Both the position numbers and the translations under genes were made by a program. This document shows, one piece after another, positions 1-64,000 of a DNA stretch of 64,000 nucleotides; within the stretch, counting starts at the first letter, position 1, and each line of letters begins with the position of its first letter. The notes beneath the pieces were generated by a model, which saw only the letters and a list, made by a program, of their open reading frames with translations, ran no database searches and was not told the origin of the DNA. The stretch comes from Blastococcus haudaquaticus. GTDB taxonomy: Bacteria; Actinomycetota; Actinomycetes; Mycobacteriales; Geodermatophilaceae. The stretch lies in NCBI RefSeq assembly GCF_900230285.1, contig NZ_OCNK01000002.1, forward strand, positions 806,001-870,000. Direction: 5' to 3'.

Positions 1-288
1 GCGCAGGCCGAGGCCCGCCGGCTCGGGATGCCCGGCCCCGCACGGCGGGCGGCCCTCCTGATCGAGGGGGCCGGCCGGGCGGCGCGTGCGGCCGACCCGC
101 TGACCGTCCGCGAGCGCGAGATCGCGTCGCTGGTGGCCGCCGGGCTCACCAACCGCGAGATCGCCGGGCGGCTGTTCCTCTCGGCGCGCACCGTGGAGAC
201 CCACGTGCGGAACATCCTGACGAAGCTCGGGCTGGCCAACCGCACCCAGATCGCCACGCGCACGGTCGCGTCCGGGCCGCCGGGCTAG
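1..288 (+). CDS. LuxR-type helix-turn-helix regulator, C-terminal part (5' end outside window)
   Basis: Frame 1 is open from the first base to TAG at 286-288, so only the C-terminal 95 codons are present. The last 60 residues are a GerE/LuxR DNA-binding domain: [11 protein letters not shown] leads into the helix-turn-helix [19 protein letters not shown] and ends with the usual IL-TKLG helix. The N-terminal sensor, receiver or ATPase domain is not visible, so the input signal cannot be named. The 3' end overlaps the convergent hemY gene by 4 bp. Family membership is clear; target genes are unknown. Confidence 0.85.
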
Positions 289-1664
289 AGCAGGGATTCG
301 ACCGCGTGCTGCGCGTCGCGGATGCAGGCGGGCACGCCGACACCGCGGAAGGCCGCACCGGCGATCGCCAGCCCGGGGACCTCGCTGACGGCGGCGCGGA
401 CGGCGTCGACCCGGCCCTGGTGCCCCACCAGGTACTGCGGCAGCCCGCCGCCCCAGCGCACCAGCCGGGTCTGCAGCGGCTCGGGCCGGTCCAGCCCGAG
501 CAGCTCGGCGACGTCGGCGACGACGGCCGCGGTGAGGTCGTCGTCGGAGCGCTGGAGCTCGGACTCGTCCCGGAACCGGCCGACCGACGAGCGCACCAGC
601 ACGGGGCCGCCCTCGGCGGCCAGGTGCGGCCACTTGGCCGACGAGACGGTCACCCCCTTCACCAGCCGCCCGGCGACCGGCGGCACGAGCAGCCCGGAGC
701 CCGCGTCGACGTCCTGGGCCGGGAAGGCCATGGCCACCACGGCCATCGACGCGTACGGGATGCCCTGCAACGGCTCGACGGCGCCGGGCGCCGCGTCGGT
801 CAGCAGCCGGGCGGCCTTCTGCGCCGGGGCGGTCACCAGGACGGCGTCCGCGGTCAGCAGCTCAGGGTCCGCCGCCGGTCCGATCGAGAGCTCGAAGCCC
901 GCCGCCGTGCGCCGCAGCCCGTGCGCCGGGGTCCGCAGCCGGACGGTTGCGCCCGACGCGACGACCAGCGCCTCGGGCAGGGAGCCGATCCCGTCGGCCA
1001 CCGTCGCGAACACCGGCCCGTCGGCGTCCCCCCGGCTGCGCGCGCCCGCGTCGCGGGACGCGGCCGCGGCGGCGAGGACCGAGCGGGCGGCGGGCAGGGC
1101 GGCGGCGAGGGCCGGCATCGTCGCCTGGAGGCTCAGCTCGTCCGCCCGGCCCGCGTAGACCCCACCCAGCAGCGGTTCCACCAGCCGGTCCACGATCTCG
1201 TCGCCGAGCCGCTCGCGGAGCAGGGTGCCCACCGCGACGTCGCCGTGCAGGACCAGCGGCGGCAGATCGGCCTCGGCCCGGACGCGGGCCACCCCCGCGG
1301 GCGAGAGGAAGCCCTCCAGGCCGTCGGCCGCGGCGGGCACCCCGAGGACCGTCCCGGCGGGCAGCCGGTGTCGGCCGTCGGCGAGCACCACCGACGCCTG
1401 CGTGGTCGCCGGCGCGACCAGTCGGTCGGCGAGCCCGAGGTCCTCGACCAGCCGGACGGCCTCGGGCACCCGGGCCAGGACCGCCTCGGGACCGGTGTCG
1501 TACCAGTGCCCGGCCAGCTCGACCCGGTGCAGCTTGCCGCCGATCCGGTCGCCGGCCTCCAGGACGACGATCTCGTCGTCGGGTCGACGGCGCCGCCACT
1601 CGAAGGCGGCGGCCAGACCGGTGATCCCGGCACCGACGAGGACCAGCCGACGGGGGCGGCTCAT
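285..1664 (-). CDS. hemY: HemY-type (copro/proto)porphyrinogen oxidase, FAD-dependent
   Basis: A 459-residue flavoprotein of the amine oxidase/HemY family. The N-terminus has the dinucleotide-binding motif [13 protein letters not shown] followed by [12 protein letters not shown], and the C-terminus ends with an FAD-contact segment ([18 protein letters not shown]). In Actinobacteria HemY enzymes oxidise coproporphyrinogen III to coproporphyrin III (CgoX) in the coproporphyrin-dependent haem pathway. The adjacent upstream hemE supplies that substrate. The ATG at 1664 overlaps the hemE stop (ATGA), so the two are probably translationally coupled. The reading frame stays open upstream of 1664, but that part lies inside hemE and is a high-GC artefact. 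HemQ is not in the window. Confidence 0.9.
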
Positions 1665-2722
1665 CGAGCCGAGAGCTCGTGCACCAGCTCCACGACGTGG
1701 GTCAGCACGCCCGGGTCGGTGTCGGGCAGCACGCCGTGGCCGAGGTTGAAGACGTGCCCGCGGGCGGCACGACCCTGCTCCACGACGCGGCGCACCTCGC
1801 GGTCGACGGTCGCCCGGTCGGCCAGCAGGACGGCGGGGTCGAGGTTGCCCTGCAGCGAGCGGCCGGGGCCGACCCGGCGGGCCGCCTCGTCCAGCGGGAT
1901 CCGCCAGTCGACCCCGACGACGTCGGCGCCGGCGTCCCCGATCAGGGGCAGGAGCTCGCCGGTGCCGACACCGAAGTGGATGCGGGGCACGTCCCGGAAG
2001 CCGATCGCCTCGAACACCTCGCGCGAGTACGGCAGCACCCGCGCCTCGTAGTCGGCGGCCGACAGCACGCCGGCCCACGAGTCGAACAGCTGCACGGCGG
2101 AGACGCCGGCGTCCATCTGGACCCGCAGGAAGGTCGCCGCCGAGAGCGCCAGTCGCTCCATCAGCCGCGACCAGGCAGCCGGTTCGGCGTACATGAACGC
2201 CTTGGTGCGAGCGTGCTCCTTCGACGGACCGCCCTCGATCAGGTAGGTGGCCAGCGTGAACGGCGCTCCGGCGAACCCGATCAGCGGAGTCGGCCCCAGC
2301 TCGCCCACCAGCGACCGCACGGCCGTGGTCAGGAAGTCGAGGTGCGACGGGTCGAGCAGCGGCAGCGCGTCCACGTCGGCCGCCGTGCGCACCGGCTGGG
2401 CGATCACCGGCCCCACGCCGGGCTTGATGTCGAGGTCGACCCCGGCCACCACGAGCGGCAGCACGATGTCGGAGAACAGGATCGCCGCGTCCACGCCGTG
2501 CCGGCGGACCGGCTGGAGGGTGATCTCGGTGACCAGGTCGGGATCCTGGCAGGCGGCGAGCATCCCGGTGCCCGCCCGCAGCGCCCGGTACTCCGGCAGG
2601 GAGCGGCCGGCCTGGCGCATGAACCACACCGGGGTGCGGCTGACCGGCAGCCCCCGGGCGGCCCGCACGAGGTCGGAGTCGGACGGGACGGCCGACCGGA
2701 TGGGGTCGGTAGCGGCACTCAC
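1661..2722 (-). CDS. hemE: Uroporphyrinogen decarboxylase
   Basis: A 353-residue protein with the UroD N-terminal signature [19 protein letters not shown] and the substrate-binding segment [17 protein letters not shown]. It decarboxylates the four acetate side chains of uroporphyrinogen III to give coproporphyrinogen III in cytosolic haem synthesis. The length matches the family. The GTG start (2722) has a GGGAGGA ribosome-binding site about 9 nt upstream. It is the first gene of a two-gene hemE-hemY unit (4-bp overlap) and is divergent from the DUF3000 gene across a 116-bp gap. Confidence 0.95.
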
Positions 2723-2826
2723 GACCGCCGATCCTCCCAGACGACGGGGCGTCGCCGTCGTGCCGTCCGCGAGCGCCGGTCCGGGACGTCTGCGGCGCGT
2801 CGGGCGCGGTGTGCTATCCGGCGGCC

Positions 2827-2838
2827 TACCCTGCCTGC
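2827..2838 (+). promoter_or_regulatory. Leaderless -10 element of the DUF3000 gene
   Basis: TACCCT (2827-2832) fits the actinobacterial -10 consensus TANNNT. Exactly six bases separate it from GTG at 2839, so transcription would begin at or next to the start codon. No ribosome-binding site precedes the GTG. The same TACCCT-N6-GTG arrangement occurs at two other genes in this window (36582 and 39184). Confidence 0.5.
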
Positions 2839-3477
2839 GTGGAGCCGACCAGCCTGGCGAACGCCGGGAACCGAGGCAGGGACACGGGTGGGGACGAACC
2901 CCCGGCCGAGTTCCGTGCCGCCCTGGACGCGCTCGCCTCCGTCCGTGTCCGCCCCGAGATCGTGCTGGAGCAGATCCCGGCCCCCCAGCGGCTGGCGCCG
3001 TTCGCGCACGCGGTCGCCGCGCGGGTGGGCGAGCCGGACCCGGACGGCGACGACGACTTCGAGATCGCCAACGCGCGGTTCATCGTGCTGTACGACCCCG
3101 AGGGTCACGACGCGTGGAAGGGCACCACCCGCTGCGTGGGATACCTGTCCGCGGCGACCGACGAGGAACTGGTCGACGACACCATGTTCTCCGAGGTCGC
3201 CTGGAGCTGGCTGACCGAGGCGCTGGCCGAGGCCGGCGCCGGGCACCACGCCGTGGGCGGCACCGTCACCCGCACCGCGTCGACCCGCTTCGGGGACCTC
3301 GCCGGGCCCGAGCACAGCGTCGACGTCGAGATGCGGGCGTCCTGGACGGCGGAGGACGCCGCGCTCGACCGGCACCTGCAGGCATGGCTGGACGTGCTGG
3401 GCAACGCGGCGGGCCTCCCGCCGCCCGGAGTGCGCCTCCTGGGTCCCTCCGACCGCATCGGCGGCGAGACTCTCTAA
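2839..3477 (+). CDS. DUF3000 family protein
   Basis: A 212-residue conserved actinobacterial protein of unknown function, orthologous by position and sequence style to M. tuberculosis Rv2680, between hemE and rnd. Conserved features are the [21 protein letters not shown] segment and the [10 protein letters not shown] strand. There are no membrane segments or signal peptide. The frame is open from GTG 2809, but GTG 2839 is preferred because a -10-like TACCCT lies six bases before it, giving a leaderless mRNA. A cytosolic role linked to RNase D or haem genes is only a guess from context. Confidence 0.85.
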
Positions 3478-3491
3478 CATCGGTGGCGTCA

Positions 3492-3543
3492 GCCGGTGCG
3501 CCCTGCGCCGGCGCCCCTCCCCTCGCTCCGTGAACTGCGGAGC
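3492..3543 (+). terminator. Tandem hairpins after the DUF3000 gene
   Basis: Two inverted repeats lie just downstream of the DUF3000 stop. One is GCCGGTGC/GCGCCGGC around 3492-3512. The other is GCTCCG (3525-3530) paired with CGGAGC (3538-3543) across a 7-nt loop. There is no T-tract, so a terminator role is tentative. Confidence 0.35.
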
Positions 3544-3599
3544 TGTCCGGGGCCGGCGGCCCGACCGACGACGAGGACCGGCAAGAAGGTGGACGGCAA

Positions 3600-4847
3600 C
3601 TGAGCACCGAGCCCACTCCCTCCCCGGCGGAGGACGCCGTTCCCGAGGGGCCCCCGCCGGAACCGCTCCTCGCTCCGCGCGACGGTCTTCCCCCGGTCAT
3701 CGAGACGTCCACCCGGCTGGTGGAGTACGCCGAGGCGCTCCGCGCCGGCACCGGTCCGGTCGCCGTCGACGCCGAGCGCGCCTCCGGCTACCGGTACGGC
3801 CAGAAGGCCTACCTGGTGCAGATGCGCCGCAACGGGTCGGGCACCGGCCTCATCGACCCGGTCCCCCTGCCGGACCTCTCGGTCATCCAGGACGCCGTGG
3901 CCGATGCCGAATGGGTGCTGCACGCGGCCAACCAGGACCTGCCGTGCCTCGCCGAGATCGGTCTCGTGCCCCGGCGCATCTTCGACACGGAGCTGGCCGC
4001 CCGGCTGGCGGGCCTGCCGCGGGTGGGCCTCGGCGCCGTCGTCGAGTCGCTGCTCGGGTTCTCGTTGCAGAAGGGCCACTCCGCGGCCGACTGGAGCACC
4101 CGGCCCCTGCCCGAGGAGTGGCTGGTCTACGCCGCCCTGGACGTCGAGGTGCTCGTCGACCTCCGCGACGCGCTGGCCGCGATCCTCGAGGAGCAGGGCA
4201 AGACCGAGTGGGCCCGGCAGGAGTTCGAGGCCGTCCTCGCCGCCGGTCCGCCGGCGCCGAAGGCCGATCCGTGGCGGCGCACGTCGGGTGTGCACGGCCT
4301 GCGCAGCCGCCGCCAGCTGGGCATCCTGAGGTCGCTGTGGCAGGCCCGCGACGACATGGCGCGTCGGCGGGACGTCGCGCCGGGGCGCGTGCTCCCCGAC
4401 TCCGCCATGGTCGCCGCCGTCCAGGCCGACCCGTCGAACGAGGGCGCGCTGCTGGAACTCCCCGTCTTCCGCGGGCGGGCCAACCGGAAGCTGGTGGCCA
4501 CCTGGTTCGGGGCCATCACCCGCGGCCGGGACGTGCCGGAGGCGGAGCTGCCGCCGCACAGCAAGTCCGGGGACGGGCCGCCGCCGGTGAACCGCTGGGC
4601 CGACCGCGACCCGGCCGCGGCGACCCGGCTGCAGGTCGCGCGCGCCGGTCTGGCCGAGATCTCGGAGAAGCACTCCGTCCCGGTGGAGAACCTCCTCTCC
4701 CCCGACCTGGTCCGCCGGATCATGTGGAGCCCTCCCGGTGACCGCGACAGCGCGGCCGTCGCCGAGGCGCTCCGGGCCGGCGGGGCGCGTGCCTGGCAGG
4801 TCGAGCTCACCCTCGCCGTCCTCGCCGACGCCGTCTCGCGCGCCTAG
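3600..4847 (+). CDS. rnd: Ribonuclease D (DEDD exonuclease + HRDC domain), probable CTG start
   Basis: A 3'-5' exoribonuclease for tRNA 3' trimming and structured RNA decay. The DEDD nuclease domain starts with VAVDAERASGYRYGQ (catalytic D57 and E59 by this start). The HRDC domain follows near residues 225-300 (RSRRQLGILRSLWQARDDMA). The first ATG/GTG/TTG in frame is GTG 3720, but that would remove the conserved leader (LLAPRDGLPPVIET) that mycobacterial orthologues such as Rv2681 also carry. An in-frame stop at 3531 limits the start to 3534-3720, and CTG 3600 sits 8-10 nt after a GAAGGTGG ribosome-binding site. The 415-residue product is therefore read from CTG. It lies downstream of DUF3000 on the same strand. 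Confidence 0.85.
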   Translation: MSTEPTPSPAEDAVPEGPPPEPLLAPRDGLPPVIETSTRLVEYAEALRAGTGPVAVDAERASGYRYGQKAYLVQMRRNGSGTGLIDPVPLPDLSVIQDAVADAEWVLHAANQDLPCLAEIGLVPRRIFDTELAARLAGLPRVGLGAVVESLLGFSLQKGHSAADWSTRPLPEEWLVYAALDVEVLVDLRDALAAILEEQGKTEWARQEFEAVLAAGPPAPKADPWRRTSGVHGLRSRRQLGILRSLWQARDDMARRRDVAPGRVLPDSAMVAAVQADPSNEGALLELPVFRGRANRKLVATWFGAITRGRDVPEAELPPHSKSGDGPPPVNRWADRDPAAATRLQVARAGLAEISEKHSVPVENLLSPDLVRRIMWSPPGDRDSAAVAEALRAGGARAWQVELTLAVLADAVSRA

Positions 4848-4981
4848 GCCGGCGCCCGGTCCGGACTCCTGGTTCGCACGCTGCCCGGCGCTCGACCGTC
4901 GTTACCCGATCGTGACGGTCACCTGTGGGTCCGCCCGGCACGCTGCTGCGTGTAGAGGGCGCGGGTGGCGAGAGGACGGGC

Positions 4982-5512
4982 GTGGACGGCGAGGGCGAGG
5001 GCAGGGAGTCCTTCCCCGACTTCGTCGGCCGGCAGCAGGCGAGCCTGCTGCGCCTGGCGTTCCTCCTCGCCGGTGACCGCGGGCATGCGGAGGACCTCGT
5101 GCAGACGGCGCTGATGAAGACCTACCGGCACTGGGACCGGATCAGCCGGCGTGGGGAGCCCACGGCCTACGTCCGGCGCGCGCTGGTGACCACCCACACG
5201 AGCTGGCGCCGCCGGGCCTGGCGCCGGGAACACCCCACCGGCCGCCTCCCCGACGTCGCCGCTCCCGAACCGGCCGACCGGCTCGACGCCGGGGACCAGC
5301 TGCGCCGGGCGCTGGCCGCCCTGCCGCCGCGGATGCGCGCCACGGTGGTGCTCCGCTACTACGAGGACCTCTCCGAGCTGCAGACGGCGCAGCTCATGGG
5401 CTGCTCGGAGAGCACCGTGAACACCCAGGCCGCCCGCGGGCTGGCCCGCCTGCGCGGCACCCTGTCCGGTGCGGCGGCGCCCGTGCCGGGCGACCAGCGG
5501 GATCGTCGGTGA
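4982..5512 (+). CDS. SigE-family ECF RNA polymerase sigma factor
   Basis: A 176-residue ECF sigma factor of the actinobacterial SigE/SigM-like family. Region 2 reads FVGRQQASLLRLAFLLAGD then DLVQTALMKTYRHW. Region 4 has LPPRMRATVVLRYYEDLSE and the helix-turn-helix GCSESTVNTQAARGLARLR. GTG 4982 is chosen because GAGAGGACGGG precedes it; a GTG at 4925 lacks a ribosome-binding site. The stop overlaps the next GTG (GTGA, 5509-5512), coupling it to a membrane-anchored partner. That arrangement suggests sigma/anti-sigma control. Promoter targets are unknown. Confidence 0.88.
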   Translation: MDGEGEGRESFPDFVGRQQASLLRLAFLLAGDRGHAEDLVQTALMKTYRHWDRISRRGEPTAYVRRALVTTHTSWRRRAWRREHPTGRLPDVAAPEPADRLDAGDQLRRALAALPPRMRATVVLRYYEDLSELQTAQLMGCSESTVNTQAARGLARLRGTLSGAAAPVPGDQRDRR

Positions 5513-7044
5513 CGGCGCCCGAGGAGGAGCTGGGCGACCGGCTCCGCTCCCTCGCCGACCGCGCCGGGCCGCCGACGGCGGACGGACCCGGACTCGCCCG
5601 TGCAGTGGCCGAGCGCAGCGAGAGCCGACGGCGCACCCGCAGGAACCTGCTCGCTGCCGCCGGCTGCCTGGTGCTCGTCGGGATCGCCGTCCCGCGGCTC
5701 GGCGATCTCTCCCCGGAGAAGGCGGTGTCGTCCGGTGATGTGTCGTCCGGTGATGCGTCGTCCGGTGGTGCGTCATCCGGTGGTGCGTCGTCGGGTGTCT
5801 CGTCGTCCGCCGCACCCGGCGGGCCGCCGTTCACGCGTGTGCCGACGGTGGACATCGCCGACCTGACGACCCGCGGTTCCCTGTCCGACGACCAGGCATT
5901 CCTCGACGGCGTCCGCGCCCTGGACTGGACCGAGGAGGCACCGGTCCGCGCCGCCGACGGCACGATCCTCTACTACCAGCCCGATCCCCCGGTCGAGGCC
6001 CGGGAGGTGGTCTTCGCCGGCGACGTCCCCGGGGGCCGGTGGGCGCTGGTGGCCGGCCGCACGTCCCCGGTCGGGGCGAACGTCCCCGAGGACGTCGTTC
6101 CGCACGACGAGCTGGTGGCGGCCTGGTTCACCGGCCCGCCGGGGGCCGCCCCGGAGCAGATGGTGCTGGCGAGCGGCCCGAACGGCATCGCGGGTGACTG
6201 GCCGGTCGCCCTCACCGATCCGCGGACCGGGGTGGTCGTGGTCGTGGCGGCGCCCGGCGACGTCGTCGAGGTGTCGACCCGCCCGCTGATCGGCGCCGAT
6301 GGCAGCACCAGCCGGGAGTGGCGGGAGGTGGACACGGAGAACGGCGTCGCGATCGCGCGCGTCCCCCCGTTCCCGCGGGCCGCCGACGGATCGACGTCCT
6401 ACCGGGTGCTGCGCGGCGGGCGCCTCGAAGCACGGGACATGCCGTGGTCGGTGGTCGTCGAGGGTGCCGGCGAGCCGCCCGCCATCGCCTATCCCCGGGG
6501 CCGCCCGGCGGAGCTCGGGCAACAGGCCGCCGAGTACTCGGCGGAGTACGTCCTGGCCGAGCTCGGGCTCTCGGGCATGCAGACCACGGTCGCCGCACAG
6601 TGGGTGGGCCCGGTCCCCACGGACGGGCCGGGCGTGGCAGCGCTGGTCACGGTCACGCTGCCCAGCGGCGCGATCGTGGTGCAGGCGCAGTGGCTCATGC
6701 CCGAGGACCCCGACGGCTCGAGCATGGGCACGTACTGCGGCCGGGCGATCCTCCCGGCCGGCCCGCCCGTCGAGCGGCGGGTGCACGCCGTGGCGTGCGA
6801 GGTGTTCGACACCACCAGCGGGCATCCGGTGTCGACGCACCTGGTGGTCGTCGGACCGCCGGAGGTGGCGCTGATCCGCACCTACGACGACGACCGCGTG
6901 TTCCTCGGCGAGCACACCGCCCAGGACGGCGTCGTGGTCGCTCCCCTCCCGCTCGGCACCGACCAGGTCGAGGCGGTGACGGCGGGCGGCGTCACACTGG
7001 GCCGGGTGGACCTGATGGGGCAGACGGTGGACTTCGGTGACTGA
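5509..7044 (+). CDS. Membrane-anchored partner protein of the ECF sigma factor (unrecognised)
   Basis: A 511-residue protein with a cytoplasmic N-terminus of about 45 residues, one membrane helix (residues 46-63, NLLAAAGCLVLVGIAV), a Ser/Gly/Ala repeat linker (about 72-102) and a large extracytoplasmic domain. No zinc-binding HxxxCxxC anti-sigma motif is visible in the N-terminal part. Position and translational coupling to the sigma gene suggest an anti-sigma or signal-input role, but no family was recognised. The linker is encoded by a 15-bp tandem repeat. The stop overlaps the next gene by 8 bp. Confidence 0.6.
   Translation: MTAPEEELGDRLRSLADRAGPPTADGPGLARAVAERSESRRRTRRNLLAAAGCLVLVGIAVPRLGDLSPEKAVSSGDVSSGDASSGGASSGGASSGVSSSAAPGGPPFTRVPTVDIADLTTRGSLSDDQAFLDGVRALDWTEEAPVRAADGTILYYQPDPPVEAREVVFAGDVPGGRWALVAGRTSPVGANVPEDVVPHDELVAAWFTGPPGAAPEQMVLASGPNGIAGDWPVALTDPRTGVVVVVAAPGDVVEVSTRPLIGADGSTSREWREVDTENGVAIARVPPFPRAADGSTSYRVLRGGRLEARDMPWSVVVEGAGEPPAIAYPRGRPAELGQQAAEYSAEYVLAELGLSGMQTTVAAQWVGPVPTDGPGVAALVTVTLPSGAIVVQAQWLMPEDPDGSSMGTYCGRAILPAGPPVERRVHAVACEVFDTTSGHPVSTHLVVVGPPEVALIRTYDDDRVFLGEHTAQDGVVVAPLPLGTDQVEAVTAGGVTLGRVDLMGQTVDFGD
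5725..5799 (+). repeat. 15-bp tandem repeat (five units) inside the sigma-partner gene
   Basis: Five head-to-tail 15-bp units of the form GYGTCGTCCGGTGRT run in frame through the linker and encode SSGD/SSGG/A-type pentapeptides. Units 1 and 2 are identical and units 3-5 differ by a few bases. This looks like replication-slippage expansion of a flexible extracytoplasmic linker. Confidence 0.8.
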
Positions 7045-7465
7045 CCGCCGGTACGCCGTGCCGGTGGCCGCCGCGCTCGCGCTGTGCGCCTGCGCCGGGC
7101 CGGCGGGCGACCCGCCTCCGGTGGGCCTTCCCGGCCCGACGACCGGCGTCGAGCAGACCTTCGAGGTGGCGCCCCTCCCGCCGCCGGTGACGTGGGGCGA
7201 CGACGGCGACCTGGCCGTCACGACCTACGGGAGCTCGAGCTGCCCGAGCGGCCCCACCACGGTCACGGTCGTCGGCGAGCAGGAGATCCGCATCGAGATC
7301 GAGCCCCTGTTCCCGGACCGGGACCCCTGCACGGCCGACATGGCCCCGAGGACGACCGCGGTCGACCGTCCGGAGGGTGTGCGGGCCGACGACGACCTGA
7401 CGGTCCGGCTCGTCTACTCCCGAGAAGCGGAGGAGACGGTCGTCCTGCCGCCCGCCGGCGACTGA
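7037..7465 (+). CDS. Small putative lipoprotein, third gene of the sigma operon
   Basis: A 142-residue protein with a short signal peptide and the lipobox-like LCAC (Cys19; Cys at -2 is unusual). The mature part is 120 residues, with two further cysteines (SSSCPSG and RDPC) that could form a disulfide. GTG 7037 overlaps the preceding stop by 8 bp, so it is probably cotranslated with the membrane partner of the ECF sigma factor. No family was recognised; a role in envelope sensing is inference from context. Confidence 0.55.
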   Translation: MTDRRYAVPVAAALALCACAGPAGDPPPVGLPGPTTGVEQTFEVAPLPPPVTWGDDGDLAVTTYGSSSCPSGPTTVTVVGEQEIRIEIEPLFPDRDPCTADMAPRTTAVDRPEGVRADDDLTVRLVYSREAEETVVLPPAGD

Positions 7466-7481
7466 CACGGCGGGCGGCAGG
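7444..7481. terminator. Bidirectional hairpin between convergent genes
   Basis: A perfect 13-bp stem (CCTGCCGCCCGCC with its complement at 7469-7481) encloses a 12-nt loop containing the lipoprotein stop codon. It lies between the convergent lipoprotein and ABC permease genes and probably terminates in both directions. Confidence 0.6.
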
Positions 7482-7493
7482 GGCCGATCCCCC

Positions 7494-8783
7494 TCAGTGA
7501 CCGGTCGCCGCCGCACGCCGACGCGCCAGCGCGTCGACGCTCGCCGCCAGCAGCAGCACCCCACCGGTGATGATGAAGTTCAGGTACGCCTCGGTGCCGA
7601 GCAGCCCCAGTCCGTTGGCGATGATCGCCACGACCAGGCCACCCAGCACGGCGTCGCGGGCACGCCCCCGGCCACCGAAGAGGCTGGTGCCACCGATGAC
7701 GGCCGCGCCGACCGCGTACAGCAGCGTGTTTCCGCCACCGGAGCCCGGCGCCACCGACCCGAGCCGGGCAGCGGCGACGATGCCGCTGATCGCGGCCAGG
7801 CTCGACCCGATCACGAAGACCGTCACCTTGATCTTCGTGACGTTGATGCCCGCGCGCCGGGCCGCCTCGGCGTTGCCGCCGACGGCGTACACGTGCCGGC
7901 CGAAGCCGGTCCGGCCCAGGAGGAAGGTCAGCGCCAGGAGCAGGATGACCACCAGCGGGATGGCGTACGGGATGCCGGCGAGCACGACGCCCGGTGCCGG
8001 AGCCCGGTCGACGCTGAGCACCGCCGTCACGAGGACGACGACCGCGGCGATCACCCCGATGCGGATGAGCACCACGGCGAGCGGCTGGTGCGCCAGCCCC
8101 TTCGCCTTCTGGGTGCGCCACCGATTCAGCTGCAGCGCGGCGTAGAGCGCGATGACCACCAGGGCGAGGATCCAGCCGAGCACCACCGGCAGGTTCTTGT
8201 CGCTGATCGCGGAGATGACCGGGTCGCGCACCGCCACGGTGCCGCCCTCGCCGATGAGCCGCAGGGTGAAGCCCTGCCAGCCCAGGAACAGCGCGAGGGT
8301 GACGACGAACGACGGGATCCCCACCAGCCCGACGAGGCTGCCGGTGAACAGGCCGATGACGACGCCGGTCAGGATCGCCGCCGCCACGGACACGTACCAG
8401 GGTGCCCCGGCGTCGGCGAGCAGCTTGGCCATGACCGCCGCGCACACCCCGCTGACCACGCCCGCGGAGAGGTCGATCTCCCCGAGCAGCAGGATGAAGA
8501 CCAGGCCCATCGCCAGGATGATGATCGGCGCCGCCTGGTCGGCCAGGTTGGCCATGTTGCGCGGCGTCAGGAAGGTCTCCGGGCGCAGCGCGAAGAAGAG
8601 CAGGCCCAGGGCGACGATGCCGAGGATCGCGGGCAGCGCTCCCAGGTCACCTCCGCGCACGCGGTCGACGTAGGCGCGCGCCGCGCCGCCGACGGAGTCG
8701 GCGGAGCGGTCGGCCTCGAAGCCGGACGGCGCGCCGCCGGGCTCCTGGGCGCTGGTGGACTGGGAGATGGTGTTGCTCGACAT
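7494..8783 (-). CDS. Sugar-type ABC transporter permease (XylH/RbsC family)
   Basis: A 429-residue integral membrane protein with about 10 hydrophobic segments. It carries family markers: LLGEIDLSAGVVSG near the first helices, IPSFVVTLALFLGWQG, the late loop GRHVYAVGGNAEAARRAGIN, and AAVIGGTSLFGGRGR. It would form the channel of a monosaccharide importer (xylose, ribose or galactose type) with the ATPase gene next to it and the lipoprotein receptor at 9696. The substrate cannot be told from sequence alone. The start is ATG 8783, four bases past the ATPase stop. Last gene of a three-gene minus-strand operon. Confidence 0.9.
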   Translation of the reverse strand: MSSNTISQSTSAQEPGGAPSGFEADRSADSVGGAARAYVDRVRGGDLGALPAILGIVALGLLFFALRPETFLTPRNMANLADQAAPIIILAMGLVFILLLGEIDLSAGVVSGVCAAVMAKLLADAGAPWYVSVAAAILTGVVIGLFTGSLVGLVGIPSFVVTLALFLGWQGFTLRLIGEGGTVAVRDPVISAISDKNLPVVLGWILALVVIALYAALQLNRWRTQKAKGLAHQPLAVVLIRIGVIAAVVVLVTAVLSVDRAPAPGVVLAGIPYAIPLVVILLLALTFLLGRTGFGRHVYAVGGNAEAARRAGINVTKIKVTVFVIGSSLAAISGIVAAARLGSVAPGSGGGNTLLYAVGAAVIGGTSLFGGRGRARDAVLGGLVVAIIANGLGLLGTEAYLNFIITGGVLLLAASVDALARRRAAATGH

Positions 8784-8786
8784 GGC

Positions 8787-9611
8787 TCAGACCTCCACGG
8801 CCGCGGCTTCGGCGGGCGCGATGCCGATCGTGCCCGAGCGGCCCGCAGTGATGAGCTCGATGACCTGACTGCGGTTGACCTCGGAGATGGGGATGTCCGC
8901 GGCCATGCGGCCCAGGTAGAGCGCCGCGACGCGGTCGGCGATCTCGAACACGTCGACCATGTTGTGGGAGATGAAGACGACCGCGTGGCCGGTGTCGGCG
9001 AGCCGGCGGACCAGGTCGAGCACCTGACGCGTCTGGGCCACGCCGAGGGCCGCGGTCGGCTCGTCGAGGACGACCAGCTTGGACTCCCAGAGCACCGCCT
9101 TGGCGATCGCCACGGTCTGCCGCTGACCACCCGAGAGGCTGGAGACGAGCTGGCGGACGGACTTGAGGGTGCGCACCGACAGCTTGCTGAGGGTGTCGCG
9201 GGCGGCCTCCTCCATGGAGACCTCGTCGAGCACGAAGCCGTTCTTGCGCTCCCGCCCGAGGAACATGTTCTGCACGACGTCGAGGTTGTCGGCGAGCGCG
9301 AGGTCCTGGTACACGATCTCGATGCCGAGGGCGGCGGCGTCCCGGGGACCGGAGACGGAGACGGGCCGGCCCTCGAAGAGGATCTCGCCCGCGTCGATGG
9401 AGTGGATGCCGGCGATCGACTTGATCAGCGTGCTCTTGCCGGCGCCGTTGTCACCCACCAGGGCGGTGACCTGGCCGGGGTAGACCTTGAGGTTGACGCC
9501 GTGCAGGACCTGGATGGCGCCGAAGCTCTTGTCGACGCCCCGCAGTTCCAGGGTGGGCGTCAGTTCCGGGGTGGGTGTGCCGTCCTCGGGACGGTCGGTC
9601 GGTGCGGACAC
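8787..9611 (-). CDS. Sugar-type ABC transporter ATP-binding protein (single nucleotide-binding domain)
   Basis: A 274-residue cytoplasmic ATPase with Walker A GDNGAGKST, signature LSGGQ, Walker B LVVLDEP and switch His in VVFISHN. Many sugar ATPases of this class (XylG, RbsA) are duplicated; this one has a single domain, as in the short FrcA/XylG-like type. An ATG at 9668 is in frame but lies inside a perfect 15-bp hairpin (9653-9685). GTG 9611 has a GAGAGG site 7 nt upstream and is the better start. It pairs with the permease downstream and the binding protein upstream. Confidence 0.88.
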   Translation of the reverse strand: MSAPTDRPEDGTPTPELTPTLELRGVDKSFGAIQVLHGVNLKVYPGQVTALVGDNGAGKSTLIKSIAGIHSIDAGEILFEGRPVSVSGPRDAAALGIEIVYQDLALADNLDVVQNMFLGRERKNGFVLDEVSMEEAARDTLSKLSVRTLKSVRQLVSSLSGGQRQTVAIAKAVLWESKLVVLDEPTAALGVAQTRQVLDLVRRLADTGHAVVFISHNMVDVFEIADRVAALYLGRMAADIPISEVNRSQVIELITAGRSGTIGIAPAEAAAVEV

Positions 9612-9652
9612 GACAGGGCCTCTCGGTCGAGCTGGTTCGGGCGCAGCGATGA

Positions 9653-9685
9653 CTGCCGGGGCGCCCATGATGGGCGCCCCGGCAG
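9653..9685 (-). terminator. Intercistronic hairpin between binding-protein and ATPase genes
   Basis: A perfect 15-bp stem (9653-9667 with 9671-9685) and a 3-nt loop lie 10 nt after the binding-protein stop and 41 nt before the ATPase GTG. There is no T-tract. It is well placed to act as an attenuator or mRNA 3'-end stabiliser, giving more binding protein than ATPase or permease, as is common in sugar ABC operons. Confidence 0.65.
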
Positions 9686-9695
9686 CCGCTGACCA

Positions 9696-10799
9696 TTACT
9701 CGATGCCCAGCTCCGTGCACGCGTCGGCGAACTCACCGGTGCACAGGTCCTCGGCCGTCACGAACTCGTCGTCGACGACGTCCTTGACGTTGTCCCGGAA
9801 GATCGAGACCGGCGTCAGCAGGATCGACGGGACGTCGCGACCACCCTCGCTGTCCTCGACCGTGCCGGTGGTCTCGGCCTCCTCGCCGTTGATCAGCGCG
9901 ACGGCCAGCTCGGCCAGCGCGCCGGCCTCCTCGCGGATCGACTTGTAGACCGTCATGCACTGGTCACCGGCGAGGATGTTCTGCAGACCCTCGACCGTGG
10001 CGTCCTGGCCGGTCACGTTGTTCGCACCCGCGGCGTTGTTCCGCCCCAGGATCTGGATGACCGAGTTGGCCAGGCCGTCGTTGGCGGCCAGGACACCCTG
10101 GATGTTGCCGCCGGCCTGCGTGTACATCTGCTCGAAGATGGTCGCGGCCTCCTGGTTGTCCCAGCCCGGCACGGCCTGTTCGGCCACCTGGGTGTACTGG
10201 GTCAGGGGGTCGAGCTCCTCGTGCGCGCCCGCCGAGAACAGCGTGGCGTTGTTGTCGTCCGGCGAGCCGTTGAGGAACGCGATGTTGCCCTGGGTGACGC
10301 CGTTCTCCTCGAGGCACTGGGCCAGGCCCTGGCCCTGCAGGCGACCGACCTCGGTGTTGTCGAAGGAGACGTAGTACTCCGCCGAACCGCCGAGGGTGAG
10401 CCGGTCGTAGTCGATGGTCTGCACGCCCTCGGCTGCCGCCTGCTCCTGGATCTGCGCGCCCGAGGCGGAGTCCAGGTTCACGATCGCCAGGACGGTGGCG
10501 CCCTCGGTGATCATCTGCTCGGCGATGGTGGCCTGCCGCTGGGCGTCGCCCTCGGCGTTCTGGATGTCGTACTCGACCCCGGCGTCCTCGAACGCGGCCT
10601 CGAGGTAGGGACGGTCGAAGTTCTCCCAGCGGACCGAGGACTCGGTGTCGGGAAGGATCACGCCGACCTTGCCGGCGGCCTCGCCGCCACCGCCGCCTCC
10701 GCCGCTGCCGCTGTCGCCGCCGTCGTCGCTGCCACATGCGGCCAAGCCGAAGACGAGGGCGGCTGCGATCGCCGTCGTCAGGGTGCTCCGTCGCGCCAT
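9696..10799 (-). CDS. Sugar-type ABC transporter substrate-binding lipoprotein (XylF-like)
   Basis: A 367-residue periplasmic-binding-protein type I lipoprotein. The signal peptide ends at lipobox LAAC (Cys22) and a Gly/Ser-rich tether follows. The mature domain starts with KVGVILPDTESSVRWENFD and contains the hinge-type segments TIDYDRLTLGGSAEYYVSFDN, GVLAANDGLANSVIQIL and VTGQDATVEGLQNI. This matches D-xylose-binding XylF-like receptors. First gene of the minus-strand transporter operon; a TGTG-N8-CACA palindrome lies about 70 bp upstream. The sugar is not proven. Confidence 0.88.
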   Translation of the reverse strand: MARRSTLTTAIAAALVFGLAACGSDDGGDSGSGGGGGGGEAAGKVGVILPDTESSVRWENFDRPYLEAAFEDAGVEYDIQNAEGDAQRQATIAEQMITEGATVLAIVNLDSASGAQIQEQAAAEGVQTIDYDRLTLGGSAEYYVSFDNTEVGRLQGQGLAQCLEENGVTQGNIAFLNGSPDDNNATLFSAGAHEELDPLTQYTQVAEQAVPGWDNQEAATIFEQMYTQAGGNIQGVLAANDGLANSVIQILGRNNAAGANNVTGQDATVEGLQNILAGDQCMTVYKSIREEAGALAELAVALINGEEAETTGTVEDSEGGRDVPSILLTPVSIFRDNVKDVVDDEFVTAEDLCTGEFADACTELGIE

Positions 10800-10866
10800 G
10801 AGAGGGGACCTGCCTTTTTGTTGGGGTTACATCGAAATTCCGGCGGCACATCTTTTCCATTGATCG

Positions 10867-10886
10867 GCTGTGACCGCAAGCACAGC
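10867..10886. promoter_or_regulatory. CRP/GlxR-like operator upstream of the sugar transporter
   Basis: GCTGTG (10867-10872) and CACAGC (10881-10886) form a perfect 6+6 palindrome with an 8-bp spacer, which fits the CRP-family core TGTG-N8-CACA. It lies 68 bp upstream of the binding-protein start, in the divergent gap shared with fadA. cAMP-type control of sugar uptake is inference. Confidence 0.45.
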
Positions 10887-10942
10887 TGGTCACCGTTGCC
10901 GGACCGTGACCTGGCCCGTGACCCGTGGGGGTCGGGTCGCGC

Positions 10943-10971
10943 TTGGCCGCGACGTTACCGACGGGTAACTT
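10943..10971 (+). promoter_or_regulatory. fadAB promoter with overlapping palindromic operator
   Basis: TTGGCC (10943-10948) and TAACTT (10966-10971) are spaced by 17 bp and resemble a sigma-A promoter. The spacer and -10 are covered by GTTACC-GACG-GGTAAC (10954-10969), a perfect 6+6 inverted repeat. A repressor, perhaps of the TetR type common in fatty acid oxidation, would block RNA polymerase here. No fatty acid regulator gene is adjacent. Confidence 0.5.
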
Positions 10972-11023
10972 CACTCCTGCCGACCCGTCTCCGGGCCGGA
11001 CCCGAACTGCTCCGGAGGTCCAG

Positions 11024-12247
11024 TTGTCAGTGGAAGAGCGGCGGCCACGGTCGCTGCGCGAGGTCGTCTTCGTCGACGGCGTGCGCACCCCGTTCGGCAA
11101 GGCCGGCCCGAAGGGCATCTACGCCGAGACCCGCGCCGACGACCTCGTCGTCCGCGTCATCCGCGAGCTCCTGCGCCGCAACCCCGCGCTGCCGGCCGAC
11201 CGCGTGGACGAGGTGGCCATCGCCGCCACCACGCAGATCGGCGACCAGGGCCTGACGCTGGGCCGGACCGCCGCCCTGCTGGCCGGTCTGCCGAAGTCGG
11301 TGCCCGGCTACTCGATCGACCGCATGTGCGCCGGTGCCATGACCGCGGTGACCACCACGGCGAGCGGCATCGCCTTCGGCGCCTACGACGTCGCCATCGC
11401 CGGCGGTGTCGAGCACATGGGCAACCACCCCATGGGCGAGGGCGTCGACCCCAACCCGCGGATCATCAGCGAGAAGCTGGTCGACCCCTCCGCGCTGGTC
11501 ATGGGCTCCACCGCGGAGAACCTGCACGACCGCTTCCCGCACCTGACCAAGGAGCGGGCCGACGCGTTCGCGCTGGCCAGCCAGCAGAAGTACGCCAAGG
11601 CCGTTGCCAACGGCCAGATCGGGCCGGAGCTGGTCACCATGGCCACCCGGTCGGCCGAGCACGGCTGGGGCGTCGCCACCGTCGACGAGCCGCCGCGGCC
11701 CCAGACCACCCTCGAGGGCCTGGGCTCGCTCAAGACGCCGTTCCGCCCGCACGGCCACGTCACCGCGGGCAACGCCGCCGGCCTCAACGACGGCGCGACC
11801 GGCTGCCTGCTGGCCGCCGAGGACGTCGCGCTCGAGCTCGGTCTGGACGTCGGCATGCGCCTCGTCGGCTACGGCTACGTGGGTGTCGAGCCCGAGGTCA
11901 TGGGCATCGGCCCGGTCCCCTCGACCGAGCGTGCGCTGGCCCGCACCGGCCTGACCATCGACGACATCGGGCTGTTCGAGCTCAACGAGGCCTTCGCCGT
12001 CCAGGTCCTCGCCTTCCTCGACCACTTCGGCATCGCCGACGACGACGAGCGGGTCAACCCGTGGGGCGGCGCGATCGCCGTCGGCCACCCGCTGGCGTCC
12101 TCCGGCGTCCGGCTCATGACCCAGCTGTCGCGGCAGTTCGCCGAGCGGCCCGACGTCCGCTACGGCCTCACCGCCATGTGCGTGGGTCTCGGCATGGGCG
12201 CCACCGTGATCTGGGAGAACCCGAACTGGGAGGGCAACACCCCATGA
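11024..12247 (+). CDS. fadA: Acetyl-CoA acyltransferase (thiolase, FadA-like)
   Basis: A 407-residue thiolase that cleaves 3-ketoacyl-CoA with CoA in the last step of beta-oxidation. The N-terminal VVFVDGVRTPFGKAG, the nucleophilic Cys in DRMCAGAMTAV, the His in LNEAFAVQ and GGAIAVGHPLASSG, and the C-terminal CVGLGMGA segment are all present. TTG 11024 is chosen because GGAGG ends 5 nt before it; GTG 11030 is the alternative (11 nt). The stop overlaps the fadB ATG (ATGA), so the two subunits of the oxidation complex are coupled. Confidence 0.92.
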   Translation: MSVEERRPRSLREVVFVDGVRTPFGKAGPKGIYAETRADDLVVRVIRELLRRNPALPADRVDEVAIAATTQIGDQGLTLGRTAALLAGLPKSVPGYSIDRMCAGAMTAVTTTASGIAFGAYDVAIAGGVEHMGNHPMGEGVDPNPRIISEKLVDPSALVMGSTAENLHDRFPHLTKERADAFALASQQKYAKAVANGQIGPELVTMATRSAEHGWGVATVDEPPRPQTTLEGLGSLKTPFRPHGHVTAGNAAGLNDGATGCLLAAEDVALELGLDVGMRLVGYGYVGVEPEVMGIGPVPSTERALARTGLTIDDIGLFELNEAFAVQVLAFLDHFGIADDDERVNPWGGAIAVGHPLASSGVRLMTQLSRQFAERPDVRYGLTAMCVGLGMGATVIWENPNWEGNTP

Positions 12248-14331
12248 CCACCGCAGTCTTCGAGAACGAGGTCGTCACGCAGGCCTTGGTCCGGTTCCTG
12301 ACCCTGCCCAGCCTGTCGGGCGAGTTCGCCCTGATCACCATCGACAACGGGCACGACCACACCCGCCCGTCGACGTTCGGCCCGGGCGGGCTCGCGTCGC
12401 TGGACGCCGCCCTCGACGAGATCGCCGCCCGCTCCCCCGCCCCGGTGGCGATCGGCGTGACCGGCAAGCCGTTCATCTTCGCCGTCGGCGCGGACCTCTC
12501 CGGCGTCCCGACGATCACCGACGCCGCGATGGCGCGGGAGATCGCCGAGACCGGGCACCGGGTGTTCCGTCGGCTGAAGGACTCCCCGGTGCCGACGTTC
12601 GCCTTCGTCAACGGCGTCGCGCTCGGCGGCGGCCTGGAGCTGGCGCTGCACTGCGACTACCGGACCATCTCGTCGACGGCCATGGTCGCCTTCCCCGAGG
12701 TCTTCCTCGGCCTGGTGCCCGGCTGGGGCGGCACGCAACTGCTGCCGAACCTGATCGGGATCGACCCCGCCGTCACGGTGATCGTCGAGAACGCCCTGGC
12801 GCAGAACAAGATGACGCCGGCCCCGAAGGCGGCGAAGCTCGGCATCGCCGACGCCGTCCTCGAGCCGGCCGACTTCCTGGAGCGCTCGCTCGAGTGGGCC
12901 GTCGGCGTCGTCGGCGGCGACGTCGCCATCTCCCGGCCCGAGGTCGACACCGCTGCCTGGGACGAGGCGATCGGCCGCGCTCGCGCCATCGTGGCCGGCC
13001 GCACGCGCAACGCCTCCCCCGGCGCCGTCCGGGCCGTGGAGCTGCTCGACCTCGCCCGCAACGGAGTGGGTGCGGACGCGTTCACCGCCGGAACCGCGGC
13101 CGAGGACGACGCCCTCACCGACCTGCTGATGAGCGACCCGCTGCGGGCCTCGCTCTACTCGTTCGACCTGGTGAACAAGCGGGCCAAGCGGCCGGCCGGC
13201 GCGCCGGACAAGTCGCTGGCTCGCAAGGTCACGAAGGTCGGCGTCGTCGGCGCCGGGCTCATGGCCTCGCAGCTGGCGATGCTGTTCGTGCGGCAGCTCA
13301 AGGTGCCGGTCGTGCTGACCGACATCGACCAGGCGCGCGTGGACAAGGGCGTGGCCTACGTGCACGGCGAGCTGGACAAGCTCGCCCTGCGCGGGCGACT
13401 GAACCAGGACAAGCTCAACCAGCTCAAGGGCCTGGTCACCGGGTCGCTGTCCAAGGACGTCTTCGCCGACGCCGACCTCGTCATCGAGGCCGTCTTCGAG
13501 GAGATGTCGGTCAAGCAGCAGGTGTTCGCCGAGGTCGAGGCGATCGTCTCGCCCGAGTGCGTGCTCGCGACCAACACCTCGGCCCTGTCGGTCACCGAGA
13601 TGGCGTCCAAGCTCGAGCATCCGGAGCGGGTCGTCGGCCTGCACTTCTTCAACCCGGTGGCGGTACTCCCGCTGCTGGAGGTCGTGCGCGCCGAGCAGAC
13701 CGACGACGCCACGCTGGCCACGGCGTTCTCGGTCGGCAAGTCGCTGAAGAAGAGCTGCGTGCTGGTGGCCGACGCCCCGGCGTTCGTCGTGAACCGGCTG
13801 CTCACCCGGTTCCTCGGCGAGGTCACCGCATCCGTGGAGCAGGGCACCCCGGTCGCCGTGGCCGATCGCGCGCTCGACCCCCTGGGCCTGCCGATGACGC
13901 CGTTCGAGCTGCTCACGCTCGTCGGCCCGCCGGTGGCGCTGCACGTGGCCGAGCGCATGCACGAGGCCTTCCCCGACCGGTTCTCCGTCGGCGAGGGCCT
14001 CAAGAAGATGGTCGAGCTGGGCAAGTCCTCGGTCTACAGCGAGCCGGGCGTCGTCGACCCCGAGCTCGAGGGCATCGATGCCGGCGACTCACCCCAGACC
14101 GAGGCCGAGGTGCGCCAGCGGGCGGTCGAGGCGCTGGCTCAGGAGATCCGGCTGATGCTGGACGAGGGCGTCGTGCAGGCGGTGCAGGACATCGACCTGT
14201 GCATGCTGCTGGGCGCCGGCTGGCCCTTCTGGCTGGGTGGCATCTCCGCCCACCTGGACCGGGCCGGCGTCTCGGAGAAGGTCACCGGCGAGCGGTTCCT
14301 GCCGCGCGGCGTGGCCTCGCTGCCCGCCTAG
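12244..14331 (+). CDS. fadB: Fatty acid oxidation complex alpha subunit (enoyl-CoA hydratase / 3-hydroxyacyl-CoA dehydrogenase)
   Basis: A 695-residue bifunctional enzyme. The N-terminal crotonase domain (1-190) has the oxyanion-hole segments KPFIFAVGADLSG and NGVALGGGLELALHCDYR, and the acid loop GLVPGWGGTQ. The NAD-binding domain begins near residue 325 with VGVVGAGLMASQLAMLF, has the catalytic segment VVGLHFFNPVAVLPLLEVV, and is followed by the C-terminal 3HCDH domains. It hydrates and oxidises enoyl-CoA esters and passes them to FadA. ATG 12244 overlaps the fadA stop. The frame is open upstream inside fadA; that part is not coding. Confidence 0.93.
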   Translation: MTTAVFENEVVTQALVRFLTLPSLSGEFALITIDNGHDHTRPSTFGPGGLASLDAALDEIAARSPAPVAIGVTGKPFIFAVGADLSGVPTITDAAMAREIAETGHRVFRRLKDSPVPTFAFVNGVALGGGLELALHCDYRTISSTAMVAFPEVFLGLVPGWGGTQLLPNLIGIDPAVTVIVENALAQNKMTPAPKAAKLGIADAVLEPADFLERSLEWAVGVVGGDVAISRPEVDTAAWDEAIGRARAIVAGRTRNASPGAVRAVELLDLARNGVGADAFTAGTAAEDDALTDLLMSDPLRASLYSFDLVNKRAKRPAGAPDKSLARKVTKVGVVGAGLMASQLAMLFVRQLKVPVVLTDIDQARVDKGVAYVHGELDKLALRGRLNQDKLNQLKGLVTGSLSKDVFADADLVIEAVFEEMSVKQQVFAEVEAIVSPECVLATNTSALSVTEMASKLEHPERVVGLHFFNPVAVLPLLEVVRAEQTDDATLATAFSVGKSLKKSCVLVADAPAFVVNRLLTRFLGEVTASVEQGTPVAVADRALDPLGLPMTPFELLTLVGPPVALHVAERMHEAFPDRFSVGEGLKKMVELGKSSVYSEPGVVDPELEGIDAGDSPQTEAEVRQRAVEALAQEIRLMLDEGVVQAVQDIDLCMLLGAGWPFWLGGISAHLDRAGVSEKVTGERFLPRGVASLPA

Positions 14332-14349
14332 CCGGGAGCCCGCAGAGCC

Positions 14350-14391
14350 CGACGGCCCGGCCCCCTCAGCGTCGAAGGAGCCGGGCCGTCG
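14350..14391. terminator. Rho-independent-like hairpin after fadB
   Basis: CGACGGCCCGG (14350-14360) pairs perfectly with 14381-14391 across a 20-nt loop. It lies 19 nt past the fadB stop. There is no clear T-tract. Confidence 0.6.
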
Positions 14392-14408
14392 TCGTCCACG
14401 CGGTGTCT

Positions 14409-14442
14409 CAGCGGACCTCGCGGTCGACCGCGAGGTCCGCTG
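14409..14442. repeat. Perfect 34-bp palindrome in the fadB/SRPBCC convergent gap
   Basis: The sequence is self-complementary with no spacer, centred on GGTCGACC at 14425/14426. It sits between two hairpins and between convergent genes. It could fold as a cruciform or loop-less hairpin terminator, or bind a dimeric protein. Confidence 0.7.
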
Positions 14443-14472
14443 CCGTGCGGCGCGGACGAGAGCCGGCGTGCG

Positions 14473-14503
14473 GCCGCGACAGCCACACGGTGGCTGTCGC
14501 GGC
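14473..14503. terminator. Hairpin after the SRPBCC gene
   Basis: GCCGCGACAGCCAC (14473-14486) pairs perfectly with 14490-14503 across a 3-nt loop. It lies 12 bp beyond the stop of the minus-strand SRPBCC gene and probably terminates it. Confidence 0.6.
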
Positions 14504-14514
14504 GGCACCGCCCC

Positions 14515-15057
14515 TCAGGCCGCGAAGCCGGACCCGGTCTCCAGCAGGCTCTTGAGGTCGCTGAGCACCCAGTCCCAGCCGCCGCCACCGGGCGCACCCA
14601 GCTCCTCGCTGCCGCGGACCAGCGCCTCCAGCGCCGGCATGCCCCCGACCTCGTGCGTGACGGTCAACCGGCAGACGCCGTCCGGACCGGGACCGGCGAT
14701 GTCGTAGGTGAGCCGGCTGAAGCCCTCGGCAGCGGTGGTGGGGTCCATGAGCATCCGCCAGGTCTGCACCAGCTTGTGCGGTGGGTCGGCCAGGATCACC
14801 TCGCCGTCGACCACCACGTCGGGCGGCTGCGGGTAGCCCATCTCGGTCGACGCCTTCTTCATGGCCTCGGACGCGAACGAGCGGTACGCACCGCCCGGGC
14901 TGAGGTCGTACTCGGCGGGCGCGCCGTACCCGTACCGGCCGTTCCACTCCGGATCGATGATCGCCTGCCAGATCCGTTCCGGCGCCGCCTTGATGAAGAT
15001 GCGGTGCACCTGCGTCGCGGTGGCGCGCTCGGCGGGGACCGTCTCAGTGCTGGTCAT
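14515..15057 (-). CDS. SRPBCC (AHSA1-like) domain protein
   Basis: A 180-residue START/Bet-v-1-fold protein. The N-terminal HRIFIKAAPERIWQAIIDPEW is the usual first strand and helix of the AHSA1 branch, and VVDGEVILADPPHKLVQTWRM is the central sheet. These proteins bind hydrophobic ligands or act as co-chaperones; the ligand is unknown. The gene overlaps the upstream ArsR regulator by 14 bp. This ArsR/SRPBCC pair is common in Actinobacteria and is probably autoregulated through the palindrome at 15384. Confidence 0.85.
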   Translation of the reverse strand: MTSTETVPAERATATQVHRIFIKAAPERIWQAIIDPEWNGRYGYGAPAEYDLSPGGAYRSFASEAMKKASTEMGYPQPPDVVVDGEVILADPPHKLVQTWRMLMDPTTAAEGFSRLTYDIAGPGPDGVCRLTVTHEVGGMPALEALVRGSEELGAPGGGGWDWVLSDLKSLLETGSGFAA

Positions 15058-15370
15058 GGTCGCTCTCCAGTTCCTTCTTGAGATTCATGAGCGCCGTGAC
15101 CTGGCGCTCGGTGTACTTGTCGATCCACCGGTCGTGGACCTCCCGGATCGGCACCGGGTTGAGGAAGTGGAACTTCTCCCGCCCGGACCGTCGGGTGACG
15201 ACGAGGCCGGCGTCCTCCAACACCCTGAGGTGCTTCATCACGCCGTAGCGCGTCATCTCCACCGCCGACTCGAGCTCGCTCAACGTCCGCCCGTCGCGGG
15301 CGAAGAGCAGATCGAGCAGGAAACGGCGGGTCGGATCGGCGAGCGCCTTGAACACGCGGTCGTCGTCCAT
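15044..15370 (-). CDS. ArsR-family winged-helix transcriptional regulator
   Basis: A 108-residue winged-helix protein. It begins MDDDRVFKALADPTRRFLLDLL, with helix-turn-helix TLSELESAVEMTRYGVMKHL and the wing VTRRSGREKFHFLNP. No metal-binding CxC motif is seen, so it is the non-metal ArsR type usually paired with SRPBCC proteins. The frame is open to 15448, but the homologous start is ATG 15370. A perfect 16-bp palindrome lies 14-29 bp upstream of this start, consistent with autorepression. Confidence 0.88.
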   Translation of the reverse strand: MDDDRVFKALADPTRRFLLDLLFARDGRTLSELESAVEMTRYGVMKHLRVLEDAGLVVTRRSGREKFHFLNPVPIREVHDRWIDKYTERQVTALMNLKKELESDHDQH

Positions 15371-15383
15371 GCGGCGAAGATAG

Positions 15384-15399
15384 GTGACCATATGGTCAC
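15384..15399. promoter_or_regulatory. Probable ArsR operator
   Basis: GTGACCATATGGTCAC is a perfect 16-bp palindrome just upstream of the ArsR gene. A -10-like TATCTT lies between it and the ATG on the minus strand. The site is placed to let the regulator shut off its own operon. Confidence 0.65.
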
Positions 15400-15550
15400 A
15401 TGTCAACGGCGGCGACCTCACAGAGAGGCCGCTGTCCTCGCGTTGCAACAGGAGGACGGCGACCCGAAGACGAGGACGGCGAACAGTCCCCGCCAGGACG
15501 ACGCGAGCGCCGCACCCCCGAGGGGATGCGGCGCTCGTCAGGTGGGTGTC

Positions 15551-15835
15551 CTAGCGGAACTTGGACGTCAGGCTGTCCATGGTGCGGTTCACCGAGGCGA
15601 CCTTCACGTGCGACAGCCCGGCCTGGGCACCCGCGGCGAGCATCGCCTCGTGCGCGGCCCGAAGCGTCGCCCAGACCTCGTCGTCCTCGCCCTCCAGCGT
15701 CGTGCCCAGCGCACCCACCTCGTACCGGAGCCCGGACGCCTGGATCACCGCGATCGCGGCCTCCACGTGCGCGTGCGGGTTCTCCGCGGTGCCCGGCGGG
15801 GACGGCGCGACCTGGATCTCGGCGATCATGGTCAT
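15551..15835 (-). CDS. MTH1187-family thiamine-binding protein (DUF77)
   Basis: A 94-residue ferredoxin-fold protein. [11 protein letters not shown] and [21 protein letters not shown] are family features; members bind thiamine or related pyrimidines. ATG 15835 overlaps the dxs stop (ATGA). Because Dxs uses thiamine diphosphate and makes DXP, which also feeds thiamine thiazole synthesis, the coupling makes sense. The reading frame continues upstream inside dxs; that part is not coding. Confidence 0.8.
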
Positions 15836-17748
15836 GACCGGCCGCCGTCCACGGGCTCGGCGACGTGGTCGTCGGTCCGCTCGCCGAGCTTCGCCGACCA
15901 CTCCGCGATCCGGCGGGCGACGTCCTGCTCGGTCAGCCCGGCCTCGGCCAGCACCTGACCCCGACTGCCGTGGTCGAAGAACTGCTGCGGCAGGCCCACC
16001 GCCCGCACCGGAACGTCGCACTCGCGGTCCTGCAGGGCCTGGGTCAGCGTGGTGCCCACTCCCCCGGCCCGCCCGCCGTCCTCGACGGTGACGGCCAGGC
16101 GGTGGCCGGCGGCCAGCTCGACGAGCTCGGGCGCGACCGGCAGCACCCAGCGCGGGTCGACCACCGTCACCTCGATGCCGTGGTCGGCGGCGCGCTCGGC
16201 CACGGCCAGGCACATCGGCACCATCGAGCCGACGGCCACGAGCAGCACGTCCGGTCGATCCCCCCGGCGCAGCACGTCGACCGGTCCGCGCCGCTCGAGC
16301 GCCGGGATGTCGACCGGCGGCGGCCCCTTCGGGAACCGGACGACGGTCGGCCCGTCGGTGACGGCGACCGCCTCGCGCAGCGCCTCCCGCAGCGTCGACT
16401 CGTCGCGCGGCGCGGCCAGCCGCACGCCCGGGACCACCGACAGGATCGACATGTCCCACATGCCGTTGTGCGAGGCCCCGTCGGTCCCGGTCACCCCGGC
16501 CCGGTCGAGGACGACGGTGACCGGCTGCTTGTGCAGCGCCACGTCCATGAGCAGCTGGTCGAAGGCCCGGTTGAGGAACGTGGAGTAGACGGCCACGACG
16601 GGGTGCAGGCCGCCCATGGCGAGGCCGGCCGCCGAGGTCAGCGCGTGCTGCTCGGCGATGCCGACGTCGAAGGTCCGGTCGGGGAACCGCTCGGCGAAGG
16701 CGGCGAGCCCCGTCGGGTGCAGCATCGCCGCGGTGATGGCCACGACGTCGGACCGCTCGGCGCCGATGCGCACCAGCTCGTCGGAGAACGCCGTCGTCCA
16801 GTCGCGGGCCGCGACCGTGCTGGTGCCGCTGTCCGGATCGAAGATCCCGGTCGCGTGCCAGGCGTCGATCTGGTCGGTCTCGGCGGGTGCGTAGCCGAAG
16901 CCCTTGGTGGTGACCGCGTGGACGATCACCGGCCCGCCGAACGAGCGGGCGCGGCGCAGCGCCGACTCCATGGCCTTGATGTCGTGGCCGTCGACCGGCC
17001 CGACGTACTTGAGGCCGAGGTCCTCGAACATGCCCTGCGGCGAGAGGACGTCCTTGAGGCCCTTCTTGATCGCGTGCAGCGCGTCGTACAGGGCGGTGCC
17101 GACGACCGGCGCACGGTGCAGGGCCTGCCGGACGGCGTTCAGCGCGTCCTCGTAGCCGGGGCGCAGGCGGAGGGTGGCCAGCGCGTCAGCCACGCCCCCG
17201 ATGGTCGGCGAGTACGACCTGCCGTTGTCGTTCACGACGATGATGACCGGCCGGTCCTGCGCGGCGGCGATGTTGTTCAGCGCCTCCCAGGCCATGCCGC
17301 CGGTGAGGGCGCCGTCGCCGACGACCGCCACCACGGGCCGCGAGTCACCGCGGACGGCGAAGGCCTTGGCCAGCCCGTCGGCGTAGGACAGCGAGGTCGA
17401 CGCGTGACTGTTCTCCACCCAGTCGTGCTCGCTCTCGGCCCGGCTCGGGTAACCGGAGAGCCCGCCGCGCTGGCGGAGCCGCTCGAAGCCGTCGGTCCGG
17501 CCGGTGAGCATCTTGTGCACGTAGGACTGGTGCCCGGTGTCGAAGACGATCGGCTCGCGCGGGGACTCGAACACCCGGTGCAGCGCGATGGTCAACTCGA
17601 CGCAACCGAGGTTGGGACCGAGGTGGCCGCCGGTCTTGGCGACGCTGGAGACGAGGGCGTCGCGGATCTCCGCCGCCAGGGCGGGGAGCTGGTCGGCGGG
17701 CAGGCCCCTGAGGTCCTCGGGACCCTTGAGCGATCGCAGGAGCGGCAC
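15832..17748 (-). CDS. dxs: 1-deoxy-D-xylulose-5-phosphate synthase
   Basis: A 638-residue thiamine-diphosphate enzyme that condenses pyruvate and glyceraldehyde 3-phosphate in the first step of the MEP isoprenoid pathway. It has [14 protein letters not shown] (catalytic His), the ThDP motif [18 protein letters not shown] with [11 protein letters not shown], and the transketolase segment [20 protein letters not shown] 17748 ([17 protein letters not shown]) matches the family N-terminus, although the frame is open to 17895. A -10-like TACAGT lies at 17801-17806 on the minus strand. In M. tuberculosis dxs1 directly follows rnd; here about 11 kb separates them. Confidence 0.93.
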
Positions 17749-17854
17749 GGCTCGCGGTGTCCTCTCGGTCGGCAGCGCACTGCTCAGCAGGCGCCGATCA
17801 ACTGTAACTGCGCTTTCCCGACACTTCGGATCGAGGAGCGCGTCCGGATGCACG

Positions 17855-18223
17855 TCACAGTCGCGGTACCCAGCGCTCGCCGCGCAACGCCCCACCCACG
17901 ACCTCGACCCCGCGGGCTGCTGCCACCAGTCGGGTGCCCTCTCGCTCGTAGGCGGTCATCGCCGCCTCGATGGCCTCGACGGGCAACTGGTCGGCCAGCT
18001 CCACGCGCACCGTGCGCCAGCCCTTGCGGGCAGCCTCGAGACCGGCGTCGACGTGGTCGGCGGCGAAACGCGCGAGCAGCACCGGGTAGCGGCGCAGCAC
18101 CTCGTGCGCCCGGTAGTCGGGCGGGACCAGGTCGAAGAGCCAGGCGACGGCCGTCCGCTCCCAGTCCGGGGCTCCCGGCGGCCGGACCTCCGGCGGCCAG
18201 CCCGGGGGCAGTGCGACGTCCAC
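17855..18223 (-). CDS. Conserved hypothetical protein (122 aa)
   Basis: A soluble, Arg/Glu/Ala-rich protein with [29 protein letters not shown] near its start and no membrane segment. GTG 18223 is chosen ([13 protein letters not shown]); the longer frame to 18442 runs into the region upstream of the divergent TAXI gene. It lies 106 bp upstream of dxs on the same strand. Similar small proteins occur in other actinobacteria, but I cannot name a family. Confidence 0.6.
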
Positions 18224-18329
18224 CCGCTCAGTGTGGGCCCGCCGCCCGGACGATCGACCGCCGGGCCGCACATGTGTTCGAATCGTCATGCGCGTGCTGA
18301 GCTCCGCAGGAGGCCGCGACACGACTAGG

Positions 18330-18351
18330 GTCGTCGCCGGTCGGCGACGAC
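18330..18351. promoter_or_regulatory. 22-bp inverted repeat upstream of the orphan TAXI gene
   Basis: GTCGTCGCCG (18330-18339) and CGGCGACGAC (18342-18351) form a perfect 10+10 inverted repeat with a 2-bp centre. A -10-like TAGGGT overlaps its left edge (18326-18331). It lies 26 bp before the start codon and may be an operator or leader hairpin. Confidence 0.45.
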
Positions 18352-18377
18352 GCCGGCAGCGCGGCAGGGAGGTCTGT

Positions 18378-19361
18378 GTGCGGCGCAGCCCTGGAACGGT
18401 CGCGGTGCTGGTCACCTGCTGGCTGCTCGGTGCGCTGCTCAACGGCTGTGCCTCCGGGCCGGAGGTCGCCGATCCCCCCGGTGCGCTCGTCGTCGCCGCC
18501 GGCGAGTCCTCCGGTGTCTACTACCGCTACGGCCGCGGCCTGGCCGAGGCGCTCGGCGCCGAACTGCCCGGCACCTCCGTCACCACCGCGATCACCAGCG
18601 GCTCCGTCGACAACATCCGGCAACTGGCCGACGGCCGGGCTCACATCGCCTTCGCGCTCGCCGACACCGCCGCCGAGGCGGTCGCGGGCACCGGGCCGTT
18701 CGACGCGCCGGTCCCGGTCCGGGCCATCGCCCGCCTGTACACGAACGCGGTGCACGTCGTCGTCCCTGCCGACTCCCCTGCCCAGCGAGTCGCCGACTTG
18801 GCCGGCCTGCGCGTCTCGATCGGCGCCCCCGGTTCCGGGACCGAGCTCACCGCGCTGCGGATGCTGGCGGTGGCCGGGGTCACCGACGACCGCACGGCGC
18901 TGACCCAGCGACTCGGTGTCGGCAGATCGGCCGAAGCCCTGGCCGGCGGCCGGCTGGACGCCTTCTTCTGGTCCGGCGGGCTGCCCACGGAGGGCATCCA
19001 GGAGCTGGTCGACGCCGTGCCCGTGCGACTGCTCCCTACCGACGACCTGCTCGTGGGCATGCGGTCCGACCATGCCCCCTACGTCGTGGAGCAGACCATC
19101 CGGGCCAGCGTCTACGGGCTGTCGGCCGACGTGAGCGGCGTCGGCGTGCCGAACCTGCTCCTGGTCCGGGCCGACATGCCCGACGATCTGGCCGAGGCGG
19201 TCACGGCCACGTTGTTCGGCCACCAGGCGGACCTGGTGGCTGCACACCCGGAGGCCCGGCACCTCGACGAGCGCAGCGCCATCACCACGACGCCGGTGTC
19301 GCTGCACCCGGGGGCGGCCGCCTACTACCGGGCGGCCAAACCGGGCGTCCGCGGTGGATGA
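18378..19361 (+). CDS. TAXI-family solute-binding lipoprotein (orphan, next to the sensor kinase)
   Basis: A 327-residue extracytoplasmic receptor of TRAP-TAXI type. Lipobox LNGC (Cys24) is followed by LVVAAGESSGVYYRYGRGLAEAL, the ITSGSVDNIRQLADG and IAFALADTAAEAV segments, and the late VGVPNLLLVRADMPDDLAE motif. It is a paralogue of the TAXI protein at 23817 but has no permease gene beside it. GTG 18378 follows GGGAGG by 5 nt. Its 3' end overlaps the convergent histidine kinase by 37 bp. It could be an alternative receptor, or a ligand sensor that docks on the kinase. Confidence 0.85.
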   Translation: MRRSPGTVAVLVTCWLLGALLNGCASGPEVADPPGALVVAAGESSGVYYRYGRGLAEALGAELPGTSVTTAITSGSVDNIRQLADGRAHIAFALADTAAEAVAGTGPFDAPVPVRAIARLYTNAVHVVVPADSPAQRVADLAGLRVSIGAPGSGTELTALRMLAVAGVTDDRTALTQRLGVGRSAEALAGGRLDAFFWSGGLPTEGIQELVDAVPVRLLPTDDLLVGMRSDHAPYVVEQTIRASVYGLSADVSGVGVPNLLLVRADMPDDLAEAVTATLFGHQADLVAAHPEARHLDERSAITTTPVSLHPGAAAYYRAAKPGVRGG

Positions 19362-20791
19362 GCGGACGTGCCGGACACCGGCTGCCCCACGGTCCGATCG
19401 GCCGGTGCCGGAGCTGCCATCTCGAGCCGGGGCAGGCGGATCACCACCTGCAACCCGTGCGGCCGGGCCGGGCGGACGGCGAGCGCGCCGCCGCAGCGTT
19501 CGACCAGCGTGCTGGCGATCGCCAGGCCGAGCCCGGAGCCGGGCACGTTCTGCTGGTCGGCCCCCCGCCAGAAGCGCCGGGTCGCCGCGGCACACTGCTC
19601 CGGCGGAAGACCGGGCCCGTCGTCCGCCACGCGCAGCTCGACCTGCCCGCCGGCCACGAGGTCGACCGAGACCCCGACGGTGCCGCCGGGGGTGAACCGC
19701 AGCGCGTTGTGCAGCACGGCGTCCAGGACCTGCTCCAGCACGCCCGCGGGAGCGAGCACCCAGGACGAACCGTCGCCGGCCAGTTGCATCTCGGTGCCGC
19801 CGGCCTCGGCCGCGTCGCTCCACATCCGCAACCGCTCGCGGACGCATTCGCGCACGTCGACGGCCACCATGGCGCTGCGGTCCTCCTGTGCGCGGGCCAT
19901 CGCCAGGGTGTCGTCGAGCACCTGGGTGAGCCGCTGGATCTCCTCCATCGCCAGCCGGTGGTCGGCGCGGGCCTCGGGGACCAGCCCGGTCTCCAGCGCG
20001 TCCACCCGGAGCTGCAGAGCAGTCAGGGGGTTGCGCAGCTGGTGGGAGACGTCGGCGACGAGGGCTCGCTGCTGTGCGCTCGACGTGCGGATCCCCTCGG
20101 CCATCCGGTTGAAGTCGGTGATCAGCCGGCGCAGCTCCGGGGGGCCGTGGCCCACCTCGGCCCGGGCGTCCAGGTCGCCGGTTGTCAACGTGTGCACTGC
20201 GTCGTCCAGCCGGCGCACGGGACGCAGGATCCACCGGGACAGCGGCCAGGTGGCCACTGCCACCAGGCCGAGTACGAGCAGCCCGGCCCCGACCAGCAGC
20301 GCCCAGTAGAGGACGACGTCCCGGACCACCTGCCCGGCCGGTGAGACGGTGACGACCGCGCCGGCGACCTCGCTGCCGCGCAGGACGGGCTCGGCGACCG
20401 CCACCGGGGACGCCCGCCAGGGCAGCACCGTTTGCGGCGGGCTGGACCGGCGGCCGGCCAGGGCCTGGGCGAGAGCCTGCTCCTGGCTCTCGGTCGCCGA
20501 CGATGCCCGGCCGGGTGCGGAGCTGAGCAGGACCTCGCCGTCGATGCCGTGCACCTCGACCCGGATCCCGTAGAGCCGGGCGTACGCCTGGACCTCCGGC
20601 TCGAGGGTCTCCACCGCGTCCCGCGCCAGGGCGGGCGCAGCGAGCCGGGCCAGCCGCGCGGTGTCGCCGGTGCGGTCGATCAGCAGCTCCTGGGTGCGCG
20701 CCTGCGCGTAGCCGGCCGCCAGCGGCACCTCGACCGCCAGCAGCACCAGGGCGACCAGGCCGAGGAACAGGGCGATGAGGCGGCGCCTCAC
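19325..20791 (-). CDS. Two-component sensor histidine kinase
   Basis: A 488-residue membrane kinase. TM1 (about 5-27) and TM2 (about 160-183) flank an extracytoplasmic domain of about 130 residues. HAMP follows (about 184-236), then HisKA with ADVSHQLRNPLTALQLR (phosphoacceptor His250). The HATPase domain has the N box HNALRF, DDGPGLP and GSGLGLAI. Its domain order resembles TctE-like kinases that sense carboxylates. GTG 20791 lies 13 bp after the response-regulator stop. It is flanked by TAXI/TRAP genes and probably controls them. Confidence 0.9.
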   Translation of the reverse strand: MRRRLIALFLGLVALVLLAVEVPLAAGYAQARTQELLIDRTGDTARLARLAAPALARDAVETLEPEVQAYARLYGIRVEVHGIDGEVLLSSAPGRASSATESQEQALAQALAGRRSSPPQTVLPWRASPVAVAEPVLRGSEVAGAVVTVSPAGQVVRDVVLYWALLVGAGLLVLGLVAVATWPLSRWILRPVRRLDDAVHTLTTGDLDARAEVGHGPPELRRLITDFNRMAEGIRTSSAQQRALVADVSHQLRNPLTALQLRVDALETGLVPEARADHRLAMEEIQRLTQVLDDTLAMARAQEDRSAMVAVDVRECVRERLRMWSDAAEAGGTEMQLAGDGSSWVLAPAGVLEQVLDAVLHNALRFTPGGTVGVSVDLVAGGQVELRVADDGPGLPPEQCAAATRRFWRGADQQNVPGSGLGLAIASTLVERCGGALAVRPARPHGLQVVIRLPRLEMAAPAPADRTVGQPVSGTSAHPPRTPGLAAR

Positions 20792-20804
20792 AGGAGCCCC
20801 CCGC

Positions 20805-21515
20805 TCACGGCAGCGGGACGGCGGAGCGCATCCGGTAGCCCACGCCGCGGACGGTCTCCACGAGGTCGGGGACGCCGAGCTTGGCGCGCAGGGTGGCGAC
20901 GTGCACGTCCAGCGTCCGGGTGGAGCCGAAGAGGGTGGCTCCCCAGACGCGGTCCAGCAGTGCCTCCCGAGCGCACACGGCGCCGTTCGCGGCGGCCAGG
21001 ACGGCGAGCAGGTCGAACTCCTTGCGGGACAGCTTCAGCTCCGCGCCGGACAGCGTGGCCCGCCGGGCATCCGGATCGACCTCGAGCGCCCCCAGCCGGA
21101 TGACCGGCACGGGCGCCACGGTATCGGGAGCGGTGGCCGCAACCGGAGCTCCGCCCGAACCGGCCCGATGGCTGCGGCGCAGCACCGCCTCCATCCGGGC
21201 CAGCAGCTCGGCGCTGCTGTAGGGCTTGACCACGTAGTCGTCGGCGCCGGCACGCAGTCCCGCGATCCGTTCGTGCTCCTCGGCCCGGGCGGTGACCGCG
21301 ATGATGGGCACGTCGACGACCCGGCGCAGCGCCCGGCAGACCGCCAGGCCGTCCATGTCGGGCAGCCCGAGGTCCAGCAGCACCAGGTCGACCCGGTGCG
21401 AACTTAGCGCCGCCTGCCCGGAGGAGACGCGGTGCACGAGCACGCCGTGGCGGCGCAGCACGTCGCCCAGGGCCGCCGCCACGCGGTCGTCGTCCTCGAC
21501 CACCAGCACCCGCAC
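20805..21515 (-). CDS. OmpR/PhoB-family response regulator
   Basis: A 236-residue regulator. The receiver domain starts MRVLVVEDDD, has phosphoacceptor Asp48 in VLLDLGLPDMDG, and the VTAR and YVVKPY switch motifs. An Ala/Pro linker of about 20 residues leads to a winged-helix domain with ELKLSRKEFDLLAVLAAANG and RTLDVHVATLRAKLG. It is cotranscribed with the kinase downstream and divergent from the TRAP operon, whose promoter gap holds paired GAGAACGT repeats. Confidence 0.92.
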   Translation of the reverse strand: MRVLVVEDDDRVAAALGDVLRRHGVLVHRVSSGQAALSSHRVDLVLLDLGLPDMDGLAVCRALRRVVDVPIIAVTARAEEHERIAGLRAGADDYVVKPYSSAELLARMEAVLRRSHRAGSGGAPVAATAPDTVAPVPVIRLGALEVDPDARRATLSGAELKLSRKEFDLLAVLAAANGAVCAREALLDRVWGATLFGSTRTLDVHVATLRAKLGVPDLVETVRGVGYRMRSAVPLP

Positions 21516-21557
21516 GTCCCACCTCCGATCCCGGTCCGGTCGGCCCGGCGACGTTAG

Positions 21558-21629
21558 GAGAACGTCAAGTCCTCGCCCGGCACTGGGCTCTAACGACGGA
21601 TCCTGTCACGGTCCCTGGTGAGAACGTGA
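21558..21629 (+). promoter_or_regulatory. Direct repeats in the response regulator / TRAP divergent promoter
   Basis: GAGAACGTCA (21558-21567) and GAGAACGTGA (21620-21629) are direct repeats spaced 62 bp start to start, close to six DNA turns. An outer CGTTAG/CTAACG inverted pair (21552-21557, 21590-21595) lies between them. They are candidate binding sites for the adjacent OmpR-type regulator. Confidence 0.4.
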
Positions 21630-21642
21630 GGGAGGCCACACC

Positions 21643-23820
21643 GTGACTGCGCAGGGAGCAGACGCCGCGAGCCCGGGCGAGCGGGCCACCGGCTCGACCG
21701 CCGACCGGGAGAGCCGGCCGGCCACAGCCGCGACCGCCCCGGTGGGCGAGGAGCCGGAGCGCCCGGGCGCGCTCGGGGACGTGCCCGCCGAGGCCGATGC
21801 GGAGCGGCCGGCGCGGGTCCTCGACGGACGGCTGCGGCTCGGCCTCAGCGTGGTGGCCGCCCTGCTGTCGGTCTACGCGCTGTGGAACGTGTTCTTCCCG
21901 GTGCCCGCGTTGCAGTACCGGATCGTCTTCCTGGCCGTCGTCCTGCCCCTCACCTTCCTGCTGTACCGCCCGGCCGTGCGCGTGCTGCGCGGCCGGAGCG
22001 AGGGCCCGGACCGACCCGGGCCGGTGGACTGGGTGCTGGCAGCCGTCTCGCTGTTCGTGACCCTCTGGCCGCTGCTGGCCGGCTTCGACGAGTACATCTC
22101 CCGCGGGTTCCGGCCGCTGTACATCGATGCCATCTGCGGGCTGGCCCTCTGCGCGCTGGTGCTCGTCGCGACCTGGCGCACGGTGGGACCGGTCCTCCCG
22201 GTCATCTGCCTGCTGTTCATCGCGTACGCCTTCTTGGGCAACCTGATCCCCAACGGCTGGCTGATCGGCCACCGCGGCTACGACTACCCCCGGCTGACCT
22301 CGGCCTTCGTGATGGGCACCGAAGGCATCTACGGCGTCCCGCTGGACGTCGCGGCCACGTACATCATCCTGTTCACGATCTACGGCGCGGTGCTGGAGTA
22401 CTCCGGCGCCGGGCAGTTCTTCCTCGACATCAGCTTCGCCGCGTTCCGCCGCTCGCGGTCGGCGCCCGGGCGCACGGTCACCCTGGCCGGCTTCCTGCTC
22501 GGCACGGTGTCGGGCTCGGGGACGGCGACCGCGGTCAGCCTGGGCAGCGTGTCCTGGCCGATCCTCAAGCGGGCCGGGTACCCCCGGGAGTCCGCCGGTG
22601 GCGTGCTGGCCGCCGCGGGCATCGGCGCGATCCTGTCGCCGCCGACCCTGGGCGCCGCCGCGTTCATCATCGCCGAGCTGCTGCGCGTCTCCTACCTGCA
22701 GGTCCTCGGCTACGCGCTCATCCCCACGCTGCTCTACTACCTGGGCATCTTCCTGGCGGTGGAGTTCGACGCCCGCCGGTTCGGGGTGCAGGCGGTGCAG
22801 ATGGAGCGGCAGAGCTTCTGGCGGCTGCTCGGCCGCTTCGGCTACCACTTCAGCTCGCTCATCGTCATCGTCGTCCTCCTGGCATTGGACCAGTCGGCGT
22901 TCAAGGCCGTCGTCTACGCCACGGCGCTCGCGTTCGCGCTGTCCTTCCTGGACCGCAGGCGACGGATGACACCGCCCCGCGTGTTCGACGCGCTGGCGAA
23001 GGGCGCCGCCGGCGTGCTGCCCGTGGCGGCGACCACGGCCGCGGCCGGCCTGATCGTGGCGGTGCTGACCCTCACCGGTCTGGGCCTGGACCTGTCCGCG
23101 ATCATCGTGGACCTGGCCGGACTGATCGCCGACAACCCGACGGCCCAGTTGCTGATCACCTGCGTCCTGGCCGCCATCGCGGTCCTCCTGCTCGGACTGG
23201 CGGTGCCGGTCACGGCGTCGTTCATCATCGCGGCGGTGATCATCGCCCCGGCGCTCACCACGCTGGGCGTGTCCACGCCCGAGGCCTACATGTTCGTCTT
23301 CTACTACGCGGTGCTCTCCGAGGTCAGCCCGCCGACCGCGCTGGCCGCGGTGGCCGCGGCCGCCATCACCGGCGGCAACGCCTTCAAGACGATGATCATG
23401 ACCTTCAAGTACACGCTGCCCGCCTTCCTCGTGCCGCTGGCGTTCGTGCTCACCACCAACGGCCAAGGCCTGCTCGGCCAGGGCGGGGCGGGCACCGTCC
23501 TGCTGGCCACCGCCGTGTCGGCGCTCGCAGTCGCCGCCCTGGCCGTCGTCACCGGCAAGTGGCTGCTCGGCCCGGCCGGCCTGCCGGAGCGGGTGCTGGC
23601 CGCCGTCGCCGCCGTCCTGCTGCTCTACCTGGAGACGACGACCGTGCTCATCGGCCTGGGTGCCCTGGTGCTGGCGGTCGTGGTGCACCTGCTCGGTCGT
23701 CGGCGCCGGGGGGTGGGCGGCTCGCCGCCCGAGTCGCAGGGTCCCGACGACGGGACGGACCAGACCACCCGCCCATCCGGCTCCACCCCATCCACCCCGA
23801 CCTCGGAGGTCACCCCGTGA
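21643..23820 (+). CDS. TRAP transporter fused permease (TAXI type)
   Basis: A 725-residue membrane protein that joins the small 4-TM and large 12-TM TRAP permease subunits, as in TAXI-type systems. About 60 hydrophilic N-terminal residues precede the first helix. Diagnostic segments include LAGFLLGTVSGSGTATAVSLGS, AAGIGAILSPPTLGAAAFIIAE and YAVLSEVSPPTALAAVAAAAI. It imports an organic acid-like solute using ion gradients with the TAXI receptor encoded next. GTG 21643 follows GGGAGG. Its stop overlaps the TAXI start (GTGA). Confidence 0.92.
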   Translation: MTAQGADAASPGERATGSTADRESRPATAATAPVGEEPERPGALGDVPAEADAERPARVLDGRLRLGLSVVAALLSVYALWNVFFPVPALQYRIVFLAVVLPLTFLLYRPAVRVLRGRSEGPDRPGPVDWVLAAVSLFVTLWPLLAGFDEYISRGFRPLYIDAICGLALCALVLVATWRTVGPVLPVICLLFIAYAFLGNLIPNGWLIGHRGYDYPRLTSAFVMGTEGIYGVPLDVAATYIILFTIYGAVLEYSGAGQFFLDISFAAFRRSRSAPGRTVTLAGFLLGTVSGSGTATAVSLGSVSWPILKRAGYPRESAGGVLAAAGIGAILSPPTLGAAAFIIAELLRVSYLQVLGYALIPTLLYYLGIFLAVEFDARRFGVQAVQMERQSFWRLLGRFGYHFSSLIVIVVLLALDQSAFKAVVYATALAFALSFLDRRRRMTPPRVFDALAKGAAGVLPVAATTAAAGLIVAVLTLTGLGLDLSAIIVDLAGLIADNPTAQLLITCVLAAIAVLLLGLAVPVTASFIIAAVIIAPALTTLGVSTPEAYMFVFYYAVLSEVSPPTALAAVAAAAITGGNAFKTMIMTFKYTLPAFLVPLAFVLTTNGQGLLGQGGAGTVLLATAVSALAVAALAVVTGKWLLGPAGLPERVLAAVAAVLLLYLETTTVLIGLGALVLAVVVHLLGRRRRGVGGSPPESQGPDDGTDQTTRPSGSTPSTPTSEVTP

Positions 23821-24836
23821 GGAAATCCCGCCCCACCGCCCTGCTGGCCCTGGCTTCCGCCACTCTCCTCGCGCTCGCCGGTTGCGGTGAAGCCGGCGGC
23901 GGCGGAGGAGGTGGGGGTGGCTCCGCCGAGGGCGGGGGTCCCGGCTGCGCGGAGCCCGCCGGCGGCGGTCGGCTGTCGATCGCCACCGGCAATACCACCG
24001 GCGTGTACTACATCCTGGGCGGCGGCATGGCCAACCTGCTGACGGAGAACGTCGAGGGCACGGAGGCCACGGCCGAGGCGACCAACGCATCCGCGGAGAA
24101 CATCCGCCTGGTCTGCGCCGGAGACAGCGACATCGGGTTCACCCTGGCCGACACCGCCGCCGACGCGGTCAACGGCGCGGGAGGTTTCGAGGGCGAGGAT
24201 CAGTCGGTCCAGGCGCTGGCCCGCATCTACGACAACTACACCCAGGTGTTCGTCCGCGCCGACGCCGGCATCGACTCCATCGCCGACATGGCGGGCAAGG
24301 CGGTGTCCACCGGCTCGCCGAACTCCGGCACCGAGAACATCGCGCTGCGGCTGCTGGAGGTCAACGACCTCGCCGCCTCGGACATCGAGCAGCTCCGCCT
24401 GGGCCTGCCGGAGAGCGTGCAGGGCATGAAGGACGGCTCCATCGACGCGCTGGTCTGGTCGGGCGGGCTGCCGACGGGCGGCATCACCGACCTGGTCACC
24501 TCGATGGGCGGCGACGTGAAGATGCTGCCGCTGGACGAGGAGCTGCCCAAGATGCAGGACACCTTCGGCGAGGCCTACACCGAGGGGACCATCCCGGCCG
24601 ACACCTACGGCCTGCCCGAGGACGTCGCCACGATCGCCGTGCCCAACCTGCTGGTGGTCAGCGACGCGATGCCCGAGGACGTCGCCGAGGAGGTGACCCG
24701 GGCGCTCTTCGAGAACCTGGACGCCCTGGCGCAGGTGCACCCGGAGGCGGAGAACATCTCCGCCGAGACCGCGACGGACACCGGTGACGTGCCGATGCAC
24801 CCGGGCGCCCAGGCGTACTTCGACGCGGAGGGCTGA
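23817..24836 (+). CDS. TAXI-family TRAP transporter solute-binding lipoprotein
   Basis: A 339-residue receptor with lipobox LAGC (Cys23) and a poly-glycine tether (about 27-45). The ligand domain starts LSIATGNTTGVYYILGGGMA and contains GDSDIGFTLADTAADAVNG, STGSPNSGTENIALRLLE, and VPNLLVVSDAMPEDVAEEV. It delivers solute to the fused permease, to which it is translationally coupled. GTG 23817 has a GGAGG site 7 nt upstream. The ligand is unknown; the DapA-like enzyme downstream suggests a keto acid or amino acid derivative. Confidence 0.92.
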   Translation: MRKSRPTALLALASATLLALAGCGEAGGGGGGGGGSAEGGGPGCAEPAGGGRLSIATGNTTGVYYILGGGMANLLTENVEGTEATAEATNASAENIRLVCAGDSDIGFTLADTAADAVNGAGGFEGEDQSVQALARIYDNYTQVFVRADAGIDSIADMAGKAVSTGSPNSGTENIALRLLEVNDLAASDIEQLRLGLPESVQGMKDGSIDALVWSGGLPTGGITDLVTSMGGDVKMLPLDEELPKMQDTFGEAYTEGTIPADTYGLPEDVATIAVPNLLVVSDAMPEDVAEEVTRALFENLDALAQVHPEAENISAETATDTGDVPMHPGAQAYFDAEG

Positions 24837-24842
24837 TCCCCG

Positions 24843-25748
24843 ATGGCGGACGCCGCACTCGCGCCGGGTGTGTGGGGGGTGCTGGCCACCCCCTTCACCG
24901 GCCGGCAGCAGGAGCTGGACCTCGACAGCCTGGCCCGGCTGGCCGGCCACCTCGAGGCCGCCGGCGCCACCGGACTGACCGTGCTCGGGGTGTTCGGTGA
25001 GGCGGCCCGGCTGTCCACGGCCGAGCGACGTGCGGTCCTGGCCGCGGTGGTGGACGCCGTCGGCCTGCCGCTCGTCGTGGGCGCCACGTCACTGGCCACC
25101 GCCCCGTTGCTGGACGAGGTCCTGGCGGCCCAGGAGGTCGCGGGCGACCGGCTGTCGGCCGTGATGGTGCAGGTGCACTCCGCCGGCGCCGACGTGCTGC
25201 GCGCACACCTGCAGGAGGTGCACGACGTCACCGGCGCCGCCGTGGTGGTCCAGGACTACCCGGTGGCCAGTGGCGTGCGGATCGGCGGTGAGGACCTGGT
25301 CTCGGCGCTCACCGGGCTGGATTTCGTCGCGGCGGTCAAGGCCGAGTCGCCACCCACCGCGGCGGCCGTCGCCGCGCTCACCAGGCGGCTGGACGTCCCG
25401 GTGTTCGGCGGGCTCGGCGGCCTCGGCCTGCTCGACGAGCTGGCCATGGGGGCTGCCGGAGCGATGACGGGGTTCTCCTTCCCGGAGGGACTGGTGGCGT
25501 GCATCCGTGCCTGGGAGGAGGGCGGCTTCGCGGCGGCCCGGACGGCGTTCGCGCCCTACCTGCCGCTGATCGCCTTTGAACAGCAGCCGGGCATCGGACT
25601 GGCCATCCGCAAGGAGTGCCTGCTGCGCCGCGGGCTGATCGCGGATGCGGCGGTGCGACCGCCGTCCCCGGGGATGCCCCCAGCGCTGCGCGAGCAGCTG
25701 GTCGCCCAGGTCGATGCCCTCGACGACCCCACGACCGGGACCGCCTGA
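24843..25748 (+). CDS. DapA-family (dihydrodipicolinate synthase-like) aldolase/lyase
   Basis: A 301-residue TIM-barrel class I aldolase family protein. It has TPFTGRQQELDLDSL, the substrate loop GVFGEAARLSTAER (the GxxGE element), the Tyr in VVQDYPVAS, and the Schiff-base Lys in DFVAAVKAESP. The family includes DHDPS, N-acetylneuraminate lyase and keto-acid dehydratases. Its place after a TRAP-TAXI system and before an SDR argues for a catabolic lyase rather than lysine synthesis. ATG 24843 is 6 bp after the TAXI stop. Confidence 0.87.
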   Translation: MADAALAPGVWGVLATPFTGRQQELDLDSLARLAGHLEAAGATGLTVLGVFGEAARLSTAERRAVLAAVVDAVGLPLVVGATSLATAPLLDEVLAAQEVAGDRLSAVMVQVHSAGADVLRAHLQEVHDVTGAAVVVQDYPVASGVRIGGEDLVSALTGLDFVAAVKAESPPTAAAVAALTRRLDVPVFGGLGGLGLLDELAMGAAGAMTGFSFPEGLVACIRAWEEGGFAAARTAFAPYLPLIAFEQQPGIGLAIRKECLLRRGLIADAAVRPPSPGMPPALREQLVAQVDALDDPTTGTA

Positions 25749-26521
25749 TGGACCTGGGGTTGACCGGCCGGACGGCGGTGGTCGCCGCCTCCACCGGCGG
25801 CCTGGGTGAGGCGGTGGCCCGTGCGCTGGCCGCCGAGGGGGCCGCAGTCGTGGTGTCCGGCCGCCGCGGGGCGGAGGCTCGGCGGATCGCCGCGGAGCTG
25901 CCGCGGGCCGTCGGGGTCGAGATCGACCTCACCGCCGGCGACGGGCCGGCGTCGCTGGTTGCCGCGGCCGAGTCGGAGTTCGGGCCGGTCGACGTCGCGG
26001 TGCTGAACGGGCCGGGGCCACGCCCCGGGACGGCCGCCGGCCTGACCGATCAGGACGTCGACGGCGCGATCGCGGCGCTGCTGCGGCCCCACCGGCGGCT
26101 GGTCGCGGCGGTGCTGCCCGGTATGCGGGACCGCGGTTGGGGCCGGCTGCTCGCGGTCGGCTCCAGCGGAGTGGCCGCGCCACTGCCGAACCTGGCGGCC
26201 TCCAATCTGGGGCGGGCGGCGCTCGCCGGGTGGCTGAAGACACTGGCCGCTGAGGTGGCCGCCGACGGGGTGACGGCGAACCTGCTGCTGCCCGGCCGGA
26301 TCGCGACCGGCCGGGTGGCCGAGCTCGACGAGGCAGCCGCCGAACGCTCCGGGACGTCGGTGAAGCAGGTCCGGACGGCGTCCCTGGCCACCATCCCGGC
26401 CGGGCGCTACGGCCGCCCGGAGGAGTTCGGTGCGGTGGCGGCCTTCCTGTGCAGCGCGGCTGCCGGCTACGTCACCGGCACCGCGGTGCGCTGCGACGGC
26501 GGCCTGGTCCGCAGCCTCTGA
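25748..26521 (+). CDS. Short-chain dehydrogenase/reductase family protein lacking the catalytic Tyr
   Basis: A 257-residue Rossmann protein. The cofactor loop is AASTGGLGEAVA in place of the usual TGxxxGxG, and VSGRRGAEARRIA suggests NADP preference. The catalytic Ser occurs in VGSSGVAAP. Where the YxxxK motif should follow, the sequence is LPNLAASNLGRAALAGW, with no Tyr. It belongs to an atypical SDR subgroup with an SN-x-x-R element; the activity is uncertain. ATG 25748 overlaps the lyase stop (TGATG), so it probably acts in the same pathway. Confidence 0.85.
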   Translation: MDLGLTGRTAVVAASTGGLGEAVARALAAEGAAVVVSGRRGAEARRIAAELPRAVGVEIDLTAGDGPASLVAAAESEFGPVDVAVLNGPGPRPGTAAGLTDQDVDGAIAALLRPHRRLVAAVLPGMRDRGWGRLLAVGSSGVAAPLPNLAASNLGRAALAGWLKTLAAEVAADGVTANLLLPGRIATGRVAELDEAAAERSGTSVKQVRTASLATIPAGRYGRPEEFGAVAAFLCSAAAGYVTGTAVRCDGGLVRSL

Positions 26522-26548
26522 GTGGCGGTTCGGCGTTCGGCGACCCGG

Positions 26549-26779
26549 TCAGGAACTGGATTGCCGCTTGAGCCAGAACTGCTCGAAACCCCACGTGCCC
26601 GCGCCGCTGGAGTGGTAGCTCACCAGTTCCCAGCCCTCGGCACCGAGACGGTTGAGGACGGAGCTGGTGTCACCCTGCTGGCGTTCGGACTGTCCGCCGG
26701 GGAGCTTGATGCTGACGCCGGCCCGCTGTGACTCGGCGTCGTTGGCAGTGATGACGGAGGCGTATTCCCATGTGGGCAC
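26549..26779 (-). CDS. Small DUF4177-like protein
   Basis: A 76-residue soluble protein with an N-terminal strand PTWEYASVI and the C-terminal signature LNRLGAEGWELVSYH, then FWLKR. This is the pattern of the DUF4177 family (about 60-80 aa, unknown function). It starts at GTG 26779. It is convergent with the SDR gene and is followed at 47 bp upstream by the next minus-strand gene. Confidence 0.7.
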   Translation of the reverse strand: MPTWEYASVITANDAESQRAGVSIKLPGGQSERQQGDTSSVLNRLGAEGWELVSYHSSGAGTWGFEQFWLKRQSSS

Positions 26780-26826
26780 GCCCCGAATCTATCGGGGCGC
26801 CCACGGCGGGTGGAGCGCCCCCGTCG

Positions 26827-27366
26827 TCAGGGGGTCGTCCCGCCCAGCAGCGGGCCTCCGGGGAGGGCGGGGAGCGGGGGCAGCTCCAGCCCTGTGAGGC
26901 AGTCGATCCGGACCCCGTCGGGGAGGTCGAGGATCAGGTCAACGGCGCAGTTCGCGATCTCCTCGACGGTGTCGATGATGTCGTCGAAGAACGGGGGCAG
27001 GCCCGGCGTCGGGGCGCCGCTGCCGTTGCCGCTGCTGCCGGCCTGGATGTCGAGCGAGGTGTCGGCGGCCGGGGCGGGCACCCGCTCCCCCGGCACACCG
27101 CCGACCCCTGCCGGTGCCTCCGGGACGACCGGGGTCGGGCCCTGCACCGGATCCGGGGGCCCGCCGGCCGCGGGGCCGGGATCCGACCGGGGTGCCGGCG
27201 GGCGCTCGGCGGCCGGCTGCTCCAGCGAGGAGGGCATGTCCCCGAGGTACTTCGGCTCGTCATCGGGGAGGGCGGCGAAGCCACCCAGCGCGAGGATGGC
27301 GGCAGCCCCGACGAAGGCGGTGGTACGGGCCATGGCGCGCACCGTACCCAGCGCTCGCCGGTTCAT
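26827..27366 (-). CDS. Proline-rich putative secreted protein
   Basis: A 179-residue protein with an N-terminal hydrophobic segment (ARTTAFVGAAAILALGGFAA, about residues 13-32), then an 80-residue Pro/Ala/Gly region, and a C-terminal part with two cysteines (EIANCAVDLILD and VRIDCLTG). It is probably exported or membrane-anchored. ATG 27366 is only 9 bp after the methyltransferase stop; ATG 27333 is an alternative start. No family was recognised. Confidence 0.5.
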   Translation of the reverse strand: MNRRALGTVRAMARTTAFVGAAAILALGGFAALPDDEPKYLGDMPSSLEQPAAERPPAPRSDPGPAAGGPPDPVQGPTPVVPEAPAGVGGVPGERVPAPAADTSLDIQAGSSGNGSGAPTPGLPPFFDDIIDTVEEIANCAVDLILDLPDGVRIDCLTGLELPPLPALPGGPLLGGTTP

Positions 27367-27375
27367 GTAACCCGT

Positions 27376-28638
27376 TCACACAGACGTCGGCTGCTCCGGG
27401 ACGAGCAGCGCGACGGCCTCCACGTGCGCCGTCATGGGGAACGCGTCGAAGCCGCGGATGCCGGCCAGTCGGTACCCCGCCTCGCCGAACGCAGCGACGT
27501 CGCGGGCCAGCGCCGCCGGATCGCAGGCGACGTAGACGACGGCACGCGCACCCGCGCCGGCCAGCAGCCGGCTGACCGCGGGCCCGGCTCCCGACCGCGG
27601 CGGGTCCAGGACGACGACATCGGGGGTGCCCAGCTCGTCCAGGAGCTCGCCCAGCCCCTCGGCGTCGACATCGCCCTGCCACACCTCCGCCTGCGGGAGG
27701 TCGGCCAGATTGGCGTCCGCCGCGGCGCAGGCGCCGGGATCGGCCTCCACGCACACCACGCGCCCCTCCGTGCCCACCCCGGGAGCCAGCGCGCCGCCGA
27801 ACAGGCCGGCCCCGGCGTAGAGGTCCAGCACCGTCTCCCCTGCCCGCACCGCGGCGTACTCCGCGACGGCGCCGACGAGCGCGTCCGCGGCGGCGGGGTG
27901 CACCTGCCAGAAGCCGGTGCCCTCGACCTCCCAGTCGCGCCCGCCCGCCCGACGCTCGGCGCGGCCGACCGGCTCCTCGGGCAGCTCGCCGCCGGGCCGG
28001 ACGACCCGGCTCGACGTCGGGTGCCCCCGCCGGTCCAGCCGGGTGGTCGTCACCGCGCCGGTGGAGTCGATCGCGACGTCCACCGCCCCAGCGCCGGGCC
28101 AGCGCCGCTGCAGGACCGCGGCGGCCGCCGGCTCCACCGTGATCGGGCAGTCGTCGAGGAGGACGACGTCGTGCGAGCGGTGCCGCCGCAGCCCGGGGGC
28201 GCCGGACCGGTCGACGGCGAACCGGGCTCGCGACCGCCAGCGCAGCGGTCCGCCCGCGAGTTCCTCGACCGTCACCTCGACGTCGTCGAGCCCCGCCAGC
28301 CGGGCCAGCTGCTCCCGCACCACGGCGGCCTTGAGCCGCCGCTGCTCGGCCGGGGCGACGTGCTGCCAGTCGCAGCCACCGCACCGCCCGGGGCCGCTGT
28401 AGGGACAGGGCCGCTCCACGCGCGCGGGTGCGGCCTCGAGGACCTCGATCGCGTCGGCACGGCAGAACCCGGGATGCCGGTCCTCGGTCACCCGCACCAC
28501 CACCCGCTCACCGGGAAGGCTGTGCCGGACGAAGACGACCCGACCCTCGTGCCGCGCCACGAAGTGACCGCCGTGGGCCACCGGCCCGACGGTCACCTCG
28601 AACTCCCTGCCGGACCACCCCAGTCCCTTGTCGGTCAC
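27376..28638 (-). CDS. TrmA/RumA-family class I SAM-dependent RNA methyltransferase
   Basis: A 420-residue RNA (uracil-C5) methyltransferase-like protein. An N-terminal TRAM domain (about 1-65) is followed by iron-sulfur-type cysteines in CPYSGPGRCGGCDWQH. The SAM-binding motif is VLDLYAGAGLFGGALA, the DPPRSG motif is present, and the catalytic Cys lies in VYVACDPAALARDV. It matches M. tuberculosis Rv2689c by context. The target (tRNA or 23S rRNA) is not determined. GTG 28638 is 4 bp after the KimA-like gene stop; the two form an operon. Confidence 0.9.
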   Translation of the reverse strand: MTDKGLGWSGREFEVTVGPVAHGGHFVARHEGRVVFVRHSLPGERVVVRVTEDRHPGFCRADAIEVLEAAPARVERPCPYSGPGRCGGCDWQHVAPAEQRRLKAAVVREQLARLAGLDDVEVTVEELAGGPLRWRSRARFAVDRSGAPGLRRHRSHDVVLLDDCPITVEPAAAAVLQRRWPGAGAVDVAIDSTGAVTTTRLDRRGHPTSSRVVRPGGELPEEPVGRAERRAGGRDWEVEGTGFWQVHPAAADALVGAVAEYAAVRAGETVLDLYAGAGLFGGALAPGVGTEGRVVCVEADPGACAAADANLADLPQAEVWQGDVDAEGLGELLDELGTPDVVVLDPPRSGAGPAVSRLLAGAGARAVVYVACDPAALARDVAAFGEAGYRLAGIRGFDAFPMTAHVEAVALLVPEQPTSV

Positions 28639-28642
28639 GGGA

Positions 28643-30688
28643 TCAGCCGTACGGGGAGGTGTCGACCTCGTCGGCGGTCAGCCCCCGCCGGACGTCGCCC
28701 GGCGCGGGGCCCGACCCGAGTCCGTCGAGGTCGTCCCGGCCGACCGAGCTCTCCAGCTGCCATGGCACGGTGGTGATCATGACGCCCGGCATGAACTGCA
28801 GGCGGGCCCGCAGCCGCAGCGCGCTCTGGTTGTGCAGCACGTTCTCCCACCAGTGGCCGACGACGTACTGGGGCACGAAGACCACGACGAGCTCGCGCGG
28901 GCTGTCCCGCCGGATCGCCTTCACGTAGTCGAGCACCGGCCGGGTGATCTCCCGGTACGGCGACTCCACGACGGTCAGCGGGACCGGGATGTCGTAGCGC
29001 TCCCAGTCCCCCTGCAGCGAGCGGGTGTCGGCGTCGTCGACGTTGACGGTGAGCGCGGTGAGGACGTCGGGCCGCGTGGCGCGGGCGAAGGCGAGGGCCC
29101 GCAGCGTCGGCTTGTGCACCTTCGAGACCAGCACGATCGCGTGCACCTTGCTGGGCAGCATCCGCGAGTCCGTGTCCGGGGTCAGCTGGTCGGAGACGTT
29201 GGAGTAGTGGCGGTTGATGGCCCGCATGAGCAGGAAGAGCACCGGCATCACGAGCAGCACCAGCCAGGCACCGCGGGTGAACTTCGTCAGCACGATGATC
29301 ACCAGCACGATGGTGGTGAGGCTGCCACCCACCGCGTTGATCGCCTGGGACCGGCGCATCCGGCCGCGTGCCGCCGCATCGGTCTCCTGGCGCAGCTCCC
29401 GGTTCCAGTGCCGCACCATGCCCCACTGGCCGATCGAGAAGCTGGTGAAGACGCCCACGATGTACATCTGGATCAGCCTGTTGACGTCGGCGTCGAAGGC
29501 CGCGATCAGCAGGGCCGCGAAGCCGGCCAGCAGCAGGATGCCGTTGCTGTAGACCAGCTTGTCGCCACGGGTGTGCAGCTGGCGGGGCAGGAAACGGTCC
29601 TGCGCGAGCACCGAGCCCAGCAGGGGGAAGCCGTTGAAGGCGGTGTTCGCCGCGAGGACGAGCACCAGCGCGGTCGCGGCCTGGATGTAGAAGAAGCCCA
29701 CCGACGTGTCCCCGCCGAAGGTCGCCGCCGCGATCTGGGCGATGACGGTCCGCTGGGGGTCGGTCTCGCAGTTCCCGGCGAAGCCGACCAGGTCGCAGGT
29801 GTTCTCCGCGTACTTCACGTCGGCCAGCAGCGCGACCGCGGTCACCCCGGCGAACATGGTGGCCGCAATGCCCCCCATCAGGGCGAGCGTGGTGGCCGCG
29901 TTCCTGCTCTTCGGCGGCTTGAACGCGGGGACGCCGTTGGCGATCGCCTCCACCCCGGTCAGCGCCGTGCACCCGGAGGCGAACGCGCGCAGCACGAAGA
30001 ACAGCAGCGCCAGACCGGTGAGCTGCCCGTACCCGTCCTCCGGGACGATCGTCCAGCCGGCGCTCTCGGCGATCACCGGGGAGTCGGTGAGGAAGTCGCG
30101 CACCAGCGCCGTCGCGATCAGCACCAGGATGCCGCTGATGAACAGGTACGTCGGCGCGGCGAACGTCCGTCCCGACTCCCGCAGGCCGCGCAGGTTGGCC
30201 GCCGCCAGCAGCGCCACCAGCCCCACCGCGATCGCCACGCGGTGCTCGTTGAGAGTGGGGAACGCCGAGATGATGTTGTCGGTGCCCGCCGCCACGGACA
30301 CCGCGACGGTGAGCACGTAGTCGACGAGCAGCGCGCTGGCCACCGTCAGGCCCGCGAACTGCCCGTGGTTCTTCATGGCGACCTCGTAGTCACCACCGCC
30401 CGACGGGTAGGCCCGCACCACCTGCCGGTAGGAGAGCACCACCGTGGCCAGCAGCAGCACCACTCCGACGGCCAACCAGGGCGCCAGGTAGAGGAACGCC
30501 GTCCCGGCCAGTGTCAGCACGATCAGGATCTCCTGCGTGGCATAGGCCACGGAGGAGAGCGGGTCGCTGGCGAAGATGGGCAGCGCGAGTCGCTTGGGCA
30601 GCAGCGACTCGCCGAGGCGGTCGCTGCGCACGGCGCGTCCGAGGACGAGCCGCTTCGGGAGGTGTCCGAGGTCGGACAGGCGTGGCAC
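28643..30688 (-). CDS. kimA: KimA-type potassium transporter (APC superfamily, with C-terminal cytosolic domain)
   Basis: A 681-residue membrane protein with 12 predicted helices and a C-terminal soluble domain of about 170 residues. Segments closely match B. subtilis KimA (YdaO) as I know it: SDPLSSVAYATQEIL, SYRQVVRAYPSGGGDYE, SGCTALTGVEAIANGVPAF, LAANTAFNGFPLL and WENVLHNQSALRLRARL. KimA is a high-affinity K+/H+ symporter; many relatives are annotated only as amino acid permeases. It is divergent from two TrkA genes, which supports K+ transport. GTG 30688 follows a -10-like TACCAT by 7 nt, so there is no room for a c-di-AMP riboswitch leader. Confidence 0.85.
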   Translation of the reverse strand: MPRLSDLGHLPKRLVLGRAVRSDRLGESLLPKRLALPIFASDPLSSVAYATQEILIVLTLAGTAFLYLAPWLAVGVVLLLATVVLSYRQVVRAYPSGGGDYEVAMKNHGQFAGLTVASALLVDYVLTVAVSVAAGTDNIISAFPTLNEHRVAIAVGLVALLAAANLRGLRESGRTFAAPTYLFISGILVLIATALVRDFLTDSPVIAESAGWTIVPEDGYGQLTGLALLFFVLRAFASGCTALTGVEAIANGVPAFKPPKSRNAATTLALMGGIAATMFAGVTAVALLADVKYAENTCDLVGFAGNCETDPQRTVIAQIAAATFGGDTSVGFFYIQAATALVLVLAANTAFNGFPLLGSVLAQDRFLPRQLHTRGDKLVYSNGILLLAGFAALLIAAFDADVNRLIQMYIVGVFTSFSIGQWGMVRHWNRELRQETDAAARGRMRRSQAINAVGGSLTTIVLVIIVLTKFTRGAWLVLLVMPVLFLLMRAINRHYSNVSDQLTPDTDSRMLPSKVHAIVLVSKVHKPTLRALAFARATRPDVLTALTVNVDDADTRSLQGDWERYDIPVPLTVVESPYREITRPVLDYVKAIRRDSPRELVVVFVPQYVVGHWWENVLHNQSALRLRARLQFMPGVMITTVPWQLESSVGRDDLDGLGSGPAPGDVRRGLTADEVDTSPYG

Positions 30689-30701
30689 GGCGGCGATGGT
30701 A
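30689..30701 (-). promoter_or_regulatory. Leaderless -10 element of the kimA-like gene
   Basis: On the minus strand TACCAT (30701-30696) is followed by seven bases and then GTG at 30688. No ribosome-binding site precedes the start, which suggests a leaderless transcript. Confidence 0.45.
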
Positions 30702-30859
30702 CGGACGCGGCAGGCCCTGGGCCGCAGCGGAAGGCCGCGTGCCGCCCGGGAGGGGGACGTCACCCCGCACGGCCCCGTGGAGGGCGTCGGCGAGGTGTAG
30801 CTTCGCGCCGGTACGCGCGGCGGACGGCGCCCGCGCGACGAGCACCACAGGAGAACTTC

Positions 30860-31528
30860 GTGCACGTGGTCGTGATGGGCTGCGGACGCGTCGGTTCCGC
30901 CATCGCCCGCCGCCTCGAGGAGGTCGGGCACAGCGTCGCGGTGATCGATCAGGACCCCGCCGCGTTCCGTCGCCTCGGGCCGGACTTCGCCGGCCGCCAG
31001 GTGACCGGCCTCGGCTTCGACCGCCAGACCCTGCTCGACGCGGGGGTGGACTCGGCGGGCGCGTTCGCCGCGGTCAGCAGCGGCGACAACTCCAACATCA
31101 TCAGCGCCCGGGTGGCCCGCGAGACGTTCGGCGTCCAGCACGTCGTCGCCCGCATCTACGACTCCAAGCGGGCCGAGGTCTACGAGCGCATGGGCATCCC
31201 CAGCGTGGCGACCGTCCCGTGGACGGTGAACCGCCTGCTGCGCGAGCTCCTGTCGGTCAAGGTCAGCGAGCTGTGGCGGGAGCCCACCGGCAAGGTCCTG
31301 CTGATGCGGATCACCGTCACCGAGGGCTGGATCGGCCGGAAGCTCGCCGACCTCGAGGCGGCCTCGGGCGCGCGGGCCGCGTGGCTGGTCCGCTTCGGCG
31401 AGGCCCAGCTCCCGACGGCCACCACGGTGCTCCAGGACGGCGACCAGCTCGTCGTCGCCGTCACCGACGACATCACCGACCGCGTGCACCAGGTCGTCGA
31501 GCGCCCGGCCGAGGGAGGGCAGCGCTGA
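30860..31528 (+). CDS. trkA: TrkA family potassium uptake regulatory protein 1
   Basis: A 222-residue RCK protein. The NAD-binding domain (1-140) starts VHVVVMGCGRVGSAIARRLEE with acidic VIDQDPAAF, and a TrkA_C domain covers about 140-222. It corresponds to CeoB (Rv2691). Such proteins gate K+ transporters in response to nucleotides. GTG 30860 has CAGGAGA upstream. It is the first gene of a two-gene unit and is divergent from the KimA-like transporter. No TrkH/KtrB membrane subunit is in the window. Confidence 0.9.
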   Translation: MHVVVMGCGRVGSAIARRLEEVGHSVAVIDQDPAAFRRLGPDFAGRQVTGLGFDRQTLLDAGVDSAGAFAAVSSGDNSNIISARVARETFGVQHVVARIYDSKRAEVYERMGIPSVATVPWTVNRLLRELLSVKVSELWREPTGKVLLMRITVTEGWIGRKLADLEAASGARAAWLVRFGEAQLPTATTVLQDGDQLVVAVTDDITDRVHQVVERPAEGGQR

Positions 31529-32202
31529 TGCGCGTCGCCATCGTGGGCGCCGGCGCCGTGGGCCGGTCGATCGCTGGGGAGCTCCTCGGCAACGGGCACA
31601 CCGTCATGCTGATCGAGAAGGACCCCCGCAAGGTGCGCACCCGTGCGGTGCCCGGCGCGGAGTGGGTGCAGGCCGACGCGTGCGAGGTGTCCTCGCTCGA
31701 GGAGGCGCAGCTGGCCACCTGCGACGTCGTCGTCGCCGCGACCGGTGACGACAAGGCGAACCTCGTCGTCTCGCTGCTGGCCAAGACCGAGTTCGCGGTC
31801 GACCGCGTGGTCGCCCGGGTGAAGGACCCGCGCAACGAGTGGCTCTACACCGAGGCGTGGGGGGTCGACGTCGCCGTCTCCACCCCGCGCGTGCTGGCGG
31901 CCCTCGTCGAGGAGGCGGTGACCGTGGGCGACGTCGTCCGGCTCATGAGCTTCCGCAAGGGCGCGGCCAACCTGGTCGAGATCACCCTGGCCGAGGACAC
32001 CCCGTGGGTCGGCAAGCCGCTGCGCGAGGTCCCCCTCCCCCGCGAGACCGTGCTGACCGCGATCCTGCGGGGCGAGCGCGTGATCACTCCCACACCCGAC
32101 GAGCCCCTGGAGGCCGGTGACGAGCTGCTGTTCGTCACCCACGCCGACGTCGAGGAGCAGCTCAAGACGGTGCTGTCGCCCGACGTCACCGGCCCGGCGT
32201 AG
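31528..32202 (+). CDS. trkA: TrkA family potassium uptake regulatory protein 2
   Basis: A 224-residue second RCK protein (like CeoC, Rv2692) with MRVAIVGAGAVGRSIAGELL, acidic LIEKDPRKV, and DVVVAATGDDKANLVVSLL. The C-terminal TrkA_C domain includes WVGKPLREVPLPRETVL. ATG 31528 overlaps the first trkA stop (TGATG), so a 1:1 heteromeric ring is plausible. It is convergent with the DUF3159 gene after a 7-bp gap. Confidence 0.9.
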   Translation: MRVAIVGAGAVGRSIAGELLGNGHTVMLIEKDPRKVRTRAVPGAEWVQADACEVSSLEEAQLATCDVVVAATGDDKANLVVSLLAKTEFAVDRVVARVKDPRNEWLYTEAWGVDVAVSTPRVLAALVEEAVTVGDVVRLMSFRKGAANLVEITLAEDTPWVGKPLREVPLPRETVLTAILRGERVITPTPDEPLEAGDELLFVTHADVEEQLKTVLSPDVTGPA

Positions 32203-32209
32203 GGCCCCG

Positions 32210-33130
32210 TCAGGCCCGGGCGGCGCCGGGCTTCTCGACGCGGTGGCGGTGCAGGCGCGACACGACCCACAGCGTCACGACGATCTCGACCGCGGTGACC
32301 GGCAGGCCGAGCAGCAGGGACACCACGCCGAGGTCGGTGGCGTCGCTGTTCTCGCTGCCCAGGTAGAGGTACCACTGGACGGCGGCCCGGACGAGGAACA
32401 CCACGCCCCAGAGGACCGTCAGCCAGCCGTAGGCGCGCAGCAGCCGCGGGTCCTCGCGCCACGGCAGCTCGGGATCCGGGTCCGGCGTGGCCCGGCCGGT
32501 CTCGGGGTCGCGAGCGCTGGGGTTGAGCACCGCACGGGCGCGGTCCACCCGGCCGCGCAGACCCGGGACGGAGTGGCGGTGCGAGGCCATGGAACCGAGG
32601 TGGCTCGGCGCCAGGAACTCCGCGATGACGCCCACCAGCGGCCGCCGCAGGGCGACCGAGCCGAGCAGCACGACGGCCAGCCCGGCGTTGCGGATGATGC
32701 CCGGCACGTAGAAGTCGCGCGCCTGCCCGGTGAACGCGGCGATGGCGACCGCGATGCCGACCGCGAACAACCCGCTGATCGCCTGCTGCACGCTCTCGCG
32801 GCGCACCAGCCGGAGGAGGAACACCAGCAGCGCCGCCGCCAGCGCCGCCCAGATGCCGGTGCGCAGCCCGTCGAGCGAGTTGGCGACGATGAAGGCGATC
32901 GTCGGCAGGGTGGCGTCCACCATCCCGCGCCAGCCGCCGAGCTGTTCGAGCACGAGGTGGCGGTCGAAGACCGGTGCCGCGTCGGCCTGCTCGCCGGCTT
33001 CGTCCCCGCGGGCGGGTGCCGGCCGGTCGGCCCGGCCCTCCGGTGCGCTCATCGACGGTTCCCCTGATCGCTCGGTGGCCGGGGACTCCCCCGGCGCGCT
33101 GTCCACGACGTCAGCGGGGTCAGCCGGCAC
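32210..33130 (-). CDS. DUF3159 family membrane protein
   Basis: A 306-residue protein with a disordered acidic N-terminus (about 1-55), then about six membrane helices in pairs (for example TLPTIAFIVANSLDG, LLVFLLRLV, LAVVLLGSVAL). It is conserved in Actinobacteria next to trkA (Rv2693c position). The function is unknown; the neighbourhood hints at ion homeostasis. GTG 33130 overlaps the upstream OB-fold gene by 11 bp; an internal ATG 27 codons in is a possible alternative. Confidence 0.82.
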   Translation of the reverse strand: MPADPADVVDSAPGESPATERSGEPSMSAPEGRADRPAPARGDEAGEQADAAPVFDRHLVLEQLGGWRGMVDATLPTIAFIVANSLDGLRTGIWAALAAALLVFLLRLVRRESVQQAISGLFAVGIAVAIAAFTGQARDFYVPGIIRNAGLAVVLLGSVALRRPLVGVIAEFLAPSHLGSMASHRHSVPGLRGRVDRARAVLNPSARDPETGRATPDPDPELPWREDPRLLRAYGWLTVLWGVVFLVRAAVQWYLYLGSENSDATDLGVVSLLLGLPVTAVEIVVTLWVVSRLHRHRVEKPGAARA

Positions 33131-33503
33131 CGAGTTCGTACCAGGGGTTGTAGATGACCCGCTTGCCGTCGAAGGCGGCGAACCGGCCGCGGGCGGTGAG
33201 GGTGCGTCCCGGCTCGATGCCGGGGATCCGCCGGCGCCCGAGCCAGACGAGCGTGACCGAGCCGGAGCCGTCGAAGAGCTCGGCCTCGAGGGTGGGAACC
33301 GTCTCCCGGGGCGTGTAGACGACCGACTTCAACCGGCCGGTCACCGTGACGACGACGCCCTTGCGACACGAGACCAGGGGCTCGCAGCCGGCGTTCGCCG
33401 ACTCGGCGCGCAGTTCCTCCGCGTCGATGGTCTGGTCGTCGGCGGCCAGCCGTTGCAGCGTGCGCGACAGCCAGCCGGGCGATCGGGTCTCCGTCACGTG
33501 CAC
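33120..33503 (-). CDS. OB-fold nucleic acid-binding domain protein
   Basis: A 127-residue protein with an OB-fold core: VVVTVTGRLKSVVYTP, LEAELFDGSGSVTLVWLGRR, and LTARGRFAAFDGKRVIYNPWY. It corresponds by position to Rv2694c. It may bind single-stranded nucleic acid, but the role is unknown. GTG 33503 or GTG 33497 could be the start. It overlaps the DUF3159 gene, so the two are coupled. Confidence 0.82.
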   Translation of the reverse strand: MHVTETRSPGWLSRTLQRLAADDQTIDAEELRAESANAGCEPLVSCRKGVVVTVTGRLKSVVYTPRETVPTLEAELFDGSGSVTLVWLGRRRIPGIEPGRTLTARGRFAAFDGKRVIYNPWYELGAG

Positions 33504-33640
33504 TCCTCGCTGGCGCTCGTCGGCACGTGCCGACGTGCTCTGTCCTCGCGTGACCTCGCAAGCTCGGTCACGGGCCCAGCGTACGGCGCCGTCGGCCGTG
33601 CGGGCCGTGACATCCCACCGGGTCGCCCCACCGGGTCAGG

Positions 33641-34387
33641 TCAGTCCGCCGAGGGCGGCCGGGGGCTGCCCTGCTGCCCCGTATCCCGCTGGCCCGCCTC
33701 CTGCCGGCCCGCCTCCTGCTGCCGGGCGGCCAGCTGGGCGGCCGCCTGCGGGGGCAGCGTCAGCGTCAGCTGCTCGCGGACCGGCATCGGCTCCGCGCCG
33801 CGGACGACCACGATGCCCCGGAAGGCCGACTCCAGCACCGATGCCGCCTCCGGGCTCTCGGCGGCCGGCCCGGTGATCAGGCCGCGCAGGAACCACCGCG
33901 GGCCGTCGACGCCGAGGAACCGGGCGGCCCGGCGCACCGGCTGGGGCGGGGTCGTCTGCCCGGGCTGGGCCGGAGGAGCGGTGACGATCGTGCCGGCCAG
34001 CTCGGGACCGAACGGCCCCTCCACCTCGCGCAGGGAGCCGCCCTGCCCGGACGCGCTCGTCGCCAGGTCCTCGCGGACGCTGTCCCAGATGCCCCCCGCC
34101 CGGGGCGCGGCGAACGCCGACACCTGCAGCAGCGACTCCCCCGAACGCAGCGTCGCGCCGATCACCTTCTGCTGCTGGTTCAGCTCCACCCGGAGATCGG
34201 TGCCGGGGAGGCCGGGCAGCCGGATGGCCCCGAGGTCGATGCGCTGAACGCCGTCCTCGGGCGCGTCCGCGGAGTCCCACGGTCCCGAGGTCTCGGCCAC
34301 CTCGCGTTCGCGCTGCTGCGGCTCCGGGGGCACCCCGCGCTCGCGCAGGCTGCGGTCGATCCGGTTGCGCCGCCGTCCGAACGGCAT
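33641..34387 (-). CDS. DUF3710 family protein
   Basis: A 248-residue soluble protein with a basic N-terminus (FGRRRNRIDRSLRERG), a core with RIDLGAIRLPGLPGTDLRVE, GGIWDSVREDLA and FLGVDGPRWFLRGLITG, and a Gln/Gly-rich tail. DUF3710 is conserved beside dut in Actinobacteria (Rv2696c position). The function is unknown. Only one base separates its ATG from the dut stop, so the two are cotranslated. Confidence 0.88.
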   Translation of the reverse strand: MPFGRRRNRIDRSLRERGVPPEPQQREREVAETSGPWDSADAPEDGVQRIDLGAIRLPGLPGTDLRVELNQQQKVIGATLRSGESLLQVSAFAAPRAGGIWDSVREDLATSASGQGGSLREVEGPFGPELAGTIVTAPPAQPGQTTPPQPVRRAARFLGVDGPRWFLRGLITGPAAESPEAASVLESAFRGIVVVRGAEPMPVREQLTLTLPPQAAAQLAARQQEAGRQEAGQRDTGQQGSPRPPSAD

Positions 34388-34388
34388 G

Positions 34389-34895
34389 TCAGGCCTGCCC
34401 TTCCCGAGTCGCTGAGGTGCCGGCCGGCGGGGTGTCCCCGTGCCCGCCGGTCGAGCCGTGCCCGCCGTCCCCGCGCTCGGTCTCCGGGAGGTCGTCGACC
34501 GGGACGAAGCGGGCGCGGACCACCGGCTGCACGACCAGCTGGGCGATGCGATCGCCCCGGCGCAGCGTGAGCGGGGTGGTGGGGTCCAGGTTGATGAGGT
34601 TCACCTTGATCTCGCCGCGGTAGCCGGCGTCGATGGTGCCGGGAGCGTTGACCAGACTGAGCCCGAGCCGGTGGGCCAGCCCCGAGCGCGGGTGCACGAA
34701 CCCGGCGTACCCCTCCGGGATGGCCACGGCGACGCCGGTCCCGACCAGTGCGCGCTCGAACGGGGCGAGGTCGACGTCCTCGGCGAGCGTGAGGTCCGCG
34801 CCGGCGTCACCGGGGAGGGCGTAGGCCGGGACGGCGTCCTGCGGCGACGTCCGGCGGACCGGCACGTCGAGCGTCGGAGGGGGGAGCTCGGGCAC
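34389..34895 (-). CDS. dut: dUTP diphosphatase
   Basis: A 168-residue trimeric dUTPase that hydrolyses dUTP to dUMP to keep uracil out of DNA. It has [12 protein letters not shown] (motif 1), [14 protein letters not shown] (motif 2), [13 protein letters not shown] (motif 3) and [12 protein letters not shown] (motif 4), with a Gly-rich C-terminal arm. GTG 34895 is preferred although the frame is open to 34982: a -10 TATAGG lies 9 bases before it and the upstream part falls in a dispersed repeat. Confidence 0.93.
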
Positions 34896-34910
34896 GTCAG
34901 CGACCCTATA
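34896..34910 (-). promoter_or_regulatory. dut promoter (-10, leaderless)
   Basis: On the minus strand TATAGG (34910-34905) precedes GTG 34895 by nine bases. The T-rich end of a dispersed repeat merges directly into this -10 element. Confidence 0.45.
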
Positions 34911-34969
34911 AGGGACCCCCTCGCCCGCCACCGCTCGCAGGCTCGGCGCGGGCCTCTGGACGGGGCCGG
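34909..34969 (-). repeat. Dispersed hairpin element, copy A (dut)
   Basis: A copy of the ~58-bp family described at 41671-41730. Read on the minus strand it runs from GGCCCCGTCC through the core GGCCCGCGCCGAGCCTGCGAG to GGGGGTCCCTTATAG, toward dut. It lies between the stop of the 300-residue hypothetical gene (34992) and the dut start. Confidence 0.75.
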
Positions 34970-34991
34970 GTGGGCCGTGCACGGGGCACCC

Positions 34992-35894
34992 TCAGGGGCG
35001 GTCGGAGCGACCCGGGCGGAGCTCCGACCGCATCCGCTCGGCGAGCGTCTCCGTCGCCCTGCGGTTGGAGCGTCCGGCGAGTGCCGCGCCGAGCACGAAC
35101 GGTGCTCCGGACGGCATGACGCCCTTCAGCTTCCGCGGGATCTGCGTCCGCAGCGCCCGCATCCCGGCGGCACCGAGCACGGTGCCGAGGCCCGCCGTCG
35201 ACGGGCCGTCGAACGGGCGCTGCTCCGACCAGCTCGCCACGTACGCCGCCGCTCGCGCGCGGGCGTCTCCGCCGGCCGGCCGGCCGTACAGCTCGTGCAG
35301 CTCCCCCACGAGGACGACCTCCACACCCGCGACCAGCAGGGTCTCCCCGCCGAGCGCGATCGGCAGCGTCAGCAGGGACGCCGGTGCGAACCAGCGCGTG
35401 GCGGCGAGGCCGCCGGTGCCCGCGCCGATCCCGGAGGTGGCCCGCGCAGCCCGCGCGACGAGGGCATCGGCGATCTCCTCGTCGGAGAGCCCGGGGTAGG
35501 CCCGCCGCAGCTCCGTACCGGTGCGGATGGGGAGCCTCGGTGCGGCCGCCGCCAGCACCTCCCGGAGGGCGCCGGGCGTGGCGCTGCCCGTAGCCCGGCC
35601 GTCCACCGGTGCGTCCGCCGGGGCGGACGGGCGGCGGGCGTCGCCCAGAGCCGCACCGACCGCCGACGCCAGCGCGCCGACGACGTCGCGCAGGCCCGAC
35701 GCCGCCGGGTGGGGCGTCCGGCCGGCGGTCGTCGGGCCGGCGCCGGTGCCGCCGACGAGTCCGGCGACGGCATCGGCCACCGCACGGGCGGCCCGGCCCA
35801 GCCCGGTCTCCTCGGCGGCAGCGGGCGCAGGAGCGACCGGGCGTGGCGGCGGGACGTCCCGCGCGGCGCCCGTCCGAGGGCCGTTCGACGTCAT
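34992..35894 (-). CDS. Hypothetical protein (300 aa)
   Basis: An Ala-rich protein with a disordered first third (Pro/Ala/Thr), then a folded region with LREVLAAAAPRLPIRTGTELR, LTLPIALGGETLLVAGVEVV (hydrophobic, perhaps membrane-associated) and a C-terminal RIPRKLKG-type basic segment. It occupies the place of the DUF3093 gene of mycobacteria but shows no clear similarity. I could not assign a family. Confidence 0.6.
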   Translation of the reverse strand: MTSNGPRTGAARDVPPPRPVAPAPAAAEETGLGRAARAVADAVAGLVGGTGAGPTTAGRTPHPAASGLRDVVGALASAVGAALGDARRPSAPADAPVDGRATGSATPGALREVLAAAAPRLPIRTGTELRRAYPGLSDEEIADALVARAARATSGIGAGTGGLAATRWFAPASLLTLPIALGGETLLVAGVEVVLVGELHELYGRPAGGDARARAAAYVASWSEQRPFDGPSTAGLGTVLGAAGMRALRTQIPRKLKGVMPSGAPFVLGAALAGRSNRRATETLAERMRSELRPGRSDRP

Positions 35895-35939
35895 CGGATC
35901 CCCTCCGTCGCCCGCCTGGTCAGCGGGAGTGCCGTTGCG

Positions 35940-36239
35940 TTATGCGCAGTCCCGGCAGAACAGCTGGTCGCCGCGCGTCGAGGCGAGGCGGCTGCGGTGC
36001 TGCACGAGGAAGCACCGGGAGCAGGTGAACTCGTCCTCCTGCTTGGGCAGGACGCGGACGGTGAGCTCCTCGCCCGAGAGGTCGGCGCCCGGGAGCTCGA
36101 GGTTCTCGTTGAAGTCGGTCTCGTCGACGTCGACCGAGGCGGACTGCGCCTCGGCCCGTCGTGCCTTGAGCTCCTCGAGCGAGTCCTCACCCAGCTCGTC
36201 GGCCTCGTTGCGGCGCGGGGCGTCGTAGTCGGTGGCCAT
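35940..36239 (-). CDS. DUF4193 family protein with Cys4 zinc-binding tail
   Basis: A 99-residue acidic protein starting MATDYDAPRRNEADE, with a coiled Glu/Ala-rich middle (LEELKARRAEAQSASVDVDE) and a C-terminal zinc-ribbon-like FTCSRCFLVQHRSRL and FCRDCA. It matches Rv2699c by context. Its role is unknown. The longer frame to 36266 adds nine residues without a ribosome-binding site. It is divergent from the phosphotransferase gene. Confidence 0.88.
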   Translation of the reverse strand: MATDYDAPRRNEADELGEDSLEELKARRAEAQSASVDVDETDFNENLELPGADLSGEELTVRVLPKQEDEFTCSRCFLVQHRSRLASTRGDQLFCRDCA

Positions 36240-36581
36240 GGGGTGCCCCTCCCTTGGGGTTCGCACGGGCGTCGTGCCCGCTCATCCGACGGCACGGGGT
36301 GTGCGCCGTCGTCGTGGCCGGTCGCGGTGGCGACCGGTGGTTCGTGACCGGGAGCCGCTGTTGGACTCCCGGGACCGGTGGTGCTCCGGACAGGGCCGGT
36401 ACCGGTTCCCGCGGTGGGGGGCCGTCCCGTCCGTGTCCGACCCGGTCCGCCGTCCGGGGACGGCGATCGGGAAGGTCCGGCGAGCCCCCCAACGCAGCGC
36501 GACCCCGGTTTGTGCCCGCCTCCGGAAACCAGTTCCGTGCGGGCCCCCGGGCCGCGGAGCGCCAGAGGTTACCCTGCCGCC
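36240..36581. other. 342-bp divergent intergenic region
   Basis: No gene was recognised. It holds the promoters of DUF4193 (minus) and the phosphotransferase gene (plus, TACCCT at 36570-36575). A short inverted repeat (CGGGC/GCCCG near 36270) is seen. No RNA gene or riboswitch was recognised. Confidence 0.5.
36570..36581 (+). promoter_or_regulatory. Leaderless -10 element of the phosphotransferase gene
   Basis: TACCCT (36570-36575) is followed by six bases and GTG 36582. There is no ribosome-binding site, so a leaderless mRNA is likely. Confidence 0.5.
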
Positions 36582-37628
36582 GTGTCGACTCCCGTGGGTG
36601 CTGATCCTGCCGTCGTCGGGCCGTACCTGGCCTCCGCCCTGGACGACGAGCGCTGGCGCTCGGTGGGGGTCGAACTCATCGCCGCAGGAATGTCGAACCT
36701 CACCTACGTGGTCACGCCGACCGACGGCAGCGCGGACGACGCGGTGATCCTGCGGCGCCCGCCGACGGGGGCCGTGCTCGCCACCGCGCACGACATGGCG
36801 CGCGAGCACCGCGTCATCTCCGCGCTCGGCCCGACCGCTGTCCCGGTACCTCGCACGCTGCACCTGTGCACCGACGAGTCGGTCCTGGGCGCGCCCTTCT
36901 ACGTGATGGAGCGCGTGGTCGGTATTCACGTCGTCCGGGAGTTCCCCGCGGGATACGCCGACGAACCGTCGCAGCGGCGCGCCGTCGGCGAGAACCTCGT
37001 CGACGTGCTGGCCGACCTGCACTCGGTCGACTACGCCGCCGTGGGGCTGGGCGAGTTCGGCCGGCCGGAGGGTTTCGCGGCCCGCCAGGTCCGCCGCTGG
37101 ACCAAGCAGTGGGACGCCACCCGTGACCGGGACCGGCCGGGCCTGGACGCCCTGGCGGCCCGGCTCGCCGAGACGGTGCCGACGACGCAGCGGTCCAGCG
37201 TCGTGCACGGCGACTACCGGCTGGACAACTGCCTCCTCGACCCGACCGAGCCCGGCCGCATCAAGGCCGTGCTCGACTGGGAGATGTCGACGCTCGGCGA
37301 CCCGCTCACCGACATCGGGATGATGTTCGTCTACTGGCCGCAGGCCGGCGAGGAGCGCGCCTCGACGATGAGCCCGGTGACCACCCTGCCCGGTTTCCCC
37401 ACCCGCGCCGAGGTCGCCGAGCGCTACGCGCAGCGGACCGGGGCCGACCTCTCCGACCTCAACTGGTACGTCGGCTTCGCCTTCTTCAAGTTCGCCGCGA
37501 TCATCGCCGGCATCGTCGCCCGGTCGGCGGCCGGCGCGATGGCGGGCAAGGACACCTCCGGCTACGCGGAACGCATCGACCCGTGCGTGGAGCTGGGACG
37601 CGCCGCGCTGGACGACGGTGCGATCTAG
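36582..37628 (+). CDS. Phosphotransferase family protein (APH/ACAD10-like)
   Basis: A 348-residue kinase-like protein. N-terminal GMSNLTYVV is the nucleotide loop, REHRVISAL the helix C region, VHGDYRLDNCLLD the catalytic loop and VLDWEMSTLGDPLTDIG the metal-binding segment. It resembles the APH-type domain of ACAD10, linked to acyl-CoA or hydroxy-fatty acid metabolism, rather than antibiotic resistance. The substrate is unknown. GTG 36582 is likely leaderless. The gene is an insertion between the DUF4193 and cei homologues. Confidence 0.88.
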   Translation: MSTPVGADPAVVGPYLASALDDERWRSVGVELIAAGMSNLTYVVTPTDGSADDAVILRRPPTGAVLATAHDMAREHRVISALGPTAVPVPRTLHLCTDESVLGAPFYVMERVVGIHVVREFPAGYADEPSQRRAVGENLVDVLADLHSVDYAAVGLGEFGRPEGFAARQVRRWTKQWDATRDRDRPGLDALAARLAETVPTTQRSSVVHGDYRLDNCLLDPTEPGRIKAVLDWEMSTLGDPLTDIGMMFVYWPQAGEERASTMSPVTTLPGFPTRAEVAERYAQRTGADLSDLNWYVGFAFFKFAAIIAGIVARSAAGAMAGKDTSGYAERIDPCVELGRAALDDGAI

Positions 37629-37703
37629 GGCCCCTTCCCAGCCCTAAACTCCAGGCGACCGATTCTTGGCCCGGCACGCGCCGGGTCCCGCCGAGGAGTG
37701 CCC

Positions 37704-38243
37704 GTGACGCTGCGTACCGAACGACCGCCGGTGCGCCCACGTAGCGGCAGGCGCCCCCTCCCGCCGCTGATCTTCCTGCTGGTGCTGGCCCTCGCCGCGC
37801 TGGGCGTGTGGTGGAACGTGCTGCGCCAGGAGAAACAGGAGGTCGAGGAAGAGGCGGCGGCCTGCTCCTCGGCGTCCGAGGCGGCCCCGCCGACGGGGCT
37901 GGACCCGGCGGCCATCAACCTGCGGGTCCTGAACGCCACCGACACCTCCGGCCTGGCCACCACCGTGGCCGAGGCACTCCGCGCCCGGGGCTTCGTCGTC
38001 GACGAGGTGGCCAACGACTCCAGCGGTCGCGAGGTCACCGGCGTGGGCGAGCTCCGGCACGGCGCCCGGGGCAACGAGGCGGCCGAGTACGTGCGCCTCT
38101 ACGTCCCCCAGTCCGGCGACTACCTCGACACCCGCGCCACCGCCCAGGTCGACGTGGTCATCGGGCCGGACTTCACCACCCTCGCCTCCGAGGAGGAGGT
38201 GGCGGCGGCGCTCGCCCCGCCGACCGCCGCCGCCGACTGCTGA
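37704..38243 (+). CDS. cei: LytR C-terminal-like domain protein (Cei homologue)
   Basis: A 179-residue membrane-anchored protein. One helix (PLIFLLVLALAALGVWW, about 21-37) leads to an extracytoplasmic LytR_C domain with INLRVLNATDTSGLATTVAEAL. It matches Rv2700 (Cei), needed for envelope integrity in mycobacteria. GTG 37704 has GAGGAG 5 nt upstream; GTG 37698 overlaps that site. A -10-like TAAACT lies at 37645-37650. It is convergent with suhB. Confidence 0.87.
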   Translation: MTLRTERPPVRPRSGRRPLPPLIFLLVLALAALGVWWNVLRQEKQEVEEEAAACSSASEAAPPTGLDPAAINLRVLNATDTSGLATTVAEALRARGFVVDEVANDSSGREVTGVGELRHGARGNEAAEYVRLYVPQSGDYLDTRATAQVDVVIGPDFTTLASEEEVAAALAPPTAAADC

Positions 38244-38256
38244 CCGGCCCGGCCCG

Positions 38257-39066
38257 CTAGGAGAGCTCCTCCAGGAGCTCCAGCAGCGGACCGGCGATGG
38301 ACGGGGCCGCGGCCACCGCCATCGGCTCCGCGAAGGGACGGCCGCCCAGGCCGGTGACGACGAGCCCGGCCTCGGTCGCCACCAGCGCGCCGGCCGCGTG
38401 GTCCCAGGGCTTGAGGTCCAGCTCGTAGTAGGCGTCGACGCGACCGGCGGCCGCGGCGCAGAGGTCGAGCGCCGCGCTGCCGTGGCGGCGGATGTCGCGC
38501 ACCCTCGGCAGGAGCCGGGCGACAACCGCGCCCTGCGCCCGGCGCTGCTCGACCCGGTACCCGAAGCCGGTGGCCACCAGCGTCTGCTCGAGGGAGTCCG
38601 GCCGGCTGCCGGTGAGCCGCACCGGATGCGCCAGCGCCGGTGAGGACACCTCGGCCCCGCCACCGGCGGTCGCCGTGAAGAGCTCGCCGGTCGCCACGTT
38701 CAGCACGACCCCGGCACGCACCTCGCCGTCCACCTCGGCGGCGATGGAGATCGCGTAGGCGGGCAGGTCGTAGAGGAAGTTCACCGTTCCGTCGATCGGG
38801 TCGACGATCCAGCGGACCCCGCTGGTGCCGGTCCGCTCGGCGCCCTCCTCCCCCAGCAGTCCGTCCCCCGGGCGGGCCCCGAGCAGCCGGGCGGTGATCA
38901 GCTCCTCGCTCGCGCGGTCCACCGCGGTGACGACGTCGACGGGGCTGGACTTCACGTCGACGGTGACGGCCGTCGAACGGCCCTCCGCGACCAGCGCGGC
39001 CGCCTCCTGGGCGACGTCGACGGCCAGGTCCAGCAGGTGGGCGGGGTCTGCGGGAGGAACGCTCAC
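38257..39066 (-). CDS. suhB: Inositol monophosphatase family protein
   Basis: A 269-residue Mg-dependent phosphatase. It has KSSPVDVVTAVDRASEELI, LLGEEGAER (Glu), WIVDPIDGTVNFLYDLP (metal-binding Asp, Asp) and LKPWDHAAGALVATEAG (Asp). It dephosphorylates inositol 1-phosphate or related sugar phosphates, needed for phosphatidylinositol and mycothiol synthesis. It matches Rv2701c. GTG 39066 follows GCAGGA; GTG 39084 is an alternative start. Confidence 0.92.
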   Translation of the reverse strand: MSVPPADPAHLLDLAVDVAQEAAALVAEGRSTAVTVDVKSSPVDVVTAVDRASEELITARLLGARPGDGLLGEEGAERTGTSGVRWIVDPIDGTVNFLYDLPAYAISIAAEVDGEVRAGVVLNVATGELFTATAGGGAEVSSPALAHPVRLTGSRPDSLEQTLVATGFGYRVEQRRAQGAVVARLLPRVRDIRRHGSAALDLCAAAAGRVDAYYELDLKPWDHAAGALVATEAGLVVTGLGGRPFAEPMAVAAAPSIAGPLLELLEELS

Positions 39067-39110
39067 GGGTGGATCCTGCCGCACCCCGGACCGGTGACGT
39101 ACTGGAACGG

Positions 39111-39168
39111 CAGCCCTTCAGGGGCCCGCGGCGAGCGTGCGAGGCGTGGGGGGGAAGGCTGGTCCTCT
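39111..39168 (+). repeat. Dispersed hairpin element, copy B (suhB/ppgK)
   Basis: Plus-strand orientation toward ppgK. The outer stem CAGCCCTTC (39111-39119) pairs with GAAGGCTG (39154-39161), with one bulged C. The core is GGGCCCGCGGCGAGCGTGCGAG. The T-rich end GGTCCTCTGAC runs into the ppgK -10 element. Confidence 0.75.
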
Positions 39169-39171
39169 GAC

Positions 39172-39183
39172 TACCCTGTCGGC
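39172..39183 (+). promoter_or_regulatory. Leaderless -10 element of ppgK
   Basis: TACCCT (39172-39177), six bases, then GTG 39184. There is no ribosome-binding site. It directly follows dispersed repeat copy B. Confidence 0.5.
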
Positions 39184-39927
39184 GTGCAGGGCTTCGGAGT
39201 GGACATCGGCGGCAGCGGCATCAAGGGATGCCTGGTCGACCTCGAGCAGGGAAAGCTGCTCGGCGAACGGCTGCGGATCGAGACGCCCCAGCCCTCGCTG
39301 CCCGACCCGGTGTACGCCGCCGTGGCCCGGATCGTGGACCACTTCGGCTGGACCGGGCGGATGGGAGTCACCTTTCCCGGCGTCATGAAGAACGGCGTGG
39401 CCCACACCGCGGCCAACGTCGACAAGAGCTGGATCGGCACCGACGTCGACGCCGGTCTCGACGAGCTCATCCCGGGCACCGTCGAGACGCTGAACGACGC
39501 CGACGCCGCGGGGATCGCCGAGATGCGGTACGGCGCCGGCCGGGACCGCAAGGGCGTCGTCCTGATGCTCACGTTCGGCACCGGCATCGGCAGCGCCCTC
39601 TTCGTCGACGGTCACCTGGTGCCCAACACCGAGTTCGGCCACATCCAGGTGGACGGCGAGGACGGCGAGCGCCGCGCCTCGGCCGCCGCGCGGGAGCGCG
39701 AGGAGCTCGGCTACCCCGAGTGGGCCCAGCGCGTGGACCGCTACCTCGACGTGCTGGAGGCCGGGCTCTGGCCGGACCTGATCATCGTCGGCGGCGGCGT
39801 CAGCAAGAAGGCGCACAAGTGGGTGCCGCTGCTGTCCACGCGGACGCCGGTGGTGCCCGCCCAGCTGCAGAACGACGCCGGCATCGTCGGCGCCGCCCTC
39901 GCCGCCCACGAGCGCACCGATCGCTGA
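39184..39927 (+). CDS. ppgK: Polyphosphate glucokinase
   Basis: A 247-residue ROK-family enzyme that phosphorylates glucose with polyphosphate (or ATP). It begins GFGVDIGGSGIKGCLVDL (phosphate-binding loop), has TFPGVMKNGVAHTAANVD, the LNDADAAGIAEMRYGAG segment (catalytic Asp) and LTFGTGIGSALFVDG. It matches Rv2702 by position and size. GTG 39184 is leaderless. Confidence 0.93.
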   Translation: MQGFGVDIGGSGIKGCLVDLEQGKLLGERLRIETPQPSLPDPVYAAVARIVDHFGWTGRMGVTFPGVMKNGVAHTAANVDKSWIGTDVDAGLDELIPGTVETLNDADAAGIAEMRYGAGRDRKGVVLMLTFGTGIGSALFVDGHLVPNTEFGHIQVDGEDGERRASAAAREREELGYPEWAQRVDRYLDVLEAGLWPDLIIVGGGVSKKAHKWVPLLSTRTPVVPAQLQNDAGIVGAALAAHERTDR

Positions 39928-40291
39928 GAACGGCCGCGCGTGCGTGCCCGAACGGGTGATGCCCGAGTGGCGGGAGGGGCCCGCCCCTTCAGTCGGCTCG
40001 CCTCGCGGTCGATGCACTCCGTGGACCGGTGACCGACCGGGAACCCTCGGAACAGCTCGTCGGAGCGAGGCTGCGGGATCCAGGACGGTGGAGAACGCCG
40101 GACACGCCGTTACAATGAGAGAGCCCCACCCCGTCGCCCTCCAGCCGGGAGGGATCCCCTGCCCGTCCGTCGGCCAAACGCCGCGCCGGTCTGCCGGGAC
40201 CTCTACCGCTGCACATGTGCGTCGACCGGAGCCGCTGCCCAGGGACCAGAAGGCCCCCCGGGGAACGAACCCAGCACGGGAAGGAACCTGA
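39928..40291 (+). other. 364-bp ppgK-sigA intergenic region / sigA leader
   Basis: No coding or RNA gene was recognised. A -10-like TACAAT is at 40111-40116, giving a leader of about 170 nt for sigA. A short GC-rich inverted repeat (GGGCCCGCCCC area near 39980) may end ppgK transcription. Confidence 0.5.
40111..40116 (+). promoter_or_regulatory. Candidate sigA -10 element
   Basis: TACAAT is the best -10 match in the gap before sigA. The -35 region (TGGAGA near 40089) is poor. Confidence 0.4.
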
Positions 40292-41670
<1,379 letters not shown>

Positions 41671-41671
<1 letters not shown>

Positions 41672-41730
41672 AAAAGGACCCCGTCCCTCTCACCCCTCGC
41701 ACGCTCGGGGCGAGCCTCCGGACGGGGCCG
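41671..41730 (-). repeat. Dispersed hairpin element, copy C (sigA 3' end)
   Basis: The type copy of the family. On the minus strand it reads GGCCCCGTCC, then core GGCTCGCCCCGAGCGTGCGAG, then GGACGGGGTCCTTTTT ending at the sigA stop. The outer stem CCCCGTCC (41679-41686) pairs perfectly with GGACGGGG (41720-41727). An inner GCTCG/CGAGC stem is also present. The stem plus T5 looks like an intrinsic terminator pointing into the sigA 3' end. Confidence 0.8.
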
Positions 41731-41732
41731 CA

Positions 41733-41768
41733 CGAGGGCCCGGATCGCGACAGCGGTCCGGGCCCTCG
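41733..41768 (+). terminator. sigA terminator hairpin
   Basis: CGAGGGCCCGGA (41733-41744) pairs perfectly with 41757-41768 over a 12-nt loop, 60 bp past the sigA stop. There is no T-tract. Confidence 0.65.
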
Positions 41769-42199
41769 CCGTCGTCCCGGTCGCCCGCTCCGCCGGCCGG
41801 ATGAGCAGTCGTGGTCGCCCGCCTCGGCGGGTCGGCGCGTGTCGGCGACCTCGACTGCCCACTCGTGCGGGTCACAGTTCGGTCGCGGACGTCACCCGGA
41901 GGGGCGGGCGCCGGTGTATGCCGACACGTGTCGGGTAGACGGCGTAGCGTGGGACACGTCAGAACAGCAGCGGACCCACGGTCGGTCGGCACCCAGCCGT
42001 CCGGCAGATCGACCAGCACCACAGTCCACCCCAGTGACGTCCCCTGCTGAACCCGCTCCGCCAGGCCCGGCGTGTTACGGACTCATCTCTTTCGGCGAGT
42101 CCGCGACGATCCGGGTCGGAACGGGAATCCGAGGGGCCATCCTGGCGCTGTGCAGGAGGCCGATCCGCAGCCGCGGGTCCGTGCGGTAGAGAGCGAGTG
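41769..42199 (+). other. 431-bp gap after sigA without recognised gene
   Basis: I see no convincing gene or RNA. It holds a perfect 14-bp palindrome (41921-41934) followed by a -10-like TAGACG, and the leader of the DUF7455 gene. Short open frames on both strands lack family features. Confidence 0.45.
41921..41934. promoter_or_regulatory. 14-bp perfect palindrome
   Basis: CCGACACGTGTCGG lies about 265 bp upstream of the DUF7455 gene, with TAGACG (41936-41941) just after it. It could be an operator; the protein is unknown. Confidence 0.35.
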
Positions 42200-42424
42200 A
42201 TGAGCCAGATGACCCAGACGCTGACGTCGACCCCGCCCACCGATGACCTCGTCGTCCCGTTCCACTGCGACCGCTGTGGAGCCCTGGCAAAGGTTCGTGT
42301 CGTTCTCGCGAGCGGTAGCGACCTGGTTTTCTGCGGGCACCACGCCCGTGAGTACGAGAGCAAGCTGCGTGACATTGCCGTCGACATCATCGACACGGAT
42401 GGCGAGCAGCGCGTTACTGCATGA
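42200..42424 (+). CDS. DUF7455-type small zinc-ribbon protein (Rv2708c-like)
   Basis: A 74-residue protein. PFHCDRCGALAKVRVVL and LVFCGHHAREYESKLRDIA form a CxxC-CGHH zinc-binding pattern conserved in Actinobacteria near sigA/sigB. The function is unknown. ATG 42200 is chosen (MSQMTQTLTS). Confidence 0.82.
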   Translation: MSQMTQTLTSTPPTDDLVVPFHCDRCGALAKVRVVLASGSDLVFCGHHAREYESKLRDIAVDIIDTDGEQRVTA

Positions 42425-42569
42425 GTAAGGGGATATCGTCGCGCCCGCGATGACCGCCTCATACGACGACGACGCCGCCGCGTCCTCCACCCCGCCTCGC
42501 GCGGAGGGAGGGCCGGCGGCTTCGTCGTTCCCGGGGACCACCGGTCGACGGACACCGGAGGAATCCCCC

Positions 42570-44852
42570 ATGCCCCAGCACCCCGCGACACCGGACGACA
42601 CGGTGCACGACGACGCGCTGCACGACGACGCGCTGCACGACGACACGGTGCACGACGTGCACGACGTGCACGACGCGACCGTGCGCATGCGCCCCGACGG
42701 AGCGGGCGGACGGCCCACGCCCGAGCCGTCGCCCGAGCCGCCCCTCGAGCCGTCGCCCGAGCCGTCGCCCGAGCCGTTGCATCAGCAGACCCGGTCGGTA
42801 CCGGTCGAGGACCACGAGGACACCCGCCCGGTCACCCGGGACTGGCTGCTCGGCGCCCCCGACACGGGCTCGCAGCCGGTCGCGGGGCCCGCCCAGGAGG
42901 AGGACCGCAGCACCCAGGCGCTCGACTACTCCGACCCCGGGCGCCCCGACGAGGACCGCAGCACCCAGGCACTCGACTGGTCCGGGGCCGGGCGTCCCGA
43001 CGACGAGACCTCCCTGCCGACCACACCGGTGGAGACGCTCCTCCGCGAGGACGGCGCGTCCGGCCCCCAGACCCCCAGCGGCCCTCCCCCGGGCGACGAG
43101 CCGCCGGCTGACGGCCCGCGCGGCCCCTGGTGGCGCCGTCGGGCGGTGTTGGTCCCGGCTGGCGCGGTCGTCGTCCTCGCCGCCGCCTACGGCGCGGACC
43201 TGCTCATCGCCTCCGGCGACATCCCGCGGTCGACCACGGTGGCCGGCGTGGACATCGGGGGCCTCTCCCCCGCCGCTGCCTCCGAGGTCCTCGAGGAGGA
43301 GCTCGCCCCCCGGGTGAACGCCGAGCACCAGGTGCGCGCCGGCGACGTGACTGCGCCGTTCTCGCCGCTGACGGCCGGGATCACGCTCGACGTGGGTGCG
43401 ACCATCGACTCCGCCGACGACCAGCCGCTCAACCCGTGGACGCGGGTGACGACGCTGTTCAGCGACCGCGACGTCGAGCCGACCTTCACCGGCGAGGAGA
43501 CCGCGCTGGGCGCGCAGATCGACGCGCTGGCCGAGCAGGTCGACCGGGCGCCCGTCGACGCGTCCATCGTCATCGAGGACGCGACCCCTGCGGTGACGGA
43601 GCCGGCCGACGGCCGCGCGCTGGACCGCGACGGCACCGCCGAGGCCGTGTTCGCCGCCCTCCGCTCCGGCGCCGACCCCAGCACCCCGATCGACGTGCCC
43701 GTCGACGTGACGCCTGTGAACGTCGACCGGGCGGAGGCACAGCGCGTCCTGGACGAGACCGTGACGCCCGCCCTCTCGGCGCCGGTCACCGTGTCCACCC
43801 AGGAGAGCAGCGACACCGCCGAGGTGTCGGTGGAGGCCATCGCCGCGTCGCTGACCTTCACCCCGCAGGAGGACGGCGTCCTCGCGGTGGCCGTGGACCC
43901 CGTCGCGCTGCAGACGGCCCTGGGCGACGAGCTCGCGGTCTTCGGCAGCGGAGCCGAGGACGCCCGCTTCGACGTCTCCGGCGGTGCGGTGACCATCGTC
44001 CCGTCCGTCGACGGCACGGGCGTCGCCCCGACGACGCTGGCCGAGCAGCTCCTGCCCGTCCTCACCCAGCCGGAGCCGCGGACGGTCACCGCCCAGCTCG
44101 GACCGGTGCCCGCCGACTTCACCACCGAGGAGGCCCAGGCGCTGGGCATCAAGGAGGAGATCGGCAGCTTCACCACCAACATCGGCAACGCGGCCAGTGG
44201 CACCAACATCCGGGTGGTCGCCGAGGAGGTCGACGGCGCGGTCGTCATGCCGGGCGAGACGTTCAGCCTCAACGGCTTCACCGGGCCCCGCGGGCTGGCG
44301 CAGGGCTACGTCGAGGCCGGCGTCATCAACAACGGCACGTTCACGACCGCGGTGGGCGGCGGGATCAGCCAGTTCGCCACCACGATGTTCAACGCCGTCT
44401 TCTTCTCCGGCATGGAGGACGTGTTCCACAAGCCGCACAGCTACTACATCAGCCGGTATCCGGCCGGCCGCGAGGCGACGGTCTACTACGACTCGATCGA
44501 CCTGAAGTGGCGCAACGACAGCGACACCGGCGTCTACATCGACACCGCGTGGACGCCCGGCACGATCACCGTCACGTTCTACGGGACCAAGCGGTACGAG
44601 ATCGAGTCGGTCAGCAGCGACCGGTTCAACCAGCGCAGCCCGGTCGTCCAGGAGAAGCCGGACGACGGCACCTGCAAGGCCCAGGGCGGGTCCACGGGCT
44701 TCGACATCACCGTGACCCGGATCTTCCGTGACCTCTCCTCGGGCGCGGAGGTGAAGCGGGAGAACTTCCAGACCCGCTACGCCGCCGAGCCGGTGATCCG
44801 GTGCATCGCGGCGCCGGAACCCGAGGCGCCCCCGGCGACGCCGGGCGGCTGA
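42570..44852 (+). CDS. VanW-family peptidoglycan-binding-like membrane protein
   Basis: A 760-residue protein. Residues 1-185 are a disordered cytoplasmic region with repeats. One membrane helix follows (about 190-212, VLVPAGAVVVLAAAYGADLL). YoaR-type domains cover about 240-520, and a VanW domain lies near 533-660 (MPGETFSLNGFTGPRG, GGGISQFATTMFNAVF, YDSIDLKWRNDS). It is probably anchored in the membrane with the wall-binding part outside; related proteins occur with vancomycin resistance but the role is structural or unknown. ATG 42570 has GGAGGAA 6 nt upstream; an ATG at 42450 in the same frame lacks one. Confidence 0.85.
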   Translation: MPQHPATPDDTVHDDALHDDALHDDTVHDVHDVHDATVRMRPDGAGGRPTPEPSPEPPLEPSPEPSPEPLHQQTRSVPVEDHEDTRPVTRDWLLGAPDTGSQPVAGPAQEEDRSTQALDYSDPGRPDEDRSTQALDWSGAGRPDDETSLPTTPVETLLREDGASGPQTPSGPPPGDEPPADGPRGPWWRRRAVLVPAGAVVVLAAAYGADLLIASGDIPRSTTVAGVDIGGLSPAAASEVLEEELAPRVNAEHQVRAGDVTAPFSPLTAGITLDVGATIDSADDQPLNPWTRVTTLFSDRDVEPTFTGEETALGAQIDALAEQVDRAPVDASIVIEDATPAVTEPADGRALDRDGTAEAVFAALRSGADPSTPIDVPVDVTPVNVDRAEAQRVLDETVTPALSAPVTVSTQESSDTAEVSVEAIAASLTFTPQEDGVLAVAVDPVALQTALGDELAVFGSGAEDARFDVSGGAVTIVPSVDGTGVAPTTLAEQLLPVLTQPEPRTVTAQLGPVPADFTTEEAQALGIKEEIGSFTTNIGNAASGTNIRVVAEEVDGAVVMPGETFSLNGFTGPRGLAQGYVEAGVINNGTFTTAVGGGISQFATTMFNAVFFSGMEDVFHKPHSYYISRYPAGREATVYYDSIDLKWRNDSDTGVYIDTAWTPGTITVTFYGTKRYEIESVSSDRFNQRSPVVQEKPDDGTCKAQGGSTGFDITVTRIFRDLSSGAEVKRENFQTRYAAEPVIRCIAAPEPEAPPATPGG
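42603..42675 (+). repeat. In-frame tandem repeats in the VanW-like N-terminus
   Basis: 15-bp units GACGACGCGCTGCAC and shorter GTGCACGAC units encode HDDAL and VHD repeats. PSPEP repeats (about 42720-42780) and a duplicated DRSTQAL block (about 42903-43000) follow. All lie in the disordered cytoplasmic region. Confidence 0.75.
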
Positions 44853-44935
44853 CCCGTCCCCCGACCGAGCGACCGGCCGACCGTTCCGGCCGCGGGAGAA
44901 CGGCCCGAGGGGTACCGGACGTGCACACTGGGCGG

Positions 44936-46042
44936 ATGAGCACCGTCCTGCCCAGTGGCATTCCGGCGCGCGCCGGGGAGCCGGGCACGGACGAGGACGA
45001 CGCCGCACCTCCGGTGGTGCCCGCGCCCGTACATGTCCCGGGCAGGGGCTCCGGGGCCACGGACGACGGCGGCGACGAGGGTCCGGGCGGCCGGTTGGCG
45101 CGCTGGCCGGCCGCGGTGCGCGTCCCCCTCGAGGTCCTGGGCCGGACGCTGGCGAAGGCGTGGCAGGACCGGATCCTGGGGCTGTCGGCGGAGGCCGCGT
45201 TCTGGCAGATCCTCTCGGTCCCGCCGTTGCTGATCGGGCTGCTCGGCTCGCTGGGCTACCTCGGCTCGCTGATCGGCGGCGAGGCGGTCCGCGAGATCGA
45301 GGAGCAGCTGCTCGCCGCCTCGGCTCAGGTGCTCACCGACGACGTCGTCGACGACCTCGTCGCCCCGACGCTGTCGGACATCCTCGGCTCGGGGCGGCTG
45401 GAGGTGGTCAGCGTCGGTTTCCTGGTAGCGCTCTGGGCCGGCTCGTCGGCCACGGCGACCTTCATGAACACGATCGTCATCGCCTACGACCAGCGCGACG
45501 TGCGCGGTCCCATCCGGACCCGCCTCAAGGCCCTCTGGCTGTTCGTCGTCGGCATGTTCATGGCCGTGCTCACGCTGCCGCTGCTGGTGCTCGGCCGCGA
45601 GGTCCTGGTGGGCCTCATGCCCGCCGACTGGCAGTCGACCGGCACGACGCTCGTCAACGCCGTCTACTGGCCCGTGGTCGTGATCGGGCTGCTCCTCGCG
45701 CTCACGAGCTTCTACCACGTGGTGCTGCCGAACCGGCTGCCGTGGCGACGGCACCTGCCGGGCACGCTGCTGGCCACCGGGTTCTTCCTGATCGCGGCCC
45801 TGCTGCTGCGGAGCTACGTCGCCGACGTCCTGATCACCGCGCTGCCGTACGGCGCCCTGGCGGCACCCATCGGGGCGCTGCTGTTCTGCTTCTTCTTCGG
45901 CATGGCGGTGCTGCTCGGGGCGGAGCTGAACGCCACCATCCAGGCCCGCTGGCCGGCTCCGCTGCGGCGCCACGACCGGCGCCGTCGCGAGCGGCGGGCC
46001 GCCAAGCTCGAGCGGGAAGCCCGCCGCCTCGGCCTGCTGTGA
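44936..46042 (+). CDS. YihY/virulence factor BrkB family membrane protein
   Basis: A 368-residue protein with a disordered N-terminus (1-60) and about six membrane helices. Family segments are RILGLSAEAAFWQILSVPPL, FLVALWAGSSATATFMNTI, and FGMAVLLGAELNA, followed by a basic C-terminal tail. Members are predicted inner-membrane transporters of unknown substrate. ATG 44936 is preceded by CACACT and six bases, so it may be leaderless. It ends 23 bp before dispersed repeat copy D. Confidence 0.85.
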   Translation: MSTVLPSGIPARAGEPGTDEDDAAPPVVPAPVHVPGRGSGATDDGGDEGPGGRLARWPAAVRVPLEVLGRTLAKAWQDRILGLSAEAAFWQILSVPPLLIGLLGSLGYLGSLIGGEAVREIEEQLLAASAQVLTDDVVDDLVAPTLSDILGSGRLEVVSVGFLVALWAGSSATATFMNTIVIAYDQRDVRGPIRTRLKALWLFVVGMFMAVLTLPLLVLGREVLVGLMPADWQSTGTTLVNAVYWPVVVIGLLLALTSFYHVVLPNRLPWRRHLPGTLLATGFFLIAALLLRSYVADVLITALPYGALAAPIGALLFCFFFGMAVLLGAELNATIQARWPAPLRRHDRRRRERRAAKLEREARRLGLL

Positions 46043-46064
46043 CATTGCGATCCTCCGGACCGCC

Positions 46065-46122
46065 GGCCCCGCTGCAGGGGCCCGCCGCGAGCTTGCGAGT
46101 GGTGGGGGCAGTGGGGTCCTTA
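46065..46122 (+). repeat. Dispersed hairpin element, copy D (yihY/DUF3039)
   Basis: Plus-strand orientation. CCCCGCTGC (46067-46075) pairs with GCAGTGGGG (46108-46116) with one G-T pair. The core is GGGCCCGCCGCGAGCTTGCGAG. The GTCCTTA end overlaps the stop codon of the convergent DUF3039 gene. It probably terminates the yihY transcript. Confidence 0.78.
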
Positions 46123-46350
46123 CCCCTTCTTCATCTGGTTGTAGATCTCCTTGCAGGCCGGGCACACCGGGCTGCCGGGCTTCGGTGTCTTGGTCACCGG
46201 GAAGACCTCGCCGCACAGGGCCTCGACCATCGTGCCCATGACGGCACTTTCGGCGATCTTGTTCTTCCGCACGTAGTGGAAGACCTCGTTGGCGCTGCCG
46301 GTGTCGGCGTCGCGGACGTCCGGGCGCTCGAGGATGTCGCTGCTGCTCAT
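46120..46350 (-). CDS. DUF3039 family protein
   Basis: A 76-residue protein, MSSSDILERPDV at the start, with VHHY-like EVFHYVRKNKIAESAV and two zinc-ligand-like cysteine sites (ALCGEVF and VCPACKEIYNQMKKG). DUF3039 is widespread in Actinobacteria, function unknown. ATG 46350 fits the family length; the open frame to 46503 is spurious. It is divergent from psuG. Confidence 0.82.
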   Translation of the reverse strand: MSSSDILERPDVRDADTGSANEVFHYVRKNKIAESAVMGTMVEALCGEVFPVTKTPKPGSPVCPACKEIYNQMKKG

Positions 46351-46400
46351 GGGTCCACTCCCGTGCTCGGCGGCTTCAGTGCGCCCACCATGATGACAGG

Positions 46401-47336
46401 GTGCATCCCTCCCCCCGTGATCTTTCCGCCGGAACCGTCCTCTCCCCCGAGGTCGCCGACGCGCTGGGCGGTGGCCGGCCCGTCGTGGCGCTGGAGAGCA
46501 CACTGCTCGCCCACGGGCTGCCCCGGCCGGACAACCGGGCCGCCGCCGACGACGTCGAGGCGGCCGTCCGTGCGGGCGGCGCGGTGCCCGCGACCATCGC
46601 CGTCCTGGACGGTGTCCCGCACGTCGGGCTGACGGCCGCCGAGGTCGACCGCGTCTGCGCCGACCCCGACCTGGCCAAGCTCGGTGTCCGCGACCTGCCC
46701 GTCGCCGCCGCGCTCGGGCTCAGCGGCGCCACCACCGTCTCCAGCACCGCACTGCTCGCCGCCGCCGCCGGCATCGGCGTCTTCGCCACGGGCGGCCTCG
46801 GTGGCGTCCACCGGCAGTCGGTCGACACCTTCGACGAGTCGGCGGACCTGACGGCGCTCTCGCGCACGTCGCTGGTCGTCGTCTGCGCCGGGGTCAAGTC
46901 GATCCTCGACGTGCCGGCGACCCTGGAGCGGCTGGAGTCGCTGTCGGTCACCGTGATCGGCTACCGGACGACGACCTTCCCCGGGTTCTACGTGGCGGAC
47001 TCCGGGTCGACCCTCGACTGGTCGGTCGCCGATGCCGCCGAGGCCGCCCGGGTCTTCGCCGCCCGTCGCGAGCTCGCCCCCGGCGCTGTGGTGGTCGCCA
47101 ACCCGCTGCCGCTGGACGAGCAGCTCGACCCCGCGCTGCACGACCGCGTGATCGCCGGCGCGCTCACCGCCGCCGACGAGGCCGGTGTGCGGGGCAAGGA
47201 CGTGACGCCGTTCGTGCTCGACCACCTGCACCGGGCCAGCGAGGGGGCCACCCTGGCGGTCAACGTGCGGCTGGTGCTGCGCAACGCCGAGCTCGCCGGG
47301 CAGATCGCGGCGGCCCTGGCGGGGGTGGCCCGCTGA
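46401..47336 (+). CDS. psuG: Pseudouridine-5'-phosphate glycosidase
   Basis: A 311-residue enzyme that splits pseudouridine 5'-phosphate to uracil and ribose 5-phosphate. Family motifs VALESTLLAHGLPRPDN, ATIAVLDGVPHVGL, FATGGLGGVHR and ANPLPLDEQL are present. It works with the downstream PfkB kinase. GTG 46401 lies 50 bp from the divergent DUF3039 start. It is coupled to the kinase gene (4-bp overlap). Confidence 0.92.
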   Translation: MHPSPRDLSAGTVLSPEVADALGGGRPVVALESTLLAHGLPRPDNRAAADDVEAAVRAGGAVPATIAVLDGVPHVGLTAAEVDRVCADPDLAKLGVRDLPVAAALGLSGATTVSSTALLAAAAGIGVFATGGLGGVHRQSVDTFDESADLTALSRTSLVVVCAGVKSILDVPATLERLESLSVTVIGYRTTTFPGFYVADSGSTLDWSVADAAEAARVFAARRELAPGAVVVANPLPLDEQLDPALHDRVIAGALTAADEAGVRGKDVTPFVLDHLHRASEGATLAVNVRLVLRNAELAGQIAAALAGVAR

Positions 47337-48217
47337 GCGACCGCCCGTGGGTCGTCGTCGTCGGGGACGTCGCGACCGACGTCGTCGTGGTCCTGTCCGG
47401 GCAGCCGGCACCGGGCTCGGACCGGCCGGCGGCGATCCGGACCCGCGGGGGTGGCGCCGGCGCGAACGTCGCGGCGCACCTCGCCCGGCAGGGCGTGCCG
47501 GTGGCCCTCGTCGGGTGCGTCGGCGACGACGCGGCGGCGCTCGGCCTGGCCGCGGAGCTGTCCGCCGCCGGGGTCGGGCTGCTGCTGCGCACTGTCCCGG
47601 GTGCTGCCACCGGCACGATCGTCAGCCTGGTCGAGCCCGGCGGGCAGCGCAGCATGCTGGCCGACCGGGGGGCGAACCTGCAGCTGCGACCGGACGACGT
47701 CCCGCCTCCGGTGGATGGTCAGCACCTGCACCTGTCCGGCTACACGCTGCTGGACCCGGGCCCCCGGACCGCCGGCCTCACGGCGCTGGTCGCGGCTGCC
47801 GACGCGGGGTGCACCGTCTCGCTGGACCCGGCCTCGACCGGTCCGCTGACCGCGTACGGGGTGGACCGCTGGCTGGCCGACACGGCCCGCGCCACCGTCC
47901 TGCTGCCCAACGAGGACGAGGCGCTACTGCTGACCGGGTGCGCCGATGCGGAGGCCGCGGCGCGGACGCTGGCCGCGCGGCACCCCGTCGTCGCGGTGAG
48001 CCTCGGGGCCGACGGCGCGCTGTGGGCATCCGGGGACGTCCTGGTGCACCGGCCCGCGCATCCGACCGAGGTCGTCGACACCACCGGGGCGGGCGACGCC
48101 TTCGCCGCGGGACTGCTGGCGGCATGGCTCCCCGATCCGCAGGTCGACCCGGCGGACGCGCTGGACGCCGGGCTCGCGTGCGCCGCCGAGGTCGTGCGTC
48201 GGCCGGGCGCCCGCTGA
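47333..48217 (+). CDS. psuK: PfkB-family kinase, probable pseudouridine kinase (CTG start)
   Basis: A 294-residue ribokinase-fold kinase. The first strand VVVVGDVATDVVV is the PfkB N-terminus, GGGAGANVAAHLARQG the sugar-binding part, and VDTTGAGDAFAAGLL the catalytic anion hole with Asp. Next to psuG it probably phosphorylates pseudouridine. The only ATG/GTG in reach (GTG 47387) would cut the first strand in half. CTG 47333 overlaps the psuG stop (CTGA) after GGGGGTGG, so CTG initiation by coupling is inferred. Confidence 0.83.
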   Translation: MSDRPWVVVVGDVATDVVVVLSGQPAPGSDRPAAIRTRGGGAGANVAAHLARQGVPVALVGCVGDDAAALGLAAELSAAGVGLLLRTVPGAATGTIVSLVEPGGQRSMLADRGANLQLRPDDVPPPVDGQHLHLSGYTLLDPGPRTAGLTALVAAADAGCTVSLDPASTGPLTAYGVDRWLADTARATVLLPNEDEALLLTGCADAEAAARTLAARHPVVAVSLGADGALWASGDVLVHRPAHPTEVVDTTGAGDAFAAGLLAAWLPDPQVDPADALDAGLACAAEVVRRPGAR

Positions 48218-48269
48218 GATCCGGGCCACATCTCCCATCGTGACGTGATCGTGATTGTTCCCGGCGTCG

Positions 48270-48299
48270 TTGACGATCTAGGTTAGGCAAGCCTCACCT
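48270..48299 (+). promoter_or_regulatory. IdeR/DtxR-type iron box over the siderophore operon promoter
   Basis: The 19-bp segment 48278-48296 (CTAGGTTAGGCAAGCCTCA) matches 15 of 19 positions of the IdeR consensus TTAGGTTAGGCTAACCTAA. A -35 TTGACG is at 48270-48275 and the box covers the spacer toward a weak TCACCT. IdeR with Fe2+ would repress here. ideR itself is at 62649. Confidence 0.8.
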
Positions 48300-48392
48300 C
48301 AATCACTCGAACGGCGACGGCGACGCCTGCGGGCGTCCGCCGCCCAGGGCGGGCTGTCCCGGACAGCGCCGCCCGGAACCTGGAAGGACACC

Positions 48393-49421
48393 ATGCGCCG
48401 CGCATCACGACTGGTCGCTCTCTCGACGGCCGCGCTCCTGGCCGGAGGGCTTGCCGCCTGCGGGTCGGACTCCGCGGCCTCCGACGACGAGGCGGCCGGC
48501 TCCGGCGACTTCGCCCCGGTGACCATCGAGCACGCCTTCGGCACCACGACGATCGACGCCAAGCCCGAGCGCGTGGCGACGGTGCAGTGGGCCAACCACG
48601 AGGTCCCGCTGGCCCTCGGCGTCGTCCCGGTCGGCATGGCCGCGGCCAACTTCGGCGACGACGACGGCGACGGGCTGCTGCCCTGGGTGAGCGAGCGGCT
48701 CGAGGAGCTGGACGCCGAGACGCCGGTGCTGTTCGACGAGACCGACGGGATCGACTTCGAGGCGGTCGCGGACACCGAGCCCGACGTCATCCTGGCCGGG
48801 TACTCCGGGCTGACCCAGGAGGACTACGACACGCTGAGCGAGATCGCGCCCGTCGTGGCCTACCCGGAGGCGCCCTGGGCGACCCCGTGGCGCGAGATGA
48901 TCCAGATCAACGCCGAGGGCATGGGCATGGCGGCGGAGGGCGAGGAGCTCGTCGCCGACCTGGAGCAGGAGATCGCGGACACCGTCGCCGAGCACCCGCA
49001 GCTCGCCGGCGCGTCGACGATGTTCCTGACGCACGTGGACACCGCCGACCTCAGCGAGGTCAGCTACTACACGCCGTTCGACACCCGGAGCGCCTTCTTC
49101 GAGGACCTCGGTCTGGCCACCCCGGCGAGCATCGAGGCGGCCTCGACCGACCCGGAGCAGTTCTCGGGCGAGATCAGCGCCGAGCAGATCGACACGCTGG
49201 ACGACGTGCAGATCATCGTGACGTACGGCGACCAGGAGCTGGTCGACGCGCTCTCGGCGGACCCGCTGCTGTCGCAGATGCCCGCCGTCCGCAACGGCGC
49301 GATCGTGCTGCTCCCCGACACCCCGCTGGGCACCGCTGCCAACCCCACGCCGCTGGCCATCTCGTGGGTGCTCGAGGACTACGTCACCCTGCTCGCCGAG
49401 GCAGCTGACAAGGCTGCATGA
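48393..49421 (+). CDS. Iron-siderophore ABC transporter substrate-binding lipoprotein
   Basis: A 342-residue class III binding protein (FepB/FecB type). The signal peptide ends at LAAC (Cys23). The domain has TIDAKPERVATVQWANHEVPLALGVVP and FEAVADTEPDVILAGYSGLTQEDY, then the second lobe. It captures ferric siderophore for the FecCD-type permeases. ATG 48393 has GGAAGGA upstream. Iron control by the box at 48278 is likely. The stop overlaps a 5-codon mini-ORF. Confidence 0.92.
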   Translation: MRRASRLVALSTAALLAGGLAACGSDSAASDDEAAGSGDFAPVTIEHAFGTTTIDAKPERVATVQWANHEVPLALGVVPVGMAAANFGDDDGDGLLPWVSERLEELDAETPVLFDETDGIDFEAVADTEPDVILAGYSGLTQEDYDTLSEIAPVVAYPEAPWATPWREMIQINAEGMGMAAEGEELVADLEQEIADTVAEHPQLAGASTMFLTHVDTADLSEVSYYTPFDTRSAFFEDLGLATPASIEAASTDPEQFSGEISAEQIDTLDDVQIIVTYGDQELVDALSADPLLSQMPAVRNGAIVLLPDTPLGTAANPTPLAISWVLEDYVTLLAEAADKAA

Positions 49422-49435
49422 CGGCCACCCGGTGA
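49418..49435 (+). other. Five-codon mini-ORF linking binding protein and permease
   Basis: ATG ACG GCC ACC CGG TGA starts inside the binding-protein stop (ATGA) and ends inside the permease start (GTGA). It could pass ribosomes across the 10-bp gap. Coding is not claimed. Confidence 0.25.
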
Positions 49436-50493
49436 CGCAGGTCGACACCGTCCCGGCCCCGGGCGCCGCCCCCGCGCAGCGCCCGGGGCCGGTGCGGCGC
49501 CCGGGGTCGGTCCGCGTGCTGTGGCTCCTGGTCGTCGTCGCGGTCCTGGCCGCGCTCCTGGCCGCCTCGGTGGCCGTGGGCTCGCGCGCGGTGGGGTGGT
49601 CGGAGATCCTCGCCGCCCTGGGCGGCTCGCAGGAGACCATCGGCGAGGCCGCCGTGACCAAGCGGATCCCGCGCACGGTGCTGGCGGCGGTCGTCGGCGC
49701 GGCGCTCGGGCTCTCCGGGGCCGTCATGCAGGGCGTCACCCGCAACCCGCTGGCCGACCCGGGCGTCCTGGGGATCAACATGGGCGCCTCGCTCGCCGTC
49801 GTCGTCGGCCTGGCGTGGCTCGGGCTGTCCTCGGCCACGGCCATCGTCTGGACGGCGATCCTCGGCGCCGCCCTTGCGGCGGTGTTCGTCTACGCGGTCG
49901 GGTCCCTGGGCCGGGGCGGTCCCACGCCGCTCAAGCTCGCGCTGGCCGGGACTGCGACGTCGGCCGCCCTCGTCTCGTTCGTCACCGCCGTCGCCCTCCC
50001 CCGCGGCGACATCGCCGAGAGCATCCAGTCGTGGGAGATCGGTGGTGTCGGCGGCGCCAGCTTCCGCGGCCTGGGGTCCGTCGCGCCGTTCCTCGTCGTC
50101 GGGTTCGCCGTCAGCCTGCTGTCCGCCCGGGCGCTGAACTCCCTGGCCCTCGGTGACGAGCTCGCCGCCGGCCTCGGCGAGCGCGTCGTCCTCGCGCGGG
50201 GTGTCGCGGCCCTGGGCTCCGTCCTGCTCTGCGGCGCCGCCACCGCGATCGCCGGTCCCATCGGGTTCGTCGGGCTCGTCGTCCCGCACGTCTGCCGGCT
50301 GCTCGTGGGAGTCGACCACCGGTGGCTGCTGCCGTTCACGGCCCTCACCGGCGCGTGCCTGCTCATCGCCTCCGACGTGCTCGGGCGCATCGTCGCCCGC
50401 CCGGACGAGATCGACGTCGGCATCATCACCGCGCTGATCGGCGCCCCGTTCTTCATCTACATCGTCCGCCGGCAGAAGGTGCGGGAGCTGTGA
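49432..50493 (+). CDS. FecCD-family iron-siderophore permease 1
   Basis: A 353-residue permease with about nine helices. RIPRTVLAAVVGAALGLSGAVMQGVTRNPLADPGVLGI is the family signature (given here in parts), with LGDELAAGLGERV (ATPase-coupling loop) and GPIGFVGLVVPHVCRLLVG near the end. It forms a channel with permease 2. GTG 49432; the stop overlaps the next GTG (GTGA). Confidence 0.93.
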   Translation: MTQVDTVPAPGAAPAQRPGPVRRPGSVRVLWLLVVVAVLAALLAASVAVGSRAVGWSEILAALGGSQETIGEAAVTKRIPRTVLAAVVGAALGLSGAVMQGVTRNPLADPGVLGINMGASLAVVVGLAWLGLSSATAIVWTAILGAALAAVFVYAVGSLGRGGPTPLKLALAGTATSAALVSFVTAVALPRGDIAESIQSWEIGGVGGASFRGLGSVAPFLVVGFAVSLLSARALNSLALGDELAAGLGERVVLARGVAALGSVLLCGAATAIAGPIGFVGLVVPHVCRLLVGVDHRWLLPFTALTGACLLIASDVLGRIVARPDEIDVGIITALIGAPFFIYIVRRQKVREL

Positions 50494-51542
50494 CCGCCGT
50501 CGTCACCCCGCCGCCGTCGTCGGTCGACGCGGTCGCCCGGTACCGCGTGCGCCGGGCCGCCCGCCGGCGTCTGGTGATCACCGTCCTGGCCGTGCTCGTC
50601 GTGGTCGTGTTCGCGGCCTCCCTGATGATCGGCCGGACCTTCTACCCGCCCGGCGACGTGATCCGGGTGGTGCTCGGCCAGGAGGTGCCGGGTGCCACCT
50701 TCACCGTCGGCCGGCTGCGGCTGCCCCGCGCGGTCCTCGCGGTCGTGGCCGGGCTCAGCTTCGGCCTGGCCGGCGTCACCTTCCAGACGATGCTGCGCAA
50801 CGCCCTGGCCAGCCCCGACGTCATCGGCATCACCTCGGGAGCGGGCGCGGCGGCGGTGTTCGCGATCGTCTTCCTGGGCTGGAGCGGGACCGCCGTGTCG
50901 GTGACCGCCATCCTCGCCGCCCTGGGTGTGGCACTGGTGATGTACGGGCTCGCGTTCACCGACGGCGTGGTCGGCACGCGCCTGATCCTCATCGGCATCG
51001 GCATCGCCGCGATGGGGAGGAGCGTCACCTCCTACGTCCTGTCCGAGGCCGGGGCGTGGGACTTCGCCGAGGCGTTGCGGTGGCTGACCGGCAGCCTCAA
51101 CGGCAGCACGTGGGAGGCCACCGTCCCGGCGCTGGTCGCGCTCGTGGTGCTGGCACCCGTGCTGCTCGCGCTGACGCGGCAGCTCTCCGCGCTGCAGCTC
51201 GGTGACGACACCGCGTCCGCGCTCGGCATCCGCGTCGACCGCACCCGCGTCCTCGCGATCGTCGCCGCGGTCGGGCTGCTGGCCTTCGCCACCGCGGCGT
51301 GTGGTCCGATCGCCTTCGTGTCCTTCCTCGCCGGTCCCATCGCCGCCCGGATCGTCGGGCCGAACGGTTCGCTGCTCGTCCCCGCCGCCCTCGTCGGCGC
51401 GCTGCTGGTGCTCGTCGCCGACCTCGTCGGCCAGTTCGCCCTCGGCAGCCGGTTCCCCGTCGGCGTCGTCACCGGCGTGCTCGGGGCGCCGTACCTCATC
51501 TACCTGATCGTGCGGACGAACCGCGCAGGAGGATCACTGTGA
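50490..51542 (+). CDS. FecCD-family iron-siderophore permease 2
   Basis: A 350-residue partner permease. It has RLPRAVLAVVAGLSFGLAGVTFQ, NALASPDVIGITSGAG, LGDDTASALGIRVDRTR (coupling loop) and CGPIAFVSFLAGPIAARIVG. GTG 50490 overlaps the permease 1 stop. Its own stop at 51540-51542 overlaps the GTG of a 19-codon mini-ORF. Confidence 0.93.
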   Translation: MTAVVTPPPSSVDAVARYRVRRAARRRLVITVLAVLVVVVFAASLMIGRTFYPPGDVIRVVLGQEVPGATFTVGRLRLPRAVLAVVAGLSFGLAGVTFQTMLRNALASPDVIGITSGAGAAAVFAIVFLGWSGTAVSVTAILAALGVALVMYGLAFTDGVVGTRLILIGIGIAAMGRSVTSYVLSEAGAWDFAEALRWLTGSLNGSTWEATVPALVALVVLAPVLLALTRQLSALQLGDDTASALGIRVDRTRVLAIVAAVGLLAFATAACGPIAFVSFLAGPIAARIVGPNGSLLVPAALVGALLVLVADLVGQFALGSRFPVGVVTGVLGAPYLIYLIVRTNRAGGSL

Positions 51543-51598
51543 GCGGCTCTGCTGACCTGGCGGCTCCGCCGCACACGCGCGAACGGGGGGCACTGTGA
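51539..51598 (+). CDS. Possible 19-residue coupling peptide between permease 2 and the ATPase
   Basis: GTG 51539 has a perfect AGGAGG 6 nt upstream, the strongest ribosome-binding site in the operon. The frame encodes VSGSADLAAPPHTRERGAL and its TGA (51596-51598) overlaps the ATPase GTG (51595). Start and stop each overlap a neighbour by 4 bp. It may be only a relay for translation, or a real small peptide. Confidence 0.35.
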   Translation: MSGSADLAAPPHTRERGAL

Positions 51599-52434
51599 GC
51601 GCCACGCACAGGCTCGCCGCCGAGGGCCTCACGCTCGCGTACGGCGAGCGCGCCGTCATCGAGGACCTGGACCTGGCCGTGCCCCACGGACGCATCACGG
51701 CGATCGTCGGCGCGAACGCGTGCGGCAAGTCGACGCTGCTTCGGTCGATGTCGCGCCTGCTCGCCCCCCGCGGCGGCCAGGTGGTGCTGGACGGCCGCTC
51801 GGTGCACCGGCTGCCGGCCAAGGAGCTGGCCCGGACGCTGGGTCTGCTGCCCCAGTCGCCGATCGCCCCCGAGGGCATCACCGTGGCCGACCTGGTCGGT
51901 CGCGGCCGGCACCCGCACCAGGGGATGTTCTCGCGCTGGAAGCGGGAGGACGACGTGGCCGTGGCGGCGGCCCTGGAGGCGACGCAGACGACGGAGCTGG
52001 CCGAACGCGCCGTCGACGAGCTCTCCGGTGGTCAGCGCCAGCGGGTGTGGATCGCGATGGCCCTGGCCCAGCAGACCGACGTCCTGCTGCTGGACGAGCC
52101 GACGACGTTCCTGGACGTGAGCCACCAGATCGAGGTCCTGGACCTGCTGACCGACCTCAACCGCACACGCGGCACGACCGTCGTGATGGTCCTGCACGAC
52201 CTGAACATGGCCGCCCGCTACGCCGACCACCTCGTCGCGCTGGCCGGCGGTCGGGTGCACGCCGCCGGCGCACCCGACCACGTCCTCACCGAGGAGACGG
52301 TGCGCGCGGTGTTCGGGCTGGAGTGCCGGGTCGTGGTGGACCCCACGTCCGGTCGGCCGCTGATGCTCCCGATCGGCCGGCACCACATGACCGCGCCTGC
52401 CGAGGCGCTCGCGGCCGGCGAACCGATCTCCTGA
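51595..52434 (+). CDS. Iron-siderophore ABC transporter ATP-binding protein
   Basis: A 279-residue FepC-type ATPase. Walker A is GANACGKSTLL, the Q-loop LLPQSPIAPEGITV, the signature LSGGQRQRVWIAMAL, Walker B DVLLLDEPTTFLD and the switch His VLHDLNMAARYADH. It powers siderophore uptake. GTG 51595 has GGGGGGC upstream and is coupled to the preceding mini-ORF. Confidence 0.94.
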   Translation: MSATHRLAAEGLTLAYGERAVIEDLDLAVPHGRITAIVGANACGKSTLLRSMSRLLAPRGGQVVLDGRSVHRLPAKELARTLGLLPQSPIAPEGITVADLVGRGRHPHQGMFSRWKREDDVAVAAALEATQTTELAERAVDELSGGQRQRVWIAMALAQQTDVLLLDEPTTFLDVSHQIEVLDLLTDLNRTRGTTVVMVLHDLNMAARYADHLVALAGGRVHAAGAPDHVLTEETVRAVFGLECRVVVDPTSGRPLMLPIGRHHMTAPAEALAAGEPIS

Positions 52435-52449
52435 TCTGCAGAAGGGGTG

Positions 52450-52782
52450 TCAGCCGTCGATGACGCGGGTCGGGCGGCTCTCCAGGACACGGTCGGGCCG
52501 GGCGTCGTAACGGTGCACGTCGACCCGCTTCTTCGGGGGCCGGTCGTTGGCCATGAGGACGGCGATCCAGGGCAGGACCGTCCCGAGGAAGGCGAAGATC
52601 AGCATCAGCCAGACGACCTGGTAGAAGGCCGCGGCCAGAACGATGAAGACAGCGCGGATCCCCATGGTGATGGCGTACCGCTTCTTCCGGAACGCGTGCT
52701 GCTCGGCCAGGCTCGGCTCGGCCTCGGTGATGAGCAGGGGCTCCGACCGGCGCTGACGTGGGAACTGCTGGCTCGAGGCCAC
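52450..52782 (-). CDS. DUF3099 family small membrane protein
   Basis: A 110-residue protein with two adjacent membrane helices (about 45-62 and 64-82: RAVFIVLAAAFYQVVWLML, IFAFLGTVLPWIAVLMAN) and the family motif LITEAEPSLAEQHAFRKKRY. The function is unknown. GTG 52782 lies 9 nt after GGAGGG; ATG 52791 directly abuts that site and is less likely. It is convergent with the siderophore operon. Confidence 0.8.
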   Translation of the reverse strand: MASSQQFPRQRRSEPLLITEAEPSLAEQHAFRKKRYAITMGIRAVFIVLAAAFYQVVWLMLIFAFLGTVLPWIAVLMANDRPPKKRVDVHRYDARPDRVLESRPTRVIDG

Positions 52783-52885
52783 GGGCTCCATCCCTCCACG
52801 ACCGTGCGCCCCGGGTACTCCCGGAGCGGTGCACGGTGCACAACCCATCGTGCCACCGAGATGGGTCCGACGCTGCTGCCTCCCG

Positions 52886-53467
52886 CTACTTCGCGGACTT
52901 CTTGGCCGCCTGCTTCTGCTCCTGCTTGAACGCGCGGACCTCGGTCAGCGACTCGGGCCCGGTGATGTCGGCGACGGAGCGGCGGGAGCCCTCCTGCCCG
53001 TAGTCGCCGGCGGCCTCGCGCCAGCCCGGCGGCGTGACGCCGTACTGCTTGCCGAGCAGGGCGAGGAAGATCTTCGACTTCTGGGCACCGAAGCCCGGCA
53101 GCTCGTTCAGGCGCCGGAGCAGGGTGGGTCCGTCGGCAGCATCGGCCCAGAGGTTCTCCGGCCGGCCGCCGTAGCGCTCGACCAGCAGCCGGCACAGCTC
53201 CTGCGTCCGTCCGGCCATGGAGCCGGGGTAGCGGTGCAGGGCCGGCGGTCCCTGGAACACGCGGGTCAGCTCGTCCGGGTCGGCGCCGGCGAGGTGCGCG
53301 GCGTCCAGGGAGTCGACCCCGAGCCGGTCGGCCAGCAGCCGGGGCGCCCCGAAGGCACGTTCCATCGGGAACTGCTGGTCGAGCAGCATCCCGACGAGCA
53401 GGGCGAGCGGGTCGCGGCCGAGCAGGGCGTCGGCCGCAGGATCCTGGGCGATGCGGAGGTCGGGCAC
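52886..53467 (-). CDS. HhH-GPD-type base excision DNA repair protein
   Basis: A 193-residue helix-hairpin-helix glycosylase-like protein. [17 protein letters not shown] is the early helix, and [19 protein letters not shown] is the helix-hairpin-helix with the GFG-x-K pattern. The C-terminus is Lys/Ala-rich. A catalytic Asp/Lys is not evident, so activity is uncertain. GTG 53467 ([16 protein letters not shown]) is chosen; the upstream open frame overlaps fur. Confidence 0.85.
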
Positions 53468-53548
53468 GGGGGAAGTGTGCCGCAGCACCACGCGGGGGAC
53501 GACGCCCGGCCGTGCCTCGGACCAGCCCGTTCCTCGCCCAGCACCATT

Positions 53549-53563
53549 CTTGACCAGGTCAAG
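53549..53563. promoter_or_regulatory. Fur-type palindromic operator upstream of fur
   Basis: CTTGACC-A-GGTCAAG is a perfect 7-1-7 palindrome 22 bp before the fur start. It overlaps a -35-like TTGACC. It is well placed for FurA autorepression of the fur-katG operon. Confidence 0.65.
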
Positions 53564-53585
53564 GTTGGCGCGTGAGGATGCCCTC

Positions 53586-54008
53586 GTGCCCGACTCGGCA
53601 GAACTGGAACGCGATCTGCGCGCCGTGGGGCTGCGCGTCACGCGTCCGCGTCTGGCGGTGCTGGACGCCGTCCACGCGCACCCCCACCTCGACACCGAGG
53701 CGCTCATCGGCGCGGCCCGCACGCGCCTGGACGCCATCTCCCACCAGGCCGTCTACGACGTCCTGCGGGTGCTCACCGACACCGGCCTCGTGCGGCGCAT
53801 CCAGCCGCAGGGGTCGGTGGCCCGCTACGAGGCGCGCGTCGGCGACAACCACCACCACCTGGTCTGCCGCGACTGCGGCGCCATCGTCGACGTCGACTGC
53901 TCCGTCGGCGCCGCTCCCTGCCTCACCCCGTCCGACGACGCCGGCTTCGTGGTCGACGAGGCCGAGGTCGTCTACTGGGGCCGCTGCCCCGCCTGCGCCA
54001 CCGCCTGA
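53586..54008 (+). CDS. furA: Fur-family metalloregulator (FurA-like)
   Basis: A 140-residue regulator. The winged-helix part has [20 protein letters not shown] and [19 protein letters not shown]; the metal and dimer part has [17 protein letters not shown] and a second CPAC pair for structural zinc. As in mycobacteria and streptomycetes it precedes katG and probably represses it in response to iron and peroxide. GTG 53586. Confidence 0.9.
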
Positions 54009-54059
54009 CCCCCGCCTGACCCATCCGCCCTCCGACCCCGACGCTGAGAGAGGCCCCCC

Positions 54060-56279
54060 GTGAAGGACGAGACCAACAAGGTCCAGACCGACAGCACCAG
54101 CGAGAGCGAGAACCCGGCGATCCCGTCGCCGGAGGCGCACACCGACCAGCGGCCGCGCACGAACCGGGACTGGTGGCCCAACCAGGTCGAGCTGTCGGTG
54201 CTGAACAAGCCCTCCAGGGACTCCGACCCGCTGGGCGCGGACTTCGACTACAAGGCCGCGTTCGCGACGCTGGACGTCGAAGCGGTCAAGCGCGACCTCG
54301 TCCAGGTCATGCGGACCTCGCAGGACTGGTGGCCCGCCGACTGGGGCCACTACGGCCCCCTGTTCATCCGCATGTCGTGGCACGCGGCCGGCACGTACCG
54401 CATCGCCGACGGGCGCGGGGGCGGTGGCGAGGGCGGGCAGCGCTTCGCGCCGCTCAACAGCTGGCCGGACAACGCCAACCTCGACAAGGCCCGCCGCCTG
54501 CTCCTGCCGATCAAGCAGAAGTACGGCCGCAAGCTCTCCTGGGCCGACCTGCTGGTGCTCGCCGGCAACGTGGCGCACGACGACATGGGCCTGCCGACCT
54601 TCGGCTTCGCCTTCGGCCGCGAGGACAACTGGCAGCCGGGCGAGGTCTTCTGGGGCCCGGAGGACACCTGGCTCGGCGACGAGCGCTACGCCGGCGACGA
54701 CCCGCTGGACCTCGACGAGGGCCCGCTGGCCAACGTCACCATGGGGCTGATCTACGTCAACCCCGAGGGCCCCAAGGGCAAGCCCGACCCGCTGGGCTCC
54801 GGGCACGACATCAAGCAGACCTTCCGCCGCATGGGCATGACCGACGAGGAGACCGTCGCCCTCATCGCCGGCGGCCACACCTTCGGCAAGACGCACGGCG
54901 CGGGCAACCCCGAGCTGGTCGGCCCGGAGCCCGAGGGCTGCCCGGTGCACGGCAACGGCCTCGGCTGGATCAGCCAGCACGGCACCGGCAAGGGCGCGGA
55001 CACCATCACCAGCGGCCTCGAGGGCGCCTGGACCCCCACGCCGACGACCTGGGACAACACCTACTGGGAGATGCTGTTCGGCTTCGAGTGGGAGCTCGTC
55101 GAGAGCCCGGCGGGCGCCAAGCAGTGGCAGCCGAAGAACCCCGAGGCGCAGGAGCTCGTCCCCGACGCGCACATCGAGGGCAAGAAGAACCCGCCGATGA
55201 TGTCGACGGCCGACATGGCCCTCGCGGTCGACCCGGAGCTCCGCGCCTACGCCGAGCGATTCCGGGACGACCCGGAGTACTTCGCCGACCAGTACGCCCG
55301 TGCCTGGTTCAAGCTGCTGCACCGCGACATGGGCCCGAAGGTCCGCTACCTGGGCCCGGACGTACCGGCAGAGGACCTCATCTGGCAGGACCCGGTCCCG
55401 CCGGTCGACCACGAGCTCGTGGGCGAGGCGGAGATCGCCGACCTCAAGCAGCGCCTGCTCTCCTCCGGGCTGACCGTCCCGCAGCTGGTGCACACCGCCT
55501 GGTCGGCGGCCGCGTCCTACCGCGGCACGGACAAGCGCGGTGGGGCCAACGGCGCCCGGATCCGGCTCGAGCCGCAGATCAACTGGGCGGCCAACCAGGG
55601 CGTCCAGGACGTGCTGCCGGTGCTCGAGCGGGTCAAGGGCGAGTTCGAGCAGCAGACCGGCAAGCGGGTCTCGCTCGCCGACCTGATCGTGCTCGGCGGG
55701 AGCGCGGCCGTCGAGAAGGCCGCGGCCGACGCCGGTGTGCAGGTGACGGTGCCCTTCTCCCCGGGGCGGACCGACGCCACGCAGGAGCAGACGGACGTCG
55801 ACAACTTCCGGTGGTTGGAGACGCGGGCCGACGGCTTCCGCAACTGGATCGCGCCCGGGAGCAAGCTGGCGCCGGAGACGCTGCTGGTCGACAAGGCGTA
55901 CATGCTCGAGCTGACCGCGAAGGAGATGACGCTGCTCGTCGGCGGCCTGCGGGTGCTCGGCGCCAACACGGGGGGCACGCCGCACGGCGTGTTCACCGAC
56001 CGGCCGGGAGTCCTCTCGCAGGACTTCTTCCGCAACCTGCTCGACCTGGGCATCTCGTGGCGCACGTCGACCCACACCGACGGCGTGTACGAGGGGCTCG
56101 ACGCCGACGGCACCGTCGTGCGGACGGCGACCGCGGCCGACCTGGTGTTCAACTCGAACTCGATCCTGCGCGGGATCGTCGAGGTCTACTCGGCCGACGA
56201 CGCCCAGGAGCTGTTCGTGCGGGACTTCGTCGCCGCCTGGGTCAAGGTGATGGAGCTCGACCGCTACGACCTGCGGTAG
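54060..56279 (+). CDS. katG: Catalase-peroxidase
   Basis: A 739-residue haem enzyme that destroys H2O2. The distal site [10 protein letters not shown] (Trp107, His108) and proximal [11 protein letters not shown] (His273) are present. Trp107, Tyr232 (LIYVNPEG) and Met258 (FRRMGM) are placed to form the Met-Tyr-Trp adduct required for catalase activity; M. tuberculosis numbering is W107, Y229, M255. A second, degenerate peroxidase domain forms the C-terminal half. GTG 54060 follows GAGAGAGG. It is in an operon with fur. Confidence 0.97.
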
Positions 56280-56291
56280 TCGCTGGGCCCT

Positions 56292-56330
56292 CAGACGCCC
56301 CGGCCCGCCTCGTGCGGGCCGGGGCGTCTG
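56292..56330. terminator. katG terminator hairpin
   Basis: A perfect 17-bp stem (56292-56308 with 56314-56330) and a 5-nt loop, 12 bp after the katG stop and 22 bp before the convergent STAS stop. It probably works in both directions. Confidence 0.75.
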
Positions 56331-56352
56331 CGCGTCCCCGCCCGGCGGGCCA

Positions 56353-56703
56353 TCAGCGCGGCGGTTCCTCGGCCTCCGGCCGCAGGAACACGGTGTCTAT
56401 CCCCGCGAGTTGCAGAGCCCGGTCGATCGGCCGCGAGGACCTGCGCAGCACCGGTCTGCGCCCCGCGGCCGCGGACGCCTCCGCGCAGAGCAGCATGAGC
56501 GCCAACCCGGAGGAGCTGATGAAGGTCACGCCACCGGCGTCGATCGCATCGACCACGACCCGCTCCCGCCCCCGGGCGCTGGTGAACCGCGTCGCCACCG
56601 CGGTGTCGACGTCCCCGCGCAGGCACAGCACCCGCCGGTCGGCGGCCTCGTCCTCGACCGTGATGGCGCCTGCCGGAGCTCGCTGCTCCCGATCCACGTC
56701 CAT
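56353..56703 (-). CDS. STAS-domain protein (anti-sigma factor antagonist-like)
   Basis: A 116-residue STAS-fold protein. [18 protein letters not shown] is the first strand and helix, and [21 protein letters not shown] includes the conserved D-x(n)-SSGL phosphorylation region. It may be a partner-switching anti-anti-sigma factor, but no RsbW-type kinase is nearby. ATG 56703 has AGAGGG upstream. Confidence 0.85.
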
Positions 56704-56848
56704 GAGCCCTCTTCCCCGCCGACTGGGGCCGGCGCGGGCGGAGCCGCCGCCGATGGCTCGACACGCGGGTTCCTCCACCGAAACGGTACGCCGCCCGCGG
56801 CTGCGCCTGCACCCCGCGATCCCGGCCTCACGCAGGGAGAATGGTCCG

Positions 56849-57280
56849 GTGCGTGCGGTGGTGAGCAGGGTGAGTACAGCGGCTGTAACGGTCCACGGCG
56901 CGGTCGTGGGCGAGATCGGACCGGGACTGCTGTCACTGGTCGGAGTGGGTCACGCCGACGACGTGGCGGCCGCGCGGGCGCTGGCCCGCAAGGTCCACGA
57001 GCTGCGGATCTTCCCGGGGCCGGACGGTGAGGTGTCCGTGGCCGACCTGGGCCTTCCCGTCCTGGTGATCAGCCAGTTCACCCTCTACGCAGACACCCGC
57101 AAGGGCCGTCGCCCATCGTGGCAGGACGCGGCTCCTGGCGAGGTGGCCGAGCCGCTGGTCGACGAGGTCGTCGCCGAGCTGCGCCGGCGCGGGTGCACCG
57201 TGGCGACCGGCGTCTTCGGTGCGCGGATGCAGGTGTCGTCGGTCAACGAGGGCCCGATGACCCTGCTGCTGGAGGTCTGA
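56849..57280 (+). CDS. dtd: D-aminoacyl-tRNA deacylase
   Basis: A 143-residue enzyme that removes D-amino acids from t[18 protein letters not shown] is the start, [20 protein letters not shown] holds the SQFTL motif, and [16 protein letters not shown] ends with the Gly/Asn-Pro-like active-site segment (NEGP). GTG 56849 has GGGAGAA upstream. Confidence 0.92.
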
Positions 57281-57353
57281 GGACGACCGGTCCCGGGTAT
57301 GCCGCAGTGACCGAAGACACTCCCTGTCGGTTTGCTGTGAACGACCGGATCGC

Positions 57354-57380
57354 GGAACACGGAAGCCGGTCGGGACCGTT
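57354..57380 (+). promoter_or_regulatory. SigR/SigH-like promoter before sigB
   Basis: GGAAC (57354-57358) and GTT (57378-57380) are spaced by 19 bp, matching the oxidative-stress ECF consensus GGAAT-N18/19-GTT. It lies about 145 bp before sigB. Confidence 0.5.
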
Positions 57381-57526
57381 GTGCAGGGCGTACCACATCG
57401 GACAGAAGAAGCAGGGACCGGTCCGGACGAGCCGGAAACCGCCCGCATTCACGCCTAGGTGCCCCACGGCCGCCACCGACGACGCCGCGGATGCATCCGA
57501 ACCGAAGGCAAGGACGAAGACCCATC

Positions 57527-58513
57527 GTGACGCTGCTGCAGTCTTCCCCCAACGACACCCTCGGGGTGCGCTCACCGCGCCGGGAGCCCGACACCAGCGG
57601 ACTGGTGTCGACCGACCTCGTGCGCGTCTACCTCAACACCATCGGCAAGACCGCGCTGCTGACCGCCGAGCAGGAGGTCGAGCTCGCCAAGCGGATCGAG
57701 GCCGGCCTCTACGCCGACCGCCTGCTTGCCGAGAAGCCCGACCTCACCCCCGCGAAGAAGCGGGACTACAAGATCCTCGCCGTCGACGGCAAGGCCGCCA
57801 AGGCGCACCTGCTGGAGGCCAACCTCCGGCTCGTCGTGTCCGTGGCCAAGCGCTACACCGGCCACGGCATGACGTTCCTGGACCTCATCCAGGAGGGGAA
57901 CGTCGGCCTGATCCGCGCCGTCGAGAAGTTCGACTACACCAAGGGCTTCAAGTTCTCGACCTACGCCACCTGGTGGATCCGTCAGGCGATCACCCGGGCG
58001 ATGGCCGACTCCGGTCGCACGATCAGGCTGCCCGTCCACCTGGCCGAGCAGGTCAACAAGGTGGTCCGCACCCGGCGCCGCATGCACCAGGAGCTCGAGC
58101 GCGAGCCCACCGCCGAGGAGCTGGGCCTCGAGCTCGACCTGCCCGAGGCGCGGATCACCGAACTGCTCGAGTACAGCCGCGACCTGGTCAGCCTCGACCA
58201 GACCGTCGGCGCCGACGAGGAGTCCCGGCTCGGTGACTTCATCGAGGACGCCGACGCCGCGGTGGCCGAGGACGCCGTCGCCTTCCAGATGATGAAGGGC
58301 GACGTCCGCAACGTCCTCGAGACGCTCGAGGACCGGGAGCGCGACGTCGTCATGATGCGCTTCGGTCTGGACGGCGGTCAGCCCAGGACGCTCGAGCAGA
58401 TCGGCAAGCAGTTCGGTCTGTCCCGGGAGCGGGTCCGGCAGATCGAGCGCGAGACGATGGCCAAGCTGCGCGACCCGCAGCGCGCCGACGCCCTGCGCGA
58501 CTATCTCGCCTAG
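57527..58513 (+). CDS. sigB: Group 2 RNA polymerase sigma factor (SigB-like)
   Basis: A 328-residue sigma-70 close to SigA but without its long N-terminal region. Regions 2 ([35 protein letters not shown]), 3 ([20 protein letters not shown]) and 4 ([20 protein letters not shown]) are all present. It is a stress or stationary-phase factor and matches Rv2710. GTG 57527 has an AAGGACGAAG upstream; the frame to 57491 is longer. Confidence 0.93.
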
Positions 58514-58523
58514 GCACGACGAC

Positions 58524-58559
58524 AGAAGGGCCGGTCACCTGCGGGTGACCGGCCCTTCT
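58524..58559. terminator. sigB terminator hairpin
   Basis: AGAAGGGCCGGTCACC (58524-58539) pairs perfectly with 58544-58559 over a 4-nt loop, giving a 16-bp stem 10 bp after the sigB stop. It is shared with the convergent acyltransferase gene. Confidence 0.8.
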
Positions 58560-58564
58560 CGCGT

Positions 58565-61315
58565 TCAGACGGGGCTGCGCATCCGGCGGGGGCCCGGGTC
58601 GACCCGCGCCGTGGGCGGCCCCACGTGGGCGCTGCCGCCGGCGACCACCAGCGACCGACCACCGTGCCAGGGGTTGGGCGGACCGACGATCACCGGCTCC
58701 AGCGTCAGCCGCAGCACCTCGGGGAGGTCGTCGGCCAGGCGTGCGACCCGCAGCAGCAGGTTCTCCAGCGCCTCCAGGTCCACCGGCTCGGAGCCGCGGT
58801 AGCCGTCCAGCAGCGGGAACGCCCGTGGCGCCCGGACGAGCTCGGCGGCGTCCAGGTCGGTCAGCGGGAGCGTGCGGTAGGCGCGGTCGCCCAGCAGGTC
58901 GGTCGCCACTCCCCCGAGCCCGAAGCTGACCAGGGCGCCGAACGAGGGGTCGTCGACGATCTCGACGACCGTGGCGACGCCGGGCGCCGCCATCTCCTGG
59001 ACGATCACCGGGTCACCGGACGGGATGGCGGCGAACGCGGTGCGCACGGCGTCGTCGTCGGCCAGGTCCAGCCGGACGCCGCCCAGGTCGGACCGGTGCC
59101 GCAGCCACGGTGCGGTCGACTTCAGCACCACCGGGTGGCCGATGTCCCGCGCCGCGGCGACGGCCTGCTCGGCGTCGGTGACGGTGCGCGTGCCGAGGAG
59201 CGGCACGCCGTAGGCGGCGAGCAGGGTCATCAGCTCGTCGTCGGTCAGCTCGCGGCCGGACGGGGCACCGGCGAGAACCGAGCGCACCAGGTCCTTCGCC
59301 ACGGACTCCTGGACGTCGGGCAGCTCGGGCAGGTCGCCCACCGGCCGACGCCGCCAGCGGGCGTACTCGGCGACCTTGGCCAGCGCGATGACGGCCCGCT
59401 CGGGCGTGGAGTACGAGGGCACCGACCCGCGCCCCGGCATGCCGTCCTCGTCGAGCACGGCCAGCTCGTCCGGGATGCCCTCGGTGGACAGGAAGCTCGC
59501 CACGACCGGCTTCGACGACGCGCGGGCGACGTCCCGCAGCGCGGGCCCGTACTCCTGCGAGCCGGCCATCAGGGGCGGCAGGAAGACGGCGACGACCGCA
59601 TCCACCGTCTCGTCGTCGACGGCCGCCTGCAGCGCGTCCCGGAACGCCTCCGGGCTGCCGGTGACCCCGATGTCGACGGGCGCCTCGTGCGAGAGCTCCA
59701 GCCCCTCCTCGAGGACGGCGTCGGCGACCAGCACCCCGATCGCCGTGGAGTTGCCGACGATGGCCACCCGCGGCCCCTCGGGCAGCGGCTGGTGGGCCAG
59801 CAGGGTGCCGACGTCGAACATCTGCGCCACGGTCTCCACCCGGATGACCCCGGCCGAGGCGAAGAGGGCCGCCACCGACTGCTCGGGGACCGCGACCGAC
59901 GTGCCGGCCAGGCCCGGCGTGACGTTCACGTGCCGCCCGCTCTTGACCGCGACGACCGGCTTGGTGCGGCCGACGCTGCGGGCGAGGCGGGCGAACTTGC
60001 GGGGGTTTCCGAAGCTCTCCAGGTGCAGCAGCACGACCTCGGTGCCGGGGTCGGTGGCCCAGTACTGCAGCAGGTCGTTGCCGCTGACGTCGGCGCGGTT
60101 GCCCGCCGAGACGAAGGTGGACAGACCCAGCTGGCGGCTGCGGGCGCGCTCGAGCAGCGCGACGCCCAGCGCTCCGGACTGGGCGAAGAAGCCCACCCGC
60201 CCCCGGCCCGGGACCATCGGCGCGAGGCTGGCGTTGAGCCGCACCTCGGGGTCGGTGTTCACCATGCCCAGGCAGTTGGGACCCACCACGCGCATGCCGG
60301 ACGCCCGGGCGGCCGCGACCAGCCGGCGTTCGGCGTCCCGCCCCTCGGGTCCGGTCTCCCCGAACCCCCCGGAGACGACGACGAGGCCGCGCACCCGCTT
60401 GCGGCGGCAGGCCTCCACGACGCCGGCCACCTCGTCCGCCGGCACCGCGAGGACCGCCAGGTCGAGGTCCTCGGGGATGGACTCGATGTCGGCGTAGGCC
60501 GGGACGCCGCGCACGTGCCGGGCGCCGGGGTTGACCGGGTACACGGGTCCGGCGAAGCCGTAGTCGAGCAGGTGCCGCAGCAGCGCGTTGCCGATCTTGC
60601 CGTCGTCGTTGCTGGCCCCCACGACCGCGACGGAGGACGGCTTCAGGAGCCGGGCGATGGAGCGCGACTCGCTGCGCTGCTCCCGTTCGTAGGCGACGGC
60701 GAGCGCGTCCTCGGTCTGCTCGATGGGGAAGGTGAGGTGGACGACGCCGTCCTCGTAGGAGCGCTCGGACTTGTAGCCGGCGTCCTGGAAGACCCGCACC
60801 ATCCGGCTGTTCTGGGCGAGCACCTCGGCCACGAAGTTCTTGATGCCCCGCTCCCGGGCCGCGGCGGCGAGGTGCTCGAGCAGGACGGAGCCCAGGCCCC
60901 GGCCCTGGTGGGCGTCCTCGACGAGGAAGGCGACCTCGGCGTCGTCGGTGCCCGGATACCGGTCGTAGCGGCCAACGGCGATGATCTGCTCGCCGAGGAG
61001 GACCACGAAGGCCACCCGGTCGACGTGGTCGACGTGGGTGAACCGGTGCAGGTCCTTCTCCGACAGCCGCTTCATGGGCCCGAAGAAGCGGTAGTAGCGG
61101 GTCTGGTCGCTGCTGCGCTCCATCAGCCCGTTGATGCCGTCGTCGTCCTCCGGGCAGATCGGGCGCAGGTGCACCGTCCCGCCGTCGGCGGCCACGATGT
61201 CGGCCTCCCAGTGCGGCGGTGGGGTGGGCCGCTCGTCGCCGGCCGTCGGCCCCTCGTCAGGGGCCCGCTGCGAGCCCGCGAGCGGTTGGGGGGAGAGGGG
61301 TCCTTTATCAATCAC
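58565..61315 (-). CDS. GNAT acetyltransferase fused to ADP-forming acyl-CoA synthetase-like domain (Pat type)
   Basis: A 916-residue fusion. The N-terminal GNAT domain (about 45-200) has [14 protein letters not shown] and [17 protein letters not shown]. CoA-binding and ligase-like domains follow ([30 protein letters not shown]), and an ATP-grasp-like domain lies near 690-890. Related Pat proteins acylate lysines of acyl-CoA synthetases; the adjacent AcuC would reverse this. GTG 61315 overlaps the AcuC stop by 8 bp and no other start precedes the conserved [12 protein letters not shown]. Residues 4-24 are encoded by dispersed repeat copy E. Confidence 0.87.
61251..61308 (+). repeat. Dispersed hairpin element, copy E (inside the Pat N-terminus)
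   Basis: Plus-strand orientation. CCCCTC (61251-61256) pairs with GAGGGG (61295-61300), extended by flanking GG/TCC. The core is GGGCCCGCTGCGAGCCCGCGAG. The GTCCTTTATCA end abuts the AcuC stop. In the opposite direction it is translated as [20 protein letters not shown]. Confidence 0.78.
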
Positions 61316-62489
61316 GGGGGTCGTCCGGGTCGAGGCCGAAGTAGGGGAAGGACGCGCGCCGGGTGCGCATGATCGCCCGGTCGACGCGCGACTCGGTGAA
61401 GGGGTCCCAGCGCGAGAAGCCGGTGTACCCGCCCTCGGTCATGTGCGTCGGCGGCCGGGCGCGCAGTCCGCGCGCCGCGACGTCCTCGCGCCACGACGCC
61501 GGGATCTCCGTCGCCGGGTCCAGCGGGCTGCCGGCCACCTCCGCGAGCAGGTGGGTCCAGGCCCGGGGCACGCAGCGCACCAGCCCGTACCCGCCCCCGC
61601 CGAGCACCACCCACTTCCCGTCGCACAGCTGGTGGGCCAGCTCGTGCATCGCCCGGTAGCTCGCGCGCTGCCCGTCGACGGTGAGCGCGAGATCGGCCAG
61701 CGGGTCCTCGTGGTGGGCGTCGCAGCCGCACTGGGTGACGATGATCTGCGGCTGGAACGCCTTGAGCACGCTGGGGACCACGGCGGTGAAGGCGCGCAGC
61801 CAGGCGGAGTCGTCGGTGCCGTTGGGCAGGGCGAGGTTGACGGCGCTGCCCAGCGCCGTGTCCGCGTCGCCGGTCTCCTCGGGGTAGCCGGTGCCCGGGA
61901 AGAGCGTCAGCGGGGTCTGGTGGATGCTCACCGTGAGCACGCGGGGGTCCTCGTAGAAGGCGGCCTGGACGCCGTCCCCGTGGTGGACGTCGAGGTCGAC
62001 GTAGGCGATGCGCTCGTAGCCCTGACCCAGCAGCCAGGCGATGGCGATGGCGGCGTCGTTGAAGACGCAGAACCCCGCGGCGGAGTCGCGCATGGCGTGG
62101 TGCAGGCCGCCGGAGATGTTGACCGCGTGCTGGGCGTGCCCCTCGTGGACCCGCTGGGCGGCCAGCACGCTGCCGCCGGTGATCAGCGCGGCCGCGTCGT
62201 ACATGCCCTCGAAGATCGGGTTGTCCGCGGTGCCCAGGCCGTGGCCGATGCCCGGTTCCGTGGGCGCCCGCCGGACGGCGTCGAGGTAGGCCGGGTCGTG
62301 GACGAGGGTGAGCAGCTCCGGGCCGGCCGGCGCCGGCTTCAGCACCTCGAGCCGGTCGGTCGCCAGGACGCCGAGCCCGTCGGCGAGCCGCATGGTCAGG
62401 TCCAGACGCACCGGGTGGAGCGGGTGGTCGCCGCCCATCGTGTAGCCGAGCAGTGCGTCGTCCCAGACCACGGTGATCGAGTCGCTCAC
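61308..62489 (-). CDS. acuC: AcuC/class I histone deacetylase-like protein deacetylase
   Basis: A 393-residue zinc-dependent deacetylase. NISGGLHHAMRDSAAGFCVFND contains the catalytic His-His pair, and YVDLDVHHGDGVQAAF the zinc ligands (Asp, His). Further segments QCGCDAHHEDPLADLAL and GGGGYGLVR complete the site. In B. subtilis AcuC deacetylates acetyl-CoA synthetase; the adjacent GNAT-ACS gene suggests an acylation/deacylation pair. GTG 62489. Confidence 0.92.
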   Translation of the reverse strand: MSDSITVVWDDALLGYTMGGDHPLHPVRLDLTMRLADGLGVLATDRLEVLKPAPAGPELLTLVHDPAYLDAVRRAPTEPGIGHGLGTADNPIFEGMYDAAALITGGSVLAAQRVHEGHAQHAVNISGGLHHAMRDSAAGFCVFNDAAIAIAWLLGQGYERIAYVDLDVHHGDGVQAAFYEDPRVLTVSIHQTPLTLFPGTGYPEETGDADTALGSAVNLALPNGTDDSAWLRAFTAVVPSVLKAFQPQIIVTQCGCDAHHEDPLADLALTVDGQRASYRAMHELAHQLCDGKWVVLGGGGYGLVRCVPRAWTHLLAEVAGSPLDPATEIPASWREDVAARGLRARPPTHMTEGGYTGFSRWDPFTESRVDRAIMRTRRASFPYFGLDPDDPRD

Positions 62490-62619
62490 GGCCCCTCCTC
62501 AGCACTTGCGCCGGACGTGAGCCCACACCCACCCAGATCCGGACGCTACCGGGTGCCCCGTGGGCGGGCCGGTTCCCCGGCCACCCGTCCGGCTGACCGG
62601 CGCGGACGCTCCGGCCCCG

Positions 62620-62625
62620 TAGACT
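62620..62625 (+). promoter_or_regulatory. ideR -10 element
   Basis: TAGACT lies 29 bp before the ideR GTG. A GGAGGA ribosome-binding site (62637-62642) follows with a 6-nt spacing, so this gene has a normal short leader. Confidence 0.5.
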
Positions 62626-62648
62626 TGCCGCGACCCGGAGGAGTACCT

Positions 62649-63374
62649 GTGAACGACCTCATCGACACCACCGAGATGTACCTCCGCACGATCTTCGAGC
62701 TGGAGGAGGAGGGGATCACCCCCCTCCGCGCACGGATCGCCGAACGGCTGCACCAGAGCGGCCCCACGGTCAGCCAGACGGTCGCGCGGATGGAGCGGGA
62801 CGGGCTGCTGACGGTCGAGGGCGACCGGCACCTGCAGCTGTCCGACGAGGGCCGCCAGCTGGCTACGGCCGTCATGCGCAAGCACCGGCTGGCCGAGTGC
62901 CTGCTCGTCGACGTCATCGGCCTGGACTACGCCGACGTCCACGAGGAGGCCTGCCGCTGGGAGCACGTGATGAGCGAGGCCGTCGAGCGCAAGCTCCTCA
63001 CGCTTCTCGGCAACCCGTCGGTGTCCCCGTTCGGCAACCCGATCCCCGGCCTCGAGGCGCTGCGCGGGGAGGAGTCGCTGGGCGGGGAGACGTCGCCGGT
63101 CCTGGACGCGCTCACCCTGCTCAGCACGACGGCCACGGTGGAGGGCCGCCCGGTGGTGATCCGCCGGATCAGCGAGCAGCTGCAGGAGAACACCGACCTG
63201 CTCCGCGTGCTGGCGGACCTGGGCGTCCGTCCGGGCGCCACCATGACCGCGCGCGTCGTCGAGGGCACGGTCAGCCTGGACGGGCAGGCCCTGCCCGTGG
63301 GGGTCGCACACCACCTCTTCGTCAGCGCCGTCGACGAGGAGCTGACGCCGCTCGAAGCGGCGCCGATGCTCTGA
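62649..63374 (+). CDS. ideR: Iron-dependent repressor IdeR (DtxR family)
   Basis: A 241-residue DtxR-family repressor. The DNA-binding domain has TTEMYLRTIFELEEEGI and LHQSGPTVSQTVARMERDG; the metal-binding and dimer domain has EEACRWEHVMSEAVER with the Cys, Glu and His ligands (C102, E105, H106 in DtxR); a C-terminal SH3-like domain follows. With Fe2+ it represses siderophore uptake genes. It matches Rv2711 and the box at 48278 is a likely target. Confidence 0.95.
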   Translation: MNDLIDTTEMYLRTIFELEEEGITPLRARIAERLHQSGPTVSQTVARMERDGLLTVEGDRHLQLSDEGRQLATAVMRKHRLAECLLVDVIGLDYADVHEEACRWEHVMSEAVERKLLTLLGNPSVSPFGNPIPGLEALRGEESLGGETSPVLDALTLLSTTATVEGRPVVIRRISEQLQENTDLLRVLADLGVRPGATMTARVVEGTVSLDGQALPVGVAHHLFVSAVDEELTPLEAAPML

Positions 63375-63387
63375 GCGGCACCGACCG

Positions 63388-63726
63388 ATGGACCGAACGC
63401 CGCCGGACGACCGCGCGGGGGGCGACCCCCGTGCGGCGGACGTCTTCCTCGCCGACCTCCGGCCCCGACCCGGTGGACGGCTGCTGCAGGGTGCGCGGCT
63501 CGCGGGTGCCGCGGTCTCCGAGCTGTTCCTGCAGCTGATCCCCTCGCCGTCCGTGCACGACGTCGTGGTCACCCGCCGGTCGGACGGCTCCGAGGTCCTG
63601 CGGGTGCCGGCGGGCGAGCCCCTGCTGGCCGGAGATCTGCTGGGCCGCATCCGGGACGAGCTCGAGCGGGTCGACCCCGCCACCTTCCTCGCCGCATGGT
63701 CGGAGCCGCTCCCGCCGACGCCCTGA
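63388..63726 (+). CDS. Hypothetical protein (112 aa)
   Basis: A soluble protein with AADVFLADLRPRPGGRLLQGAR and VHDVVVTRRSDGSEVLRVP, then an acidic helix IRDELERVDPATFLAAWSE. It lies 13 bp after ideR, probably in the same transcript. No family was recognised. Confidence 0.6.
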   Translation: MDRTPPDDRAGGDPRAADVFLADLRPRPGGRLLQGARLAGAAVSELFLQLIPSPSVHDVVVTRRSDGSEVLRVPAGEPLLAGDLLGRIRDELERVDPATFLAAWSEPLPPTP

Positions 63727-63817
63727 TCGGCCGCGATCCGCCCGCGGCCGGCCGCCCGTGCCGACGCGGGCCCGCCGCCGCGCGCCGCACTCTCCCCTCC
63801 CCGTGGAAGTAGGCCCC

Positions 63818-64000
63818 GTGAGCACGTCCGCTCCCCGCCCCGGAGACCCCGTCGACGAGGGTTCCCACCCGTTCGCCGACCTGGCGCAGTTCGTGGCCCT
63901 CCCCCGCATCGGCGGGCTGGCCCTCTCGGTGGACGGCTCCCGACTCGCGGTCTCGGTGCAGACGCTGGACGCCCAGCGGAAGAAGTGGCAGTCCGCGCTC
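63818..64000 (+). CDS. S9-family peptidase (prolyl oligopeptidase-like), N-terminal fragment
   Basis: Only 61 codons are in the window. FADLAQFVALPRIGGLALSVDGSRLAVSVQTLD is the beginning of the beta-propeller seen in acylaminoacyl-peptidase/S9 enzymes (given here in parts). GTG 63818 begins VSTSAPRPGD. The catalytic domain lies beyond the window. Confidence 0.75.
   Translation, partial: MSTSAPRPGDPVDEGSHPFADLAQFVALPRIGGLALSVDGSRLAVSVQTLDAQRKKWQSAL

Follow-up and report, generated by a model that had tools for sequence, protein, structure and literature searches.

A dispersed hairpin family with one precise end, often flush with stop codons, in Geodermatophilaceae

Five short hairpins in the window, the 64-kb stretch of DNA analysed here, belong to a dispersed family that was seen only in Geodermatophilaceae among the genomes scanned. 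The family's structure, its flush one-sided placement, the nesting of copies within copies, the patchy occupancy of sites and the lack of target duplication are all directly observed. With moderate confidence, we interpret the element as a non-autonomous mobile hairpin, precise at one end, that uses CTGA-like sites, mostly stop codons.

Table 1 Hairpin copies in the window and what their T-rich ends abut.
Feature	Position	Strand	T-rich end and neighbour
Copy 1, GTCC-stem type	34909..34969	(-)	Points toward dut, touching the -10-like box TATAGGGT (recognised by eye)
Copy 2, 5' extension (GGTGACGTACTGGAACGG, long form)	39093..39110	(+)	
Copy 2	39111..39168	(+)	Touches TACCCT; the polyphosphate glucokinase gene lies downstream
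Copy 3, GTCC-stem type	41671..41730	(-)	Touches the sigA TGA stop codon
Copy 4, NNTGC-stem type	46065..46122	(+)	Ends in CCTTA, overlapping the DUF3039 gene's TAA stop codon
Copy 5	61251..61308	(+)	Touches the AcuC (histone-deacetylase-domain) stop codon

All five copies of the original prediction proved to be real members of the family, with coordinates and orientations as first given (Table 1). The core said to be common to them, GCNNCGAGCNTGCGAG, is exact in four, and the copy at 61251 carries one change (GCTGCGAGCCCGCGAG). The gene neighbours were recovered as dUTPase, Sigma70, DUF3039, a histone-deacetylase-domain protein (equivalent to AcuC) and polyphosphate glucokinase; by our own gene calls, the dut start that had been placed beside copy 1 is uncertain, as is that of copy 5's left-hand neighbour. 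A suspected degenerate copy at 33541-33590 was rejected, as all it has in common with the hairpin is the 12-mer CGAGCTTGCGAG; this stretch is part of a separate repeat family of about 75 bp that forms tandem arrays in a congener. Rfam returned no match above the gathering score across the whole window.

Further copies exist genome-wide: the 4.51-Mb genome contains 71 exact cores, against none for a reversed-pattern control. The covariance-model search suggested with the original prediction scored the best 150 of 9218 first-look candidates and matched all of them, down to E = 4.9e-6, so that the genome has at least 150 copies. Exact cores were present in 100 of 112 genomes of the family, at 1 to 230 each, and absent from 12; the assignment of this family to Geodermatophilaceae was inferred from 84-92% matches between our own loci and loci of named species. 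The 132 genomes of the same order outside the family had at most three exact cores each, which is the control level. Exact-core counts are too low, since G017, G075 and G082 have no core yet 2, 4 and 11 model matches, and model counts per genome are lower bounds, the best 150 candidates having been scored in each. A complete congener gave no model match among its 150 scored candidates, and one pattern and one 66-nt query found no match to the hairpin in viral contigs, plasmids and phages. Literature searches combining Geodermatophilaceae or its genera with repeats returned nothing on these hairpins, and wider searches returned REP, MITE and other papers on other groups; PMC9686282 reports between 0 and 7 CRISPRs classed as 'questionable' in each Geodermatophilaceae genome.

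The element is about 55-60 nt long and reads GGCCCC...GGGGTCCTTNN, with a long form that gains about 18 nt through the 5' extension GGTGACGTGCTGGAACGG. It has an inner stem, a loop that hardly varies, GAGCNTGCGA, and an outer stem whose sequence is free to change although its pairing is maintained. By eye, 72 aligned copies begin GGCC... and end ...GGTCCTTNN, and eight nested copies measured from GG/CG to CCTT were 55-58 nt long with two stems. The covariation of the outer stem that had been noticed in the first five copies lies beyond chance: over the 72 copies, 89.8% of outer-stem cells are paired against 73.9% after shuffling, and two-sided changes number 150 against 59, with none of 500 shuffles reaching either value. 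In an arm-swap test a copy's own arms gave -19.8 kcal/mol against -14.6, a result reached in 0 of 20000 permutations. The evidence for the stem is thus covariation and not folding energy, because four of the five single copies, with z between +1.4 and -1.1, are no stabler than their shuffles; z is -3.1 for the copy at sigA.

The T-rich end of the hairpin is precise and the other end loose. Among 162 copies collected by a pattern needing the core and an intact right end (loci L175-L209 were left out), the distance from the right, T-rich end to a stop codon on the opposite strand is exactly 2 nt in 75 and between -2 and +5 nt in 118, while 36 have no such stop from -8 to 60 nt; stop positions here come from our own codon-usage gene caller and not from standard annotation. 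Simulated placement within the same intervals led us to expect 14.0 of 72 copies at stops, against 40 observed and a maximum of 25 in 20000 simulations. The median gap is -1 nt on the right and 43.5 nt on the left. TGA makes up 533 of the 615 stops, a preference that as such is indistinguishable from background.

An insertion preference, and not selection alone, probably lies behind this placement. The leading alternative, which we hold to be unlikely, is that the copies are domesticated 3'-UTR hairpins or bidirectional terminators, kept after stops by selection for termination or mRNA protection, so that the stem covaries because pairing is the function. The strong compensatory change in the stem, the flush position after stops and the sites common to named-species loci (see below) would all fit such a role. 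What tells against it is direction, as the T-tract is antisense to the followed gene: in 53 of 72 copies it lies on the strand opposite to the flush gene's, and 28 of these 53 sit between tandem genes that both read against the T-tailed strand, so that a T-tract terminator would serve neither. The other 25 are more favourable to domestication, being convergent (against a share of 0.36 for gene ends in general) with a same-strand left gene that the T-tract could still serve, and in 12 of the 36 cases where the left gene is on the same strand, its stop is flush as well. Against this stand the complete congener without a model match among its scored candidates, and nesting and serial truncation, which suggest movement. 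The proposal that the element also works as a terminator is not supported, a consensus scan having marked one of four scanned copies in the window as terminator-like.

Copies were found inside the loop tip of another copy, or in series at one stop codon. Nine nested events were examined, chosen by pattern and by eye (the inverted L090, L112, L123 and a degenerate one in L075 were left out); host sequence resumes at CGAG/CGAA in seven of them. The newcomer replaces DNA on its left, a deletion that is deduced from comparison with diverged species. Serial right-truncated units occupy a single stop codon at loci L112, L070 and L152. Pairing between host arms in the nine nested events was equalled by 1502 of 20000 permutations, which is not significant for events that are few and G/C-biased. 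Direct repeats of at least 4 nt, the mark of target duplication, flank 3 of 63 usable copies against a shuffled mean of 2.5, after 9 of 72 copies whose ends were not located had been dropped.

Comparison of orthologous loci with and without the element, likewise suggested at the outset, revealed patchy occupancy, with some sites filled and others empty. Eight of our 72 sites are occupied also in named-species loci, a sharing rate that is biased upward because those loci were picked by an exact 42-nt pattern; given these common sites, a good part of the copies may be ancient and maintained by selection. Among the top 60 pairs of loci, no pair from different genomes exceeded about 93% identity, and no insertion was seen between near-identical strains because the genome set has one genome per species.

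The original description of a mobile, REP/MITE-like element thus stands as regards mobility, for which patchy orthologous sites, self-nesting and a range of 0 to 230 exact cores among family members speak, but not as regards either known type. A classical MITE, meaning a cut-and-paste IS derivative served in trans by a DDE transposase, would be dispersed, short, palindromic and patchy as the hairpin is; the lack of target duplication and the variable left junctions make it quite unlikely, and a search of about 1.2 Mb of loci, around 19 isolated right halves, turned up no convincing parent IS or other longer element sharing the hairpin's ends. A RAYT-driven REP element, the mover first suggested, fits in size, hairpin form, intergenic site and copy number, and in the gene-end preference that PMC3733652 reports for REPs, but is very improbable, as the RAYT-type Y1 transposase (Y1_Tnp, PF01797) was found in 0 of 28 genomes, the richest included, and in 5 of 14 control genomes (a divergent Y1 might escape the Pfam model), no GTAG/CGTC tag is visible by eye, and exact cores in the genome, unlike REP pairs, are never less than 499 nt apart, a few close inverted pairs occurring in other genomes (G002, G003).

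Two further enzyme families were searched. Of 40 genomes, 18 have a reverse transcriptase (RVT_1), but its presence does not follow copy number, and G057 (230 cores) and G088 (160 cores) lack it; it was set aside as the mover, although a lost or borrowed enzyme could have acted. The IS91-type Y2 transposase matched 0 of 40 genomes, a search in which control genomes were equally silent. No enzyme moving the hairpin was found among the Y1, Y2 and RVT_1 families.

Under the preferred reading of a one-end-precise mobile hairpin, a copy would enter its target by the precise end, giving on the followed gene's strand the junction ...CTGA^NRAAGGACCCC and therefore landing directly after stop codons, mostly TGA. 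It would also land at CTCG^ in an older copy's loop tip, or at other sites such as -10-like boxes. The other end would be joined loosely; judged by eye, some 10-40 nt of target would be lost and none duplicated, and reuse of the same target would produce Russian-doll and serial right-truncated copies. The carrier was probably a single-strand intermediate, either hairpin DNA or RNA copied at a nicked target, and pairing may be kept since the hairpin is the mobile form, or through arm-to-arm template switching that repairs it. Since the hairpin, once inserted, begins a few nt from the stop codon, it is likely to influence mRNA 3' ends, though as a secondary consequence. A more specific proposal, which we offer only tentatively and regard as doubtful, is transposase-free spread, in which the hairpin, as single-stranded DNA or as RNA, would be copied onto free 3' ends at CTGA/CTCG sites in stop codons or in its own loop tips; this would yield one precise and one loose junction, target loss without duplication, and self-nesting. 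If true, bacteria would have their own equivalent of SINE-like or template-switch proliferation, with host replication and repair or a transient reverse transcriptase as its driver.

Rho-independent terminators, including those made of DNA uptake sequences (mentioned in PMC2267715), are like the hairpin GC-rich with a short T-rich tail near stops, but the hairpin differs in a tail antisense to the followed gene, a common fixed loop, self-nesting and the complete congener without a model match in 150 scored candidates. YPAL/RU-2, ERIC, RUP and Correia/NEMIS are likewise non-autonomous and hairpin-forming, and YPAL, which targets the vicinity of dyad symmetry, likewise shows both filled and empty sites; PMC2229807 gives target-site duplications for all four (3-26 bp for YPAL), whereas the hairpin has no detected duplication and no IS relative in about 1.2 Mb of loci. 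REPs of the GTAG and CGTC super-families are also close: according to PMC3733652 they are short intergenic palindromes near gene ends that sometimes supply the stop codon, some families lie inside other palindromes, and CGTC REPs have no dedicated transposase. Short palindromic form, intergenic position beside gene ends and nesting in palindromes are common to both. The hairpin acts like REP/MITE repeats but lacks the marks by which REPs are recognised: REPs are simple palindromes of 20-40 nt, whereas nested copies of the hairpin measure 55-58 nt (about 55-60 nt in the family), with two stems, a fixed 10-nt loop and a sequence-free stem, no tag, no RAYT in 28 genomes, and one precise end flush with stop codons. 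PMC3733652 does not name Actinobacteria, Geodermatophilus, Modestobacter or Blastococcus, though untagged REP-like sequences in M. tuberculosis are mentioned in it. With the hairpin, the 3' ends of genes in Geodermatophilaceae gain a large additional layer of structure, whose extent varies from 0 to 230 exact cores among species. Orphan palindromic repeats that have no transposase, the CGTC REPs among them, have long been puzzling, and the spread of such repeats becomes directly testable here because the footprints can be read in an exact end, a loose end, nested series, and filled and empty sites.

Re-reading the sequence bore out the five dispersed copies of the two-stem hairpin repeat, at the coordinates and in the orientations originally predicted; the core held to be common to all five, GCNNCGAGCNTGCGAG, is exact in four and carries one change in the 61251 copy. 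The organism's own 4.51-Mb genome holds the exact core 71 times, split 37 and 34 between the strands, versus 0 for the reversed pattern, and a covariance model built from an alignment of these 71 copies plus the 61251 copy (n = 72) returned at least 150 matches there (weakest E = 4.9e-6), a lower bound because 150 of 9218 candidates were scored. Read by eye toward the T-rich end, the alignment consensus is GGCCCC-nn-TGC AGGGnCCC GCNN C GAGCNTGCGA G NNGTGGGGGG CA-nn-GGGG TCCTTNN, and RNAalifold places an outer and an inner helix in it, with two-sided changes in 10 of 14 pairs. The predicted covariation of the outer stem was upheld: 89.8% of cells are paired versus 73.9% after shuffling and two-sided changes number 150 versus 59, with 0 of 500 shuffles as high, and pairing falls to 40–52% in slid registers; a count of 10 pairs with two-sided change was matched by 55 of 500 shuffles. 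An alignment-free arm-swap test agrees with the alignment-based count, since own outer arms gave -19.79 kcal/mol versus -14.58 (sd 0.30) for swapped ones (0 of 20,000 permutations as good); the set holds 67 distinct left arms, and in 23 of 72 copies no other right arm scored better with the left arm than its own. Inspection by eye shows two frequent stem types (NNTGC/GCANN and GTCC/GGAC). Of the 72 copies, 10 carry a 5' extension, GGTGACGTGCTGGAACGG, with at most three mismatches, and 8 more carry part of it (TGGARCGG). Folded singly, four of the five window copies are no more stable than shuffles.

Across the family, the exact core was found in 100 of 112 Geodermatophilaceae genomes, at 0 to 230 per genome (reversed control, 0 to 9), and 132 genomes outside the family, from an order-wide draw of 150, held at most three each, the control level. 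A 42-nt pattern matched at least 115 stretches in named genomes, and all 80 loci listed belong to Geodermatophilus, Blastococcus, Modestobacter or Geodermatophilaceae-only names. Scanning 16 genomes with the model gave 152 matches in G057, the Geodermatophilaceae comparison genome richest in exact cores, and between 2 and 21 in each of five other family genomes. It gave none in the congener G028 (100% complete, one exact core), in G001, in four genomes of genera g5–g7 (these four 81–98% complete) or in any of four non-family genomes. The element was not found in the viral contigs, plasmids or phages searched, and Rfam gave zero matches in the window.

Placement is tied to the T-end. Of the 72 copies in the organism's own genome, 59 have an opposite-strand gene to the right of this end, the stop codon of that gene is flush with it in 53, and the median gap to a gene is -1 nt on the right and 43.5 nt on the left. 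Within a stricter window of -2 to +5, 40 copies were flush against 14.0 expected when position within each interval and orientation were randomised (maximum of 20,000 simulations, 25). Among the 53 flush copies, left gene orientation is near even (28 versus 25), and the convergent share, 25 of 53, is a weak excess over the 0.36 of gene ends. Of 162 copies with intact right ends, from own, congener and named-species loci, 75 have the stop starting exactly 2 nt past CCTT, 118 have it within -2 to +5, and 36 show none between -8 and 60 nt; preference for TGA is inseparable from background, as 533 of 615 background stops are TGA. Some copies away from stops adjoin -10-like TANNNT boxes by eye, and in the window the T-ends at 34909 and 39168 do so just upstream of dut (TATAGGGT) and ppgK (TACCCT), where they may alter promoter spacing.

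Orthologous sites around sigA and its paralogue were read in ten congeners, and both filled and empty sites were seen; orthologous copies carry different stems. Filled sites are scattered on the congener tree (two inner nodes with low support, 0.10 and 0.41), which points to repeated gain, repeated loss or a mixture; the tree cannot separate the two. In named-species loci, which were pre-selected for carrying a copy, 8 of 72 own sites were also occupied, and 19 orthologous pairs gave a same-orientation copy in 12, opposite orientation only in 1 and none in 6. Counted by eye, 22–39 nt run from a conserved CCGCA to TCAC at five empty ppgK sites, and 0–12 nt from CCGCA to the element at the four filled ones; to judge from this sequence spacing, insertion at ppgK appears to have removed target DNA on the left.

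Features of the window and occupancy of orthologous sites in congeners
Positions	Feature	Occupancy in relatives	Relatives or detail
34909-34969	Element, dut	Copy or remnant in 3/8 with both flanks	G030 near-intact, G027 nested, G038 degenerate
39111-39168	Element, ppgK	Filled 4/10	G025 and G031 intact, G038 and G027 nested
41671-41730	Element, sigA stop	Filled 0/9	
46065-46122	Element, DUF3039 stop	Filled 1/9	G038
61251-61308	Element, AcuC stop	Filled 3/9	G031 intact, G032 nested, G029 degenerate
33531-33600	Second repeat family		
42570-44852	VanW-domain protein (below curated cut-offs)		Tandem repeats 42594-42776 and 42897-42998

Copies also enter one another. Nine nested events were read; the older host copy resumes at CGAG or CGAA in seven, that is, CGAGCNTG^CGAG in its loop (^, junction), and elsewhere in the remaining two, both in G027. 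The left host arm breaks off at different positions, leaving each event short of some host nucleotides, and host-arm pairing in the nine was not significant (1502 of 20,000 permutations). One locus, L154, is triply nested, and three others (L112, L070, L152) hold series of right-cut units ending in a complete one, with stems that differ between units in L112. Near-identical tandem arrays in L142 (66 bp), L165 (84 bp) and L149 (52 bp) may reflect simple slippage. The L142 sequence stops within its array (4466-4641), apparently at a contig end, and such arrays may break assemblies.

The precise right end (CTGA^/CTCG^), loose left end with missing target DNA, lack of duplication, target reuse, loop-tip entry and pairing kept with free sequence need one explanation. 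A proposed copying of a single-strand hairpin, of DNA or RNA, onto a free 3' end would fit all of these. More generally, we think it somewhat probable that the element is a mobile hairpin precise at one end. Under cut-and-paste transposition both ends should be precise and a duplication would usually be present, whereas one end is loose and direct repeats of at least 4 nt at both ends occurred in 3 of 63 usable copies versus 2.5 expected. Retention by selection as terminators predicts a T-tail on the gene's own strand, but the flush stops lie on the opposite strand, and nesting is not predicted. As to the mover of the proposed hairpin, the RAYT-type transposase originally suggested did not appear, with Y1_Tnp in 0 of 28 genomes (controls positive in 5 of 14); Y2_Tnp matched 0 of 40 genomes, control genomes being silent too, and RVT_1 was present in 18 of 40, the genome richest in copies having none. 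In about 1.2 Mb of locus sequence no convincing longer element sharing the same ends was found. A version of the mobile hairpin that is free of transposase seems doubtful to us.

The degenerate copy proposed near 33541-33590 instead belongs to a second repeat family, which shares the 12-mer CGAGCTTGCGAG with the element and carries it within a GTGAC/GTCAC stem; it was also seen in five other loci (L078, L088, L075, L077, L082), forming ~75–77-bp tandem arrays in congener G026 and single copies elsewhere. The common loop suggests a putative binding factor shared by both. A third palindromic repeat (GTCCTCCGGACCGC ... CTGCGCGGACCCCTCCGGGGCCCACTCGG) follows sigA and DUF3039 in several of the congener loci L075–L084, and in G038 the element is located inside it.

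No description of these repeats was found in the literature searched, whose coverage mostly excluded subscription papers. PMC3733652 contains zero occurrences of Geodermatophilus, Modestobacter, Blastococcus or Actinobacteria and refers to REP-like sequences lacking a tag in M. tuberculosis; stem-loop families of Mycobacterium and Corynebacterium are tallied in PMC2267715. In the portions available, the REP and miniature-element literature (PMC3733652, PMC2229807, PMC2267715, PMC9686282) describes gene-end palindromes in other groups and CGTC REPs that lack a transposase.
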